Assembly: GCA_017893485.1 (NCBI GenBank)
Contig: CM030367.1
Span: 90,221,121 to 90,285,120 of the forward strand
DNA from: Hemerocallis citrina
Taxonomy: Eukaryota; Streptophyta; Magnoliopsida; Asparagales; Asphodelaceae
DNA: 64,000 nt
Direction of reading: 5' to 3'
Shown here: piece by piece, positions 1-64,000 of the stretch
How positions within the stretch are numbered: the stretch's first letter is position 1
Layout: each line of letters starts with the position of its first letter
Position numbers and translations under genes: made by a program
The notes under the pieces: generated by a model
Database searches by the model: none
The model's input: only the letters and a program-made list of their open reading frames with translations
Told to the model about the DNA's origin: nothing

Positions 1-452
1 TACTGCTTGATGTTACTTGTTGTCTGAAGCTTACTCTAACGGACATTCCACCACCCCTGATGACGTTCATGCAGGCACAAATGATGAGATACAGGAGGGA
101 CTTAATGATCAAAATTTCTAGACGATCATGATGGAGTTACTCGTGTTATCTTTTTTCATTCGCTAAATTATCTACCTAGTCGTAACGAATAGTTTATTTC
201 AATATATTTATTTCAGTTTATTATGTTCTCAGACATTTTGACCCAAAGTTTATGTATATCAGATGATGGTTAGTTATGTAGAGTTATTTCTATTCATGTT
301 CATGTGATCATTATTATTACTTGTGTGGATATGCTTTATTGTTGAGCTTAAGACAACACAGCTTATGGATGATGTAATTGGAATGCTTGTATCACTCACT
401 GGGCCTTAGTTGTGTGGCCATGATTCCATATATTGGGAAGTGGGGTGTGACA
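1..452 (+). mobile_element. 3' part of a gypsy-type LTR, cut by the window start
   Basis: Seen: the segment ends in GTGGGGTGTGACA at 452. It is preceded by text typical of the tail of plant chromovirus LTRs (a stretch around 365-430 with 'gatgtaattggaatgcttgtatc'-like wording). The start lies outside the window, so length and the other terminus are unknown. No coding sequence is visible; the short ORFs here are chance. Inference: a solo LTR or the 3' end of an element lying to the left. Confidence 0.5.
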
Positions 453-879
453 CCCAGAGAAGCTTCGAACAATACTCCATGCATCCATAAAGATCCTAAA
501 TGCTCTTCTAGTTATCCAAAACAGAGCAGATACTCCTCAAAGTTTGCATTACCAACTTTCAGGTGTAAAGAGCTGATGATATGGGTAAATTTGGAGCCAC
601 TAGAACTCGACATGCATCTCAAAGCTTCTTAAGGACAGAATGGTATATTCACAATAACAACATGCCTATAAGAAAAGATTGGGCCGTCTCCAGGCTAAGC
701 TCAACCAGGTTCACAATTAAGGCTTACTTAGAGCCTAAAAAAGATGAATTTCCAGCTAATTATGATTATCTGTCAAATCCACTATCTAAAACGAGATTAT
801 TAACTAATTATATCTCATCACCATGGGAATCTCCAGTTTAAACTTAAAAGATACCTTTTGAGGTCTCTTTTGGAACTAA
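453..879. other. unassigned spacer, no recognised gene
   Basis: No domain, repeat or terminus that I can name. An 86-codon open frame (581-841) has no recognisable motif, no codon structure beyond chance and no flanking splice context. I treat it as non-coding. Confidence 0.4.
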
Positions 880-1329
880 CTCCTAACCAATAACTATTCT
901 CCCTCCTCATTCAGTCAAAGACAATCAATAATTTCTCCACAAAAATTGTAATCTCCTTTCTTAGTTACTAACTTGAGCGTCGAAGAGTCTTACGTCGGGG
1001 CCAACCCCGATATTTGGACTTTGTGCAGGTTCATCAGATGTTCTCAGCCGTCCAGATTCAAATCCAGACGCTTTCAACGATTTAGATCCAGATCAAGGAG
1101 CCTTCAACCATCATTCTTCAGATCCTGATGGTCCAGATAGTAAGTTTTTTCTCAAAATAAGAACTCATCATCTGATTGCTCCCATACCGGAAAAGTAGTA
1201 AGAGTAGCTGATCAGTTTTTCCCCCATAAACCAAAGGGAGAGAAAATTTTAAAGATGTAATTAATTGATGAGCTTCTCTTCGGGGAAGTCAATCAGTCCC
1301 AAATTTGGTGTGCTCCGATGAATGTCGCA
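880..1329 (+). mobile_element. divergent Tat/gypsy LTR tail, candidate
   Basis: The stretch 962-1030 has the order 'gttactaacttgagcgtcg', then a CG-rich 'ggggccaacccc' segment, then 'tttgtgcaggt'. The same order occurs in the LTRs of the gag-only element at 15927-15997, 22497-22566 and 32832-32900. This suggests an old relative of that LTR. Limits are approximate, and I found neither a clean TG start nor a CA end. Confidence 0.35.
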
Positions 1330-1334
1330 TATAC
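1330..1334. repeat. target-site duplication TATAC (left) of the copia element
   Basis: TATAC at 1330-1334 is repeated exactly at 28160-28164, directly outside the two copia LTRs. A 5-bp duplication is what copia integrases make. It shows that the two ends 26.8 kb apart belong to one insertion. Confidence 0.85.
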
Positions 1335-1486
1335 AGATAAGGTTAAGAGAGAGATTTGAAAATATTATTGGATTGTTGGATTGATTATAACTGAGTACAA
1401 TGTCTCTTATATATAGGAGATAAACAAATACTAAACTGATACATAACCCGATATAGCACTAAATATAAATAATACAATATCTAACA
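1335..1486 (-). repeat. copia 3' LTR
   Basis: Aligns by eye with 28007-28159 over its whole length, including 'ggattgttggattgattataactgag' style text and the end CTAACA (TGTTAG on the minus strand). Its outer base is A where the right copy has T, so the terminal CA of the minus strand is mutated to CT. A TATA-like 'tatatata' is near 1410-1418. Confidence 0.85.
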
Positions 1487-1500
1487 CCCCCTGTCAAACT
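1487..1500 (-). promoter_or_regulatory. copia polypurine tract
   Basis: On the minus strand AGTTTGACAGGGGG directly precedes the LTR start TGTTAG. This is the plus-strand DNA primer position of LTR retroelements. Confidence 0.75.
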
Positions 1501-2230
1501 CACGGTGGGTCGAACAATGTGAGTTTTCCCACCAAGTAACGAAACCTCTGAACAGTGTGGGATTTGGTGAAGAAGTCTGTTGTCTGCTGTGAAGAGGAAA
1601 AAGAATGAAGTAAAATGGTCCCAGCTTCAAAACATTTACAAACATAGTGACAATCTATCTCTATGTACTTCGTTTTCTCATGGAAGACCGTGTTGCTTAC
1701 AATGTGCAGCACAATCCGATTATCACAATAAAGAGGAGTAGCTCCTGTGAGAGTGACACTCATATATGATAACAGCCAATGAACATGAACAATCTCTCTA
1801 GTAGTAGCTGCCAATGCTCTGTACTCAGCTTCTAAAGAAGAACATGCAACAACTGCTTGTTTCTTGCTTCGCCATGAAATTAGCGAATCACCAAGAAAAA
1901 GACAGAAACCTGTGGTAGACCGTTTGGTAGTAGGATCACCAACCCAATTCTGAATCTAAATATGCACTGAGTTTCAGTTTGGATATAGAAGACATGAATA
2001 ATGAGCGAGTGATAATGCCTTGAAGATATCTAAGGATCTGAAGAAGAGCACCATAGTGAACTGATGTAGGAGTGAAAACAAACTGACTAACAACACTGAC
2101 TGCATGAGCAATATTGGGTCTGGTCATGTATAAGTAGACAAGTTGTCCAACAACCTGTCTGTATCTAGTGGGATCGGGAAGGAGCTCACCATCTGTGGGA
2201 CGAAGCTTCACATGAAGCTCTGAGGGAGTA
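1500..2230 (-). pseudogene. copia pol: end of reverse transcriptase and RNase H
   Basis: The minus strand reads, in two frames, a copia RT C-terminus ('PTRYRQVVGQLVYL', 'TRPNIAHAVSVVSQF', 'ALLQILRYLQG') and the RNase H tail ('REIVHVHWLL', 'LYCDNRIVLHIVSN', 'KYIEIDCHYV'). The RNase H His-Ile-Glu-Ile-Asp-Cys-His motif is recognisable, though the usual 'HERTKHIEIDCHFVR' wording has decayed. The frame breaks between 1814 and 1936. This domain would degrade the RNA strand of the RNA/DNA hybrid during reverse transcription. It is not functional here. Confidence 0.85.
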
Positions 2231-2259
2231 TTAGCTGATCGACTATCAGAGAGACGTGC

Positions 2260-3054
2260 AGCGGAGATAATATCTTACGTGTAATTCTGTTGAGAAATGA
2301 GTATACCCTGAGATCCATGGGTAATCACTAGGCCCAGAAAGTAGCGTAGTCTACCAAGATCTTTCATATGGAACTGCTGGTGAAGGTAGTGTTGGGTGGA
2401 TGCAATGCTTGTGGAGTCATCCCCAGTAATAATCATATCATCAACATATAGTAGAAGTACCTTCCCCTGTGGTGATGACCGCATAAATAGAGAATGATCC
2501 TGTAAACTCTGATGGAACCCAGCCTGGGTGATGACACGACGAAAACACTCAAACTAGGCTCGAGGGGCCTATTTCAGGCCATATATAGCTCGACGCAGAT
2601 GACAAACATGATGAGGAGGGGTAAGGCCGGAAGGAGGATGCATGTAAACAGCCTCAGATAAGGTACCATGAAGAAAGGCATTCTTCACGTCCATCTGGTA
2701 TAACGGTCACTAACAAACGGAGACAACATCATGGAGAGTGCGAACTGTAGTCATCTGTGCAACTGGGGCAAAAGTCTCATCATAATCACTGCCATGCTCC
2801 TGAGTAAAACCTCGGGCAACTAGACGAGCCTTGTGCCGCTCAGTAGAGCCATCAGGTCGATATTTGATCTTGAAGATCCACTTGCAACTAACAGGCTGGA
2901 CGCCCACACGCAGTGGAACAACATCCCAAGTGCCAGTCTGATCAAATGCACGAAACTCCTGTGTAATAGCTTTCCGCCACTCGGGAAATCGAATAGCTTT
3001 TCGATAGGTTATGGGCTCACATGTGGATTGTATAGCAGCGAGATATGCATGCAA
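2260..3054 (-). pseudogene. copia pol: reverse transcriptase
   Basis: The N-terminal part (3054-2710) reads 'WRKAITQEFRAFDQTGTWDV', 'CKWIFKIKYRPDGSTERHKA' and 'GFTQEHGSDYDETFAPVA', the canonical copia RT opening. The next piece (2484-2275) carries the catalytic box YVDD at 2437-2448, intact, followed by 'MIITGDD' and 'FHMKDLGRLRYFLGL'. The two pieces are in different frames, with a stop-containing stretch at 2485-2709 that still shows 'VYMHPP'-type text on inspection. So the active site is preserved but the reading frame is lost. Confidence 0.88.
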
Positions 3055-3059
3055 CTTTG

Positions 3060-4100
3060 GTGAATAGAAGGTAAGGGTGGCAAAGCCAAATTGGTTAGCA
3101 GGACTAGTGACATCAGGTGTGTAACGTGCCTGTGGGATGCCTGAAGTAGAACGTGTAGACTGATGAAGCAGTGGTGGATGAGCAGTGTGTGTGGGTGAGA
3201 TAGTTAGAGTGGGTGAATGCAGCTATGAGGATGTAGGTGGTGTAGGTGCTAGATAATGTGGGGATACAGGTGGTGTCTCTGTAAGAGGAACAATAGGTGG
3301 AATGTCAGTAGGGGATAGAAAAGGAGCCAAAATAGTGGGATCATATGGAATGAGTGAAGGTATAGCTGGCGAGATAGGCCCAACAACTGGGGAATTGAGA
3401 AAACTAGCATCCTCAGTAGAGGTCTAGTAGGGAAAGTCTTCAACAAAGGAGACATGCCGAGAAATACAAACACAGCCTACCACAGGATCAAAACAACATC
3501 ATTGTTTATATTATGGACTGACCTAGGTGAACACACTTAGTGGCTGGAGCGGTGAGCTTCGTGTGTTCAGTGGGAGGGAGAAGAACATAATAGGTGCACC
3601 TAAAAGTACAGAGCATACTGTAGTCCGGTGGTGAGTGATGAAGAGCCTCATAAGGTGATGTGCTAGATAGGGCGGACAAAGGAGTGATGTTAATGAGACT
3701 GACAGACGTCATGATAGCTTCAGCCTAGAAAGAACGGGGTACAGAAGAGGAGAGTAGAAGAGTGTGAGCCGTCTCAAGGATGTGACGATGCTTGCATTCA
3801 GCTACACCATTCTGCTCATGCGTGTGAGGGCATAATTGCTGGAAGAGTGTACCATGAGATTGAAGGATGATCTCATAGCAGTGGAAGTGTACTCGCAAGC
3901 ACCGTCTGATCGAAAGGTTTTGATACGGACACCAAACTAAGTGTGAACCGTGTTCGTAAAGAACTGGTAAATTTCAGGTATCTCAGAGCGTTGGAGCATA
4001 AGAGACACCCATGTAAATCCAGTAAAGTCATCGATGAAAATAACAGAATAGAAATAACCTTTGTGAGAAGGTGTAGGAGATGGTCCTCATATGTCAGAGT
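3060..4100 (-). pseudogene. copia pol: integrase and integrase-RT linker
   Basis: Integrase C-terminal text is visible at 3712-3506 ('TSPYEALHHSPPDYSMLCTF', 'LLPPTEHTKLTAPATKCVHL'). It matches the copia 'SPYE.L....P.Y..L..FGC.C' region, with the FGC changed to FRC. Upstream, 3760-4050 holds a degraded catalytic core. Downstream, 3473-3249 is the low-conservation linker before RT, where a frame other than the longest ORF gives 'HVSFVEDFPY'-like text. Many frame changes occur. Role in the family: inserts the cDNA into the genome and makes the 5-bp duplication. Confidence 0.75.
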
Positions 4101-4107
4101 GAATAAA

Positions 4108-4702
4108 TTAAAAAGGAAGGGTGGTTTGAGAAGTTCTTTTGTGATTAAAAGAGAGTGCTATGTGTTTGGCCAAATGATAACTCTGACAATCAGACAAATG
4201 AGTAAAAGATAAAGGACCAAGGGCACCACTACGGACTAAAGTCTTGAGTCGAGACTCACTAATATGTCCTAAATATTTGTGCCACAAATAAGCATCAGAG
4301 AACATAGAACCAGCAAAATAAGGATGAGTTTATGGATATGAAGAAAATCTAGATGATATAGACGACCTTGTCGACTAGTACCTCCAAACTCTTGACAAGT
4401 GTGTCAATCGGTGATAGAACAACCTATAGAATCAAATGTAACAACAAGACCAATATCACATAGCGCACTAATGAAAATAAGATTCATGGATAAATGAAGA
4501 GCATAAAGAATATAAGGCTCTGTGAGAGTGGGAGAGCTAATAGACCATGAGTGTGTAGTGAGAAGTTGTGAGTCATCTGCAGTGTGTAAGGATGGAGAGT
4601 GAGAGGGAAGTGCAGTGCTGGGGGGGAGGGGGGGGAGAGAGCAGTGTACAATTATTAGTAAGATAATGTGATGCACCAGAACCTAAAATCTATAAAGAAT
4701 TC
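4108..4702 (-). pseudogene. copia pol: protease remnant and GAG-pre-integrase domain
   Basis: At the insertion boundary the minus strand reads 'GSGASHYLTNNC' (codons for GSGAS at 4669-4683), the copia protease active-site region. The catalytic Asp of DSGAS is replaced by Gly, and a TAG lies three codons upstream where Trp is usual. Next come 'DIGLVVTFDSIGCSITD' (4404-4676 frame) and, at 4305-4108, 'LWHKYLGHISESRLKTLV', the GAG-pre-integrase signature. The Asp loss alone would abolish processing of the polyprotein. Confidence 0.82.
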
Positions 4703-6539
4703 TGTAATGCCCCGATTAACATATACTGGGAAACCATGACATAAGCTAGAATCTTTCCTTCAATTAGCCACAATACACAGAAAAAAGGAAAATTTAAAAC
4801 TTTTTATTCAACACAAATGTATTACAAGTCCGAATGTTATAAACTGCAATACATTACATCAATGTTACAATAATACCTTTATAATTCCAAGTGTTACAAC
4901 TTTCAACAAATTACATCAGAGTACGATGAATAAAGAACAACACATGGTAGTCACTTGGATGCTTCCCAACAATTAAATAATTTACAACAATTGTTACAAT
5001 GGAACAATAGTAAACCATATATATTACAATGGAACAATAGTAAACCATGAGTCCTCCTGAATCCTGTACCTGTACTTCTGCAATCCAGTAGCTATTGAAA
5101 TGGGAACGTCAGTACATATAAAAACGCTTTAAGGCTGATGACTAGTAGCGATTCTCCACTTTAAGCAAACAGATTGATGAAAAGAGAAACATGTATATAT
5201 AATTGATGTGTCAGTGTATGCTATGACTTAGAATCTAATGTAGGGTTAACTAACTCAATGATGCACTTATTCTAATGCAAGCAAGACCCTGGGACAGTAT
5301 GCAGCCCATACTACATATGCCCCATATCAAGCCGTTTCTTCATATATAGGGATTTGAACCCGCGCTATGAACTCTACTTTTTGTACTCGACTTGTTTCTG
5401 AAGATACAACATGACTGATGAGGTTGTCCTAAAACGGTCTAATCCCGCCAGGTGCACCAGACCTCACTCAAATATCTGACGAATCTTTGAAGTTAACTAC
5501 AAAACAGGTTAGCTCGAAGCATCCCCTGTGCCTCCTAGCCAGACCGTAGTTTATGGCTTCTCGCCCTTAGATATAAGACCAGACAGAGTTCCGGGGGTCC
5601 ATCCCTTAGCTCCGACAGGAATCGCTCCCGCTTATCAAGGCACTTCAGAAATTAACATACGAGATACAGATCCCGTGCTTCCAACTCATGAGAAGGCACA
5701 AACCCTATCCCTTTGACAAAAAGGGTATAACCCATTAACACTGCCTAGTGTCGACCTATAGGACAGGTCGGATCATAAGGTATCACCCTTAACACCAACT
5801 TTTCCCTTTGGTGAAAATGATAATAAGTAAAGGTTAAGTAGTAATAGCCATAAGTTACTACCCTAACGATGTCACTAAACCCAAACAATCTCATGGGGAT
5901 TTCAATAATAACTTTCTTAAGATTATCCCGATCCAACTCATGGCCTATCGATCGAAGACACCGGTGACGGAATCTCCCTCACTCATCACTACCCTAACTC
6001 GGATATCGTCAACAAACTCGGCCCGCGATCAACCCACATCAGTTAAGATCCGTCGGTGCTCGAGATGTGATTTATCCATAGTTTTCAAGGTGGTAAGATG
6101 CGAGTCTTGATGGTCGATGACCCCTAGGGTAACTATAAGACCTTAGACGAGCTTTTATCGAGCTAAAAATACTAGTGACTTTCTCAACCATTATTACCCT
6201 TATATTGAAGATGAAGCATGTTCACATCATATGGTCCAATTTCAATTAGAACCATATACAACTAGAACTCATGGGTTCTTTTTTCCAATTTGAACTAGGA
6301 CAATATGCGACCAGGTTCGTGGGTTCTTTCTCAAGATTGAGCTAGAACCACCTAGAACCTAAATGGTTCCTCGCCAAATTGAGCTAGAACTTTCATGAGG
6401 CTAGTTTCATGGGTTTCTTCTTAAAAATCGAACTAGAACAACTATGGAATATGGGTTCATTTCAATAGTTCAATTGGATTAGCATGCAACTCATGGGTTT
6501 CTTTTAGAATTTAATTAAAACCACTACAACATATAACTT

Positions 6540-7185
6540 AAACATGCATGGATTCTTTTGAATCTAAAACAACAACATATCTTAAGCATGGGTTCTTTAC
6601 TAGAACTACTACAACGTCTCAATCACGGGTTCTTTACTAGAACCACTACCATAACTCAAGCATGGGTTCTTTACGAATCCTTCACTACAATACTACTATA
6701 TACAACTCAAGCAGAGTTCATGGGTTCCTTTAAGAATTTAACTAAAACCACTGCAACATATAACTTAAACATGCATGGATTCTTTTGAATCTAAAACAAC
6801 CAAACAAACTCAATCATGGGTTTCTTACTATAATCAACTCAATCATGGGTTTCTTACTATAATCAACTCAAGCATGGGTTACTTACTACAATCAACTCAA
6901 GCATGGGTTTCTTACTATAATCAACTCAAGCATGGGTTACTTACTACAATTAACTCAAGCATGGTATACAACTTAAGAATGGGTTTCTTTACTATACATC
7001 AACCTACAACAACTCAAGCATGGTATACAACTTACGAATGGGTTTCTTTACTACATTTAGCATGATGGGTTTCTTTGCTACACAACTTAAGCATGATTCT
7101 TACTACAACAATCTAGCATGAATATTTACTACAACTTAAGCATGAATATTTACTACAATTTAAGCAGGAATATTTACTAGCTATT
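6540..7185. repeat. minisatellite in LTR core copy A
   Basis: Short degenerate units of about 30-36 bp built on 'caactcaagcatgggtttc' and 'ttactacaa', about 18 of them. The homologous arrays are at 10130-10895 and 23910-24670. They create spurious small open frames (rich in 'QAWV' and 'HGF'). Confidence 0.8.
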
Positions 7186-8464
7186 ACAAAGACTACTTCT
7201 CTTTTGAATTACAAGTCTTAAAATATTACAAAAATCTAACTTTATGAAAAGAAGTAATCCTTTATAAAATCTAATTACAGATTTCTACATATTACAAAAA
7301 TCAACTTTTAACAGATTACAAGTCCTACATACAACAAAATTCACTTTTCTTCAATCCTACAAGTTCCTACATACAATAAGAAAAGAAGTAATCCTTTCCA
7401 TTATAAAATTAAAATTGACATGCTACAAAAGACTAATCTTTTATCATTATAGAAGCAAAATGGAAGCTTAATCTTTCACAACCTAGAAGTAAAAATAGAA
7501 GCTTAATCTTTCATGAACTAGATTTACCAAGGACTTGATTTTTAACAAGTAGAGAGCAACCTACACAAAAGACTAATCTTTTGTTAGCTAGTTGAGTTCT
7601 ACAACCCTAGAATCGGTATGTAAGTATTTTTTTCTACACTACTCTTTATATGCACATAGTTTAGGTCCAAGTTGTAGTTTTGTGTTTACAAAACAACCAT
7701 AATAACAACAATAAACATAACAAGGTTAAAGGTTCAACCTTTATGTGTTTTATTTAAGTTCCACCATCCATCTTTTTCATGGGATCATTTTGATCCCTAC
7801 AACCACTTTATGCTTAATAATTAGTCCAAGTTATTTTTGGAGCACGCACACACAAAAGAGGACAAAAATCAACACAAATACAAAGAGAATCACCACCTTG
7901 ATTTTCAACCATTCTTATGCACAAATCTTAGTCCAAGTAGTTCAAAATAATCATAACAAGTCTTAAAGACTCAATCTTTGTGCCATTTATTTAAGTTCTA
8001 CTATCTATACTTTCATGGGATCATTTTGACCCCTACAACCTTGTTTATGCTTAGGAATTTAGTCCAAGTTGTTTTAACAACATACAACATCCACCCTTTA
8101 TAAATAAGAGTTCTATTTTAGCCTACAACAAACAGCCATCAAAAGATGGGTTCTTTTCCACCTACAATAATTAATCCATCCTAAAGATGGTTCTTTTTCA
8201 CATACATAAAATAAAACAGAAAAAAACCATAAAAGAGAACAAAAAACACACACAAGAGAAGTAGAGAACCCCCACATTGGTTCCTTGTAGGAAGGACTAG
8301 CTATCAACCTTTTCCTTCCTCCTAGCTTCTACTACAACTCTAAAGAAAACCTACAATGAAAACTCTCTAGTTAGGGTTTTGTTCTCTCTCTCTTTTTCCT
8401 CTCTTTCTTTTTCCTCTTTTTCTTTTTTTTCTTGTAAAAATGAGACAAGAGGTGAAGGGGGGGG

Positions 8465-8472
8465 TATTTATA
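8465..8472 (-). promoter_or_regulatory. TATA box of LTR core copy A
   Basis: Plus-strand TATTTATA is TATAAATA on the minus strand, just after a C-rich stretch. The two homologous copies lie at 12131-12138 and 25916-25923. It is probably the LTR promoter (inference). Confidence 0.6.
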
Positions 8473-10129
8473 GGGTGGAAGATAAGGGCGAGAGTGCAAA
8501 AAGCACCAATGGGTTTTGCAAATGCCCCCTTGGAGTAAATCAAGGCCGACCAAACCTAGGGAGGGGGAAAGGTGAGGTGGAGGTAAGGTGGAGGGGTGAG
8601 GTGGAGGGGTGAGGCTTCTAGAAGAACACCTTATCTCTTATGTATCCTTAATTAATCCTAGGTTTAATCTTTCAAACAAAACCTAGTCATCCAAATTGAT
8701 TTATCATGACAAAAAGAGATATTTTTGTCCAAAACACATACTACACGATTTGTACAACGTACAAAATCGGTACATTACTCATACGTATACATGTCTATGT
8801 ATACCGATAATTTTTCGTTTGTTAAACCACATAATTTGTACAAAAATAAATTAATTCCGAAAAATAATCATAAAATAAATTTTATTATCGGCTCGGAAGA
8901 TTACAGTACCAATTTCATATATAGGGATTTGAACCAGCGCCATGAATTCTACTTTTTGTACTCGACTTGTTTCTGAAGATATGACATGACTGAGGAGGTT
9001 GCCCTAAAATGTTCTAATCCCGCCAGGCACACCAGACCTCACACAAATATCTGACAAATCTATGGAGTTAACTACAACACAGGTTAGCTCGAAGCATCCC
9101 CTGTGGCCCCTAGCCAGAACGTAGTCTATGGCTTCTCGCCCATGGATATAAGACCAGACGGAGTTCCGGCGGTCCATCCCCAAGCTCCGACAGGAATCAC
9201 TCCCGCTTATCAAGGCACTTCAGAAATTAACATACGAGATACGGACTCCGTGCTCCCAACTCGTGAGAAGGCATAGACTGTATCCCTTTGACAAAAAGGG
9301 TATAACCCATTAACACTGCCTAGTGTCGACCTATAGGACAGGTCGAATCATAAGGTATCACCCTTAACACCAACTTTTCCCTTTGGTGAAAATGATAATA
9401 AGTAAAGGTTAAGTAGTAATAGCCATAAGTTACTACCCTAACGATGTCACTAAACCCAAACAATCTCATGGGGATTTCAATAATAACTTTCTTAAGATTA
9501 TCCCGATCCAACTCATGGCCTATCGATCGAAGACACCGGTGACGGAATCTCCCTCACTCATCACTACCCTAACTCGGATATCGTCAACAAACTCGGCCCG
9601 CGATCAACCCACATCAGTTAAGATCCGTCGGTGCTCGAGATGTGATTTATCCATAGTTTTCAAGGTGGTAAGATGCGAGTCTTGATGGTCGATGACCCCT
9701 AGGGTAACTATAAGACCTTAGACGAACTTTTATCAAGCTAACAATACTAGTGACTTTCTCAACCATTATTACCCATATATTGAAGACGAAGCATGTTCAC
9801 ATCATATGGTCCAATTTCAATTAGAACCACATACAACTAGAATTCATGGGTTCTTTTTCCCAATTTGAACTAGGACAACATGCGACTAGGTTCATGGGTT
9901 CTTTCACAAGATTGAGCTAGAACCACCTAGAACCTAAATGCATGGGTTCCTCGCTAAATTGAGCTGGAACTATCATGAGGCTAGTTTCATTGGTTTCTTC
10001 TTATAAATCGAACTAGAACAACTATGGAACATGGGTTCATTTCAATAGTTCAATGGATTAGCATGCAAGCTAAACTCATAGGTTCCTTTTAGAATTTAAT
10101 TAATACCACTACAACATATAACTTAAACA

Positions 10130-10895
10130 TGCTTGGATTCTTTTGAATCTAAAACAACTACATATCTTAAGCATGGGTTCTTTACAAGAACTACTACAAC
10201 ATCTCAAGCATGGGTTCTTTACTAGAACCACTACCATAACTCAAGCATGGGTTCTTTACGAATCCTCACTACAATACTACTATATACAACTCAAGCATGG
10301 TTCATGGGTTCCTTTAAGAATTTAACTAAAACCACTACAACATATAACTTAAACATGCATGGATTCTTTTGAATCTAAAACAACCATACAAACTCAAGCA
10401 TGGGTTTCTTACTATAATCAACTCAAGCATGGGTTACTTACTACAATCAACTCAAGCATAGGTTTCTTACTATAATCAACTCAAGCATGGGTTACTTACT
10501 ACAATCAACTCAAGCATGGTATACAACTTAAGAATGAGTTTCTTTACTAGATCAACCTACAATAACTCAAGTATGGTATACAACTTAAGAACGGGTTTCT
10601 TTACTACATCAACCTACAACAACTCAAGCATGGTATACAACTTAAGCATAGATTTCTTTACTACAACAACCTACAACAACTTAAACATGATTCTTACTAC
10701 AACAATCTATCATGATGGGTTTCTTTACTACACAACTTAAGCATGATACTTACTACAACAATCTAGCATGATGGGTTTCTTTACTACACAACTTAAGCGT
10801 GATTCTTACTACAACAATCTAGCATGAATATTTACTACAACTTAAGAATGAATATTTACTACAATTTAAGCACGAATATTTACTAGCTATTACAA
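10130..10895. repeat. minisatellite in LTR core copy B
   Basis: Same 30-36 bp units as at 6540-7185, with two extra 'gcatgatgggtttctttac' units. Array length differs from copy A, as expected for slippage. Confidence 0.8.
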
Positions 10896-12130
10896 AGACT
10901 ACTTCTCTTTTGAATTACAAGTCTTAAAATATTACAAAAATCTAACTTTATGAACTACAAATTTCTACGTATTACAAAAATCTACTTTTTACAAATTACA
11001 AGTCCTACATACAACAAAATTCACTTTTCTTCAATCCTACAAGTTCCTACTTACAATAAGAAAAGAAGTAATCCTTTCCATTATAAAATCAAAATAGACA
11101 TGCTATAAAAGACTAATCTTTTATCATTATAGAAGCAAAATGGAAGTTTAATCTTTCACAACCTAGAAGTAAAAATAGAAGCTGAATCTTTCATGAACTA
11201 GATTTACCAAGAACTTGATTTTTAACAAGTAGAGAGCAACCTACACAAAAGACTTATCTTTTGTTAGCTAGTTGAGTTCTACAACCCAAGAATGGGCATG
11301 TAAGTATTTTTTTCTACACTACTCTTTATATGCAGATAGTTTAGGTCCAAGTTGTAGTTTTATGTTAACAAAACAACCATAATAACAACAATAAACATAA
11401 CAAGGTTAAAGGTTCAACCTTTATGTGTTTTATTTAAGTTTCACCATCCATCTTTTCCATGGGATCATTTTGATACCTACAACCACTTTATGCTTAATAA
11501 TTAGTCCAAGTTATTTTTGGAGTGCGCACACACAAAAGAGGAAAAAAAAATCAACACAAATAAAAAGAGAATCCCCACCTTGATTTTCAACCATTCTTAT
11601 GCACAAATCTTAGTCCAAGTAGTTCAAAATAATCATAACAAGTCTTAAAGACTCAATCTTTATGCCATTTATTTAAGTTCTACCATCAACACTTTCATGG
11701 GATCATTTTGATCCCTACAACCTTGTTGATGCTTAGGAATTTAGTCCAAGTTGTTTCAACAACATACAACATCCACCCTTCTTAAATAAGAGTTCTATTT
11801 TAGCCTACAACAAACAACCATCAAAAGATGGGTTCTTTTCCACCTACAACAATTAATCCATCCTAAAGATGGTTCTTCTTCACATACATAAAATAAAAGA
11901 GAAAACAACCATAAAAGAGAACAAAAAACACACACAAGAGAAGTAGAGAACCCCCACCTTGGTTCCTTGTAGGAAGGACTAGCTAGCAACCTTCTCCTTC
12001 CTCCTAGCTTCTACTACAACTCTTAAAAAAACCTATAATGAAAACTCTCTAGTTAGGGTTTTGTTCTTTCTTTCATTTTCCTCTCTTTCTTTTTTTTCTT
12101 GTAAAAATGAGACAAGAGGTGAAGGGGGGG

Positions 12131-12138
12131 TATTTATA
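12131..12138 (-). promoter_or_regulatory. TATA box of LTR core copy B
   Basis: Same TATAAATA as in copy A, in the same context after a G/C homopolymer. The left LTR therefore has two potential promoters in tandem. Confidence 0.6.
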
Positions 12139-12921
12139 GGGTGGAAGAGATGGGGGAGAGTGCAAAAAGCACCAAGTGGTTTTGCAAATGCCCCCTTGGA
12201 GTAATTCAAGGCCGACCATACCTAGGGAGGGGGAAAGGTGAGGTGGAGGTAAGGTGGAGGGGTGAGGTGGAGGGGTGAGGCTTCTAGAAGAACACCTTAT
12301 CTCTTATGTATCCTTAATTAATCCTAGGTTTAATCTTTCAAACAAAACCTAGTCATTCAAATTGATTTATCATGACAAAAAGAGACATTTTTGTCCAAAA
12401 CACATGCTACACAATTTGTACAATGTACGAAATCGGTACAATACTCATACGTATACATATATATGTATACCGATAATTTCCGTTTATTAAACCGCATAAT
12501 CCGTATAAAAAATTTATTAATTTCGAAAATAATCATAAAATAAATTTTATTATCGGCTCGGAAGATTACAGTACCAATTTGATACAATACAGATGTATAC
12601 AGACTGGTATATATGTACAGATAATGTTTATTAACAAAACCGGGGGATATCCACCAAAAATATTTCAACTCTAAAAATAAAAATAAAATAATAGTAAATA
12701 TTAATTTTTAATATCTGTCAGGGATTTTCTAGACATTTTCTCAAAAATGCATTTTACAGGATTTGTACAAGTGCACAAAACCATTACAATACCTGTATAT
12801 ACTTACTAGTATATATTCACAGGTAAGTTTTTATTTAGAAAAAACCAAGAAATTTCCATAAAAACATTTAAATTTTAAAAATAATAAAATAAAAATATAA
12901 TATCCAACCGGGATATTGCAA

Positions 12922-12933
12922 TACTCCCTCCTT
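12922..12933 (-). promoter_or_regulatory. polypurine tract of the chromovirus derivative
   Basis: The minus strand reads AAGGAGGGAGTA immediately before the LTR start TTGCAATATCC. It sits where plus-strand DNA synthesis is primed. Confidence 0.7.
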
Positions 12934-13620
12934 AGAATAGTTCTGTCCTCAGAACTACGTTTAGTTAGGAGAACAGAAAAATATTCATACATTAAATAAC
13001 TCGGGGAAAGAAAGCTTATACGGCTTTCCGGCTCCCAAGTGACTTCTCTACGAACTGGTTCTCCAAAGAACCCGACCATGATCCCAAAGCTTCTTGCAAA
13101 CTCTGCCAAAATCGAGATGTAACCATCGAATCTTAGTAAAGTCCACTGACACTGGCACTCCATGCTGCTTCATTGCGCCTTCAATGTGTACTTCCGCTAA
13201 TTTCTCTAGCGACTAAGTCGTCTTCATTGGAAGAAAAGCACAGACTTTGTCAACTAATCCCCAATATCCCAATTTGTGTCATACATTTCCGAACTTCTTG
13301 GTAATCCTGTGTCGATGTCCATACCGACATTCTGAAATTTTTCTTCATCAACTTGCCACTTCAGTGCTTCAATCCCTGCTTCTCCTGCCTAAGCCTTTTG
13401 ACTTGCTCACTTAGACTCGGTTGTAGCTTCAATCGTGCCAAAACTGAGCTCCAATCTTCAGTAATGACTCCAATACTGGCTTGCCTGATCTCATCATTTA
13501 GCTTCTTACTTCCTTCACGATCTTCGGTTGAGGTCAATTCTTCACCTATCTCTATCTTTTGCACTTCGGTAGCCACTCCCTCCTTACAATAGGACATGGC
13601 CTACGAACATCACTTTTGAC
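12934..13620 (-). pseudogene. scraps of chromovirus pol: RT tail, RNase H-integrase linker, chromodomain end
   Basis: Going 5' to 3' on the minus strand: near 13620-13560 'KVMFVGHV' and 'EGVATEVQKIE' resemble the end of gypsy RT ('..FLGH..S.EG...P.K'). Near 13500-13380 'VLARLKLQPSLSEQVKRL' resembles the linker after RNase H. At 13110-13010 'EPVRREVTWEPESRI' resembles the end of the integrase chromodomain ('..ATWE.E..'). Catalytic RT, RNase H and integrase cores are absent, so several internal deletions joined these pieces. Stops separate them. Confidence 0.6.
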
Positions 13621-13959
13621 TTCCAGAATTCTCTCCTATAATTTGCTCATAGCTGACGCTCCAGATGGTGTAATTAACAAAACCAAATCTAAAGTTGCCT
13701 CCCGTACACATCTCAACTTTTTGAAAAATAATTCAGACAGAAGAATGTGATGAACCACAATTGAACAAAACAGTGGAATGGATTCCATATATATATATAT
13801 AAATCCAACTGGTTACAAAAAGTGTTACATCATATATTACTTCTTAGTCCAAAATAAATTTCAAAAATACAATTTGTTAGACTTAGTTGCAGTTCCACAT
13901 GCACATATCGGTACTGGCTCTCCTTTCTTCTTCAACTTGCCTTTAGTAAGTGAGAACTC
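13621..13959. other. interior of the chromovirus derivative, no clear domain
   Basis: Between the gag zinc knuckles and the RT scrap. It contains a short (TA)n at 13787-13802 and stop-rich frames. It may be the joint left by deletion of protease and most of RT. Nothing else can be supported. Confidence 0.4.
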
Positions 13960-14760
13960 TTACTCTTGGTGAACATGCTTGTTTCCCTTATTGTTCATCT
14001 TTGGGGCTAATCTATCGTCTTTCTTGTGAAACTGGAGACAATTTGGCCTAATATGACCAATCTCCCCACAATTGTAACAGACACGGGTATCCGTCTGAGG
14101 GTCCTTCCTCGGGCACTGGATCATGAAATGACCTTGTTCACCACATCGGAAACAACTTTCTGACTTGGCACCTCTAAGTTTGCCCTCCGTTTTCTGAGTC
14201 TTCTGCTCCTGACCTCGGTTCTCGAACCCAGATGTTGGTGCAGATCTTTTCCCTTGTAGTCGTGGACAGATTGATTTTTTGTGCCCCGCTTTCCCACAGG
14301 AATGGCATACTACAACCTTGATGGTGTCCAGGACTTTCTCCCATTCGTGTTGTAGTCGTGCCAATTCGGTACCAAAGTGTTCCTGCTCCTTTGCTAGGCT
14401 TGCTAATATAGCTCTGCAAGCATCACCCAGTTACTTAGATTGACGAACTCTCCTGGTCCGACACCTCCTCAGCTTCTTCATTTCTTGGCGTATGCTAGCT
14501 GCCGCCGCTATGCGTTGATCCACACTTAGCCTTTGTGGTGGTGAAGGTGAGTCCGTCTTGAGGTTAGCTTGTAGTGAAATCTCCTTCGGCTCCTCGCACG
14601 AGATCATCAGATCCTTCATTGAAATTGGCACACTCACTTCCATCAACACATCCTCAGTTAGGATATCCTCGAATAGCATCCTTAAAACATATACTGGAAT
14701 TAGTCCAGACATAGAAAAAATCATAAAACATAAGTGGAAAGAAACAACAATATGAATCAT
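13960..14760 (-). pseudogene. gag C-terminal half with three CCHC zinc knuckles
   Basis: The frame ending at 13960 contains CHSCGKAGHKKSIC, CFRCGEQGHFMIQC and CYNCGEIGHIRPNC, three complete Cys-X2-Cys-X4-His-X4-Cys knuckles. A Lys/Arg-rich spacer sits between the first two. Upstream, in another frame (14760-14431), is a piece with 'SVDQRIAAAASIRQEMKKL'. The two overlap through 'ACRAILASLAKEQEHFGTEL'-type text around 14420-14365, so one stop or frameshift splits the protein. Gag binds and packages the element RNA. The nucleic-acid-binding part is intact, so trans-packaging was possible until recently (inference). Confidence 0.72.
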
Positions 14761-14844
14761 AATTGTCTACAACTAGCTAAAATCCGACTCCTAAAAGGCA
14801 ACCAAGTTTAATTTTCCTACTGTGTTGGACTATAAATTGAAGTC

Positions 14845-14857
14845 GGCTCTGATACCA
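14845..14857 (-). promoter_or_regulatory. primer-binding site (initiator tRNA-Met type)
   Basis: Minus strand TGGTATCAGAGCC, complementary to the 3' end of plant initiator tRNA-Met. It is separated from the LTR end (14861) by GAG. This fixes the element's orientation as minus and 14861-26705 as its 5' LTR. Confidence 0.85.
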
Positions 14858-15492
14858 CTCTGTAATGCCCCCATTTTCATATACTAGAAAACCGTGACAT
14901 AAGCCAGAATCTTTCCTTCAATTAGCCATAATACACAGAAAAAAAAGGAAAATTTAAAACTTTTTATTCAACACAAATATATTACAAGTCCGAATGTTAT
15001 AAACTGCAATACATTACATTAGTGTTACAATAATATCTTTATAATCCCAAGTGTTACAACTTTGAACAAATTACATCAGAGTACGATGAATAAAGAACAA
15101 CACTTGGTACTCACTTGGATGCTTTCCAACAATTAAATAATTTACAACAATTATTACAAGGGAACAATAGTAAACCATATATATTACAGCGGAAATAAAA
15201 TCGACTCTCGCTTCTCTCACCATGAGTCCTCCTGAATTCTGTACCTGTACTTCTGCAATCCAGCACCTATTGAAATGGGGATGTCAGTACATATACTGAC
15301 GGTTTAAGGCTAATGACTAGCAGCGATTCTCCACTTTAAGCAAACAGATTGATGAAAAGAGAAACGTGTATATATAATTGATGTGTCAGTGTATGCTATG
15401 ACTTAGAATCTAATGTAGGGTTAACTAACTCAATGGTGCACTTATTCTAATGCAAGCAAGACTCTGGGACAGTATGCAACCTATACTACATA

Positions 15493-15497
15493 TGCCC
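15493..15497. repeat. target-site duplication TGCCC (left) of the gag-only element
   Basis: TGCCC at 15493-15497 and again at 22684-22688. The undisturbed target is at 5319-5323 in the other LTR ('atatgccccatatc'), which confirms a simple insertion. Confidence 0.92.
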
Positions 15498-16115
15498 TGA
15501 TATGGCTAAAAATAGGATTAAATCGGGACCGTTCACATCGGACATGAATCTTAAAGCTCAGGGGTAAAACGGTAATTTCACCTACTAACGGGTCTGAAAT
15601 GGGAACTGGGTCTTTCTTCACGACCCAATAACCCACGAACGGATCCACCTCAACTGGGTACGGGTCCCAACCCGAAACACACCCAGTCCAGCAAGATAAA
15701 ATTAAGGTCTCTGATGAATCCTAATCAACGGCCCTGATTCACATCTATCTTTTCACTGGGAATTAGGGATTACATTCCTAATCTGTTTACAAGGAGAATA
15801 TTCCTTATCAGATCACGGGGATTACATTCCTAATTTAATCCCTAAGACGCCTATAAATACCCCTCGTCCATCTCCATTAAGAGGTAATCAATCTCTTGCC
15901 AGTTTTACGCTCTTTCATAATCATTTCTGGTTACTGACTTGGGCGTCGGAGGGTGCGTTGCCGGGATCAACCCCGGTGTCTCGCACTTTTTGCAGGTGAA
16001 CGGCGGGAGTCAACGGTCAAACTCCGGCGGAACAGGTAACAGGCTCGCTGTTCAAGTTTTCCTAAGAATCCACAAATACTATCTGTTTGCCCCCACACCA
16101 AATTTAGCGGCAACA
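15498..16115 (+). repeat. 5' LTR of the gag-only element
   Basis: Starts TGATATGGC and ends GGCAACA. Same length (618 bp) as 22066-22683, with only scattered differences. TATAAATA at 15852-15859 is about 355 bp into the LTR. The tail has a 'gcaggtgaac' splice-like site at about 15992. Confidence 0.92.
15852..15859 (+). promoter_or_regulatory. TATA box of the gag-only element 5' LTR
   Basis: TATAAATA in 'acgcctataaatacccc'. The same word is at 22420-22427 and 32753-32760 in the sister LTRs. The likely transcription start is some 30 bp downstream. Confidence 0.7.
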
Positions 16116-16118
16116 GAT

Positions 16119-16137
16119 TGGCACCGTCTGTGGGAAA
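16119..16137 (+). promoter_or_regulatory. primer-binding site of the gag-only element
   Basis: TTGGCACCGTCTGTGGGAA begins three bases after the LTR end. This wording is usual for Tat/Ogre-type gypsy elements and differs from the tRNA-Met site of the surrounding chromovirus. I do not assign the tRNA species with certainty. Confidence 0.7.
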
Positions 16138-16187
16138 CAAACGAATAGCAGCCTCCCCTCTTCCTGTTGGTCAGATCTTCTCTAGCC

Positions 16188-17882
16188 ATGCATCCAAAAC
16201 AGAAGGGGAAGGCAGCGGTCTCCAACCGAAGAACCACTTCTCTTCCTCCTCTCCCAACTCCAGTTCAAGGTGCTCCTACTCAACAGGCCCCTCCAGGGTC
16301 TCGGGGGGCTGCCCAGGGGTGCTCCCGTCTGAGTCGTCCGAAGCAACATCCTCCTCATGATCAAGTTGCGGGTCCCAATCCTTCAGTTGAATCTGTGGCC
16401 TCTCAAAGCCCTCCCGAGCGTGATCTTCGTCAAGTGATTGCCAACCGTCAACAGGGGGTCTACCTTAGAACTTGCCTGAATGGATGACGGGCCCTTGGTC
16501 GAGTCCATCAACCCGAGAACTCAGGAGCTTCAAGAATCCGAACCCCCCGACGACCGAGGACTAGAAGATCCCCTCCCCCGAGGAGGCAAAGAGGGTCCCC
16601 TCAGCGTCATCGGCAGAGAACTCATTCTCCAGTAAGCCGAGCCACACATAGGGACCGCCAAGCTGGAGAGGCACCAGTCACAAGGGCAAATCTTCAAGAC
16701 TTCCAAGCGACAGTCTTACGGGCCCTCAATATCACCCCAAAGAACGACCAGAGGCCACCTACTCATAAGCCAACTAGGAGCCATCGCCTTCAAACTCTCA
16801 GTCCTCCTCCATCTCCAAGCTACCATCGCCGCAACCCCAGTCCACCCTCGTATGAAGATGAGTCCTAGGGCTCGGCAAGGTATGATCAAAGAGAAGACTC
16901 GGTCTACCGCCGTCTCCACGAGATGGAGAGGCGCCTCGGCCGAATTAACAGGGAAGAAGAGTAACGGGTGACAAACCTCTGCCCGAGCAGACCTCCATTC
17001 TCCCACACCATCATGGAGGCCCCCATTCCAGAGAACTTCAAGTCGCCTCACTTCGAATCATATACCGGGGAGTCAGACCCCGCAGATCACATAGAGAGTT
17101 TCAAAACTCTCATGATGATCCACCATGCATCAGACGCCCTCTTCTGCAAGATCTTCCCTGCCACGCTGAAAGGGTCCGCGTGAGAATGGTACTCTCGACT
17201 CGCCCCGGCCTCCATCTTCTCATTCGATCAGTTCGAAGGGCTCTTCCTTACTCATTTTGTGAGTAGCCGCCGAGCTGAGAAAACAAGTGTATCTCTGGTG
17301 ACCCTCAACCAAGAAAAGGGTGAACGCCTAAGAGATTACGTTCGACGCTTTACCGCCGAAGCCCGGTCCATTCCCTCCCTCAACCAGTCAGTAGCCTCTG
17401 CTGCATTCGAGCGCAATGTCACTAATGCCAACCTCAGGGCATCCCTTGCCAAGAAGCCTCCTCGGGACTTCTCAGAGCTCCTACTTAGGGTGGAGAAGTA
17501 CATACGGGCGGAAGAGGCTCTTAACCCCCTTGCTCTTGAGGAGACATCTTCCGGGAACAAACGGAAGAACACAAGTGAAGAGGGGTCCCAAAAATCCCAA
17601 AAGGATAGTAATGGCCAGTGCCGTTCGACTCCACGTTTTGAGAAGTTCACCCCCCTCATTGCTAATATATCAGAAGTTCTTATGGAGGTGGATAAGGAAG
17701 GACTACTCCGCGCTCCCCCTAGAATGAATACACCTGGAAAGAAGAGGAACAAGGATAAGTGGTGCCGCTTTCACAGGGACCACGACCACGACACGGATGA
17801 TTGTCGGGCTCTCAAGGAGGAGATCGAAGAACTCATACAGCGGGGACACCTGACCAAGTTCGTCCAAAAAGATGGGGCCTAG
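16188..17882 (+). pseudogene. Tat-type gag, one frame with four premature stops
   Basis: A single frame runs from ATG 16188 to TAG 17880-17882 (565 codons). It is broken only by TGA 16485-16487, TAG 16866-16868, TAA 16962-16964 and TGA 17181-17183, with no frameshift. Order: basic, Pro/Ser/Arg-rich N-terminus; retrotransposon gag core from about 17010 ('PIPENFKSPHFESYTGESDP', 'HIESFKTLM', 'RLRDYVRRFTAEARSI', 'RDFSELLLRVEKYIRAEEAL'); then a single late zinc-type box 'CRFHRDHDHDTDDC' and 'LKEEIEELIQRGHL'. The last stop fits a CGA-to-TGA change, typical of methylated-C decay. Gag forms the particle. No pol follows. Confidence 0.9.
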
Positions 17883-18150
17883 CTTCCCCCCTTTGAGGAA
17901 CCAACAAATGAACAGAAAGGCTCACCGAGCTTCAAGACTCAGAACCTCCCAGCTCCTCCCAAGAGGTCTTCACCTTATCGTAGAAGTAGGATTTTGATTT
18001 TCAATAAGGCCGATGCTTGTAACCCGACCAATAGCATGTAATAATGGCTCGCCCTATTGAAGCGGCCACTTAGTTTATCTCAATAAAACTTTACATTTTT
18101 CATTAAAAATCATTGCTCTTGCTTCTTCTCTATCTCTTCGAGTCACATTT
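17883..18150 (+). other. gag-to-array spacer of the gag-only element
   Basis: Short stretch where a complete Tat element would have several kb of pol. 'ccgatgcttgtaacccgacc' and an 'aataaaa' at 18082-18088 are seen. No protease, RT or integrase motif in any frame. Probably the joint of the ancestral pol deletion. Confidence 0.6.
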
Positions 18151-18167
18151 ATGACTCGTTAAATGGT

Positions 18168-18580
18168 GAGTTCGGAGTCCAACTTCTTCTACATGGCTGC
18201 TCCCGCAACTCACTAAGCTCTAACAACGAGTTCGGAGTCCAACACTTGGCTCGATTCCGCTTCAAATTACTTGCTCATAAGCGGGTAAGAAGTGGTTCGC
18301 CATTCGGAATTGCTCCCACAACCATTGAATCCCCCTCTAATGACGAGTTCCGAGTCCAATACTTGGCTCGATTCCGCTTCAAATAACTTGCTCTTAAGCG
18401 AGTTAGAAGTGGTTCGCCATTCGGAATTGCTCCCACAACCATTGAATCACTCTAACGACGAGTTCGGAGTCCAACACTTGGCTCGATTCCGCTTCAAATA
18501 ACTTGCTCTTAAGCGAGTTAGAAGTGGTTCGCCATTCGGAATTGCTCCTACAACCGTTGATTCTCTTACTTAAAAAACAA
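18168..18580 (+). repeat. tandem array, family a (about 116 bp)
   Basis: Units begin 'gagttcggagtcca' at 18168 (short copy), 18228, 18345 and 18460. They contain 'ttggctcgattccgcttcaa' and 'gtggttcgccattcggaatt'. Later units are 115-117 bp long. The start word and period are shared with family b, which follows at 18580. Confidence 0.88.
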
Positions 18581-19860
18581 GTTCGGAGCTCACAACTCTC
18601 TCCTAGAGTCAAGCTCTCCTAGAGTTCCTCTCACACTCGTCTCCCAACTGGCTCTCTCCTAGAGCCAAGCTCCTCGCTCCGCTCACCTCCGAAGCGGACC
18701 TCTTCTCAACGAGTTCGGAGCTCACAACTCTCTCCTAGAGTTCCTCCTCACACTTGTCTCCCAAATGGCTCTCTCCTAGAGCCAAGCTCTTCGCTCCGCT
18801 TGCCTCCGAAGCGGACCTCTTCTCAACGAGTTCTCAGCTCACAACTCTCTCCTAGAGTTCTTCCTCACACTCGTCTCACAAATGGCTCTCTCCTAGAGCC
18901 AAGCTCTTCGCTCCGCTCACCTCCGAAGCGGACCTCTTCTCAACGAGTTCAGAGCTCACAACTCTCTCCTAGAGTTCCTCCTCACACTCGTCTCCCAAAT
19001 GGCTCTCTCCTAGAGCCAAGCTCTTCGCTCCGCTCGCCTCCGAAGCGGACCTCTCCTTAACGAGTTCGGAGCTCACAACTCTCTCCTAGAGTTCCTCCTC
19101 ACACTCGTCTCACAAATGGCTCTCTCCTAGAGCCAAGCTCTTCGCTCCTCTCGCCTCCGAAGCAGACCTCTTCTCAACGAGTTCGGAGCTCACAACTCTC
19201 TCCTAGAGTTCCTCCTCACACTCGTCTCACAAATGGCTCTCTCCTAGAGCCAAGCTCTTCGCTCCGTCCACCTCCGAAGCGGACCTCTTCTCAACGAGTT
19301 TGGAGCTCACAACTCTCTCTTAGAGTTCCTCCTCACACTCGTCTCACAAATGGCTCTCTCCTAGAGCCAAGCTCTTCGCTCTGCTCGCCTCCGAAGCAGA
19401 CCTCTTCTCAACGAGTTCGGAGCTCACAACTCTCTCCTAGAGTTCCTCCTCACACTCGCTCCCAAATGGCTCTCTCCTAGAGCCAAGCTCTTCGCTCCGC
19501 TCGCCTCCGAAGCGGACCTCTTCTCAACGAGTTCGGAGCTCACAACTCTCTCCTAGAGTTCCTCCTCACACTCGTCTCCCAAATGGCTCTCTCCTAGAAC
19601 CAAGCTCTTCGCTCCGCTCGCCTCCGAAGCGGACCTCTTCTCAACGAGTTCGGAGCTCACAAATCTCTCCTAGAGTTCCCCCTCACACTCGTCTCCCAAA
19701 TGGCTCTCTCCTAGAACCAAGCTCTTCGCTCCGCTCGCCTCCGAAGCGGACCTCTTCTCAACGAGTTCGGAGCTCACAACTCTCTCCTAGAGTTCCCCCT
19801 CACACTCGTCTCCCAAATGGCTCTCTTCTAAAGCCAAGCTCTTCGCTCCGCTCACCTCAA
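18580..19860 (+). repeat. tandem array, family b (117 bp, about 11 units)
   Basis: Unit starts 'gagttcgga' at 18711, 18828, 18945, 19062, 19179, 19296, 19413, 19529, 19646 and 19763, plus a first unit from about 18580. The period is 117 bp (once 116). Each unit contains the inverted words 'ctctctcctagag' / 'tctcctagagcc' and 'ctccgaagcgga'. Such arrays before the 3' LTR are typical of Tat/Ogre elements and can seed satellites. Confidence 0.93.
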
Positions 19861-20132
19861 AGAATGGGTCTTCCCATGGCTCTTACGTGGGTCTTCCCAG
19901 CACATCTTCTCCGCCCCTAGGAGGGGAGCTCCTCTTCAAAAATCCCCAAGACCAAAACTCTCCTCAACCTCATGAATACAAGGATATTGCCTGGCTATTT
20001 TGACCATGAAGGAGGGTTAATCTTCATCTCACTCCTAAAGAGAAGTTGTAGATCTTCGAATTAGCTTCGAAACAAGGGGTCGCACGCCCCGAGCCGACTT
20101 ACGTAGCACCGGGAACATCGAGAAGATCTCTT

Positions 20133-20372
20133 CATGGAAAGTTGGGGTTCGGCACCAGCTGCCGAGCGCTCTTGACACCGACCATGTTACATGGAAAGGT
20201 TGGGGTTCGGCACCAGCTTCCGAGTGCTCTTGACACCGACCATGTTACATGGAAAAGTTGGGGTTCGGCATCAGCTTCCGAGCGCTCTTGACACCAACCA
20301 TGTTACATGGAAAAGTTGGGGTTTGGCACCAGCTGCCGAGTGCTCTTGACACCGACCATGTTACATAAAAAA
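20133..20372 (+). repeat. tandem array, 58-bp units
   Basis: Unit starts 'catggaaa(a)gttgggg' at about 20133, 20191, 20249 and 20307, with a decayed fifth at 20365, exactly 58 bp apart. Each contains 'ttcggcaccagcttccgag' and 'gctcttgacaccgacc'. Distinct from the 117-bp array. Confidence 0.9.
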
Positions 20373-20415
20373 TCCGACCTCGGCACCCCTTCGCCGAACG
20401 CTTTTAGCACCGACC

Positions 20416-20418
20416 CAC

Positions 20419-20460
<42 letters not shown>
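20416..20460 (+). repeat. (CAA)n microsatellite
   Basis: About 15 uninterrupted CAA/ACA triplets. Confidence 0.95.
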
Positions 20461-20539
20461 AAAAAGGAAACTGGTCGGCAGTTCAAGTTCGGACCCGTTA
20501 AGGATCCATACCCGAACCCCCCACTGCCACGTCACCCTC

Positions 20540-21485
20540 CTTCCTTCTCCAATACTCCTGGCGCCAAGACAGAAACCAAACAAAACCAAAAAAGAAAACC
20601 CACCTTCTTCTTCAAACAACCGAGCACTTCTCCCTTATAGTCGAGCTCCACTACATCCTCGACGAGCTCCTCCCTCGCCGAACCTAACTCCGAGCGCACC
20701 GCCGCTCCAAGCAGACCTCGCCGACCCCCACGCTCGAGCCACCTCTTCGACAACCTCACCGAGCTCACCTCCACCGAGCTCCTCCTCCGTCAAGCTCCAC
20801 TCCAACTCCAAATGCCGAGTTCTCCACCGCTTCGAGCTCCAACATCGTCAACCTCCTCAACGTCGAGCTCGCCACCTTCCATGGCCAAGCTTCACCTCCT
20901 CGCCTCCACTGCCGAGCTCCAGCGGCGAGCTCCTCCACGGCGTGATCTACGATCGCAACCAAGCTCCGAGCACCGCCATGGCCGAACCCAACGCCATCGC
21001 CAGCTCCAATGAAGAGCACGAGCATCTCGAGCTCCTCCTTCGTCGATCCCCGAGCTCGGTACCACCTCGTCAACGTCGAGCTTCGAAGCTCCTCCATGGC
21101 CGACCACCTCCACTCCTTCACGAGCTCCCCTCGCCGAGCTCGACCACAGCTCCTCGCCGACTTGCCAAACACCATTGAGATCCCGCGCCGAGCTTCCCTC
21201 AACTCCGAGCTCCGAGTTCCATTCCCAACTCTCCACAATGCCGAACTCTCAACCGAGCCCCACTCTCTTCGCCGAAGAACTCCATCGAGCTCCATAGCTC
21301 CTCCCGCCTCCACGAGCGTCGACCCCGAAGCATCGAGCTCCACGGCGCACGGAGAAGAGGTAGAAGTGGGAGACGAGAGAGAGAGCAGGAGAAGGCGGGA
21401 AGGGACGCTCGAAGAAGTCGAAGAAGAACAAAGAAGAAGCAGCAGCGAAGAAAAAAAAAAACAAAAAAAAAAGGTCAACAGTTGA
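20540..21485. other. GC-rich, GAGCTC-rich segment of the gag-only element
   Basis: Rich in 'cgagctcc' and 'ccgagctc' words and open on both strands (longest 246 codons on the minus strand, 158 on the plus). The protein texts are low-complexity, with no domain. Few stops are expected from composition alone. It may be unstable repeat sequence or a diverged captured host fragment. I do not call a gene. Confidence 0.55.
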
Positions 21486-21619
21486 TTGCCACGTGGCGTC
21501 CACATGGACTTCGGCCACTTTTTGCCGAGAGTTCTTGGAACCGACCTTTTTACACCAAAAAAATGGCCTCCTCTCCCTCCCCCCGATGCGCGCTCGCTTG
21601 ATCGTGATCAACGCATACG

Positions 21620-21965
21620 ATCACGCCACGTGTCCAGGTAAAATTTAATTTATTTGTTTTAATTATTTAAAAAATCCGAAAAAATATTTAAAAATCGAAA
21701 AAAATTAAATAAAAATTCTAAAAATAATTATAAATTCAGAAAATTTATTTTAAAATTCTGAAAAATATAATTATTTAATTAGAATAATTATTTAATATTT
21801 TCGATAATTAATTATTTAATTCGGAAAATGAATAAAAAATTCAAAAAAATGAGAAAAAATTCAGAAAAATCTGGAAAAATCACAAAAAATCCAGAAAATT
21901 CTGAGGATATTTTTGGATATTTTATGAGCCCAGAATAACACCGTTACACCCCCGAGCAAGATCCA
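21620..21965. other. AT-rich pre-LTR segment with short A/T repeats
   Basis: Abrupt change from GC-rich to AT-rich sequence made of 'aaaattcagaaaa'-like words in both orientations. No gene. Probably the 3' untranslated part of the gag-only element. Confidence 0.6.
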
Positions 21966-22049
21966 AACTCCCTTAAGAACACCGATAAAATCCCGTACGC
22001 CATTAGAACAACAAAACTACTCCTCAAAGACTGAAAAAACTCAGTCTCT

Positions 22050-22065
22050 AGGAGTGGGGAGCTCG
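22050..22065 (+). promoter_or_regulatory. polypurine tract of the gag-only element
   Basis: AGGAGTGGGGAGCTCG directly before the 3' LTR start (22066). Confidence 0.7.
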
Positions 22066-22683
22066 TAATATGGCTAAAAATAGGATTAAATCAGGACCGT
22101 TCACATCGGACACGAATCTTAAAGCTCAGGGGTAAAATGGTAATTTCACCTACTAACGGGTCTGAAATGGGAACTGGGTCTTTCTTCACGACCCAATAAC
22201 CCACGAACGGATCCACCTCAACTGGGTACGGGTCCCAACCCGAAACACACCCAGTCCAGCAAGATAAAATCAAGGTCTCTGATTAATCCTAATCAACGAC
22301 CCTGGTTCACATCTATCTTTTCACTGGGAATTAGGGATTGCATTCCTAATCTGTTTACAAGGAGAATATTCCTTATCAGATCACGGGGATTACATTCCTA
22401 ATTTGATCCCTAAGACGCCTATAAATACCCCCCGTCCATCTCCATTAAGAGGTAATCAATCTCTTACCAGTTTTACGCTCTTTCATAATCATTTCTGGTT
22501 ACTGACTTGGGCGTCGGAGGGTGCGTCGCCGGGATCAACCCCGGTGTCTCACACTTTTTGCAGGTGAACGGCGGGAGTCAACGGTCAAACTCCGGCGGAA
22601 CAGGTAACAGGCTCGCTATTCAAGTTTTCCTAAGAATCCACAAATACTATCTATTTGCCCCCACACCAAATTTAGTGGCAACA
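22066..22683 (+). repeat. 3' LTR of the gag-only element
   Basis: 618 bp, starts TAATATGGC (the 5' LTR has TGATATGGC) and ends GGCAACA. TATA box at 22420-22427. Few substitutions against 15498-16115, for example 'cgggaccg' / 'caggaccg' near the start, so the insertion is comparatively young. Confidence 0.92.
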
Positions 22684-23909
22684 TGCCCCATATCAAGTCA
22701 TTTTTTCATATATAGGGATTTGAACCAGCGCCATGAATTCTACTTTTTGTACTCGACTTGTTTCTGAAGATATGACATGGCTGAGGAGGTTGCCCTAAAA
22801 TGTTCTAATCCCGCCAGGCACACCAGACCTCACACAAATATCTGACAAATCTATGGAGTTAACTACAACACAGGTTAGCTCGAAGCATCCCCTGTGGCCC
22901 CCTAGCCAGAACGTAGTCTATGGCTTCTCGCCCTTAGATATAAGACCAGACGGAGTTCCGGCGGTCCATCCCCAAGCTCCGACAGGAATCACTCCCGCTT
23001 ATCAAGGCACTTCAGAAATTAACATACGAGATACGGACTCCGTGCTCCCAACTCGTGAGAAGGCATAGACTGTATCCCTTTGACAAAAAGGGTACAACCC
23101 ATTAACACTGCATAGTGTCGACCTATAGGACAGGTCGAATCATAAGGTATCACCCTTAACACCAACTTTTCCCTTTGGTGAAAATGATAATAAGTAAAGG
23201 TTAAGTAGTAATAGCCATAAGATGTCACTAAACCCAAACAATCTCATGGGGGTTTCAATAAGAACTTTCTTAAGATTATCCCGATCCAACTCATGGCCTA
23301 TCGATCGAAGACACCGGTGACGGAATCTCCCTCACTCATCACTACCCTAACTCGGATATCGTCAACAAACTCGGCCCGCGATCAGCCCACATCAGTTAAG
23401 ATCCGTCGGTGCTCGAGATGTGATTTATCTATAGTTTTCAAGGTGGTAAGATGCGAGTCTTGATGGTCGATGACCCCTAGGGTAACTATAAGACCTTAGA
23501 CGAACTTTTATCAAGCTAACAATACTAGTGACTTTCTCAACCATTATTACCCATATATTGAAGATGAAGCATGTTCACATCATATGGTCCAATTTCAATT
23601 AGAACCACATACAACTAGAACTCATGGGTTCTTTTTCCCAATTTGAACTAGGACAACATGCGACTAGGTTCATGGGTTCTTTCACAAGATTGAGCTAGAA
23701 CCACCTAGAACCTAAATGCATGGGTTCCTCGCTAAATTGAGCTGGAACTATCATGAGGCTAGTTTCATTGGTTTCTTCTTATAAATCGAACTAGAACAAC
23801 TATGGAACATGGGTTTATTTCAATAGTTCAATGGATTAGCATGCAAGCTAAACTCATGGGTTCCTTTTAGAATTTAATTAATACCACTACAACATATAAC
23901 TTAAACATG

Positions 23910-24670
23910 CTTGGATTCTTTTGAATCTAAAACAACTACATATCTTAAGCAGGGGTTCTTTACTAGAACTACTACAACATCTCAAGCATGGGTTCTTTAC
24001 TAGAACCACTACCATAACTCAAGCATGGGTTCTTTACGAATCCTCACTACAATACTACTATATACAACTCAAGCATGGTTCATGGGTTCCTTTAAGAATT
24101 TAACTAAAACCACTACAATAGATAACTTAAACATGCATGGATTCTTTTGAATCTAAAACAACCATACAAACTCAAGCATGGGTTTCTTACTATAATCAAC
24201 TCAAGCATGGGTTACTTACTACAATCAACTCAAGCATGAGTTTCTTACTATAATCAACTCAAGCATGGGTTACTTACTACAATCAACTCAAGCATGGTAT
24301 ACAACTTAAGAATGAGTTTCTTTACTAGATCAACCTACAATAACTCAAGTATGGTATACAACTTAAGAACGGGTTTCTTTACTACATCAACCTACAACAA
24401 CTCAAGCATGGTATACAACTTAAGCATAGATTTCTTTACTACAACAACCTACAACAACTTAAACATAATTCTTACTACAATAATCTAGCATGATGGGTTT
24501 CTTTACTACACAACTTAAGCATGATACTTACTACAACAATCTAGCATGATGGGTTTCTTTACTACAAAACTTAAGCATGATTCTTACTACAACAATCTAG
24601 CATGAATATTTACTACAACTTAAGCATGAATATTTACTACAATTTAAGCACGAATATTTACTAGCTATTA
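23910..24670. repeat. minisatellite in the right chromovirus LTR
   Basis: Third copy of the 30-36 bp 'caactcaagcatgggtt' array. Its length and unit order match 10130-10895 much better than 6540-7185. Confidence 0.8.
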
Positions 24671-25915
24671 CAAAGACTACTTCTCTTTTGAATTACAAGT
24701 CTTAAAATATTACAAAAATCTAAATTTATGAAATACAAATTTCTACGTATTACAAAAATCTACATTTTACAAATTACAAGTCGTACATACAACAAAATTC
24801 ACTTTTCTTCAATCCTACAAGTTCCTACTTACAATAAGAAAAGAAGTAATCCTTTCCATTATAAAATCAAAATAGACATGCTATAAAAGACTAATCTTTT
24901 ATCATTATAGAAGCAAAATGGAAGCTTAATCTTTCACAACCTAGAAGTAAAAATAGAAGCTGAATCTTTCATGAACTAGATTTACCAAGAACTTGATTTT
25001 TAACAAGTAGAGAGCAACCTACACAAAAGACTTATCTTTTGTTAGCTAGTTGAGTTCTACAACCCAAGAATGGGCATGTAAGTATTTTTTTCTACACTAC
25101 TCTTTATATGCACATAGTTTAGGTCCAAGTTGTAGTTTTATGTTAACAAAACAACCATAATAACAACAATAAACATAACAAGGTTAAAGGTTCAACCTTT
25201 ATGTGTTTTATTTAAGTTCCACCATCCATCTTTTCCATGGGATCATTTTGATACCTACAACCACTTTATGCTTAATAATTAGTCCAAGTTATTTTTGGAG
25301 TGCGCACACACAAAAGAGGAAAAAAAAATCAACACAAATAAAAAGAGAATCCCCACCTTGATTTTCAACCATTCTTATGCACAAATCTTAGTCCAAGTAG
25401 TTCAAAATAATCATAACAAGTCTTAAAGACTCAATCTTTATGCCATTTATTTAAGTTCTACCATCAATACTTTCATGGGATCATTTTGATCCCTACAACC
25501 TTGTTGATGCTTAGGAATTTAGTCCAAGTTGTTTTAACAACATACAACATCCACCCTTCTTAAATAAGAGTTCTATTTTAGCCTACAACAAACAACCATC
25601 AAAAGATGGGTTCTTTTCCACCTACAACAATTAATCCATCCTAAAGATGGTTCTTCTTCACATACATAAAATAAAAGAGAAAACAACCATAAAAGAGAAC
25701 AAAAAACACACACAAGAGAAGTAGAGAACCCCCACCTTGGTTCCTTGTAGGAAGGACTAGCTAGCAACCTTCTCCTTCCTCCTAGCTTCTACTACAACTC
25801 TTAAAAAAACCTATAATGAAAACTCTCTAGTTAGGGTTTTGTTCTTTCTTTCATTTTCCTCTCTTTCTTTTTTTTTCTTGTAAAAATGAGACAAGAGGTG
25901 AGGGGGGGGGGGGGG

Positions 25916-25923
25916 TATTTATA
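25916..25923 (-). promoter_or_regulatory. TATA box of the right chromovirus LTR
   Basis: TATTTATA on plus (TATAAATA on minus), directly after a run of G's longer than in the left-LTR copies. Homologous to 8465-8472 and 12131-12138. Confidence 0.6.
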
Positions 25924-26705
25924 GGGTGGAAGAGATGGGGGAGAGTGCAAAAAGCACCAAGTGGTTTTGCAAATGCCCCCTTGGAGTAAATCAAGGCCGA
26001 CCATACCTAGGGAGGGGGAAAGGTGAGGTGGAGGTAAGGTGGAGGGGTGAGGTGGAGGGAGAGAGCATTCTGGAAGAACACCTTATCTCTTATGTATCCT
26101 TAATTAATCCTAGGTTTAATCTTTCAAACAAAACCTAGTCATCCAAATTGATTTATCATGACAAAAAGAGACATTTTTGTCCAAAACACATGCTACACAA
26201 TTTGTACAATGTACGAAATCGGTACATGCTCATACGTATACATATATATGTATACCGATAATTTCCGTTTATTAAACCGCATAATCCGTATAAAAAATTT
26301 ATTAATTTCGAAAATAATAATAAAATAAATTTTATTATCGGCTCGGAAGATTACAGTACCAATTTGATACAATACAGATGTATACAGACTGGTATATATG
26401 TACAGATAATGTTTATTAACAAAACCGGGGGATATCCACCAAAAATATTTCAATTCTAAAAATAAAAATAAAATAATAGTAAAATATTAATTTTTAATAT
26501 CTGTCCGGGATTTGCCAGACATTTTCTCAAAAATGCATTTTACAGGATTTGTACAAGTGCACAAAACCGATACAATACCTGTATATACTTACTAGTATAT
26601 ATTCATAGGTAAGTTTTTATTTAGAAAAACCAAAAAATTTCCATAAAAATATTTAAATTTTTTAAATAATAAAATACAAATATAATATCCGACCGGGATA
26701 TTACA

Positions 26706-27063
26706 ATTTCATATCAGGAGTAATAGAGAATGCAGGGATAGAAGGGCCAGCAGTGACAGACTGACCCAAGAGCTGGAGTTCCAGCTGAGCGAGACGATGC
26801 TGAAGTTTAGCCCAATCATTAGGAGTCCGCAAGGCTGGAGTAAACATCATGGTCGAGGATGTAAGGGAAGAAGTACTTCGATGAGGAATGAGACTGATGT
26901 CACCTTGGCAGTAATCAAAATGAGGTTGGAACTGCTGCTGATGTTGGGATTGGGATAAGGAGATGGATGGTGTCACTGGTTGTGGAAGAAGGGGTGGGGT
27001 AGGGTTAGGGATGGTACTGGGAGGTGGGTGGAGGCTGAAATCAGGATGATGACGATGTTGCAT
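26706..27063 (-). pseudogene. copia Gag-Pol N-terminal remnant
   Basis: The frame reads Pro/Ser/Gln-rich text ('PPPSTIPNPTPPLLPQP', 'HRLAQLELQLLGQSV') and would run across the insertion into the protease remnant at 4702. This is the linker normally found between the gag zinc knuckle and protease. The gag core and its CCHC knuckle are not present, so the gag was lost by deletion or decay before or after the nested insertion. Confidence 0.6.
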
Positions 27064-27992
27064 CTGTCTGAATTTGGATGGAGATCGAGATGTGAAGGGG
27101 AGTGAAGAGGAAGATGTAGCAGCGAAGAAATCGGTGGTGAATGAAAGAGACTAGTGAGACTGAGGTTTCATTTGAGAAGGAGTACCTGCAACTTTTTTTT
27201 AAAATTTTTTTTAAACAACAACGAATAGCTACAGTGGAAGCAACAACAATAGACCAGCAACAGACCTAGCAATAGCAGAGAGAGGAAGGGTCAGATGAGG
27301 GTTAGATGAGGGTTTTGAATTTGTGTTTGGGTGTGGGTTTCTAACTTTTTTGGCAATCAGAAAATAGTTTAGATTACGGTATTGGGTTGGGTTATGGTTG
27401 GTAAGGTATGGAGTGCGGATGTGCTTTCGGGTTCGGGTAGTGGGTTAGAATTTGGGTTTGGTTAGAAATATAGGGTTAGGGTTTTGAAGAGAGAATGAAG
27501 GAAAGGGCGGGTAGGGTTAAGGATTATAGGGTCAGTGTGTGGTGTGAGGAGGTCGCGGCATGGAGGCGGCTAGGGTTTTCAGGAGAAACATGATGTGAAG
27601 GAGCAGATGGGTTTCAGAGTTGGATTGGATGGGTTTCAAAAATGGTGTTGGAGTGGATGAAGCATATGGATTTTTAGGAGTAAGGTGATGAGAGAGTAGG
27701 GTTACGAGCAGGGGTAGGGAATTTGATGGGCAATAGAAATGGTGGTGATGATGACGGATTTGTTGTTGTTGAATATGGGCTATGGCGTTATGGTGGCAAC
27801 GATGAAAGATTTTCTATTGGTTTTTTATGCCAACGGGGAAGACATGGGGATTAGGATCTTCAGGGTTGTTGCCGATGAATGTGTTGCCGATGAAGGTGTT
27901 GCTGGAGTTGATGTTTTAGTTGCTGTTGTTGTTGTAGTCAACAAGGAAGAGATTAAGTTAGTAATTAGTGAAGAGATAGAAATTTAGGATTG
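27064..27992 (-). other. copia leader/gag region, no readable gag
   Basis: Stop-rich on the minus strand. The plus strand carries G/T-rich text ('gggttagggttt'-like words at 27300-27500) and an 82-codon open frame at 27739-27987 without motifs. The size fits a decayed leader and gag, but no UBN2-type gag wording can be recognised. Confidence 0.5.
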
Positions 27993-28006
27993 GAGCTCTG
28001 ATACTA
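27993..28006 (-). promoter_or_regulatory. copia primer-binding site
   Basis: The minus strand reads TAGTATCAGAGCTC right after the LTR end. It differs from the usual tRNA-Met site TGGTATCAGAGC by one base. Confidence 0.75.
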
Positions 28007-28159
28007 TGATAAGGTTAACGGAGAAATTGGAAAATATTATCGGATTGTTGGATTGATTATAACTGAGTGCAAATGTCTTATATATATAGGAGAAAAACAA
28101 ATACTAAACTGATACATAACCCGTTATGGGACTAAATATATATAATACAATATCTAACA
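28007..28159 (-). repeat. copia 5' LTR
   Basis: Plus-strand TGATAAGG to CTAACA, i.e. TGTTAG...TTATCA on the minus strand. Partner of 1335-1486, followed by the TATAC duplication at 28160-28164. Roughly ten differences from the other LTR by eye, so it is older than the nested elements. Confidence 0.85.
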
Positions 28160-28270
28160 TATACAATTGCTTTCTCCCTATTCGAATTAGGTGTCCTTTG
28201 AATTTCTAATCACCAATGCAGCTGCATATAATTTCTCAATAGCAAGGCGAAAGAGAAGTTAATCTTGATG

Positions 28271-28800
28271 CTATGCAGTGGTGGTGGCTGCCAAGAAGAA
28301 GAACAAGACGTGTGTGGCCTCAATGGCCAGACGTAATGCTTGAATACAAAAACAGTCCTTCAAAGAAACTGTGTATTTATGAAAGGGAACAGTTTCCAGC
28401 AATTGTGTTCTACGGATACTGAGACAGTTATTAACAACTGGATTTATAGCAAGAAATGAAGAGCCAAATAGGGTGGCATATTGCACATTGCACAGAGAGT
28501 CCACATAAGATGAATATCGATCAGGAACTTCAAGTGTTACAACAATCGCGTGTTGCAGTGGATTGAACTGCTACCAGGATAGAGGAAACTAACGTCCAAA
28601 CTGGTACTAGTGGAAAAATGGCCGAACAAGTCTCGATAATTTTGCTGCAAGTAGACACTGCTAAAGAACATGGTCCAGAGTTTCCTCTACGCCGAAAGTA
28701 CATCCTGACACAATGGTAAATCAATGGACATTCTGGCTATACAACAGAGTGGCGACTGGACATGCTTGATGTACAACTTTCCAAGGAAAACCCCTCGTTG
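28271..28800 (-). pseudogene. possible LINE C-terminal (zf-RVT-like) remnant
   Basis: Across three broken minus-strand frames there is text such as 'GCTFGVEETLDHVL' followed by 'QCLLAAKL'. This resembles the 'C..C...EET.DHL...C' zinc box at the end of plant L1-type reverse transcriptases. Downstream frames (28504-28271) give an 'SIRRTQLLETVPFHKY' piece with no known motif. All are full of stops. Weak call. Confidence 0.35.
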
Positions 28801-30650
28801 ATGCTTGATGCCCATGCTTTATATAAAGAGAAAATACTTAGGTCGCTTTTTCCTCAGTGCAAAACAATATTGAAATATCAAAATTTCTCCTTGCCTAACT
28901 GAGCTAGTACTGGGAAACAACAACAATAGAGAAAATGTTCACTCTGTACATCTTACCAATACACCCGAAAAAAGCAAAGTATAAAACTGGTAGGTCTCAT
29001 AACTGGCAAAGCAGACCAATAGAAATTTGCGGTCCTGCACAATTAGTAGAACTGCTTTTGAGATCATTCACCATCTGTTCAGTGTAGGATTGGCAATCAG
29101 CTAACTTACCCCAACAACTAGCTAGCCATTTTGGAGTAGGGGGGGACATGAGCATGGGTCGACACGAAAGCATGTGGGTTGGCACGATTTTACTAGTACA
29201 TGGACTAGTCCCATTCGAAAATAGGTAAGGTTTGAACCTCTAAATTGAGGCCCAAATTGAATTGAACTGAGCTTCGGTACGCATTGGCCCAGCCCATGGG
29301 CGGCCCAGGCACAATCGAGTCAGGCCAATAGTATATTTACCATTATAGGCCCGTGTTACATGTACAATTTAAGGCTTGTGATATATGCAAGGTTTTAAAA
29401 CTCTTTTTTGGTTTCGCTTTTGCTTTCTCAAATATTGATAAGTTTGGGAGGGTTTCTAGAGGTTTCATTCGAAGTTTTGATTTTGGTTTCTATTCAATAT
29501 TTATATGTATATGTATATATAATTCAGCGAACTAATAGTTTTCTAGTAAAAATTCCAAAATATACTGGTTAAAATGCAAAATATCGTGTTTTTTAAGTGA
29601 ATGGATATGCGAGTTGGGTTTGGTTCAGTTCAGACCTGACCCATTTTAGGTTGAATCTGCTCATTTAACTGAACTGGGTTGGATCTGAATTAGTTCTAAC
29701 CAGATAAGGGCCTTTATTTGAAAACCCAACCTTAATCCCATTTCATCGCACACAGCCACCAAGGAGAGAGTGATTCTTTCTGGAAATAATGAAAATAAAG
29801 ACAAAAGAAGAATAAAGAATGAAGAAGAACTAGACAACATAAGTGAGAAGGTTTCAAAACTTAAAAAGGTGATTTTTTTTCTTATATGTTTATCTTTTCT
29901 AAGCCTACCCCTTCCTTAATCATCTCCAACCTCAAGATGCAGGTTTCTTTTAAAATTTAGAAGCCGTTGGATGGGTTTCGGCCGAAATTGATATTTATCC
30001 CTGTTTCGGACTGATTCCTTCCGAAACTGATTCGATTTCTTGAGCCATCAACCACTACTATATTTGCTTGTCGGCCTGATATATGATATAAAGCTAGATC
30101 GATTAGGATCTATTATTTTTTGTAATAGAGGACGAATCCTTCCAACAATTATCTTGGTGACCACTTTCTAAAAAAAATACATAATGGAATAGGCCAGAAG
30201 TGGCTCAACAATTCGTGGTTCGGAATGTGTGTGATGAGTGTTCGATTCAACCCCCGAGGTATCATTTTCGAAACCTCAATCCATATTTATATATATATAT
30301 ATATATATCCTATCCAATCCTATATTAATATAATTGACTTGAGATTCCAGGAAACTATTCACATGTATATTTTAAGGGCCCTGAAAGTTCACCATGTGTC
30401 GTCTATTTATAAAATTAATGTGGTACTTTTTAAAGGCTCTGTAACTTTGACATGTATCGCTTGTTTAAAAAAATTAAAACTGAATTAAAATTTAAATATA
30501 TAATAAATCATGTATAATGTAAAATTAGGTATATAAAGATAAACATAAATTATATATTCTTTCTTCTTTTATGTATATATCTACATCTTATTATTCCTTA
30601 TAATTACTACTTTCTCACTCACTTCTCTATTATCTTTCTATCATCATTTA
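28801..30650. other. spacer without recognisable gene
   Basis: AT-rich sequence with an (AT)n run at 30288-30308. Between 29600 and 29700 there is 'cagttcagacctgaccc'-type text. Nothing codes and no termini were found. A 'gggccctgaaagttcacc' / 'aaaggctctgtaactttg' pair at 30375-30445 is a short direct repeat. Confidence 0.4.
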
Positions 30651-30654
30651 TAAC

Positions 30655-31206
30655 AATTCGTAACTAAGAAGTTTTCAAGCATTTGTATTTTTTTTTCAGA
30701 TTATAATTGTCAAACTCATTTAATTTAGTGGCTTTATTTTTTTTCTACTTTTTTCTTGGAAATATACTGTAAGTTAATAAAAAATCTCTTCACTTTTTGT
30801 TGTTGATTTTTTTAGAATTACAGAATGGAGTTACATGGAGGAGTATGTATGGTCTGATGATTAAAAGTAAATCTCTCTTTCTCTCTCTCTCTCTCTTTTA
30901 TTTCTCTCTGACACTATTTACAGTTATTAGTAACTAAGAAGTATTCATGCATTTTGGTTTTTTTTATATCAAATTATATTAGTCAAACTTATTAGAATTT
31001 TATATTTCTTTTCTCCTTTTCTCCTTTTCTTCTTTTTGGAAACATACTATAAATTATTAACATTTTTTTTCCTTTTCTATGTTTTTTTCTTGGTAACAAA
31101 ATTGAGTTACATGGTGGAGTAAGTATAATATGATAATTAAAGGTAAATATTTGTACAATTATAATTGTAGAATACAACTATATCAACTTAGTTTCTTTTT
31201 TGAATC
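30655..31206. repeat. two degenerate tandem units of about 270 bp
   Basis: 'taactaagaagt' begins at 30661 and 30931. 'gagttacatgg' with 'ggagta..tat' follows at about 30828 and 31104. Intervening pyrimidine-rich and T-rich segments correspond. A (CT)n tract at 30877-30897 lies in between. AT-rich and non-coding. Confidence 0.65.
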
Positions 31207-31270
31207 TTTTGGAGACATGAAGTAATTATCTTTTCATTTTTCTTTAATGTTGATGGTTTTTAAGGTTACA

Positions 31271-31533
31271 ACATTGAGTTTCGCCAAAAAGTATGCATAA
31301 TTATTAACCTATCAAGCAATTATTCACTATTTTTTCGATATCCATGCATTAAAATTTAGACATCAAAGTAAATCTTATTACAATATCTCAAGATTGTCTG
31401 TTATAATTATCGTATAGTTTTAAGTGAATACTTTTTTTCTTTAAATAATTATCTTATAATTATCTTGAGATTACTTTGAAAATTATTATAAGGTTTGAAC
31501 TTTGAAGTAAATCTGAATACTGTAAAAACTATA

Positions 31534-31569
<36 letters not shown>

Positions 31570-31950
31570 CTAAAATAAAATTGTAGAAATTATTTTGTTA
31601 TCTACTTATAATTTAAAAAGCGATTTTTTTTACCAAAAAGGAATTTGTACCAATTCGAAAAAGTGATTTTTTATGTATTATATATATATTGAAGTTTCTA
31701 GACTAACAAAATTGAGTTACATGAAGGAATAAGCATAATTATTAACCTCCACAACAATTATTCATTGTTTTTACTTTAGCCACGCATTAAGATTTAAACT
31801 TTAAAATAAATCTGAATACTATATCTCAATATTACTTTTTATAATTATCTTTCAATTTTAGGTGAATACTATATAATTTTCTTTTTGTAAAGTCTTATAA
31901 TTATCTTGAGAATTCTTTATATAACTATCCTAAGATTTGAAGAAAATCTA
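31271..31950. repeat. two degenerate direct repeats about 435 bp apart
   Basis: 'attgagtt(ac/tc)' with 'gcataattattaacct' occurs at 31271 and 31706. Both are followed by a parallel series ('cgcattaa.atttaaac', 'ataaatctgaatac', 'aattatcttgaga'). The first words also occur in the 270-bp units upstream, so the whole of 30.65-31.95 kb seems to be built from one old repeat family. Confidence 0.6.
31539..31568. repeat. (TA)n microsatellite
   Basis: About 15 TA dinucleotides without interruption. Confidence 0.95.
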
Positions 31951-32395
31951 ATCTATTTCTATTATAAAAGCAAGAATAAAATCTGTCCTGAGTAGATCTG
32001 GATCACACATCTTAATTGTATAATATAAATCTAATCTAGACCATCTAAATCTCTCAAATATTTTAGATCTAGAACACATTTTATTCTTAGCTCTAATCTA
32101 GGACATACACATTTCTCCTCAACTAATCCCCCATTATAAAATCAATAGAGTATATTATCCCTAATCCCCTTGAATGTTTTGCCGTAATAGGCAACTTTTT
32201 GAAAATATTTGCAATTATGGGCCAGTTTCGAAACTATTAGTTCTCGTGGGCTACTTTGAGCCACGTCAGCAGTGACCGTTATTCTCATTAGTGACCTCTT
32301 CATTTTGAATGTCGATAATGGAATAGTGGCCCATGTTTTGACATATTTGGAATTTTTTGTTTACTGTTTCTATTCCCACTAGCGATCTTAGTATA

Positions 32396-33016
32396 TGATA
32401 TGGCTAAAAATGGGGTTTAATCAGAACCGTCCAAATCGGGCACGAATCTTGAAGCCCAGGGGTAAAATGGTAATTTTACCTACCAATGGGTCTGAGATGG
32501 GTACTGGATCTCTTCGTCAAAGATCCAATAACCCACGAACGGATCCACCTTAATCGGGTGCGGGTTTCAACCAGCAGAAAGCCCGATCCAGAGGGATAGA
32601 ATTAGGGTTTCTGATTAAATCCTAATCAACGGCCCTGATTCATGTCTATCCTTCCACTGGGAATTAGGGATTACATTCCTAATCTGTTTACAAGGAGTAT
32701 ATTCCTTATCAGATCACGGGGATTACATTCCTAATCTGATCCCTAAGACGCCTATAAATACCACCCATCCATCTCCATTAAGAGGTAATCAATCTTTTGC
32801 CAGTTTTCACGCTCTTTCTTAATCATCCCTGATTACTGACTTGAGCATCGGAGGGTGCGTCGCCGGAAACAACCCCGGTGTTTCGCACTTTTTGCAGGTG
32901 TACGGCAGGAGTCAGCGTCAAACTCCGACGGAACAGGTATACAGGTTTGCTATTCAGTTTTCCTAAGAATCCACAAATACTATCTGTTTGCCCCCACACC
33001 AAATTTAGCGGCAACA
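32396..33016 (+). mobile_element. solo LTR of the gag-only (TR-GAG) family
   Basis: 621 bp, TGATATGGC to GGCAACA, alignable along its length with 15498-16115 but clearly more diverged. Flanked by a perfect GTATA duplication (32391-32395 and 33017-33021). TATAAATA at 32753-32760. A solo LTR with its duplication intact means LTR-LTR recombination removed the interior. Confidence 0.93.
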
Positions 33017-33117
33017 GTATATATGAGGTCGCACAAATTAGCGACCTCAAATGAATGTATTGAGACACTTAGCAATTTCTAGAGAGCTTTTGCTCTTTTG
33101 AATTTTTTTTAAAAAAA

Positions 33118-33375
33118 CTGAGGTCGCTATTAGGAATAGCGACCTTAGTATATTTGGTCGTTATTCACAATAGCGACATCAATAAGAAACTCAATCTCCT
33201 TGTTCTTTGTAAAATTTACAAAATAGTCACACAACTAAGACCTTTATCTGGAATAACGACCTTCGTACAATAAAGGCCTCTATTCCGAATAGCGACCTTA
33301 GTACAACTGAAACCTCTATTCCGAATAGCGATCTTGGTATAACTGAGGTCGCTATTCCGAATAGCGATCTCAGTT
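33118..33375. repeat. palindromic 'ggtcgctatt...aatagcgacc' units in the fold-back centre
   Basis: Near-perfect palindromes at about 33119-33146 (aggtcgctattaggaatagc...), 33273-33300, 33308-33334 and 33343-33372. All are variants of 'ggtcgctattccgaatagcg'. Each can form a hairpin. They account for the repeated 'RSLFGIE' text in a minus-strand open frame, which is not a gene. Confidence 0.8.
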
Positions 33376-33697
33376 TCAAAAATAAATTGATTGTTATTTT
33401 TTTGAAGAACAAATGCTCTCTAAATTTTGCTAAGTGTTAGAATACAGTTTATTAAAGGTCCATAATCCCATTAGCGACTTCATATATGCTTTGGTCGCAA
33501 TAGGAATAGCGACATCAAACAAAAAATTCCAATTATTTTAAAAGATAGGCCGATATTCCCATTAGAGACTTTCAAAATGAATAGGTCGCTAATGAGAATA
33601 GCTGCTGACGTGGCACAAAGTAGACCACGAGCGCTAATAGTTTCGAAACTGGCCCATAATCGCAAATATTTTCAAAAAGTGGCCTATTACGGCAAAA

Positions 33698-34284
33698 AAT
33701 GCAATCTCCTTTCTCTTATTCTGTGTTTTCGTCACTCTCTTTCCAGCGTCTCCCCAAATTTTGCAAACCCTAATTTCCTACGCTCTTTCCATCTCCAAAT
33801 CAAAACCCCAGAATTCCTCAAAATTAATCCATGAGGAAGCGAAAGGAACGCCGCCGAGCTGCGATGAGATCCTCCAACCGCGGAGTCAAGCTCGATCTCA
33901 CTTAATGGTGACTCAGATTTTTCGATCACTCTCATAAATCTATCATCTTTCTTCCTTCTCAATCCAACTGGATCTCGGATTCTCGACCAAGGTCTTATCT
34001 TGATGCGATCTGCGCGAATCGGGAGGAGTTCACTATGTCGATCGACTTCGAGGAGAGTCAGTGGATGTGAGGTCGATCGAAGATGGTGAATTTGCAGAGA
34101 GTGAGTTCGATTGTGAGGGAGATTTGAGAACCATGCCTGCATCACTCCCCTACTAAAGTATATTTTTTTTGGATTTTCTTTTTGTTGAAATTATAGGTGG
34201 GATCTATGAGGTTTTGAAGGTAGTTGAGCTTTAGTTCTTAATGTTTGGATTTTAGTTTAGTATTTAGTTATTAAAGAGTAATTA
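33698..34284 (+). other. possible 5' leader and first exon of a host gene
   Basis: After the fold-back element comes CT-rich sequence of 5'-leader type ('gcaaaccctaatttcc'). An ATG at 33831 follows, opening 24 codons with a strongly basic start (MRKRKERRRAAMRSSNRG) and a stop at 33903. GC content is higher than the surroundings until about 34140. The solo LTR at 34285 and then the RabGAP-like exon at 38499 follow on the same strand. A single transcription unit is possible but unproven, and I see no clear donor site joining it to the exon. Confidence 0.3.
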
Positions 34285-37200
34285 TGTCATGCCTCGCTTC
34301 TCAAAAATACGGAATACAAGTATATGACATTGTCCCAACAAATGACTAACGTCACCCATAAGCTGTTTATCCGATTAACTCAACAATATAATCAATACAA
34401 AACAAATGCGTAGGCAATAATAATCTCATGAACAATAATACTTGGAATGAAACAACATAAAATATCCAAATATAATAATAATCCAACATCTGGAAATAAA
34501 TAACAATATTCGGAACATAAACCCAATACAATAATAATCCAATCCAAATAAAACGCCTCAATACATTAACTTCAATAAAACGATAAGCAATTAGAAAGCA
34601 TTAAATCTTCAGAATGGTTGTTCTCCAATCCCAGCAGGCAATTTTCCATCAACACCTATAAACACTTCATCTAAAAAGAGGAGACAAATTATCCTTAGAG
34701 CAAGTCATGGATAACAAGTAGAGAAAGTAGGGAACAATGGAATAACGATATAATAATGAATTCAATGGATCAATAGGAATCAATAGCAATAATCAATATC
34801 ATGATAATCGATGCAATGGTTATAAATAATGATTCAATATTCGGTAACAATAATCAATGATCAATATCAATAACACTTAGCTAATATTCGGTATCAATAG
34901 AACAATGATGAACAATATGCAATGTCGGTGTGATGCAATTCTTACGTCTATTAATCATTTTAACTCCTAACTAATGCACGTACTACTGTGTCCCATATGT
35001 TCCATACCACATGTTCGATGCATACATACAATTCGTTTAGACTCAAGTGGAAGATTCTATAGATCATGTACACGGCACGATAACGGTATTTGCAGCATTG
35101 GTGCACACTGGTTGTCTCAATAACAATAAATAATATATGATCAATTGGGATACTGTGTCAGTATTCCAATAATAAACCGATAACAATAACAATAGCCAAC
35201 ACACAATATTTTGGAAAACATGGCCCACACTTCAGTGTACAGTTACTATATCATCATCTACTCCAGTCATTCCCTTAAACCCCGACTTATTAATTATTTT
35301 ATTAATGCAACAATACAATATGTAATTCGAGATATTTGATGAACAATAATAATAATAGGGAAACAATAGGATGGTAAACAATAACAATAACTCATTAGGA
35401 TCATGCAATACAACATACATACAATAATTCATGCAATAATACGATATAGAAACAATCAATTTATTAGAAATAAGAAGATAAAATTCTGGACAACAAGAGT
35501 AGTCTGTACAAAAATACAGTTTCTTGCTGTTTCAAATATCGAAAACTGAATCCTTTGGAATTTCTGGAAACTAGACTTCCACACGGTTCCAACGCATATT
35601 TAAAGTTCAAAATCCGACAATAGTAACTAGGTTAAACACATTGTTCTTTACAGAATGAATGTTCAGGCAGAAATTCGACATCATGTTGTTATATTTTTAG
35701 AATCAGTAAAACTCAATATTAAATTCATTAAAATTATTTTCTAGACTCCTAAACATGATTACTACCAATCTGGAATTTATCAGAGCAAAATTTTATCATT
35801 TGATTAGCCATTTTACTGTTTAAGCATGCAAGATACAAGAATCCGAAAATTTGAAAGTAAAAACACAGCTGTAGTAAAATGGGCATACTGTTTTCTACAC
35901 ACCTCGGAATTCAAAATTTCAACATGTTCTGAAAACTAGAAAGATAAGGCTACAACTCTTTTGCAGAAAGTAATTAATTTTAAGATCATTTACTAAGTCG
36001 AAAATAACAGACAGAAGACAGCCAGTAAGCAATATACATGTTTTAGGGTATTTTTTCTTAAAATAAATTAATTAAACATTATGGGTATCAATTCTATAGT
36101 CGATAAACTTCTCAATTAGCATGATGGGTGCAATATAATGATGAATAAAAATAAAATCACATACATACACTAATTTAACATCAATCAACAACAATCGATC
36201 AATCAAACATACAACCTAGCAATTCTTTCTACAATCAATTCATTGTGTCATGACTATATGTGTAACCATATTATCAATTCTACATAAATGCATGAAGATT
36301 CAATCTTTGGAGTCAAAAGTGGCACGATGTCAAGAATATTGGAATTAGCTCGTGTAAACCCTCAATAGACCCAACGAAGATAATCAATACAATAATACGA
36401 TAACGAATAGGATCTACTTGCAAGAATTTCAATAAAACTTGAATTTGATACGATGTACAATTCAAGAGGACAGTGACTTGACTAATAAATGACGAAATTG
36501 AATACCAAGAATAACGGGATAAGGATCCCAAAGCAACGAACCCACGAACTAGCATAAATTTAGCACGTGCAATATACGTGCAAAAGAGAACCCAAACAAA
36601 ATCAGCAACAAAGAGAACTCAGCAACAACAGACAGCAGCAACAGCCAAAAGCAATGGCAAAAGCAAGGGCTTCGGGTCTTGGCCAATGCTGGTGGTCAGC
36701 AACGCTGGGGCGGCATCGATGGCGAACGGTGCGACGGCGGAGGGGTCGAGGAGCAGCAAAAGTAGCAGCAAAGAGGTTGAACGCTGCTGTCGATCGAAAC
36801 AGAGCAAGGTGAGGAGAGGGTCGGCGTTAGGGTTTGGTGTGCTGGGCGTCGACAGGAGGCGGCGCCGGGAGGTGTGGCGACGGGAGGTGATGAGGGGGTG
36901 GCCAAAGTTGGCCGAGAAAGATGCCAGGAAGGGGGTTTTGCTGTGGCATCGAGAATTAGAGCAAAGGGATCGGGGGAGGTGTTGACGGGGTTTAGGTGGC
37001 GCTCAGGAGGCGCCGGAGGTCAAGGGTCGACGGGAGAGGAGGATGACAGGGGGGCTCACCGGAGATGGCACCAGAGAAGATGAAATACAGTGATAGGTGG
37101 GTTCTAACGGGGAGAGAGAAAGAGGGAGGAAAGAGAAACTCGAGGAGATAGAATATGATGGCTATCAAATTGTATTTTTGGATTTTTAGGGTTTGTATTA

Positions 37201-37863
37201 GGGTTGCATTTATAGAATACAAATAGATTATTTGGTTAATGTGTTAGGATCCAATAATAGTGGTTCTGGGTTGAGAACAAACTGCATTTGAATTTTAGGG
37301 TTCAATAAGAGGGGGGTTGAAGACAATAGGGTTCAAATAAAATACCCACAATCCAATAAAATGAAATCCACAAAATAGATAGCCCAACAAAAGAGAAAAT
37401 AGTTCATGAACGAAAATTCAAATCCAAATAAATAAATAAATAATACAAATGAATAGAATATAAATTGGGCTTGAAAATAAATTGGAATTCGCCAGAAAAA
37501 ATTCAGATCAAATACGAAAATAAAATAATTCGATAAATGAACTTTAAATATCTAATCAAGAAATAACAATTTAATAATCATAATCATAATAATTATAAAA
37601 TTATATAATAAAATAGTATTCGGGTTTAACAATTTTATTAAAATAATCTAATAATTATAATATATTTGTTTTCGGCTCTAATAGTCGATCAATAAGATAT
37701 AGAAAATAAGATCAAAATACACCATTATTCGAAATGAATAAAATTTTCGATTAGAAAACACTTTAATAAAATATCCGAAAAGAATTTAGCACAAAATAAA
37801 TTTATAAAAACCAAATGAAAGAAAATACACGGAAAATAATTATTATCGGGAATGGAGGTTACA
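34285..37863 (-). mobile_element. solo LTR of a gypsy-type element, 3.6 kb
   Basis: Starts TGTCATGCCTCG and ends GAGGTTACA, with a perfect AATTA duplication (34280-34284 and 37864-37868). On the minus strand it reads TGTAACCTCC...GAGGCATGACA, with a TATA-like 'tataaa' near 37209-37214, so the LTR is in minus orientation. A GC-rich block at 36.6-37.1 kb shows open frames in several phases but no domain. It is probably the transcribed leader part of the LTR. Confidence 0.85.
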
Positions 37864-37868
37864 AATTA

Positions 37869-38498
37869 ACTACTTGTGAGTTGTGGATCTTGAACCCTTA
37901 AGTTTGTAAAAAATTAATTCAATGAATTTGTAGATGTTGAGGTGTTAATCAATGCTGAACACTGATGTGGAAAATATTGGGTGTATGGTGGGGCGTTTTC
38001 GGGTTTTTAGGTGGTTTGCATCGAACTGTTGGACTGAGAGATTCAAAGAAGAATCATGTCTTAGTGACGACGTTAATCTGCTATTTATTTGGAGTTGTGT
38101 GGTAAGTGCATGGGATTATGATATGGCTAGAATGAGGAAAGTTGCATCCGACGAATATAACTAGTTTGGATTATATAACCTAGGGATGATACATACCTTA
38201 AGTAGTTTTTAGGTTATGCCCAAAGTGTCAATTCTAATTTAGTTGCAGTTTCTATTGTTCTTATGCCACCTCGATGATTAACAAGACCATTTAACACTGC
38301 ATGTGAGTGGATTCTTCTGCTATTTCATATTAATATTTGAAGAAGACGCTTGAATTTTCCTGTTATTCGAGTAGAATTTGTATGTTAAATATTGTTCTAT
38401 TTAATGCACATGGCTCTATGTAGTGCATTTGTTTTTTTTTCTGCTGCAATTTAGTGCCTGCTTACTTGTACCTTTTATTTTGTTGTTTGTTTGCACAG
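37869..38498 (+). other. intron-like sequence before the RabGAP-like exon
   Basis: T-rich, with a 70-codon open frame (37952-38164) that has no known motif but a good 'ttgtgtggtaagtg' donor-like site near 38100. It could hold an unrecognised exon. Not callable from sequence alone. Confidence 0.3.
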
Positions 38499-38597
38499 GG
38501 AAACAAAATTCTCAAGCGAGAAAAATGGAAAACACTTTTTGATAGAGAAGGGGAGGTTTTTGGTTTCGGGAAGGTGCTCAAACTTATTAAATTAGGG
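38499..38597 (+). pseudogene. single exon resembling the start of a TBC/RabGAP domain
   Basis: 99 bp between a good acceptor (tttgcacag, AG at 38497-38498) and a good donor (GGG/gtaagt, GT at 38598-38599). It is open in phase 0 for 33 codons. The text includes 'LKREKWKTLFDREGEVFGFG' and 'KVLKLIKLG'. Plant TBC-domain Rab GTPase-activating proteins have this pattern ('..W..(L/A)F...G....F.K.L..I..GG') just before the conserved 'P.(I/L)R...W..LLG' block. The next exons are not in the following 1.2 kb, where a retroelement terminus (39858) intervenes. Probably a disrupted or widely spaced gene. Family call is by motif only. Confidence 0.45.
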
Positions 38598-38599
38598 GT

Positions 38600-39179
38600 A
38601 AGTTGTCTGTACCACTGATTTTTGTTCCATACGATCCTACTGGAAGTCTCTTATTTCATGTAAAACTGAACCCTTTAGTTTAAATTTTCCTTGTTAATTC
38701 CTTTTAAGAAGTTTGATAACTATTTCAAGTTTTCAAGTGAAGTTTTTTTCAAATGATTTTTTTTTAAAAGTTCAAATTAACAATGATATTGGCAATAAAA
38801 AGAAAAATCAAAATTAGGGGAATTTTGCTAGTCTTGGCTAACAGCATGAAGGTGTGAGACAAAGCCATGCAGTTAACTATTGATTATATGCAAAAAGGTT
38901 GACTCATTCATAATATGAAAAACAAAACTTGAAACAGATAGAATACTAGATTATATCCATAATCTAAAAAAATACTTACAGACACAAAATTGAAATTTAA
39001 AGTTAAGAGGGAAATGGAGTAACTTGTGTCCTGAATTTTTTTCTTCAGTACAGTGTTCCATATTTTTATTTGATACTGCTTTTCTTGTTTGTATTGTTGC
39101 AACCGTTTGATTTGGAGGAAAAAAGGTAGAAATATAAAGAGAAATTATATGCTTCTCATGTCTTTATCATTCTATCAAT
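38600..39179 (+). other. intron-like sequence after the RabGAP-like exon
   Basis: T-rich, stop-rich sequence with no further exon that I recognise. Confidence 0.4.
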
Positions 39180-39730
39180 TTATCTAAGCTCATGCCATTG
39201 CGACTCTCCCACCTTAATGGGAGGTATTGGCTTTGAAACTCCCTGCTTACAGTTCAAATGGGAGTTTTTCAAACTTAATGAATGATAGGCCTTCTGAGCA
39301 TTTCTCTTAGGGTTCGTTTGACATTAATTATGGAGAGATTTTTTGGGGTGGAAAGCTCCTTTAAGGCTCAAAATAGGTAGTTGGCAAACTTAGTTAAAAT
39401 TGGGTTTAGCCAAAAGTACCATTTCTATATTTTTAGGTTTTTTTTTCTCAAAGCACCTAAAGTGGTGCGTTGAGATTTTCAAAAAAGTGTTTTTACTTAC
39501 TAGAAAAAAATTTGAAGTTAAACATAATTCTTTTTTACAACATATTTGGTAATAACACATTTCAGCAAAAGCACTCACTTTTTTGTTCATAACAATACCA
39601 AACAAAGCTTTTAAAGCACTCCCCACCCTAATGGGAGGTCTTGGCTTTGAAAATCCCAGCTACGGTCCAAATGGGAGTTTTTAAAACTTGAGGAATGCAA
39701 AGCATTCTGAGCATTGCGCTTAATGATAGT
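39180..39730. repeat. direct repeat of about 115 bp flanking a short possible MITE
   Basis: The segment 39190-39308 ('cc(a)cc(t)taatgggaggt', 'caaatgggagttttt', 'ttctgagcatt') recurs at 39616-39725 in the same orientation. Between them, 39309-39610 begins 'gggttcgtttgacatt' and ends '..accaaacaaagc'. These are imperfect inverted ends of the kind seen in hAT-like MITEs ('gggttcgtttgg'). Confidence 0.5.
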
Positions 39731-39857
39731 AAACGTCAAGCTGATGTCCTCTTGTCTTAGATGCTATCAATCCACTTCTTCAATGTAATTATCTTTCTGG
39801 TTGTAGTCTTTCTTCTCATGATTTCATGCACTTATATTTTTGCAAAAACAGGGTGTT

Positions 39858-41365
39858 TGTAACACTCCTCTATTTTATAATTTTAAAATAGTTGTGTGTA
39901 TTTCATTTATTGTGAGTAGATATTATTATTATTTGTATTATTATGCATAAATATGCAATTTTATTTTATACATATTCTTTAATTAATTTATTTATTTGGT
40001 GGAGTGGTTTTTATTGAACTTTATTATGATAAAAGAGTACTTGGGGGACCTAAAAGAAATGTTTGGTCTTGAGGGGGGCTTAAAATTAATTTTCCATAAT
40101 TTTTTCTTCTTCCCCTACCTCTTCACTTCGTCAGATCGAAACCCCTTCCCCCAATTCCTTTCGGTCGAAACCCATTCACGACGACCTAGGGCTTCTTCAA
40201 CCCATTAAATCTTCACCCAAATTTTGATTTTTCTTGGGGATTCTAGGAGAGTATTGGATTCTCTACCGCGGCTTAGCATCCATTTCCAGTGAGGAGATCT
40301 CTAAGGTATAGAAATTTTTTATTTGTTCACGGTTTGAGTTGTGTTTAATTTCTTATATGGAGAATTGAGGTAGGATGTTTCTTAGAGCATGGAGGAGATG
40401 AGTGAAGGGTTAGAATGAATAATAATGGGCTTCATGTGGGTTTTTATTGGAGCTAGGGTTAGGGTTGTCGAAAACAATTTTGTAGCGAGGTTTTGGAAAT
40501 CTAAAAAGTTTAGAATTATGTTTGTTTGATGTAAAACATATTGGAGGCATTAGATTAATTTTTCGTGATGTTTAAAATTTCCTAGTGTTTGTTAACCGAT
40601 TTTCTCGGTTTCGAAAAATAGAAATAATTGGGGTTCAGGGTGTAAATTAGCATGTTATGATCTCGTGCACATGCACGTATGAGATAAATGTCTACAGGTC
40701 AATTGTCATGTATTTTATGATGAGTTAGAGGTATTTTAAACTTAAGGCTTAAACAATGTGCTTTGTTTCTTTATAGGGTGGTTATAGCCGCATTTGGACC
40801 TATTGCTGGGTGGAGCGCTCGTTGATTTCCATCGGCTCGCCAGGTGAGTATGGTTATACTAGGTATACACTATGTTGTGACAAAGTTTTATGCAAATATG
40901 ATGTGATTTGTGTGGGATATAGCCTAACGAAGATTTACGTGAAAATACGGAACTTTTACATGTTGAAAATGGTGTTATATGGTAAATTTGCGTGATTATG
41001 AATGTATGTGATATATATATGGGTGATAATGAGTTGCGATATAATAATCGATGAAATTAATGAGTGAGTATATGTATAATATAGTGATGTTTAAAGTGAA
41101 ACTAATGGGCGGTAATATGATATAATCATCTACTTAATTTGGCATGTTCATAAGCTATAATAATGTGGGTAAATAAATACTTTGGTGCATTTATGATACA
41201 GAATAATATGAGGTAATTATCTTATAAATTAAATAACTGGGTGTATGTGAATATGTGATATAATGAGATAATAAATTACATGGTTAAAGCCAACAATGTG
41301 GAAAATTATTAAAATAAAAGCTGAGATGTTGTGCGGTGATAAAAAGATGAAATTAAAATGATAAT
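39858..41365 (+). mobile_element. left part of an older LTR retroelement (TGTAACACTCC terminus)
   Basis: TGTAACACTCC at 39858 is a gypsy-type LTR start. Host-like sequence precedes it. It continues with leader-like text and a 'cgccaggtgagta' donor-like site at 40838-40850. No coding domain. The element is interrupted at 41366, resumes at 44122, is interrupted again by the LINE at 46370, and resumes at 52324. Its right end was not found, so it may be truncated. Confidence 0.45.
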
Positions 41366-44121
41366 TGTAACGCCCCGAATCCCAAAATTACTGAGTTCGA
41401 GATGTTCTTCAGGATCTTTTCGCTTTTCTCGAGTACAATTTTACAAGGAAATTCAAACTTTTCTTTTTTACATCAGAGTTACAACATCTTACATTTAAAT
41501 TTACACAGCGGAAGCAAAATATACAACATTTACATAAATGAACAATAACATAATGAGATCTTTATGCATCCATTCCTCTTTACATGTAATTTATCCTGCA
41601 TACAAAACTGTGGGTACGTCAGTTTATTCAACCGACGATAATTATACATGGCTATCCTCTCTACGCCAGAAACAGTATAATGAATCTCATTTCTTAACAA
41701 ATCACAATCTTGTTCATAATAAGCATGTAAAATCAAAGGGAACTTTTAGAGATGTCGTGTCGTGATTGTGCACTTAAGCCTTAATGCAATTATTTAATTA
41801 ACACATGACACTAATGCACACTTGTTCGAATTCTATGCATCCCATACTACATAGGTTCGAGGGCAAGCCTCTTAATCGTTCTTCATTTTTGTAGGGTTCA
41901 ATCCCCCGCCATGACTTACTCTACTTCTGTAAATTCAATGAGTATCTTAGATGATTCTATGAGTACAAGCATGTATCCTGGCCCCTGGAGTAGAATTTCG
42001 CGCCATGTCTTGACTCGTCAAGCATGCATTCTGCGACAATTCAGCCTCCTCCCTGAACACACTCCTCTTGCAGTCACCAAAACATTCCACAAGCGTGACT
42101 AGAGTCCGATCATTACTGAGTTGTGCCCGCGCCATGTCTTGACGCATCAAGCATGCATTCTGCGGCTCACACACCCGCACCGTACCCTAGCTCTCATACT
42201 CATGTTTTTCTCTCACCTTCATCACCTCCACACTATGTATTAAAGTTACATTAGAATCATGAATAAAAATCAAGCTCTAGAGTTAGCCTCTCCATCAACC
42301 GGACTTATCATTTCATTTCACTTGACCAACCTGGTCTATTTCTCAATATCATTTCATTTCACTGCCGGGGAGACTTAGCTACTCCTTCGTTCAATTTCAA
42401 ATTCACAATATCCAATTGAGCGTCATCAGCTCATGATTTCGTTTTAGAGTCCTACAGACTTTCTCATCATGATTTAGCCTTTCATAATTATTCATTTAAT
42501 TCTCAATTCTCATCTATGATTCCTTTCACATAATTCATACAGCCATAACCAGAATCCATCGATAAAAGCATAAAGTTCATCATTACCAACAGTAAATAAC
42601 ATGAATCAAATTATCAAAGTCCACTCTGTACAGTCGACTTGGAAGAATACCAGTCGACTTATACAGTCACATACAGGTTCCTCATAAAAGCTCGGGATAG
42701 TCGACTGTTGCACTCAACCAGTCGCCTGTCCCGCAACCTTCCATATTCATAATATTATCCACATAACAGTCGACTGTTCATTAATCAGTCGTCTGTCCTG
42801 GAGATTCCAAACACATAATTTCCAAGTCCAGATCAGTCGACTTGCTACACGCATTCGGTCGACTGGATAGATCCATTTCAATTAGGGAATTTATTTACAG
42901 TTCTTACGTGTACTTGCATCATGATATCAATTAACAGTATACATCAATTCATGTTCAGTAACATTCACAGCATAATTTTCCCAGTTATTAACATGCTCCT
43001 TTAGAGAAAACTACTCTAAACATGTATTCGCATTGCTCATACTTTCTTACAATAATGAAGGTACAAATCTCAAGTCATCATAATGGGTCTACGTAAATAG
43101 AATATCTTTATTCAGGGGACTTTCAAACAGTCATATTCAGGATGAAGCACCAGTCGACTTAACACCAAGTCAGTCGACTGCGCCGACAACTTCAGATATT
43201 TATCACTATTAGTTCTTTTCATTTATTTACCTTCCCTCCATCATATGTGTCATAGGAAAATATACAATTAATAATCACACCATCATGTCTATTGCACACA
43301 TTTTATCAGCACATTATGAAAAGTAGTGTCTCGTACCAGTCGGCTGGCTCACATGGTAGTCGACTGTACCGACAGTCTTGTCTCAATATTACTAGCATGT
43401 TCAAGCAATTTCTACCGCATTCCATTCACTTTTTATAACATAGTATCAATCATAACAATTGCAATATCATTCCTACATTAGAAGTCCTGAGAAACACCCA
43501 CCTTATATGAAGAAATAATCGAAATCCCGCAAAGTCCTTCAACACCGTACTGCACTCCTTGCTCCTTTGTTCCACACCGAGCTCCTCAGAATGCTGCTCG
43601 ACTCCACAGAAAAGCTCCCACACAACTCACAGATACTCTCTTGAAATCTTAGGAAATTTTAGTGTAAAAGAGATAGGGAATAGGAGGGGGTATTTATACT
43701 AGAATATAGGTGAAATGGAGGGCTGAGATTTGTTGGGGAGTTGGAGATCAAAAGCTGAGATCAGATCGGGAGTTGAGAAAACTACCCACAACTCAAAGGT
43801 AACTACCCATGATCTAGCCCATCACTCCACAACCCGGCCAAAAGAAGTGCTCAAAGCACGTGTATGCGAAAGCACGTGCATGCACCAACTACACCCTACA
43901 AATAGTATATCAAATACCCGGCCAAAAGAAGAAAAAGATGTCACACATGCTGGTTATAAAAATACAATAGAAGGGGTTTTAAATCCATGGGCTAAAATTA
44001 ATTGGGTCAAACTAATTATCTTGTAGAAAAACATTTGGGCTTAAGAAACAATATTACACATGCATATCATATGTAGAATTAAATAATCTTTATATATATT
44101 TAGAAAAATCGGGGTATTACA
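41366..44121 (-). mobile_element. solo LTR of a chromovirus-type element, 2.76 kb
   Basis: Plus strand TGTAACGCCCC...GGGGTATTACA, with a perfect ATAAT duplication (41361-41365 and 44122-44126). The TATA box is on minus (plus TATTTATA 43691-43698), so orientation is minus. Contains six pairs of the CAGTCGACTG palindrome (42631-43366) and a duplicated stretch around 'cgccatgtcttgac' (42001 and 42131). Confidence 0.9.
42631..43366. repeat. six pairs of the CAGTCGACTG palindrome in the solo LTR
   Basis: Pair starts: 42631/42651, 42698/42719, 42767/42786, 42834/42856, 43151/43171, 43337/43357. Within-pair spacing is 19-22 bp. The first four pairs recur every 67-69 bp. Most copies match at 9 or 10 of 10 positions. 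The spacer sequences differ. Confidence 0.92.
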
Positions 44122-45948
44122 ATAATAATTGATAAATTTTGTTGACCAGTACCTACAGAAATCCTGGGGGTTTGGGCTAGACCTCCTAACACCCAAGGAC
44201 CGGCTTGGAATGCAGGTGTTTATTACCCAAACTATGTTTGGGGTGCGGTGTTTTTATCGCCCAAGCTATCGGCTTGAGGCCCGGTTATTACCCAGCTCAG
44301 CTGGGGTGCGGTGATATTCCCTCGATGGCAGATGTTGCGAGGAAGTACCTTAGTGAAACTAGGGGTGCGGTGTTTAATTTCCCTCGTTGGTTTTCCCACG
44401 AGAATGTACCCAAACTATGTTTTGGGTGCCGTTTTTCCCTCGCTGGCATAGGCTGGGAAGAAGATGTAGCCTCGGACATGTAAGACCCCGAGGGGGGCAG
44501 AGGTCCGCGTGTTTACTGGGCTGTCAGCTTTCAGCATATTGGGATACTGTGGCTCACTGGTCGACAAATTAATAAAATGAATAAATTTGGAATGAAAAGG
44601 AAAATGAGAAAATGAGATGGTAAAGAAAGCATATGAGGTGATATGTGAATGAGAAAGAAAAGAAAGTATCTGATGTAAAGTGAAAATGAGAAAGTAAAGC
44701 AAGTGTGTGAGTTGAAATGAATAAGTAGAGTAAAAGAAAATGTATATAAATGAAGAGGAACATGAAAGAATATGATTCATGAGTATGCAAAGGAAAATGA
44801 ATGGTAAAAGAAGTATGTGGTTAAATAATTGTGAAAAATGAGGTAATTGCATTATGTAATTATAAATGAAAATAAAGAAATGGTGATATGAAGATAATTA
44901 TGAAAATAGGAACATCTGTGTTATGGAATGAAATATAAAAGTAAAGGAATTATCTACATGAATTAATATAGTGTTATGTATTTAAGTATATAGTGAATGA
45001 AATTATCTATATGAATTAATATGATGTGGTGTATATGAGATTAACCATGAAAGAATTATGTATGAAAAATTGGTGTGAAGCGAAGAAAATGTGGAATGGA
45101 AATATATGATATGAATAAATAAAAAAATAAAGTAGTATGTGATATTGGTGTGATACAGAAAGTGATGTGTGTTATGTGATGATATTGAGAATGATTTCAA
45201 AACTAAAGATCGATAAGTTGTGATAGAGTGGATATACGTTGATATACCTTGGAATTGTGTCGAGGAACTACTCGTCCACTATTTTCATGGAAACGGTGGG
45301 AACTACCTGCCTTGGCACAACTCCCAGTGTGAATTAGTAGTTTGTTGATATGATAGTTGTATTGTGAGAAGAAAAATAAAGTAACAAAAATTGTAAGATG
45401 AAAATGAATTATAAAATAAAGTAATACCTGAGCTATCGGCTTGAGATGTGATGTTGTATTACCCAAGTTCTACTTGGGGTGCGGTGATATTCCCTCGATG
45501 ACACTTGTCGCGAGGAAGTACCTTGTTTATCTGGGGTGCGGTGTTTCCCTTGATGGTTTAGGCTAGGAGGAAGACGTACCCTCGGGGGTGTCACTCTGTG
45601 TGAGCAGCTTCCCGCATGTATACTGAGCTATCGGCTTCAGTTTGATGGGTTTTGTGGGCACTTATAAGAAATTGTGTATGTTTGTGTTTGGAAATGGATA
45701 TGAGAATGGTAAGTGATATTGAAGAGAATGAGTGAAATAAAAGGTATGGAATTGTATGGGTTTACGAATGAAAGGAAAGCAATGATAAGTGTGTGATGGA
45801 ATAAGAATGGATATAAATAATAAATGTGGGGCACTATAATGAATGTTTTGATCTTTATATGATGAAACAGAACGTATGTGTACAAAGTGAAGAAAATAAG
45901 TTAAGTTATGAAGTAAAATAATATTTTTGCTTTTAACAGAAAGTACGA

Positions 45949-45949
<1 letters not shown>

Positions 45950-45999
<50 letters not shown>
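45950..45999. repeat. (AT)n microsatellite
   Basis: About 24 AT dinucleotides. A second run of similar length lies 110 bp downstream. Confidence 0.95.
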
Positions 46000-46002
<3 letters not shown>

Positions 46003-46104
46003 ATCCGATATGGTGTAAGAATGTTGTAATAGAACTTTATACTTGATATTATGATGATTATTAGTAACAAAGTGAAGTAATATATAGTCGGGAATGAAAG
46101 TTAG

Positions 46105-46106
<2 letters not shown>

Positions 46107-46155
<49 letters not shown>
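46107..46155. repeat. (AT)n microsatellite, second run
   Basis: About 24 AT dinucleotides. The text between the two runs is not repeated. Confidence 0.95.
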
Positions 46156-46157
<2 letters not shown>

Positions 46158-46746
46158 GTGGTGGTGATTAAAAGGTGGGATAATTGTTATGTTTAAATTA
46201 AGGATAATGAGATGTATGGGGTGGATTTGCAATAACTATACTGTGGGCTATTTGATGATATGGTTACATCATAATTTCAAATGTACTTTTATTCTCGGGC
46301 ATTTCATTGTTTATAACCTAATTTACTGCCATGTTGGTATTTTAAAAGTTTCTGTTATCATTTATTTTATTTTATTTTATTTTGACTAGTTAAAGGTAGG
46401 GAAAGTCCCTACCTCACAATATATATTAATATAAGAGTAGGAAAAAATACATATACACAAAAGGATCAAGCTAGTTAGCTTACAACCTCTGCTGAACTCT
46501 TGATCCCAAAATATAGCTTAGTAGTCTATCTTTACCCAAGTAAAATTCATTACAGTGCCCAAAAACAACTTCCAGAAGACATAAAAAAAAACTAATACTG
46601 GGGGGAGCTCAACCCGAGCAACTATCTTCTCCACTTCCCCCCCTGATCAATCCTGGTCAGAGCCTTCTTAAGGAGGATATCTTGGGCGCCAACCATTTCC
46701 ACTGCGCGTACAAGTTGCTCCTTCTTCTTGCTATTCTCGAATCCAT

Positions 46747-47514
46747 CTAGACAAGATAGAAACCAAAAGATTGCATTAGAAATAATTTCCCTTGGTTGTA
46801 AAATCTTTGAAGAAAAAATGCGATCATTTCTAGCCAGTCAGATACTCCAACAGATTGATATTGTGAATAGGTCCTAAGTGTGTCTGTGTACATGTGTCCC
46901 AAAGCACCATGAAGTAAAGCATTCATGCAAATCAGCAGACAAAGTGTGAATGTAGAAGAGTGTAGTGAAGAAGGTCCAAGTGTTAATGGAAATTGAGCAT
47001 GCAAAGAAGATATGGTAAGCCGTATTGACAGAACATGCACAAGCTGTGCATGTCATGTCTCCCAACTAGCCTTTGGAGTGGAGGAAATCCATGGAGTCGA
47101 GTCTATCCCAACTCAGTTGCCAGATGAAGATCTTGCATTTCAGGGGGGCTGCAGAAGTCCAAGTGGCTTCAAAGTATTGGGATCAGAGACCAGAGATAAT
47201 GAAGAAGTCGTAGGCTGATTTGACAGTGAAGGTTTCTGAGGGTGTGAGCCTCCATGAAGGGGAGTCCCTGAGTTTGAAGGATGGAAGTCTGCAATCAGAT
47301 CTAGCAGTCTTTGTTTCTCTCGAATGGTGGGGTTAGAGATGCAGTGAAGCCATGGTCACCAGTGCCAGATGTTATTGATCCAAGCTCCTTGGGAAATAAC
47401 ATCCGCATCCAGGTTCCATGCTGCAGCAGCGAGTGTAGGGCACAAGGAGGTTATGTTGTTGCCATTGATCCATCTTGACATCCAGAATTTGATCTGGTTT
47501 CCATTTCCCAGCTT
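46747..47514 (-). pseudogene. LINE ORF2 C-terminus with zf-RVT box
   Basis: At 47065-46960 the text 'CTACACSVNTAYHIFFACSI' matches the zf-RVT pattern C-X2-C...H-X3-C that ends plant L1 ORF2 proteins. 47514-47065 is stop-rich, with fragments of the connecting region. 46370-46746 is the 3' untranslated region. Confidence 0.7.
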
Positions 47515-48953
47515 CTAGTTTACATTATGCAAGAATTGCTCCTTAAGAAGGAAGATACCTTTCCAGAAGTTTGAAGCATTTGAGGGGTATATCAAGATGT
47601 TAGAATTTCCTTTATAGTATAAGCTCCACAGCGTTTGGCTAGCAAGCGTGTCTGAAGAGACAATCTTCCACCACCATTTCATGGGTAGGGCTTCACTGAA
47701 AACTTTCAGGACAAGAATTCCAAGCCCTCCCTGTTGCTTGGGTTGGCAAATATTCTTCCACCTCATACATGCCACCCCTCTCACATCAGTGTCGGAACCA
47801 CTCTGAAAAAATCTACTTCTAATCTGATCAATTATTTTGATCACCCGACTGGGGAGTCTAAAGAAAGTGGCGAAGTAGACTGGCAAAGCACTGAGTACAG
47901 AATTGATTTGTATTAATCTCCCACCTCTAGAAAGCATCTTGCCCTTCCACACTGAGAGTCGTCTTTCAATCTTGAGAATGAGTGGTTGCCAATCTCTTTT
48001 GCTAAGTTTCCCTCTAGTGAGAGGCATGCCAAGGTAGTTAATCGGTAAGTTTTCTTGCTTGCAGCCCAGAATGGTCGAGAAAGCCTGAAGCTTTGCTCTT
48101 GATTTTCCAAAGTAAATAAGAGAAGACTTGTTAAAATTTATGGCCAGACCAGAGACATTTGCAAATAGTTGTAGTGCCACTTTAAGGTTAAGAACTTCCT
48201 GTTCATCTCCTTTGCAGAAGAGAAGAGTGGCATCTGCAAATTACAGCACCGTCAGATTTGCAAGGGAGCCCCTAAAAGGAAGAGGAAAGAAAGCACCATT
48301 TCTTCCACCCTAGAAAATCATCTGAGCAAGCACATCAATAGCTAAGATGAAAAGCATTGGCGATAGAGGATCCCCCTGCTTGAGTCCTCTCTTGGAGTTG
48401 ATTAATCTTCCCCTTCTCCATTTATGAGGATTGACAATTTGGCCATTCTAAGGATCATATGGATCCATCTGCACCATGTTGGTCCAAAGCCTCTGGCGAT
48501 TAAAAGTTGATCAAGGAATTCCCAGCTCACTGTGCCAAACGCTTTAGTGAAGTCAATCTTGAATAAAACTGTACCAGAGTTGCATCTACTGCAGAGGTTG
48601 ATAGCTTCATGGGCCACAAGAAAGCAGTCAACAGTTGATTTATCTTTCAGGAAAGCACTTTGAGAGGACGAGACAAGAGAATGGAGGATTGGACTTAGCC
48701 TGTTGGCAAGGATTTTGGTGAAGGTCTTGTAGTAGCAGTTGAGCAAGCTGATAGGTCTATAGTCAGAGACGGTATTTGCACCCTCACATTTGGGGATGAG
48801 CATAATGTTGGAGTAATTTATTCTATCTAGATCACTGTCCCCTCTCTGCACTGATTGTAGCCTGGAAAATAGGTCATCTTTGATAGTGTCCCAAAAGACC
48901 TGATAAAAACTCATCGAGAAGCCATCAGGTCTCAGTGCTTTGTCGCTACTCAT
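47515..48953 (-). pseudogene. LINE ORF2, reverse transcriptase
   Basis: Reads 'LRPDGFSMSFYQVFW', 'IMLIPKCEGANTVSDYRPIS', 'LFKIDFTKAFGTVSWEFL' (motif A, with Gly for the usual second Asp), then a break. Motif C at 48229-48240 encodes Phe-Ala-Asp-Ala instead of Phe-Ala-Asp-Asp, with a stop directly before it. The C-terminal part (48180-47515) is long and open: 'LAINFNKSSLIYFGKS', 'LPINYLGMPLTRGKL', 'WKGKMLSRGGRLIQINSVLS'. Loss of the second motif C Asp would abolish polymerisation. Confidence 0.9.
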
Positions 48954-49040
48954 ACCAAAAACAGCTGTTCGAACCTCCTCCAGAGTGAACGGGGCATTTA
49001 AATACCGTAAGTTGATGTCATGAGATGGATAGTGAGAGTG

Positions 49041-50262
49041 CTAATCAATCATAAAATCGGACTGAGTAGCTGTACCATAAATCTCCTTGAAGTGATTTTC
49101 AAAAGCAGTTCTGATAAGAGTGGGAGATGTTGTAAGTGTTCCATCAATAATGAGAGTGTGGATGAAGTTTCGCCTCCTCCTCCCATTTGCGATTGAATGG
49201 AAGAATTTTGAATTCGCATCTCCCGCTTTGATCCATTGCACTCTTGACCTTTGCCTCCAATACACAGCTTCGGTCTTGATAAGGCTATGGAGTTCTAGTT
49301 GGGTTGCCTTGAGGGAATCATCAGTTGAAAGGTTTTGCTCAGCTTCAATCTCCAGTTTGAGGAGTTTTTCTTGGAGTTGCTTTCTTCGAGTTGGGATGTG
49401 ACCAAAAGTATCATTCCTCCATCTCCAAATTCTTCTCCTGAGATGTTTGAGCTTGTTTGCAAAAATATCAGCCGGCGTACCAGAGTGAGAGAAGAGCTTC
49501 CACCAATCTCTAACCGCAGGTTCGAATGAAGAATGTTGCAACCAGGCTTTCTCGAATCTGAAATAGTGGACTTGATGGGTAATTTCATGAGTGTCAAGGA
49601 CAATGGGGCAGTGGTCAGTCAAGATTCGGGGGGGGGGGGGGGAGTGCTGAATACAGTTGCAAAAAGATGATTCCCATGCTGCAGAGATCAAGAATCTATC
49701 TAGCCTAGCCATTAAGGGTGAGGTTCGGAGGTTAGACCAGGTATACTTTCTGCCTAATAGGGGGAGATCAATGAGAGCAAGATCTTGTATGAATTCACGA
49801 AAATATCTCATGTCTCTATTGGAACCCCTTCCACTAGAGCGCTCAATGTCTGAGATGGTGACATTAAAATCTCCACACAGGACTCAAGCATCCTTGAGGC
49901 TGCTTCGTAGTTTCCTATCCTCCATTTCAAAAGGTGCATAGACGGTTGTAGTTGACCATTCCTCCGATGAAGTGCAATGCTTGAAGGAAGCATAAATAGA
50001 GAAAATATTAGCAGAATAGGTGCAATCAAGAAGTAGGTCATTCCAACCTAGAAGAACTCCTCCACAGCTGCTAATTGCGTCTAAGTGGATCCATCTGGTG
50101 ATAAGGCTCCCTCTAATTGATAAGAGCTTGCGGGGTCCTGGATGCTTGAGCTTTGTCTCTTGAAGGCAGATTATAGAGGGGGAGGAGCTGCGAATACCTT
50201 CTTTAATAAGTGAGCATTTGTCAGGATTGCCCAACCCTCTTACATTCCAGCTAGTTATCTTC
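49041..50262 (-). pseudogene. LINE ORF2, endonuclease domain
   Basis: Starts 'MKITSWNVRGLG' at 50262, then 'IICLQETKLKHPGPRK', 'GGVLLGWND', 'CGDFNV' (GDFN codons 49863-49874), 'RKYTWSNLR' and 'RLDRFLIS', then 'LTDHCPIVLD'. These are the Asn, Glu, Asp-Asn and Asp-His catalytic boxes of the exonuclease-endonuclease-phosphatase fold. It nicks target DNA for target-primed reverse transcription. At least one frame change at about 49810 splits it. The catalytic boxes look preserved. Confidence 0.85.
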
Positions 50263-50341
50263 ATCGAAAAAACAAATTGCATCAAATTGCACAAGAACAC
50301 AAATAAAAATTTTTGATCCTTAGGACCATAGAATAGGGCAT

Positions 50342-52290
50342 CTAATCAGAATGTTCTAGTTGATCAGAGTGATCAACCACAACCTTCTGAGAGCCCTTCA
50401 AGACATGCACCGAGTGTGGCCCTTTAGCATCCACTCCAATAGATTCAGCTACTTCAAGAATATCCTCATTTGATAAAAGCTCGAAAGGATTAAAGTGTGC
50501 ATTAGTAACTGAAGCAATTGAAGATGAGGTACCTGTCATCTTGTTCTTGATTGTGGTAGACAGATGCTTCATGAAAGGCCGAGTACTTTTGATCTTGCTT
50601 GCAGATCTGGAGCATTTCACACTCTTAGAGGGACCATCTTCGAAGCCTGGGGGGACGGAGTTGAAGGAGCTAGCAGATTTGGGCACAGTCCTCCTGGCCA
50701 GGAAGTGTGTCTGAAAGCTGTCAGCACAGGGTTTGCTAGTGCCAGCTTGGAAGATCACTTTATCAACTTCACCAGGCTTGGTCATCTCCTCCTGAACTGA
50801 CTCCCTAAGCACCTCCTCAATCGAATATTCTTTAGATGAGTCAGTAGGGTTGTACGAATCTTGAGTGGGGCGTTGAAGTGCTGCGTTATTATTGTTATTA
50901 GAAGATTCTGAAATTGCAACAATAGGGAATTCCAGCTTAGCAGGATTTGAATTCAGGACGGGAACCTCCGCAGACTTTAGAGCAGTTTCAGGATTAGGCA
51001 AAATCCCCACATTCAAGCTGGATTTCGCCACGTTTGGAATATTCAAAAAACTTTCCAAAATATCATCTGCATGCGGATATTTCACTGCAGTTGGGCTCAC
51101 CACCCTGGAATCACGGGATTTCAAATCAGCCCCAGTCTCAACCTGGGTCAGAGGTTGACTTTAGGGGCCGCCTTTACCGGCTTCGCATTGACCTTCGGCC
51201 ACTTTGGGGTGCCAGAAACTGACACTACCTTTCTCTTCGGAAGATCCCACCATGGTGAAAAGTTGGACTTTGCCATTCTGAACATCTTCTATAGGGATCG
51301 AGTCTCCACGGAGCAGTATGGGGAGATCATGGACATGCGTTTCAAGGTTCCAAGGTGCGGTGTACTTAACAGTGAGGGTCTTTGGGATGAGCATCAGATA
51401 TTCCACTTTAATAAGAGCAAGCGCTTGGTCTCTGGACTCCGCATCTTTCATCTCCCTGCGTAAGGTAATGAGCTTGCCAAAAGGTCTGATGAGGTACTCA
51501 AGCAACTCATGGTTCCATAAATGGAAAGGCAGATGAGGGAGGTTGACCAGATGAAACTCCGCTTCGGCCTGAGCCTGGCCCCAAAGTCTAGCGGCCAAGG
51601 GGAGAAGGTAGCACTGAATTCTGAAAAGTGAAAGACGCCATCTACAATCTCACCTTCAGCTTCTGTAATTGTAGGAAACCGGACATGATAAACACAATCA
51701 CTAACCCTCTTCAGGGTCCACCATCTACCTTGCCTCCCTCAGGAGAAGTTCAAGGCGCACTCAAGGTCCTTAGTGAGAGGGATACAGCTGGGATTAATGA
51801 GATGAAGGAAAGTGCTTGCATGCAGTGCCGGTAGAGCTTGAGAGATGGCATTTTTGTGGGGGAGCTCTACCTCCAATGCATCATGCCGATTGTTGATTGG
51901 ACAATCTCGCACCTTGTGGCCATACTTCCTGCGGTTGAAGTAGTGAAACCCCAACTTTCGGCATTCGGCCGCAGCATGATCTCCTTCGCCACACTTGAAA
52001 CACCTTCGCTCCATCTTCTTCGAATGGGGATTTTTTTGGGTAAGGAAAGGTTGCTTTTTGGGGTAGAGGGCTGAGGGTTTCGGTTGGAAATAGGGTTTGG
52101 GGTGAAAGGCAGGAGTGGAGTGGAATGTGAGGGGACAAAGAGATGTGAGGGTTTGGAGTTAAAAAGGGGATGGTGCGAGGATCGAAGGGGTAAGGGTGTA
52201 GGGCCATGATGAAAAGGAGATGGGGGGGGGGGGGAGACGCACCTGAGCGTAAGATCTGCTCGAGCCCCGAGGAACGAAGGCATTCTCTCT
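50342..52290 (-). pseudogene. LINE ORF1 (RNA-binding protein)
   Basis: An intact CCHC knuckle CFKCGEGDHAAAEC lies just before 51960. A second, decayed one follows ('YFNRRKYGHKVRDC', the leading Cys residues lost). Next, 51598-51161 reads 'FHLVNLPHLPFHLWNHELLE' and 'PFGKLITL', like the DUF4283 RNA-binding region of plant LINE ORF1. The last part (51124-50342) is a Ser-rich tail. The product would coat the LINE RNA. The unusual order, knuckle before the RNA-binding part, may reflect frame shifts. Confidence 0.65.
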
Positions 52291-52323
52291 CCTCACCCCT
52301 CTCTCCATTTTTCATTTATTTTA

Positions 52324-53100
52324 ATCATTCTACGTTAAGTTATATTTGATTATACTCACACTAGAAATGGCTAACCCCTAGTGTTTGGGGGGTTAGTGGA
52401 GTCCCGGGACTACTCTAGACCCCCTACTATAGCAGGTCTTCAGTAGTGCAGAGGTGAGGCGTGGATTTTGGTTGAGTGGGTTCTTTTCTTTTATGAATTT
52501 GGTATAGTTTAGTTATATGAATAGTGAAGTTTATAGTTTAAATTATATTTTGGATGTATAAGTATGTAGATGACGATGATAAACACGGTGTGGGGTAGTA
52601 TGATATATATTTGACCCATACTCATCTCGTTGTTGAGTACCGGGTCCTGTGATATGTTTTAAAAAGGTTTTTCTAAAAGTTTTGCTACATTTTCTAAAAA
52701 AAATATGGTTTTTATTTGATATTTGATACTCTATTATCAGTTTGGCCCCCAGAGCAAGATATATATATTGCATGTGTGATTCTGCTCATTTTGGCCTGGG
52801 GAGCCCGTGATAATATCGCCTGTGTTGTGAGCTACAGAATTTAGAGAAGAAATTCATAAGTTTTTAGTGTTTCGGGGCAGAAATTTCAGGGAAAACTCTA
52901 CCAAAATTTTAGTTGAAATATAACTATCTTAGTTTATGTTTAAAGTGGCATAGAAGTTGAAAGAATTGAACTTGGAGTTATAGAACTGAAAGAAAAAAAA
53001 AACAAAAAAAAAGGTAATTTTTGGGATTGTGATAGTGTTGATCATTCTATACAGGTAGAAGTTTGGGAATTTCTTCTCGGATGCTTTGCTTTGAGTAGCA
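52324..53100 (+). mobile_element. right part of the older LTR retroelement, end not located
   Basis: Continues directly from 46357 once the LINE and one 12-bp repeat are removed. It has LTR-like text ('ggagtcccgggactactctaga' style around 52401-52425), but I see no CA terminus followed by GTGTT (the five bases at 39853-39857). The border with host sequence is therefore undefined. Confidence 0.35.
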
Positions 53101-54612
53101 CCGCATAGTATATGAGACAATTTAGGATGGCTCGAAGGTTATTGTTTTTTTCTTTGAAAACAATTTTTTCAGTCTTTTGTTTAGCAGTTGCTCATCCTTC
53201 AACATAACTCTGAATGGGAGACATGCCATATGTGTCTGTGCATGTTGCTTGCAGATATGTGTGTGTCCACTTTTTGATTGGTCACCTTGTGAATCTAACC
53301 TTTCTTTTTATGCTTTTCTCACTTTTATTGTCCTCTTCTATAACTCAAGACATATGTAGCTAGTAGAATCCAAATTTTGTAACTATTACCTACTCGGCAC
53401 TTTCCATATAGGGTCGACTTTGGAGTCGAAGACTCAATTAAAGAAGGAAGAGAAAACTTGTGTGAAATTCATGATTTTAGTTGAAGAAGTTATCGTAAAA
53501 ATTAGGTTCATAGTACTTAACTAAGGTGGGAAAGATTCATTCTTGATATCAAAATTTGACAATTTGGGGGAAAACAGACCAAATATTTTTGGATTATTGT
53601 GGTTTGCTGCTCTACGTAGAAGGTATAATTCAACATTATTCACTAAGTTTCTTGTTTGATGCTTGACATTGTTTAATGAGTTGGTAGTTTGGTGCATTAT
53701 AATTATTTGATAAGGTTGTAGGATTTGTTTGTTCAATCAATTTTCCATTCGGTTTTCCATTGATTTATATTTTCTTCATCATAGAGATTAAATGATGCTA
53801 TTGTTTTTAATTTTTTATTTGCATAACTATAAGCTTATGTAAGAAGAGTGAACTTCGATTAGCAAATATGGTTTTACTTCAAAGGGCAAACTAAGCCCAA
53901 ATCATTCAATTTTCTTCACATCTGTTGACATCAATTCAGAACAATGATGCATTTTTACCTTAAATTGGTTGCTATGAAGCAGTTGCTGCTTGTTGGTATG
54001 AATCTTGTATTTTATTTTGTATTTGCATAACTGTAAGCTTATGTAAGAAGTGTGAACTTCAATTACCAAACCTGGTTTTACTTCAAAGGGCAAACTAAGC
54101 CCAAATTATTCAATTTATTTCACATCTGTTTACATCAATTCAGAAAAATGATGCATTTTATAACTTACATTGGTTGCTATGAAGCAGCTGCTGCTTGTTG
54201 GTATGAATCTCGTGTTCACTCTACACCCACTAAATTGGTCTCTTTTAATCATTAAAACATGATTTTTGATTCAATACTGTGGTTAGTTTCTTGAATTCCT
54301 CCATTTAATAACAATTGTTTTGATAAATGCCCTGAAATTTGTTGATTCTTTATTTTATTTCTTACTGTCTTATGTATGTCTTAAAATGTTTTATCAAAAT
54401 TTTTGAATTTTGAATCCAATATCCTTAAATGCAGTTAGCCAATCTTTTAGCTATATTTTTAGTTCTAAGCAGTTACTGTAAAACCTTTGGTTTATTGTAT
54501 AAATAAGCGTTATGTTTAATTATTATTTTAATGTAGTCTGACAATTTAATTTTGTTTATGCACTTGACAGGATCACTTTTCTTGGTGTTTGTAAGAAGTT
54601 TAATTAGTCAAG
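53101..54612 (+). other. upstream region and 5'-leader intron of the eEF2 copy
   Basis: AT-rich sequence. An acceptor-like 'cttgacag' at 54563-54570 sits about 42 bp before the eEF2 ATG, as expected for a 5'-leader intron. It holds a 204-bp tandem duplication (53821-54210). No other gene. Confidence 0.5.
53821..54210 (+). repeat. 204-bp tandem duplication in the eEF2 leader region
   Basis: Copy 1 53821-54024 and copy 2 54025-54210 both begin 'gcataact(a/g)taagcttatg' and contain 'acttcaaagggcaaactaag' and 'ttggttgctatgaagcag'. About 90 percent alike by eye. Confidence 0.9.
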
Positions 54613-56169
54613 ATGGTGAAGTTTACAGCAGAGGAGCTCCGTGGGATCTTGGACCAAAAGAATAATATTTGTAACATGTTTGTCATTGCTCATGTGGATC
54701 ATGGTATGACAATGTTCTCACACATGCAGCATTATATGTTACATGATAATCATCCTTTTTTTTTGGGGATTGAATTGTTTTATGAGATTTTGGCCATTTT
54801 CTATTTGTTTTTGGCCTAATGAGTTTTATTGGACAAATTATATATTAAAAAAAATTGTTTGCCTACTGTGCAAGGGTTGTATTTTTCAGCAAATTTTTGT
54901 CACATTGTTTTGCACCATACCTTCCTTTATGTTATCCATATTATGATACTTTTTTGAAAAGACAAATTTTAAGAGTTTGTAATATCATTAGTAAATATAC
55001 GTGGGTGTCCAAATAATATAATATCATCAGTCAATATAAGCTATTGAATATGCATGTGATGAAGCAGTACTGGACATTTTCAATGTAGATTTGTATCATA
55101 TATTTAAATTTAAGTATGTAGAATGGTTAATAAAATCCACAATCAATTTATTTGATTACATGCTAGATGTTGTTCATTTATGCATATGTTGGATATACAA
55201 GGGTCAAAATTAAAAATAGAAATGTTGGTCAGTTGAAAGAATGGCTTAGCTTATATAATCATTTATTTGCATATTTAATTGTACTTTCTTTTGCATATAT
55301 ATGCATGTAATATAGTAGTATTGCAGTCAATCACCTGGATAACAATATTACTACAGTTATAACAAAAGATCAAAATGTGGCCTCATTCCCCTGTTTCAAA
55401 TCACACCTATAGAATTTGTTATCTACAATGATTTGGAATCTGTTTATTTTTAAACAAGAGTTATCTTTTTGAATCTTGAAAAGGTTTGCATCCATGTTGC
55501 TTGGTTGTATTGTATTGCATCCATTGATTTATTGATCTATCCATGAGGTTAGACATATAATATAGCCAAGTAATAAAGATAATGTTCTTTGTTTTTCTTT
55601 TGTGAGTTTGCCGTATTCCAACATTTGTTTTCACTTACTTTGAGTTTTGTAATAATGAAATTTGGTGACCTTTATTTTCACATTGTTCATGTATATATGT
55701 TAAATGAATAGGAGTATCTTTTTGCTATGATGTGGTTCTATTGTTTATATCCTTTTGTATGTACTTACTTTTTAATTTTATTGTTGCACGAAAATCTACT
55801 CTTACCGACTCTCTTGTATCTGCTGCTGGTATTATTGCCTAAGAAGTTGTCGAGATGTTCGGATGACTGATATTCATGCTAATGAAGCTGCGCATGGTAC
55901 CACGATCAAGTCAGTTGGAATTTCACTTTACTATAAGATGACTGACGAGTCTTTGAAAGCATACAAGAAATGGAAACATGTATCTCATTAACCTTAATTA
56001 TTTATTCTCTCGAACACATTGATCTCTCTTCTGAGGTCACAGCTGCTCTCCGATGGAGCTTTGGTTTTCATAGACTGCATTAAAGGTGTTCGTGCACAAA
56101 CAAAGACTGTTCTCCAACAAGCATTGGGTGAGAGAATTGGGCCTATTTTAACTGTCAACAAGATGGATC
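54613..56169 (+). pseudogene. elongation factor 2 (eEF2) pseudogene, N-terminal part
   Basis: Exon 1 (54613-54703) starts [14 protein letters not shown] and reaches HVDHG, the first part of the GTP-binding P-loop of eEF2. The intron is 54704-55789 with donor gtatga. The acceptor dinucleotide is AC instead of AG (55788-55789). Exon 2 (from 55790) begins '[16 protein letters not shown]', then a TAA where eEF2 has Gln, then a one-base frameshift. Recognisable pieces follow ('VRMTD', '[17 protein letters not shown]', 'SSEVTAALR', '[17 protein letters not shown]') with a degraded stretch at about 55980-56030. At 56170 a retroelement LTR cuts it off. Retention of the intron shows it came from DNA duplication, not from mRNA. 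eEF2 is the cytosolic translocase of translation; this copy cannot encode it. Confidence 0.93.
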
Positions 56170-59100
56170 TGTAGGGCCCCGAATTTCATAATAGGAAATA
56201 CAAAACACAGATCCAGATTCTTTACTTCAGTGTAAACCAAACACAGCACAAAATACAGAAAAATTAAAACTTACTTTACATCAATACTCAATACAAAGCA
56301 CGGCGGAAATTTTACAACACTTTAATACAACTTGAATCAGTAACTCAAATTCAATCTTCTCATAGCTTAAGCTTTAACTCCTACTAAGCTAATCACTTGT
56401 AAATCATGCAAAATAAACTAACCAAAAAGTGGGCACGTCAGTTAAATGTAACTGAAGTTTAAGCTGATTAAAGCAGCGACTCTCCAATACCTCACAACTA
56501 CAAGCTTTTTGCACAACATAAAATAAAACAATCATAGAAAAGATTCATAGAACAACAAGTGAACTAGACCAAAGGAATAAGTGCGTGTTAAAAAGAAAAT
56601 AAGATGAATACATAAAACAATGTTCAAGAAAAACACAATGCACACGATGCACACTAATGCATACTTGTTCGGATTCAATGCATCTCATACTACATAGGTC
56701 CGAGGGCAAGCCCTTAGCGTACTCCACATTATAGGGTTTAATCCCTCCCTATGCACCCTACTACCATGACTTGTATGAGATTTAGATAGTTTGCAAATAT
56801 TGGCTCTCGCCCCGGAATAGTGGAGATCAATCCCACTTCGCAGATAATTCTAAGGCCTCTTTCATCCCTCGTCCCGGAATACTAGGGATCATCTCACTCC
56901 GCAGGTCATCTTGGAGTCCTCATTGCACAAATATCCTATAAGCGTCGCTCTCATCCCGGAATACTCCAGATCAATCCCGCTCCTCGGATCGTTCTTAGAC
57001 CTCTTTAATTCCTCGTCCCAGAATACTTAGGATTATCTCACTCTGCGGATCATCCTGGAGCCTTTATACTCACGTTTGCTCAAGTTTAATCATATCTCCA
57101 ACTAGTTCTTGTCCTTACGAGTAAAATAATAACCTAAGCCACCTAGAGCTAGCTCCACCCTACTGGACTTAACTCTATAAAACTAGGAAAACTAGCCCCA
57201 TAGGCTAAATCCTACAATCAATTTACTCACTGCCGGTAATCCTGGGTCCTGCTCAGCCTCTATTGCTCACAACACAAGGTCTCAACAATATCCTTCCTAG
57301 GGTTTCTCACAATAATCCTAACTTTTAACACGAACCACCCATTGGTTCGATATAACAAAATATTCTTTCTCTTATCCACCTCTGGAACATCACTTTTCCA
57401 CAAAACATCTCAATTAAGATTTGTCTCATTCCAAATATAAACATTCATTTATCTACAATCCTCCTATCATTACTCTTCTATGATTTAATAAACATTTCAC
57501 TTCCTTAAAGATCCCCTTTATTTATAGATACAAAATAATTTAAATATACATCTTCTAAATTAAGTCACAATGCTCCTTTCCATATTAAAAAACACACTCA
57601 AATTTTTGGAAGATTTATCAACTTTAAAATTGAAATAACCCTCCTTCAATTCTGGGATTTATCCCAAAAATCTAAAATTTTGTAGTTTAAAAAATCTGAA
57701 ATTGACAGCTCTATAAAACTGAGATAAATCTTCAAAAATTTGAAAAGATAATCCTTCAAAACTGAGAATTCCTTCCATAAATTTGTAGCTTTATATATTC
57801 GCAATCACCACTCAACTTGTCAAAAACTGAAAACTCATTTTTCTTTAAATATGAAATTTATGCCTTCTTATTCTTAAGAATAGTCCATTTAAAAATGAAT
57901 ATTTAATTCTAAAATAGTTTATATTTACTTCATAAACATAGAATTTGTTGCCAAATTTATAAATCCATTCACCCAAAATAGAAGCTCTAAATCATCAATA
58001 AACTAAAACAAGTTCTTTAATAATATCTGAAACTTGCAACTTTAATTCGTGATCAACAAATCATTAAAAACTCCCCATTATGGTCAATTATAATCATGTA
58101 TATACATCCACAACCCCACCGGGGTATACAACCCTAGTTCACACAAAACCCCTACACAAACACTCCAAAACACCCTAGCGCAGTGCTGGCCGAATCTAGC
58201 ACTGTGCATACCGCAGCCTTGGGTTTGCACAATGTTCGGGTTTGGCACTGTGCAACCCCAGGTTGGTTGCACCCGAAACCCTAGCCCCTCAGGTTGTGCA
58301 CGAACCCCTAACTCTTGGTGGCCAAAACCCTAGTTCCATCCAAATTTGATTCTTTTTTATTTCAAAACCCATTATTTTATGCTCCAATCCATGAAAATTA
58401 ATTTATAAAAATTCTACTCTATAAAAACAGTGAATTAAACATAAAGATCATCTTTTAGTGATAAAACTAATATTAAGGACATATGACAAGTTTTAATCGT
58501 CTACATTATTATATGGGTTCATTAGATCCAATTTCACGGGCAAAGAAGTGATCTTTCACACTCAATAATGTTCTTAATTTAAGAGTAGTCTAAACAAGAA
58601 TACCATGCTATCAAGATTTGATTTTTCATCACATTAAGAAACAATATATCTCTACAACCATCTCATAAACGAAACACCACATTCATGCTAATATAATCAT
58701 ATATCACAAAATCTAAACCCTAGCATGATTTTATATTGTTCATGTGAAATAAAACACATCAAGAGACATGGAGTAGATGCCCACCTTTTTGTAGATTGAA
58801 CACATGATCAAGAAAGTCCTTCTCCTCCTTAAGAAGTTGATCTCCACTCTTGAAACCACCAAAAATCACCAAGTAAAAGCAGGGAAAATGCAGGCTGAAA
58901 TTCCACTGCTCTTATATATATGGCCAGGCTCAGTTTCAGGGTTTCTTGAGGGAGTTTTTGTAATGTAGTCCCTCTACAAACCCATATTGCATTATCAATT
59001 ATTTACTCAATCTTTCCAATTATAATTCAATCTAACATGGATAAATATCCATCCAAGAATATCTCTACTGAAAACTGGCCCCCAAATGTGGCCAACAATT

Positions 59101-59403
59101 TTTTCTTATATCGTTTAAATTTTGGCTCCATACTTCTCTTTACACCAAAGCCCTCTTCTTTTAAAATATTTACAAAAATAGTTTATCTTATTCAGAAAAT
59201 ACCAAAACTTCCAATAAATCGAATTATAATTAGGAGAATTTATTTAGTAACTCAAAATTTAAAATTTACATTTTAAAAAATATATGCACGTGTTTTGCAC
59301 GTGCAAAACGACAATAACACAAAAATTCAAAATAGTCAAAATAGTTAATTAGATAATTATTTATCAATTCAAAATATCATATTTAAATTTCTGGGGCGTT
59401 ACA
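56170..59403 (-). repeat. 3' LTR of the chromovirus, 3.2 kb
   Basis: Plus strand TGTAGGGCCCC...GGGGCGTTACA. A TATA-like TATATATA on minus lies near 58912-58921. Near its left end it carries 'gcggaa' and 'gggcacgtcagt' words shared with the other chromovirus-type LTRs of the window. No partner LTR in the window. Confidence 0.82.
56800..57065. repeat. tandem repeat in the chromovirus LTR
   Basis: Two units of about 140 bp, each of two half-units built on '(cgt)cccggaata' plus 'gatcaatccc' or 'gatcatctca' and 'cgcagat'. Confidence 0.8.
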
Positions 59404-59420
59404 TCATTCCCTTCTTTCCT
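59404..59420 (-). promoter_or_regulatory. polypurine tract of the chromovirus
   Basis: Minus strand GAGGAAAGAAGGGAATGA immediately before TGTAACGCC. Confidence 0.75.
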
Positions 59421-59466
59421 CATAACTACTGCTAGTATGGGAAAACAAACAATTGCAATACAAGAT

Positions 59467-59999
59467 TTACACAAAAAGTTCGGGAAAATCAGTCTTCATC
59501 TGGTCCTCAGATTCCCATGTAGCTTCCTCAAAGAGTTGATTCCTCCATGCCACTTTGACCATCAGTATGACGTTATTTTGCAGAACCTTCTTTCGATGAT
59601 CCAAGATCTCTAGAGGTTGTTCCTTGTAGCTCAAATTCAGCTGTAGCCACTTGGGTACCTCGGGTAACCGATGATTCTGATCTGGTATGTACTTCCTCAA
59701 CATGGAAACATGGAAACTGTTGTGCACCTGTGCCAATTCTTATAGTATTTCCAATCTGTAGGCTGTCTTACCGATCCGTTTTAGAATCTTATAGGGTCCA
59801 ATATACCTTGATGCCAACTTGCCTCCTCTTTCGAATCTGATTACTCCCTTAGTAGGTGATAGCTTTAGGAAAACAGCATCCCCAACCTCAAATTCTAAGT
59901 CTCTGCATCGAATATCTGCATAACTCTTTTACATGCTCTGCGCTTCGACCAGTTTCTTCCGAATGAGCTCAATCTTCTCGGAAGTCCGCTGCACGATCT
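59467..59999 (-). pseudogene. chromovirus pol: integrase C-terminus and chromodomain
   Basis: 'VHNSFHVSMLRKYIPDQNHR' (the conserved element before the chromodomain) leads to 'PLEILDHRKKVLQNNVI', 'VKVAWRNQ' and 'EEATWESEDQMKTDFPELF', the chromodomain. In this family the chromodomain directs integration to chosen chromatin. The stretch 59740-59999 keeps integrase C-terminal text but is broken by stops. Confidence 0.85.
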
Positions 60000-60779
60000 T
60001 CAGCCCAAACATCTACCTATCGCCAACCTCATACCAACAGACGGGTGTCCGCACTTCCTCCCGTACAAAGCTTCATACAGCGCCATCCCAATACTCGCAT
60101 GATAACTGTTGTCATGGGCAAACTCCATCAGCGCTAAATACTTCTCCAAGCTTCCACCGAAGTCCATGACACATGATCTCAACATATCCTCCAGCACTCG
60201 ATTGACCCTTTCAGTTTGTCCAACAGTTTGTGGGTGAAATGCTGTACTGAAGTCAGTCCTGGTCCCCAAAGCGGTCTGCAACTCCTCCAAAACCTCGATG
60301 TGAACCTTGCATCTCTGTCAGAGACGATAGTCATAGGAACTCCATGAAGCATCACGACCTTCTCAATATATGCCTCGGCCAACTTCACCAATGACCACGA
60401 AATCTTCATTGACAAGAAATGTGCCGACTTGGTCAATCTGTCCACGATGACCCAGATCGATTCATTCCCCTTCAGATTCCTTGATAAACCAGTCACAAAG
60501 TCCATGCTGATATTCTCCCATTTACACTCTTGAATGGGCAATGACTGCAGCAATCCCCTAGGCTTCTGATTCTCCGCTTTGATCTGCTGAAAAATGCAAG
60601 CAGCCTGCCACAAAATTCGTAACAGCCTTCTTCATGCCTGGCCACCAAAACAATGCTTGATGTCCTTGTACATCTTCGTGCTTCCGGGATGTACAGACAA
60701 TAAGGTTGTATGTGCCTCCTTCAATATGATTTCCTTCAAATCCTCTCTTTTTGACACACATAACCTTTCTCCCATCCAT
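60000..60779 (-). pseudogene. chromovirus pol: integrase
   Basis: A zinc-binding part (60779-60590, '..GHQALFWWPGMKK..', with the second Cys of the CxxC apparently changed) is followed by the catalytic core: 'ENISMDFVTGL', 'IWVIVDRLTKSAHF', 'MTIVSDRDARFTSRFW'. After a frameshift at about 60285 comes 'FHPQTVGQTERVNRVLEDML'. The three acidic residues (Asp, Asp, Glu) are all present but split across frames. Confidence 0.88.
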
Positions 60780-60862
60780 AGAACATCATCTTGAATTCGA
60801 AATTCTGACAATTTTTTGACGGAAATATGCTATTTCATCTTCTGAATCTCTGCATCTGACTT

Positions 60863-61660
60863 CTAGCCATCAATGATTGGTGCTATCAAGGTAGGCTGGA
60901 GTCTCAACTGAGCCAACGTTGCCCCCAAACCTTGCAAAACCACCTCAACACCTACTCGATCTAGCTCCACGGCCGACTCCTTCTGCATCGTGATTAGACG
61001 AGATAGACTAAACTTCTGACTGTGTGCATCAGCCACCACATTTGCTTTTCCTGGGTGATACTTAATCTCAGGACGAATATCCTCCAACACTTCCAACCAA
61101 AGCCTCTGACATAGATTCAAATCTTTCTGCTAATCGATATACTTCAAACTCTTGTAATCTGTAAACATGTTGACATTCTCACCATATACATAGTGCCTCC
61201 ACTGCTTCAAGGCAAAAATGATAGCTATGAGCTCCAAATCATGCATCAGATAGTTCTTCTCATGAGGATGCAACTGCTTTGACCCATATGCAATGACCTT
61301 CCCTTCTTGCATCAAAACACATCCCAAACCTCTGAAAGATACATCACTATAGATATCGTAATCTACACCTGCCAGCGGTAATACCAGAATAAGTGTTGTC
61401 CTCAACTTCTCCTTCAATTCTTGGAAACTAGCTACACATTTATTCGTCCACTTGAAATCCATATTCTTCTTTGTCTGCCCTATCAACGGAATTGCCATCT
61501 GCACGTAGCCTTGAATGAAACGCCGATAGTATCCCATCCAACCTAAGAAACTTTGGACCTCCTTCACTGTTGTCAGTCTAGGCCAATCTTTCACTGCCTT
61601 GATCATCTGAGGATCAGTGGCCACTCCTTCCTTAGAAAGGATGTGACCCAGAAAGGCCAT
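60863..61660 (-). pseudogene. chromovirus pol: RNase H
   Basis: 61660-61130 is open for 176 codons: '[20 protein letters not shown]', '[15 protein letters not shown]', '[18 protein letters not shown]', '[17 protein letters not shown]', '[16 protein letters not shown]' and '[13 protein letters not shown]'. This covers the end of RT and RNase H. The usual first Asp of the family (DAS) appears as SDVS. The tail (61120-60863) has 'DIRPEIKYHPGKANVVADAH'. A stop lies between the two pieces. Confidence 0.9.
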
Positions 61661-61668
61661 TCAGACTT

Positions 61669-62170
61669 CTAGAATTCACACTTCGACAACTTGACATACA
61701 GATCCTTCTCTCTCAGCTTCTTTAAAACTTCTACTGAGTGTTGAGCATGCTCTTCCTCAGACTTCGAGTATACCAGGATATCGTCGATGAATACCACGAC
61801 GAAAAAGTTAAGGAACGGTCGCAAAACCATGTTCATCAAATCCATGAATATTGCTAGTGCATTCGCCACTCCAAACGGCATCACAAAAAACTCATAATGC
61901 CCGTGCCGTGTCCGGAAAGCTGTCTTGTGCATATCTTCCTCCTTAACTTGGACCTGATGGTAACCTGACCGTAGATCAATCTTCGAAAACATAGTCGCAC
62001 CTTGCAGTCGATCAAATAAATCATCATTCCTTGGGATCAGATACTTATTTTGAATGGTTACCTAGTTCAGTTTCCGATAGTCAATGCACATCCTCATTGA
62101 CCCATCCTTCTTTTTTACCAATAGAACTGGTGCACTCCAAGGCAAAGCACTTGGTCTGATAAATCATTTC
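61669..62170 (-). pseudogene. chromovirus pol: reverse transcriptase
   Basis: Opens '[20 protein letters not shown]' at about 62140, then a stop in place of the usual residue after 'RKLN'. 61992-61669 is then open: '[20 protein letters not shown]' (motif A), '[20 protein letters not shown]', and '[15 protein letters not shown]' with the catalytic FIDD box at 61780-61791. The protease domain that should precede RT is missing. Confidence 0.92.
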
Positions 62171-62401
62171 TGCAACAGTTCCTCATTCTGCTTCCGTCAA
62201 TGTTGCTCTTCTAATGAGCTTGTCGAACCTTCTGATCCCCAATGGTATCATCTGGGACCTAAATTCACTCAGTTCGGCCTTAGGCCCTGCTTGAACTTTC
62301 TTGCTTTCTTAGATTCATCTGCAATGAGCTCAGTAGTGTACCTCGACAACTTAGTGAATTTAGTCAAATACTCTCTTACTGACGAGTTGCCCTGCTGTAG
62401 G
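62171..62401 (-). pseudogene. chromovirus gag remnant joined to RT
   Basis: 'QQGNSSVREYLTKFTKLSRY' and 'ESKKARKFKQGLRP' are the gag core of chromoviruses. 'FDKLIRRATLTEAE' follows, then directly the RT opening. The zinc knuckle and protease are therefore deleted. The upstream part of gag is cut at 62402. Confidence 0.75.
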
Positions 62402-62578
62402 TGATGAACTCAAGAATATTCACATTTAGGAGCAATAATCTTATTGCAATTGGACATTTAAACGCTCTATATGTGGTATTTTACTCTTCTTTTCTCTTTT
62501 CCATAGGAAACAACCAAAAGCAGCAAAACGAAGCAGATTCCAGACTGAGAGGATGATATACAGGGAACTGTAGTGCAA

Positions 62579-63424
62579 CAGTCGACTTGCTCTTCATCAG
62601 TCGACCGAATAGAGAGATTGCTGGGGCTCGGCACAGTCGACTGCCCCAACATCAGTCGACTTGAATGAGGAATCATGAAGCCACAAATGTCTCAGCACCA
62701 GTCGACTTACACCCAACACCAGTCGACTGGTATTTGGCGGAGTGAAAAGATAAGATGCATCCGCATCTAAATCCAAATCTATCTGAACCCAGATTATATG
62801 CGAATAACAACTTCTCCAACAAATCAAAGCTAGATACAGGGGATTGGCAAGAGCACGTGGTTAGTAGATAAGGAAGAAAAGAAGAAAAGAGAAAGAAATA
62901 AATCGCCGATAAAATAAAGAAGGAAAGAGGAGGACTTTCCTGAAAAATTGGCAAACCCTAATTCTCGTGCCGTGTTCTATAAATATCAATCAAGAGGCAT
63001 TATTTTGAAGACCCTCCCACCAGCCGAATCACAGAGTTCCAGAATCATCAAGACATCAACCAAGAACATTAATCTATCAGCATCGAAGAAGGAGAGAGGA
63101 GATCAAGTACTCCGAAGGGAACAGAGCAGTCGACTGAGTGACCGCCAGTCGACCGATCTGCCGGACTTCATCAATTTATTTCTCCTCTTTTTAGTTCTTT
63201 TATGTTAATCATGTATTCGAACTTGCTAATCAATAAAAGTTTAATTATGTGGAACTAATTTCATAGTTGGGTAGATTGAAACCAAAGTTATGTAATGCTT
63301 CTATTCTTCTGAGTGCTATTCTGTTACTTATTGATTAAACCTGAGAGTATTGTTATAGATTTATAATAATCAAACATGTTCAGAATTCTAAGGGCAGTCG
63401 ACTGAGGTGACAGCAAGTCGACTG
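62579..63424. repeat. five pairs of the CAGTCGACTG palindrome
   Basis: Pair starts: 62579/62598, 62634/62653, 62699/62720, 63127/63146, 63395/63415. Within-pair spacing is 19-21 bp. Same motif and spacing as the cluster at 42631-43366, in sequence that is otherwise not alignable with it by eye. Confidence 0.92.
62978..62985 (+). promoter_or_regulatory. TATA box of the right-hand LTR-like sequence
   Basis: TATAAATA in 'gtgttctataaatatcaa'. Three palindrome pairs lie 250-400 bp upstream and two pairs lie downstream. Confidence 0.55.
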
Positions 63425-63645
63425 ACATATAGAATCTGAGTTTATCAAGTTTGCGTATTATAAATCTGATTCTGTTATATGAGCATATTGAGACGACTCG
63501 TATCTCGTGCTCATAACTTGTAACACAGGAGTCCTTAGGGGTTCTTGGTTTAATCAACTTGAGGGATCTAGATCTGATACCAATTTCTAGAACTTTGAGT
63601 GTTTGTTCGTTTCCATCGTTCTTATGTTTTCTTTAAGTGCAACTT

Positions 63646-63760
63646 AGTAGATACCATGCTAAATACTTAAGGAAAGAAACGAATTAGAGTAGATACCATG
63701 CCTAATTCTTGACTAGGGAAACAATACTTTAAGGAGTAGATACCATACCCTTAAAGGAAC
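63646..63760 (+). repeat. threefold 'agtagataccat' repeat
   Basis: Copies at 63646, 63688 and 63735 (spacing 42 and 47 bp). Each is followed within about 20 bp by a 'cttaagg' or 'ctttaagg'-like word. Confidence 0.75.
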
Positions 63761-64000
63761 GAACATGAGTAACTAGAGTAGTAAAGAAGGTGACTTAGCA
63801 TTACTGACTACAGGTGGAAATCAAAACCCAACTACTTGATAAATATTTGTGATTCAGAACTTCTTGATATAGTTTTTAATCTTTTTATTTCTTTAGATCA
63901 ACACTTTAAGATTCTTATTTCTATTTTATTGATTAGTAAGTTAATTTCTACAATCTCTGTGGGATCGACCCTTGCTCGTCACTACGCTTCTATAAACGAT

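What the first reader, a model, noticed from the sequence alone, without database searches (positions are those of the whole stretch)
42631..63424. Eleven pairs of the palindrome CAGTCGACTG at a fixed 19-22 bp spacing, in two unrelated LTRs
CAGTCGACTG is a perfect 10-bp palindrome. By eye it occurs as 11 pairs, six in the solo LTR at 41366-44121 and five in the LTR-like sequence from 62402. Within pairs the start-to-start distance is always 19-22 bp, about two helical turns. Motifs are conserved while the spacers vary in sequence, and four pairs recur every 67-69 bp. The two host LTRs are in opposite orientation and do not otherwise align by eye. Conserved sites with free spacers and helical phasing suggest a binding site for a dimeric or tetrameric protein, for example a host regulator or a retroelement-encoded factor. 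An alternative is a mobile micro-repeat that spread between LTRs by template switching. I know of no described plant element defined by this pair.
Basis: partly seen in the sequence, partly recalled or inferred. Interest (0 to 1): 0.75.

Follow-up and report, generated by a model that had tools for sequence, protein, structure and literature searches.

The report
Paired palindromes shared by unrelated retrotransposons
In this plant genome a ten-letter DNA palindrome, often set in pairs two turns of the helix apart, occurs hundreds of thousands of times and sits in several unrelated kinds of jumping gene, even inside their protein-coding stretches, which looks like a shared control signal that some DNA-binding protein recognises.

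Summary
The window has 22 CAGTCGACTG-like sites (<=1 mismatch; shuffles 0.75), all in 11 pairs at 19-22 bp in two non-homologous LTRs. In the 3.78-Gb host genome CAGTCGACTG occurs 337,030 times (reversed word 756); AGTCGACT repeats within 8-38 bp at 224,687 places (control 76), and 95 of the 100 listed lie at 19-22 bp. Pairs occur in chromovirus-like gypsy, Athila-like gypsy and Sirevirus-like copia elements. In Athila-like elements they also sit inside long ORFs, in inter-domain linkers, in all three frames, so the constraint is on nucleotides. Palindromes outlast spacers and the rest of the LTR. Pairs carry an outer flank NN-C-Y-G. A second palindrome, CGGTCGACCG (68,410 sites), pairs alike and equals the published grape Sirevirus motif. 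Closest known: the palindromic repeated motifs of Sireviruses; sharing by gypsy lineages, two-turn pairing and coding insertions were not in the passages I read. Best reading: a bipartite protein-binding site exploited by many retrotransposons. The binder is unknown; no binding or function was tested.

The parts
41366..44121 (-). LTR1: solo LTR of a chromovirus-like Ty3/gypsy family, TSD ATAAT on both sides
   Evidence: TSD and TG..CA ends; the family's internal region L033 gives RVP_2, RVT_1, RNaseH and Integrase_H2C2 above Pfam cut-off, rve below it, on the minus strand
42631..42660 (.). LTR1 pair 1, CAGTCGACTT-N10-CAGTCGACTT
   Evidence: kept in L006 and L001, first site altered in L013
42698..42728 (.). 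LTR1 pair 2, TAGTCGACTG-N11-CAGTCGCCTG
42767..42795 (.). LTR1 pair 3, CAGTCGACTG-N9-CAGTCGTCTG
42834..42865 (.). LTR1 pair 4, CAGTCGACTT-N12-CGGTCGACTG
43151..43180 (.). LTR1 pair 5, CAGTCGACTT-N10-CAGTCGACTG; the spacer differs in related LTRs while the palindromes largely stay
43337..43366 (.). LTR1 pair 6, CAGTCGGCTG-N10-TAGTCGACTG
   Evidence: lost or not alignable in L013
43691..43698 (-). TATAAATA, one of three TATA-like matches in LTR1 (sense positions 24, 424, 685; this is 424); all six pairs (sense 756-1491) lie downstream of all three
   Evidence: consensus match only
62402..64000 (+). LTR2: LTR sequence (3' end not delimited) of an Athila-like Ty3/gypsy element whose ORFs follow beyond the window (L029)
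   Evidence: L029 ORF with RNaseH and integrase domains downstream; the pair-5 spacer recurs at both ends of the related element L038, 8.2 kb apart, so pair 5 is in the LTR
62579..62607 (.). LTR2 pair 1, CAGTCGACTT-N9-CAGTCGACCG
   Evidence: altered in L005 and L008
62634..62662 (.). LTR2 pair 2, CAGTCGACTG-N9-CAGTCGACTT
62699..62729 (.). LTR2 pair 3, CAGTCGACTT-N11-CAGTCGACTG
62978..62985 (+). TATAAATA, the one TATA-like match in LTR2; pairs 1-3 lie upstream, 4-5 downstream
   Evidence: consensus match only
63127..63155 (.). LTR2 pair 4, CAGTCGACTG-N9-CAGTCGACCG
   Evidence: absent or not alignable in L008
63395..63424 (.). LTR2 pair 5, CAGTCGACTG-N10-AAGTCGACTG

Best explanation
The unit is a bipartite cis-element: two 10-bp palindromes (core AGTCGACT) mostly 19-22 bp apart, with short outer flanks, roughly CRG-NN-CAGTCGACTG-N9-12-CAGTCGACTG-NN-CYG. 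It most likely is the binding site of one DNA-binding protein, or a small family, that sits as two dimers or a tetramer on one face of the helix and promotes retrotransposon activity (transcription or escape from silencing). Chromovirus-like, Athila-like and Sirevirus-like elements of this genome carry it, so the binder is more likely host-encoded, or encoded by one element and exploited by others, than specific to one family. New copies arise by insertion of short stretches bearing a pair (template switching or local duplication); pairs that fit the protein's geometry are kept while spacers drift. Shown: sharing, spacing, motif conservation, insertion in ORFs, frame-independence, outer flanks. 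Inferred: protein binding, stoichiometry, an activating role, identity of the binder.
For: 337,030 CAGTCGACTG sites, reversed control 756; AGTCGACT repeated within 8-38 bp at 224,687 places, control 76; 95 of the 100 listed are at 19-22 bp, in 44 spacer clusters. Three lineages by Pfam domains. Palindrome identity 0.82-0.93 against 0.48-0.73 in spacers and 0.61-0.80 in the rest of the LTR in five comparisons; CpGs kept 0.69-0.92 in motifs against 0.37-0.53 elsewhere. Pairs inside open ORFs, with copies in all three frames, some at 20-bp spacing. The RNaseH-integrase linker with a GTCGAC site in 794 copies; without a pair in L029 and in 99 of 99 plant homologues whose linker could be extracted, of 120 listed. 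Outer flank C-Y-G, 51 of 82 flanks against 11-21 of 82 at eight shifted positions, at least half of the flanks in 6 of 7 lineage groups. A second palindrome class, CGGTCGACCG, 68,410 sites, 19 of 20 close intervals at 20-22 bp.
Against: No binder, binding, methylation or expression data. Departures from the consensus are rarely mirrored within a palindrome: 2 of 52, so two equal half-sites are not shown by covariation. In LTR1 all pairs lie downstream of the TATA-like boxes, in LTR2 on both sides, so a plain promoter-enhancer role is not obvious. CpG retention is significant in 2 of 5 comparisons only (L006 p=0.011, L001 p=0.003; L013 0.09, L005 0.29, L008 0.25), and motif against rest of LTR is only p=0.05 for L005. 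In pairs fetched later the flank rests on 18 flanks: 10 of 18 against 3-6 at shifted positions; C p=0.02, G p=0.004, Y not significant; it is weak in the Sirevirus gag-pol group, 2 of 6. Phasing beyond the pair is not shown. In 20 arbitrarily placed 10-kb stretches only 2 held sites, so the distribution is very clustered. The pair-level sequence analysis comes mostly from the first 1.5 Mb of one contig.
Confidence: 0.55

Rival explanations
1. A non-functional micro-repeat spreads by reverse-transcriptase template switching and slippage between co-packaged RNAs; palindromes are preferred jump points and the pair is a by-product of duplicating a unit of about 21 bp.
For: 54-bp in-frame insertions in the RNaseH-integrase linker; the right part of subtype A matches a stretch that lies just downstream in L029. 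A coding pair of L036 matches an LTR pair in L041 at 30 of 32 bases. Four copies at 21-bp steps in L037.
Against: Does not explain why palindromes stay while spacers drift between related LTRs, why 95 of 100 listed pairs are at 19-22 bp over 44 spacer clusters, or the outer-flank preference.
Confidence: 0.2
2. The pair works in RNA: a 10-bp stem-loop, or palindromes that pair two genomic RNAs (dimerisation or packaging), shared because lineages share a need.
For: The two palindromes of a pair are mutually complementary; many pairs lie in coding parts or downstream of TATA-like boxes.
Against: Of 52 departures from consensus in 41 pairs, the stem partner is paired in 2, wobble in 10, broken in 40. 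The terminal pair does not covary (odds ratio 0.9, p=1). Flanks are no more complementary within than between pairs (p 0.41-0.97). Three LTR2 pairs lie upstream of the TATA-like box. Intermolecular pairing is not excluded.
Confidence: 0.12
3. The pair is a host-side handle: a host repressor or silencing factor recognises it and elements tolerate it, or it feeds hairpin-derived small RNAs as proposed for maize Sirevirus palindromes.
For: Palindrome-rich LTR regions of maize Sireviruses are small-RNA hotspots (PMC5311732, passages).
Against: Elements would be expected to lose such sites; instead coding linkers gained them and related LTRs keep them.
Confidence: 0.08
4. The motif was inherited once: an old LTR segment with the array was passed by recombination among lineages, and shared sequence reflects common descent of that segment, not a shared binder.
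For: 13 of 24 non-redundant neighbouring-pair intervals are 66-71 bp, in more than one lineage.
Against: LTR1 and LTR2 do not align outside the motifs; pair number and position relative to the TATA-like box differ; coding pairs lie in inter-domain linkers.
Confidence: 0.05

Closest known systems
Palindromic 'repeated motifs' (RMs) of Sireviruses, Bousios et al. 2010, PMC2829016 (passages and section 9 read)
   Same: Short palindromes, many copies per LTR and more in the internal region; one published RM (Vitis, CGGTCGACCG) is identical to the second palindrome class here and differs from CAGTCGACTG at two symmetric positions; a Sirevirus-like copia of this genome (L030) carries the motif.
   Different: There described as Sirevirus-specific, with consensus sequences that differ between elements, drawn upstream of the TATA box; no pairing rule in what I read. 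Here gypsy chromovirus-like and Athila-like elements carry the same palindrome, set in pairs two turns apart, also inside coding linkers; 337,030 sites genome-wide.
Maize Sirevirus LTR palindromes, Bousios et al. 2016, Genome Research (recalled, and cited in PMC5311732; paper not held)
   Same: Palindrome-rich cis-region of LTRs that evolves fast and attracts small RNAs.
   Different: One copia genus; sharing with gypsy not reported as far as I recall.
VANC anti-silencing targets in VANDAL transposons, PMC5735166 (passages; abstract of PMC10398659)
   Same: A short motif accumulated many times per element, evolving through tandem repeats, recognised by a DNA-binding protein; VANC6 also affects an unrelated element.
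   Different: VANDAL transposons encode their own VANC; the motif is a 9-base word, not a palindrome pair; binding reported in non-coding regions.

Membership tests
Sirevirus palindromic RMs (PMC2829016) | Lies in Ty1/copia Sireviruses and is absent from the other retrotransposons compared there | tested here: not met
   LTR1 family (L033) and LTR2 element (L029) have Ty3/gypsy-type domain sets; only L030 is copia, Sirevirus-like by a copia gag and weak coiled-coil matches below Pfam cut-offs
Sirevirus palindromic RMs (PMC2829016) | Dyad palindrome present in at least eight copies per element | tested here: met
   12 sites in LTR1 and 10 in LTR2 with <=1 mismatch; only 6 of the 22 are perfect
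Sirevirus palindromic RMs (PMC2829016) | CGG-CCG signature (all but Tnd-1) | tested here: not met
   Main motif is CAGTCGACTG; the second class CGGTCGACCG meets it, but its host elements were not fetched
Sirevirus palindromic RMs (PMC2829016) | Clustered upstream of the TATA box | tested here: not met
   LTR1: all six pairs downstream of the TATA-like boxes; LTR2: three pairs upstream, two downstream; boxes are consensus matches only
Sirevirus palindromic RMs (PMC2829016) | Extra copies upstream of an env gene; CpG island at the cluster | not tested
   No env region was fetched for the two window families; no CpG-island call was run
VANC-type anti-silencing targets (PMC5735166) | Motifs in non-coding regions | tested here: not met
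   Pairs also inside ORFs of L029, L036, L037, L038 and L039
VANC-type anti-silencing targets (PMC5735166) | Bound by a DNA-binding protein that removes methylation | not testable with these tools
   No protein, ChIP or methylation data
RNA stem-loop element | Compensatory changes between the two arms | tested here: not met
   2 paired, 10 wobble, 40 broken of 52 departures; odds ratio 0.9

The most novel reading that the evidence does not exclude
A host-wide cis-code: one host DNA-binding protein, or one element's trans-acting factor, is used in common by unrelated LTR-retrotransposon lineages, which independently acquired the same bipartite palindrome pair, even within their coding sequence. 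A second palindrome class (CGGTCGACCG) would then be a parallel specificity with its own binder, the two dividing the retrotransposons of the genome into regulatory guilds.
Probability: 0.3. Interest if true: 0.92.

Novelty: new variant of a known kind. Interest (0 to 1): 0.75.

Why it matters
If right, several unrelated retrotransposon lineages of a large plant genome are wired to a common control input, and the paired site gives a ready probe to fish out the protein. It would make testable a long-standing question, how unrelated retrotransposons co-amplify in large plant genomes, and would turn an unexplained Sirevirus curiosity into a general cis-element of plant LTR retrotransposons. With about 225,000 close AGTCGACT repeats in the genome, such sites would also be possible docking points for host regulation outside the elements.

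Tried and rejected
RNA hairpin: tested three ways (terminal-pair covariation, flank complementarity, partner of each departure); none supports it. Homology of the two LTRs: BLASTN finds none beyond motifs. Helical phasing between pairs: the periodogram gives no robust 10.4-bp signal outside the pair spacing (CGG class, 30-130 bp, p=0.038 with redundant rows and 0.26 with unique distances; CAG class p=0.71 and 1.0); neighbouring pairs prefer 66-71 bp (13 of 24) without proof of phasing. My first non-redundant set for that test was over-collapsed to 4 rows and was replaced. Other plants: the L038 protease-RT linker finds no relative (3 candidates, none scored); 0 of the 99 plant homologues with an extractable RNaseH-integrase linker show a pair-like peptide (21 of 120 had no extractable linker), and a scan of all 120 whole proteins gave hits in one, P0004, of a form that does not look like a pair. 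Literature: CAGTCGACTG anywhere in the text, 29 papers, 20 listed, none about transposable elements by title and start of abstract; Sirevirus, Athila, gypsy/copia and VANC searches; GTCGAC with CBF, 28 papers, 10 listed, none opened. Not answered because the genome server was busy: gaps of 31-60 bp, count of empty linkers, asymmetric CAGTCGACCG (dyad covariation), genome-wide flank counts, CGGTCGACCG pair counts.


Full report
What was checked. The window holds 22 sites within one mismatch of CAGTCGACTG, all inside 42631-43366 and 62579-63424; shuffled sequence gives 0.75 on average. They form 11 pairs with start-to-start distances of 19, 20, 21 and 22 bp (4, 4, 2 and 1 pairs) and unlike spacers; four pairs of the first LTR recur at 67, 69 and 67 bp. 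Six of the 22 sites are perfect palindromes. The two LTRs do not align beyond the motifs. The first, 41366-44121, is a solo LTR with TSD ATAAT on both sides.

Scale. The host genome is held as G000 (3,775,421,867 bases, unnamed). CAGTCGACTG occurs 337,030 times, its reversed word 756 times; the reversed word lacks the central CpG, so it is only a rough yardstick. CAGTCGAC-N11-14-CAGTCGAC has 139,100 matches forward and 139,318 reverse, the reversed pattern 4 and 1; two perfect palindromes match on both strands, so forward and reverse counts overlap. The pattern AGTCGACT, 0-30 bases, AGTCGACT is its own reverse complement and has 224,687 matches, control 76. Of the 100 listed places of that search, all at the start of contig C1, 95 have start-to-start 19-22 bp (3, 45, 35, 12), one has 18 and four have 29-37, although 8-38 was allowed; the 95 fall into 44 spacer clusters. 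Distribution is clustered: of 20 arbitrarily placed 10-kb stretches, 2 hold sites with <=1 mismatch. What fraction of all 337,030 sites is paired was not measured.

Host elements. Internal regions of ten elements bounded by repeated pair clusters, plus 6 kb beyond the window, were fetched. Pfam shows chromovirus-like Ty3/gypsy (L031, L033, L034, L035; L033 is the LTR1 family), Athila-like Ty3/gypsy (L029, which is the LTR2 element, L036, L038, L039, and the gag-bearing derivative L037) and Ty1/copia (L030). L032 gave only a protease-like match just below Pfam's cut-off and resembles the Athila-like group by its translation. L030 has a copia gag and, further on, weak coiled-coil matches below cut-off; PMC2829016 describes a coiled coil behind the zinc knuckle in Sirevirus gag (passages). 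The labels chromovirus-, Athila- and Sirevirus-like are partly recalled; no tree was built.

Pairs inside genes. In the Athila-like elements pairs lie inside long open frames: four pairs in the 1332-aa ORF of L036, others in L029, L037, L038 and L039. By the Pfam boundaries they fall in linkers: gag N-terminal part, before the protease, protease-RT, RNaseH-integrase. The motif is read in all three phases (QST or KST, SRL, VD). Where the spacing is 20, the two copies of one pair are read in different frames. The constraint is therefore on nucleotides. In the RNaseH-integrase linker L029 reads FEINIQLPWF, while L036, L038 and L039 carry 18 extra residues with a pair. None of the 99 plant homologues with an extractable linker (of 120 listed, of 7947 found) shows a pair-like peptide. 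A pattern anchored in the linker and requiring one GTCGAC finds 794 copies, control 0; by reading the 100 listed, they fall into three main sequence subtypes with the pair in different frames, nearly all 89 bp long (two exceptions seen, 75 and 90 bp), against 35 bp in L029. Whether the subtypes are one old insertion or several is open. The right part of subtype A, TATCTCACTGCTCAT-TTTTCC, matches a stretch that lies just downstream in L029, as template switching could produce. The count of empty linkers could not be obtained.

Conservation. Five alignments of the window LTRs with diverged copies give palindrome identity 109/120, 111/120, 98/119, 88/100 and 78/87; spacers 39/62, 45/62, 30/62, 30/47 and 29/47; rest of the LTR 0.77, 0.78, 0.61, 0.80 and 0.78 (partners L006, L001, L013, L005, L008). 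Motif against spacer is significant in all five (p<=0.0014); motif against rest in four, borderline (p=0.05) for L005. CpGs are kept more often in motifs in all five, significantly in two. The partners are related to each other, so these are not five independent tests. Sites were chosen on the window sequence only, so the choice does not by itself raise identity in the partner.

Architecture. In 41 non-redundant pairs (of 136), the outer sides show NN-C-Y-G: C in 44 and G in 47 of 82 flanks; at least two of three letters in 51 of 82 against 11-21 at eight shifted positions. The signal was found on an earlier set and looked at again in 9 pairs from later fetches: 10 of 18 against 3-6, C and G significant, Y not. 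Inner sides prefer R then Y. So the pair is polarised, which two independent sites would not be. The consensus is tight in the middle and loose at the ends: 36 of 52 departures fall at positions 1 and 10, and 50 of 52 are not mirrored in the same palindrome, so covariation of half-sites is not shown. 13 of 24 non-redundant neighbouring-pair intervals are 66-71 bp. Phasing beyond the pair is not established.

Second class. CGGTCGACCG occurs 68,410 times, control 1,600. Of the intervals of 8-38 bp among the 100 listed sites, 19 of 20 are 20-22 bp. This is the RM printed for a Vitis Sirevirus in Table 3 of PMC2829016 (section 9 read). Its host elements here were not fetched. Whether mixed palindromes are avoided could not be counted; the local sample is too small (Fisher p=0.12).

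Interpretation. A conserved, polarised, two-turn pair of palindromes shared by unrelated lineages and independent of reading frame is best explained as a protein-binding site. An RNA stem is not supported: the partner of a departing base is broken in 40 of 52 cases. Template switching is a plausible way of gaining pairs but does not account for their upkeep. The role (activation, anti-silencing or other) is inferred from the fact that elements keep and gain the site; VANC targets are a working analogy, not a membership. By the tests above this is not a Sirevirus RM in the published sense, because gypsy hosts, the main motif's lack of the CGG-CCG signature and the position relative to the TATA-like boxes fail it, though it works like one and the second palindrome class is identical to one.

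Limits. Most sequence analysed at pair level comes from the window, the 6 kb after it and the first 1.5 Mb of C1; 200 kb of arbitrary stretches added two loci with sites. For what is not in print, the searches were made, in an open-licence library only; Bousios 2016 is not held.

Noticed in passing
L025:9751-9795: A pair of CGGTCGACCG-type palindromes 21 bp apart in an arbitrary stretch, and at 5905-6019 four sites with <=1 mismatch 32, 41 and 32 bp apart, in a locus with a SWIM-domain ORF.
   Followed up: partly
G000:C1:226134-226204 (L037): Four AGTCGACT copies in a row at 21-bp steps inside an ORF of a gag-bearing derivative that by its translation appears to lack most of pol, a higher-order form of the pair.
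   Followed up: partly
window 47518-51649, minus strand: ORF pieces that look like a non-LTR (LINE-type) element; one tested piece gives a weak endonuclease/exonuclease match below Pfam's cut-off, the other tested piece none.
   Followed up: partly
window 5339-12922 and 22704-26707: A repeat of about 3.7-4 kb in three copies (90-98% identical), two of them adjacent, perhaps LTRs of a large element.
   Followed up: no
window 18614-19858: Tandem array of a 117-bp unit, 10.7 copies, 95% matches.
   Followed up: no
L036:3700-3780 (linker before the protease): The inserted pair is flanked by near-identical CACAGACAAGCCAG and CACAGACAAACCAG, a possible duplication left by the insertion.
   Followed up: partly
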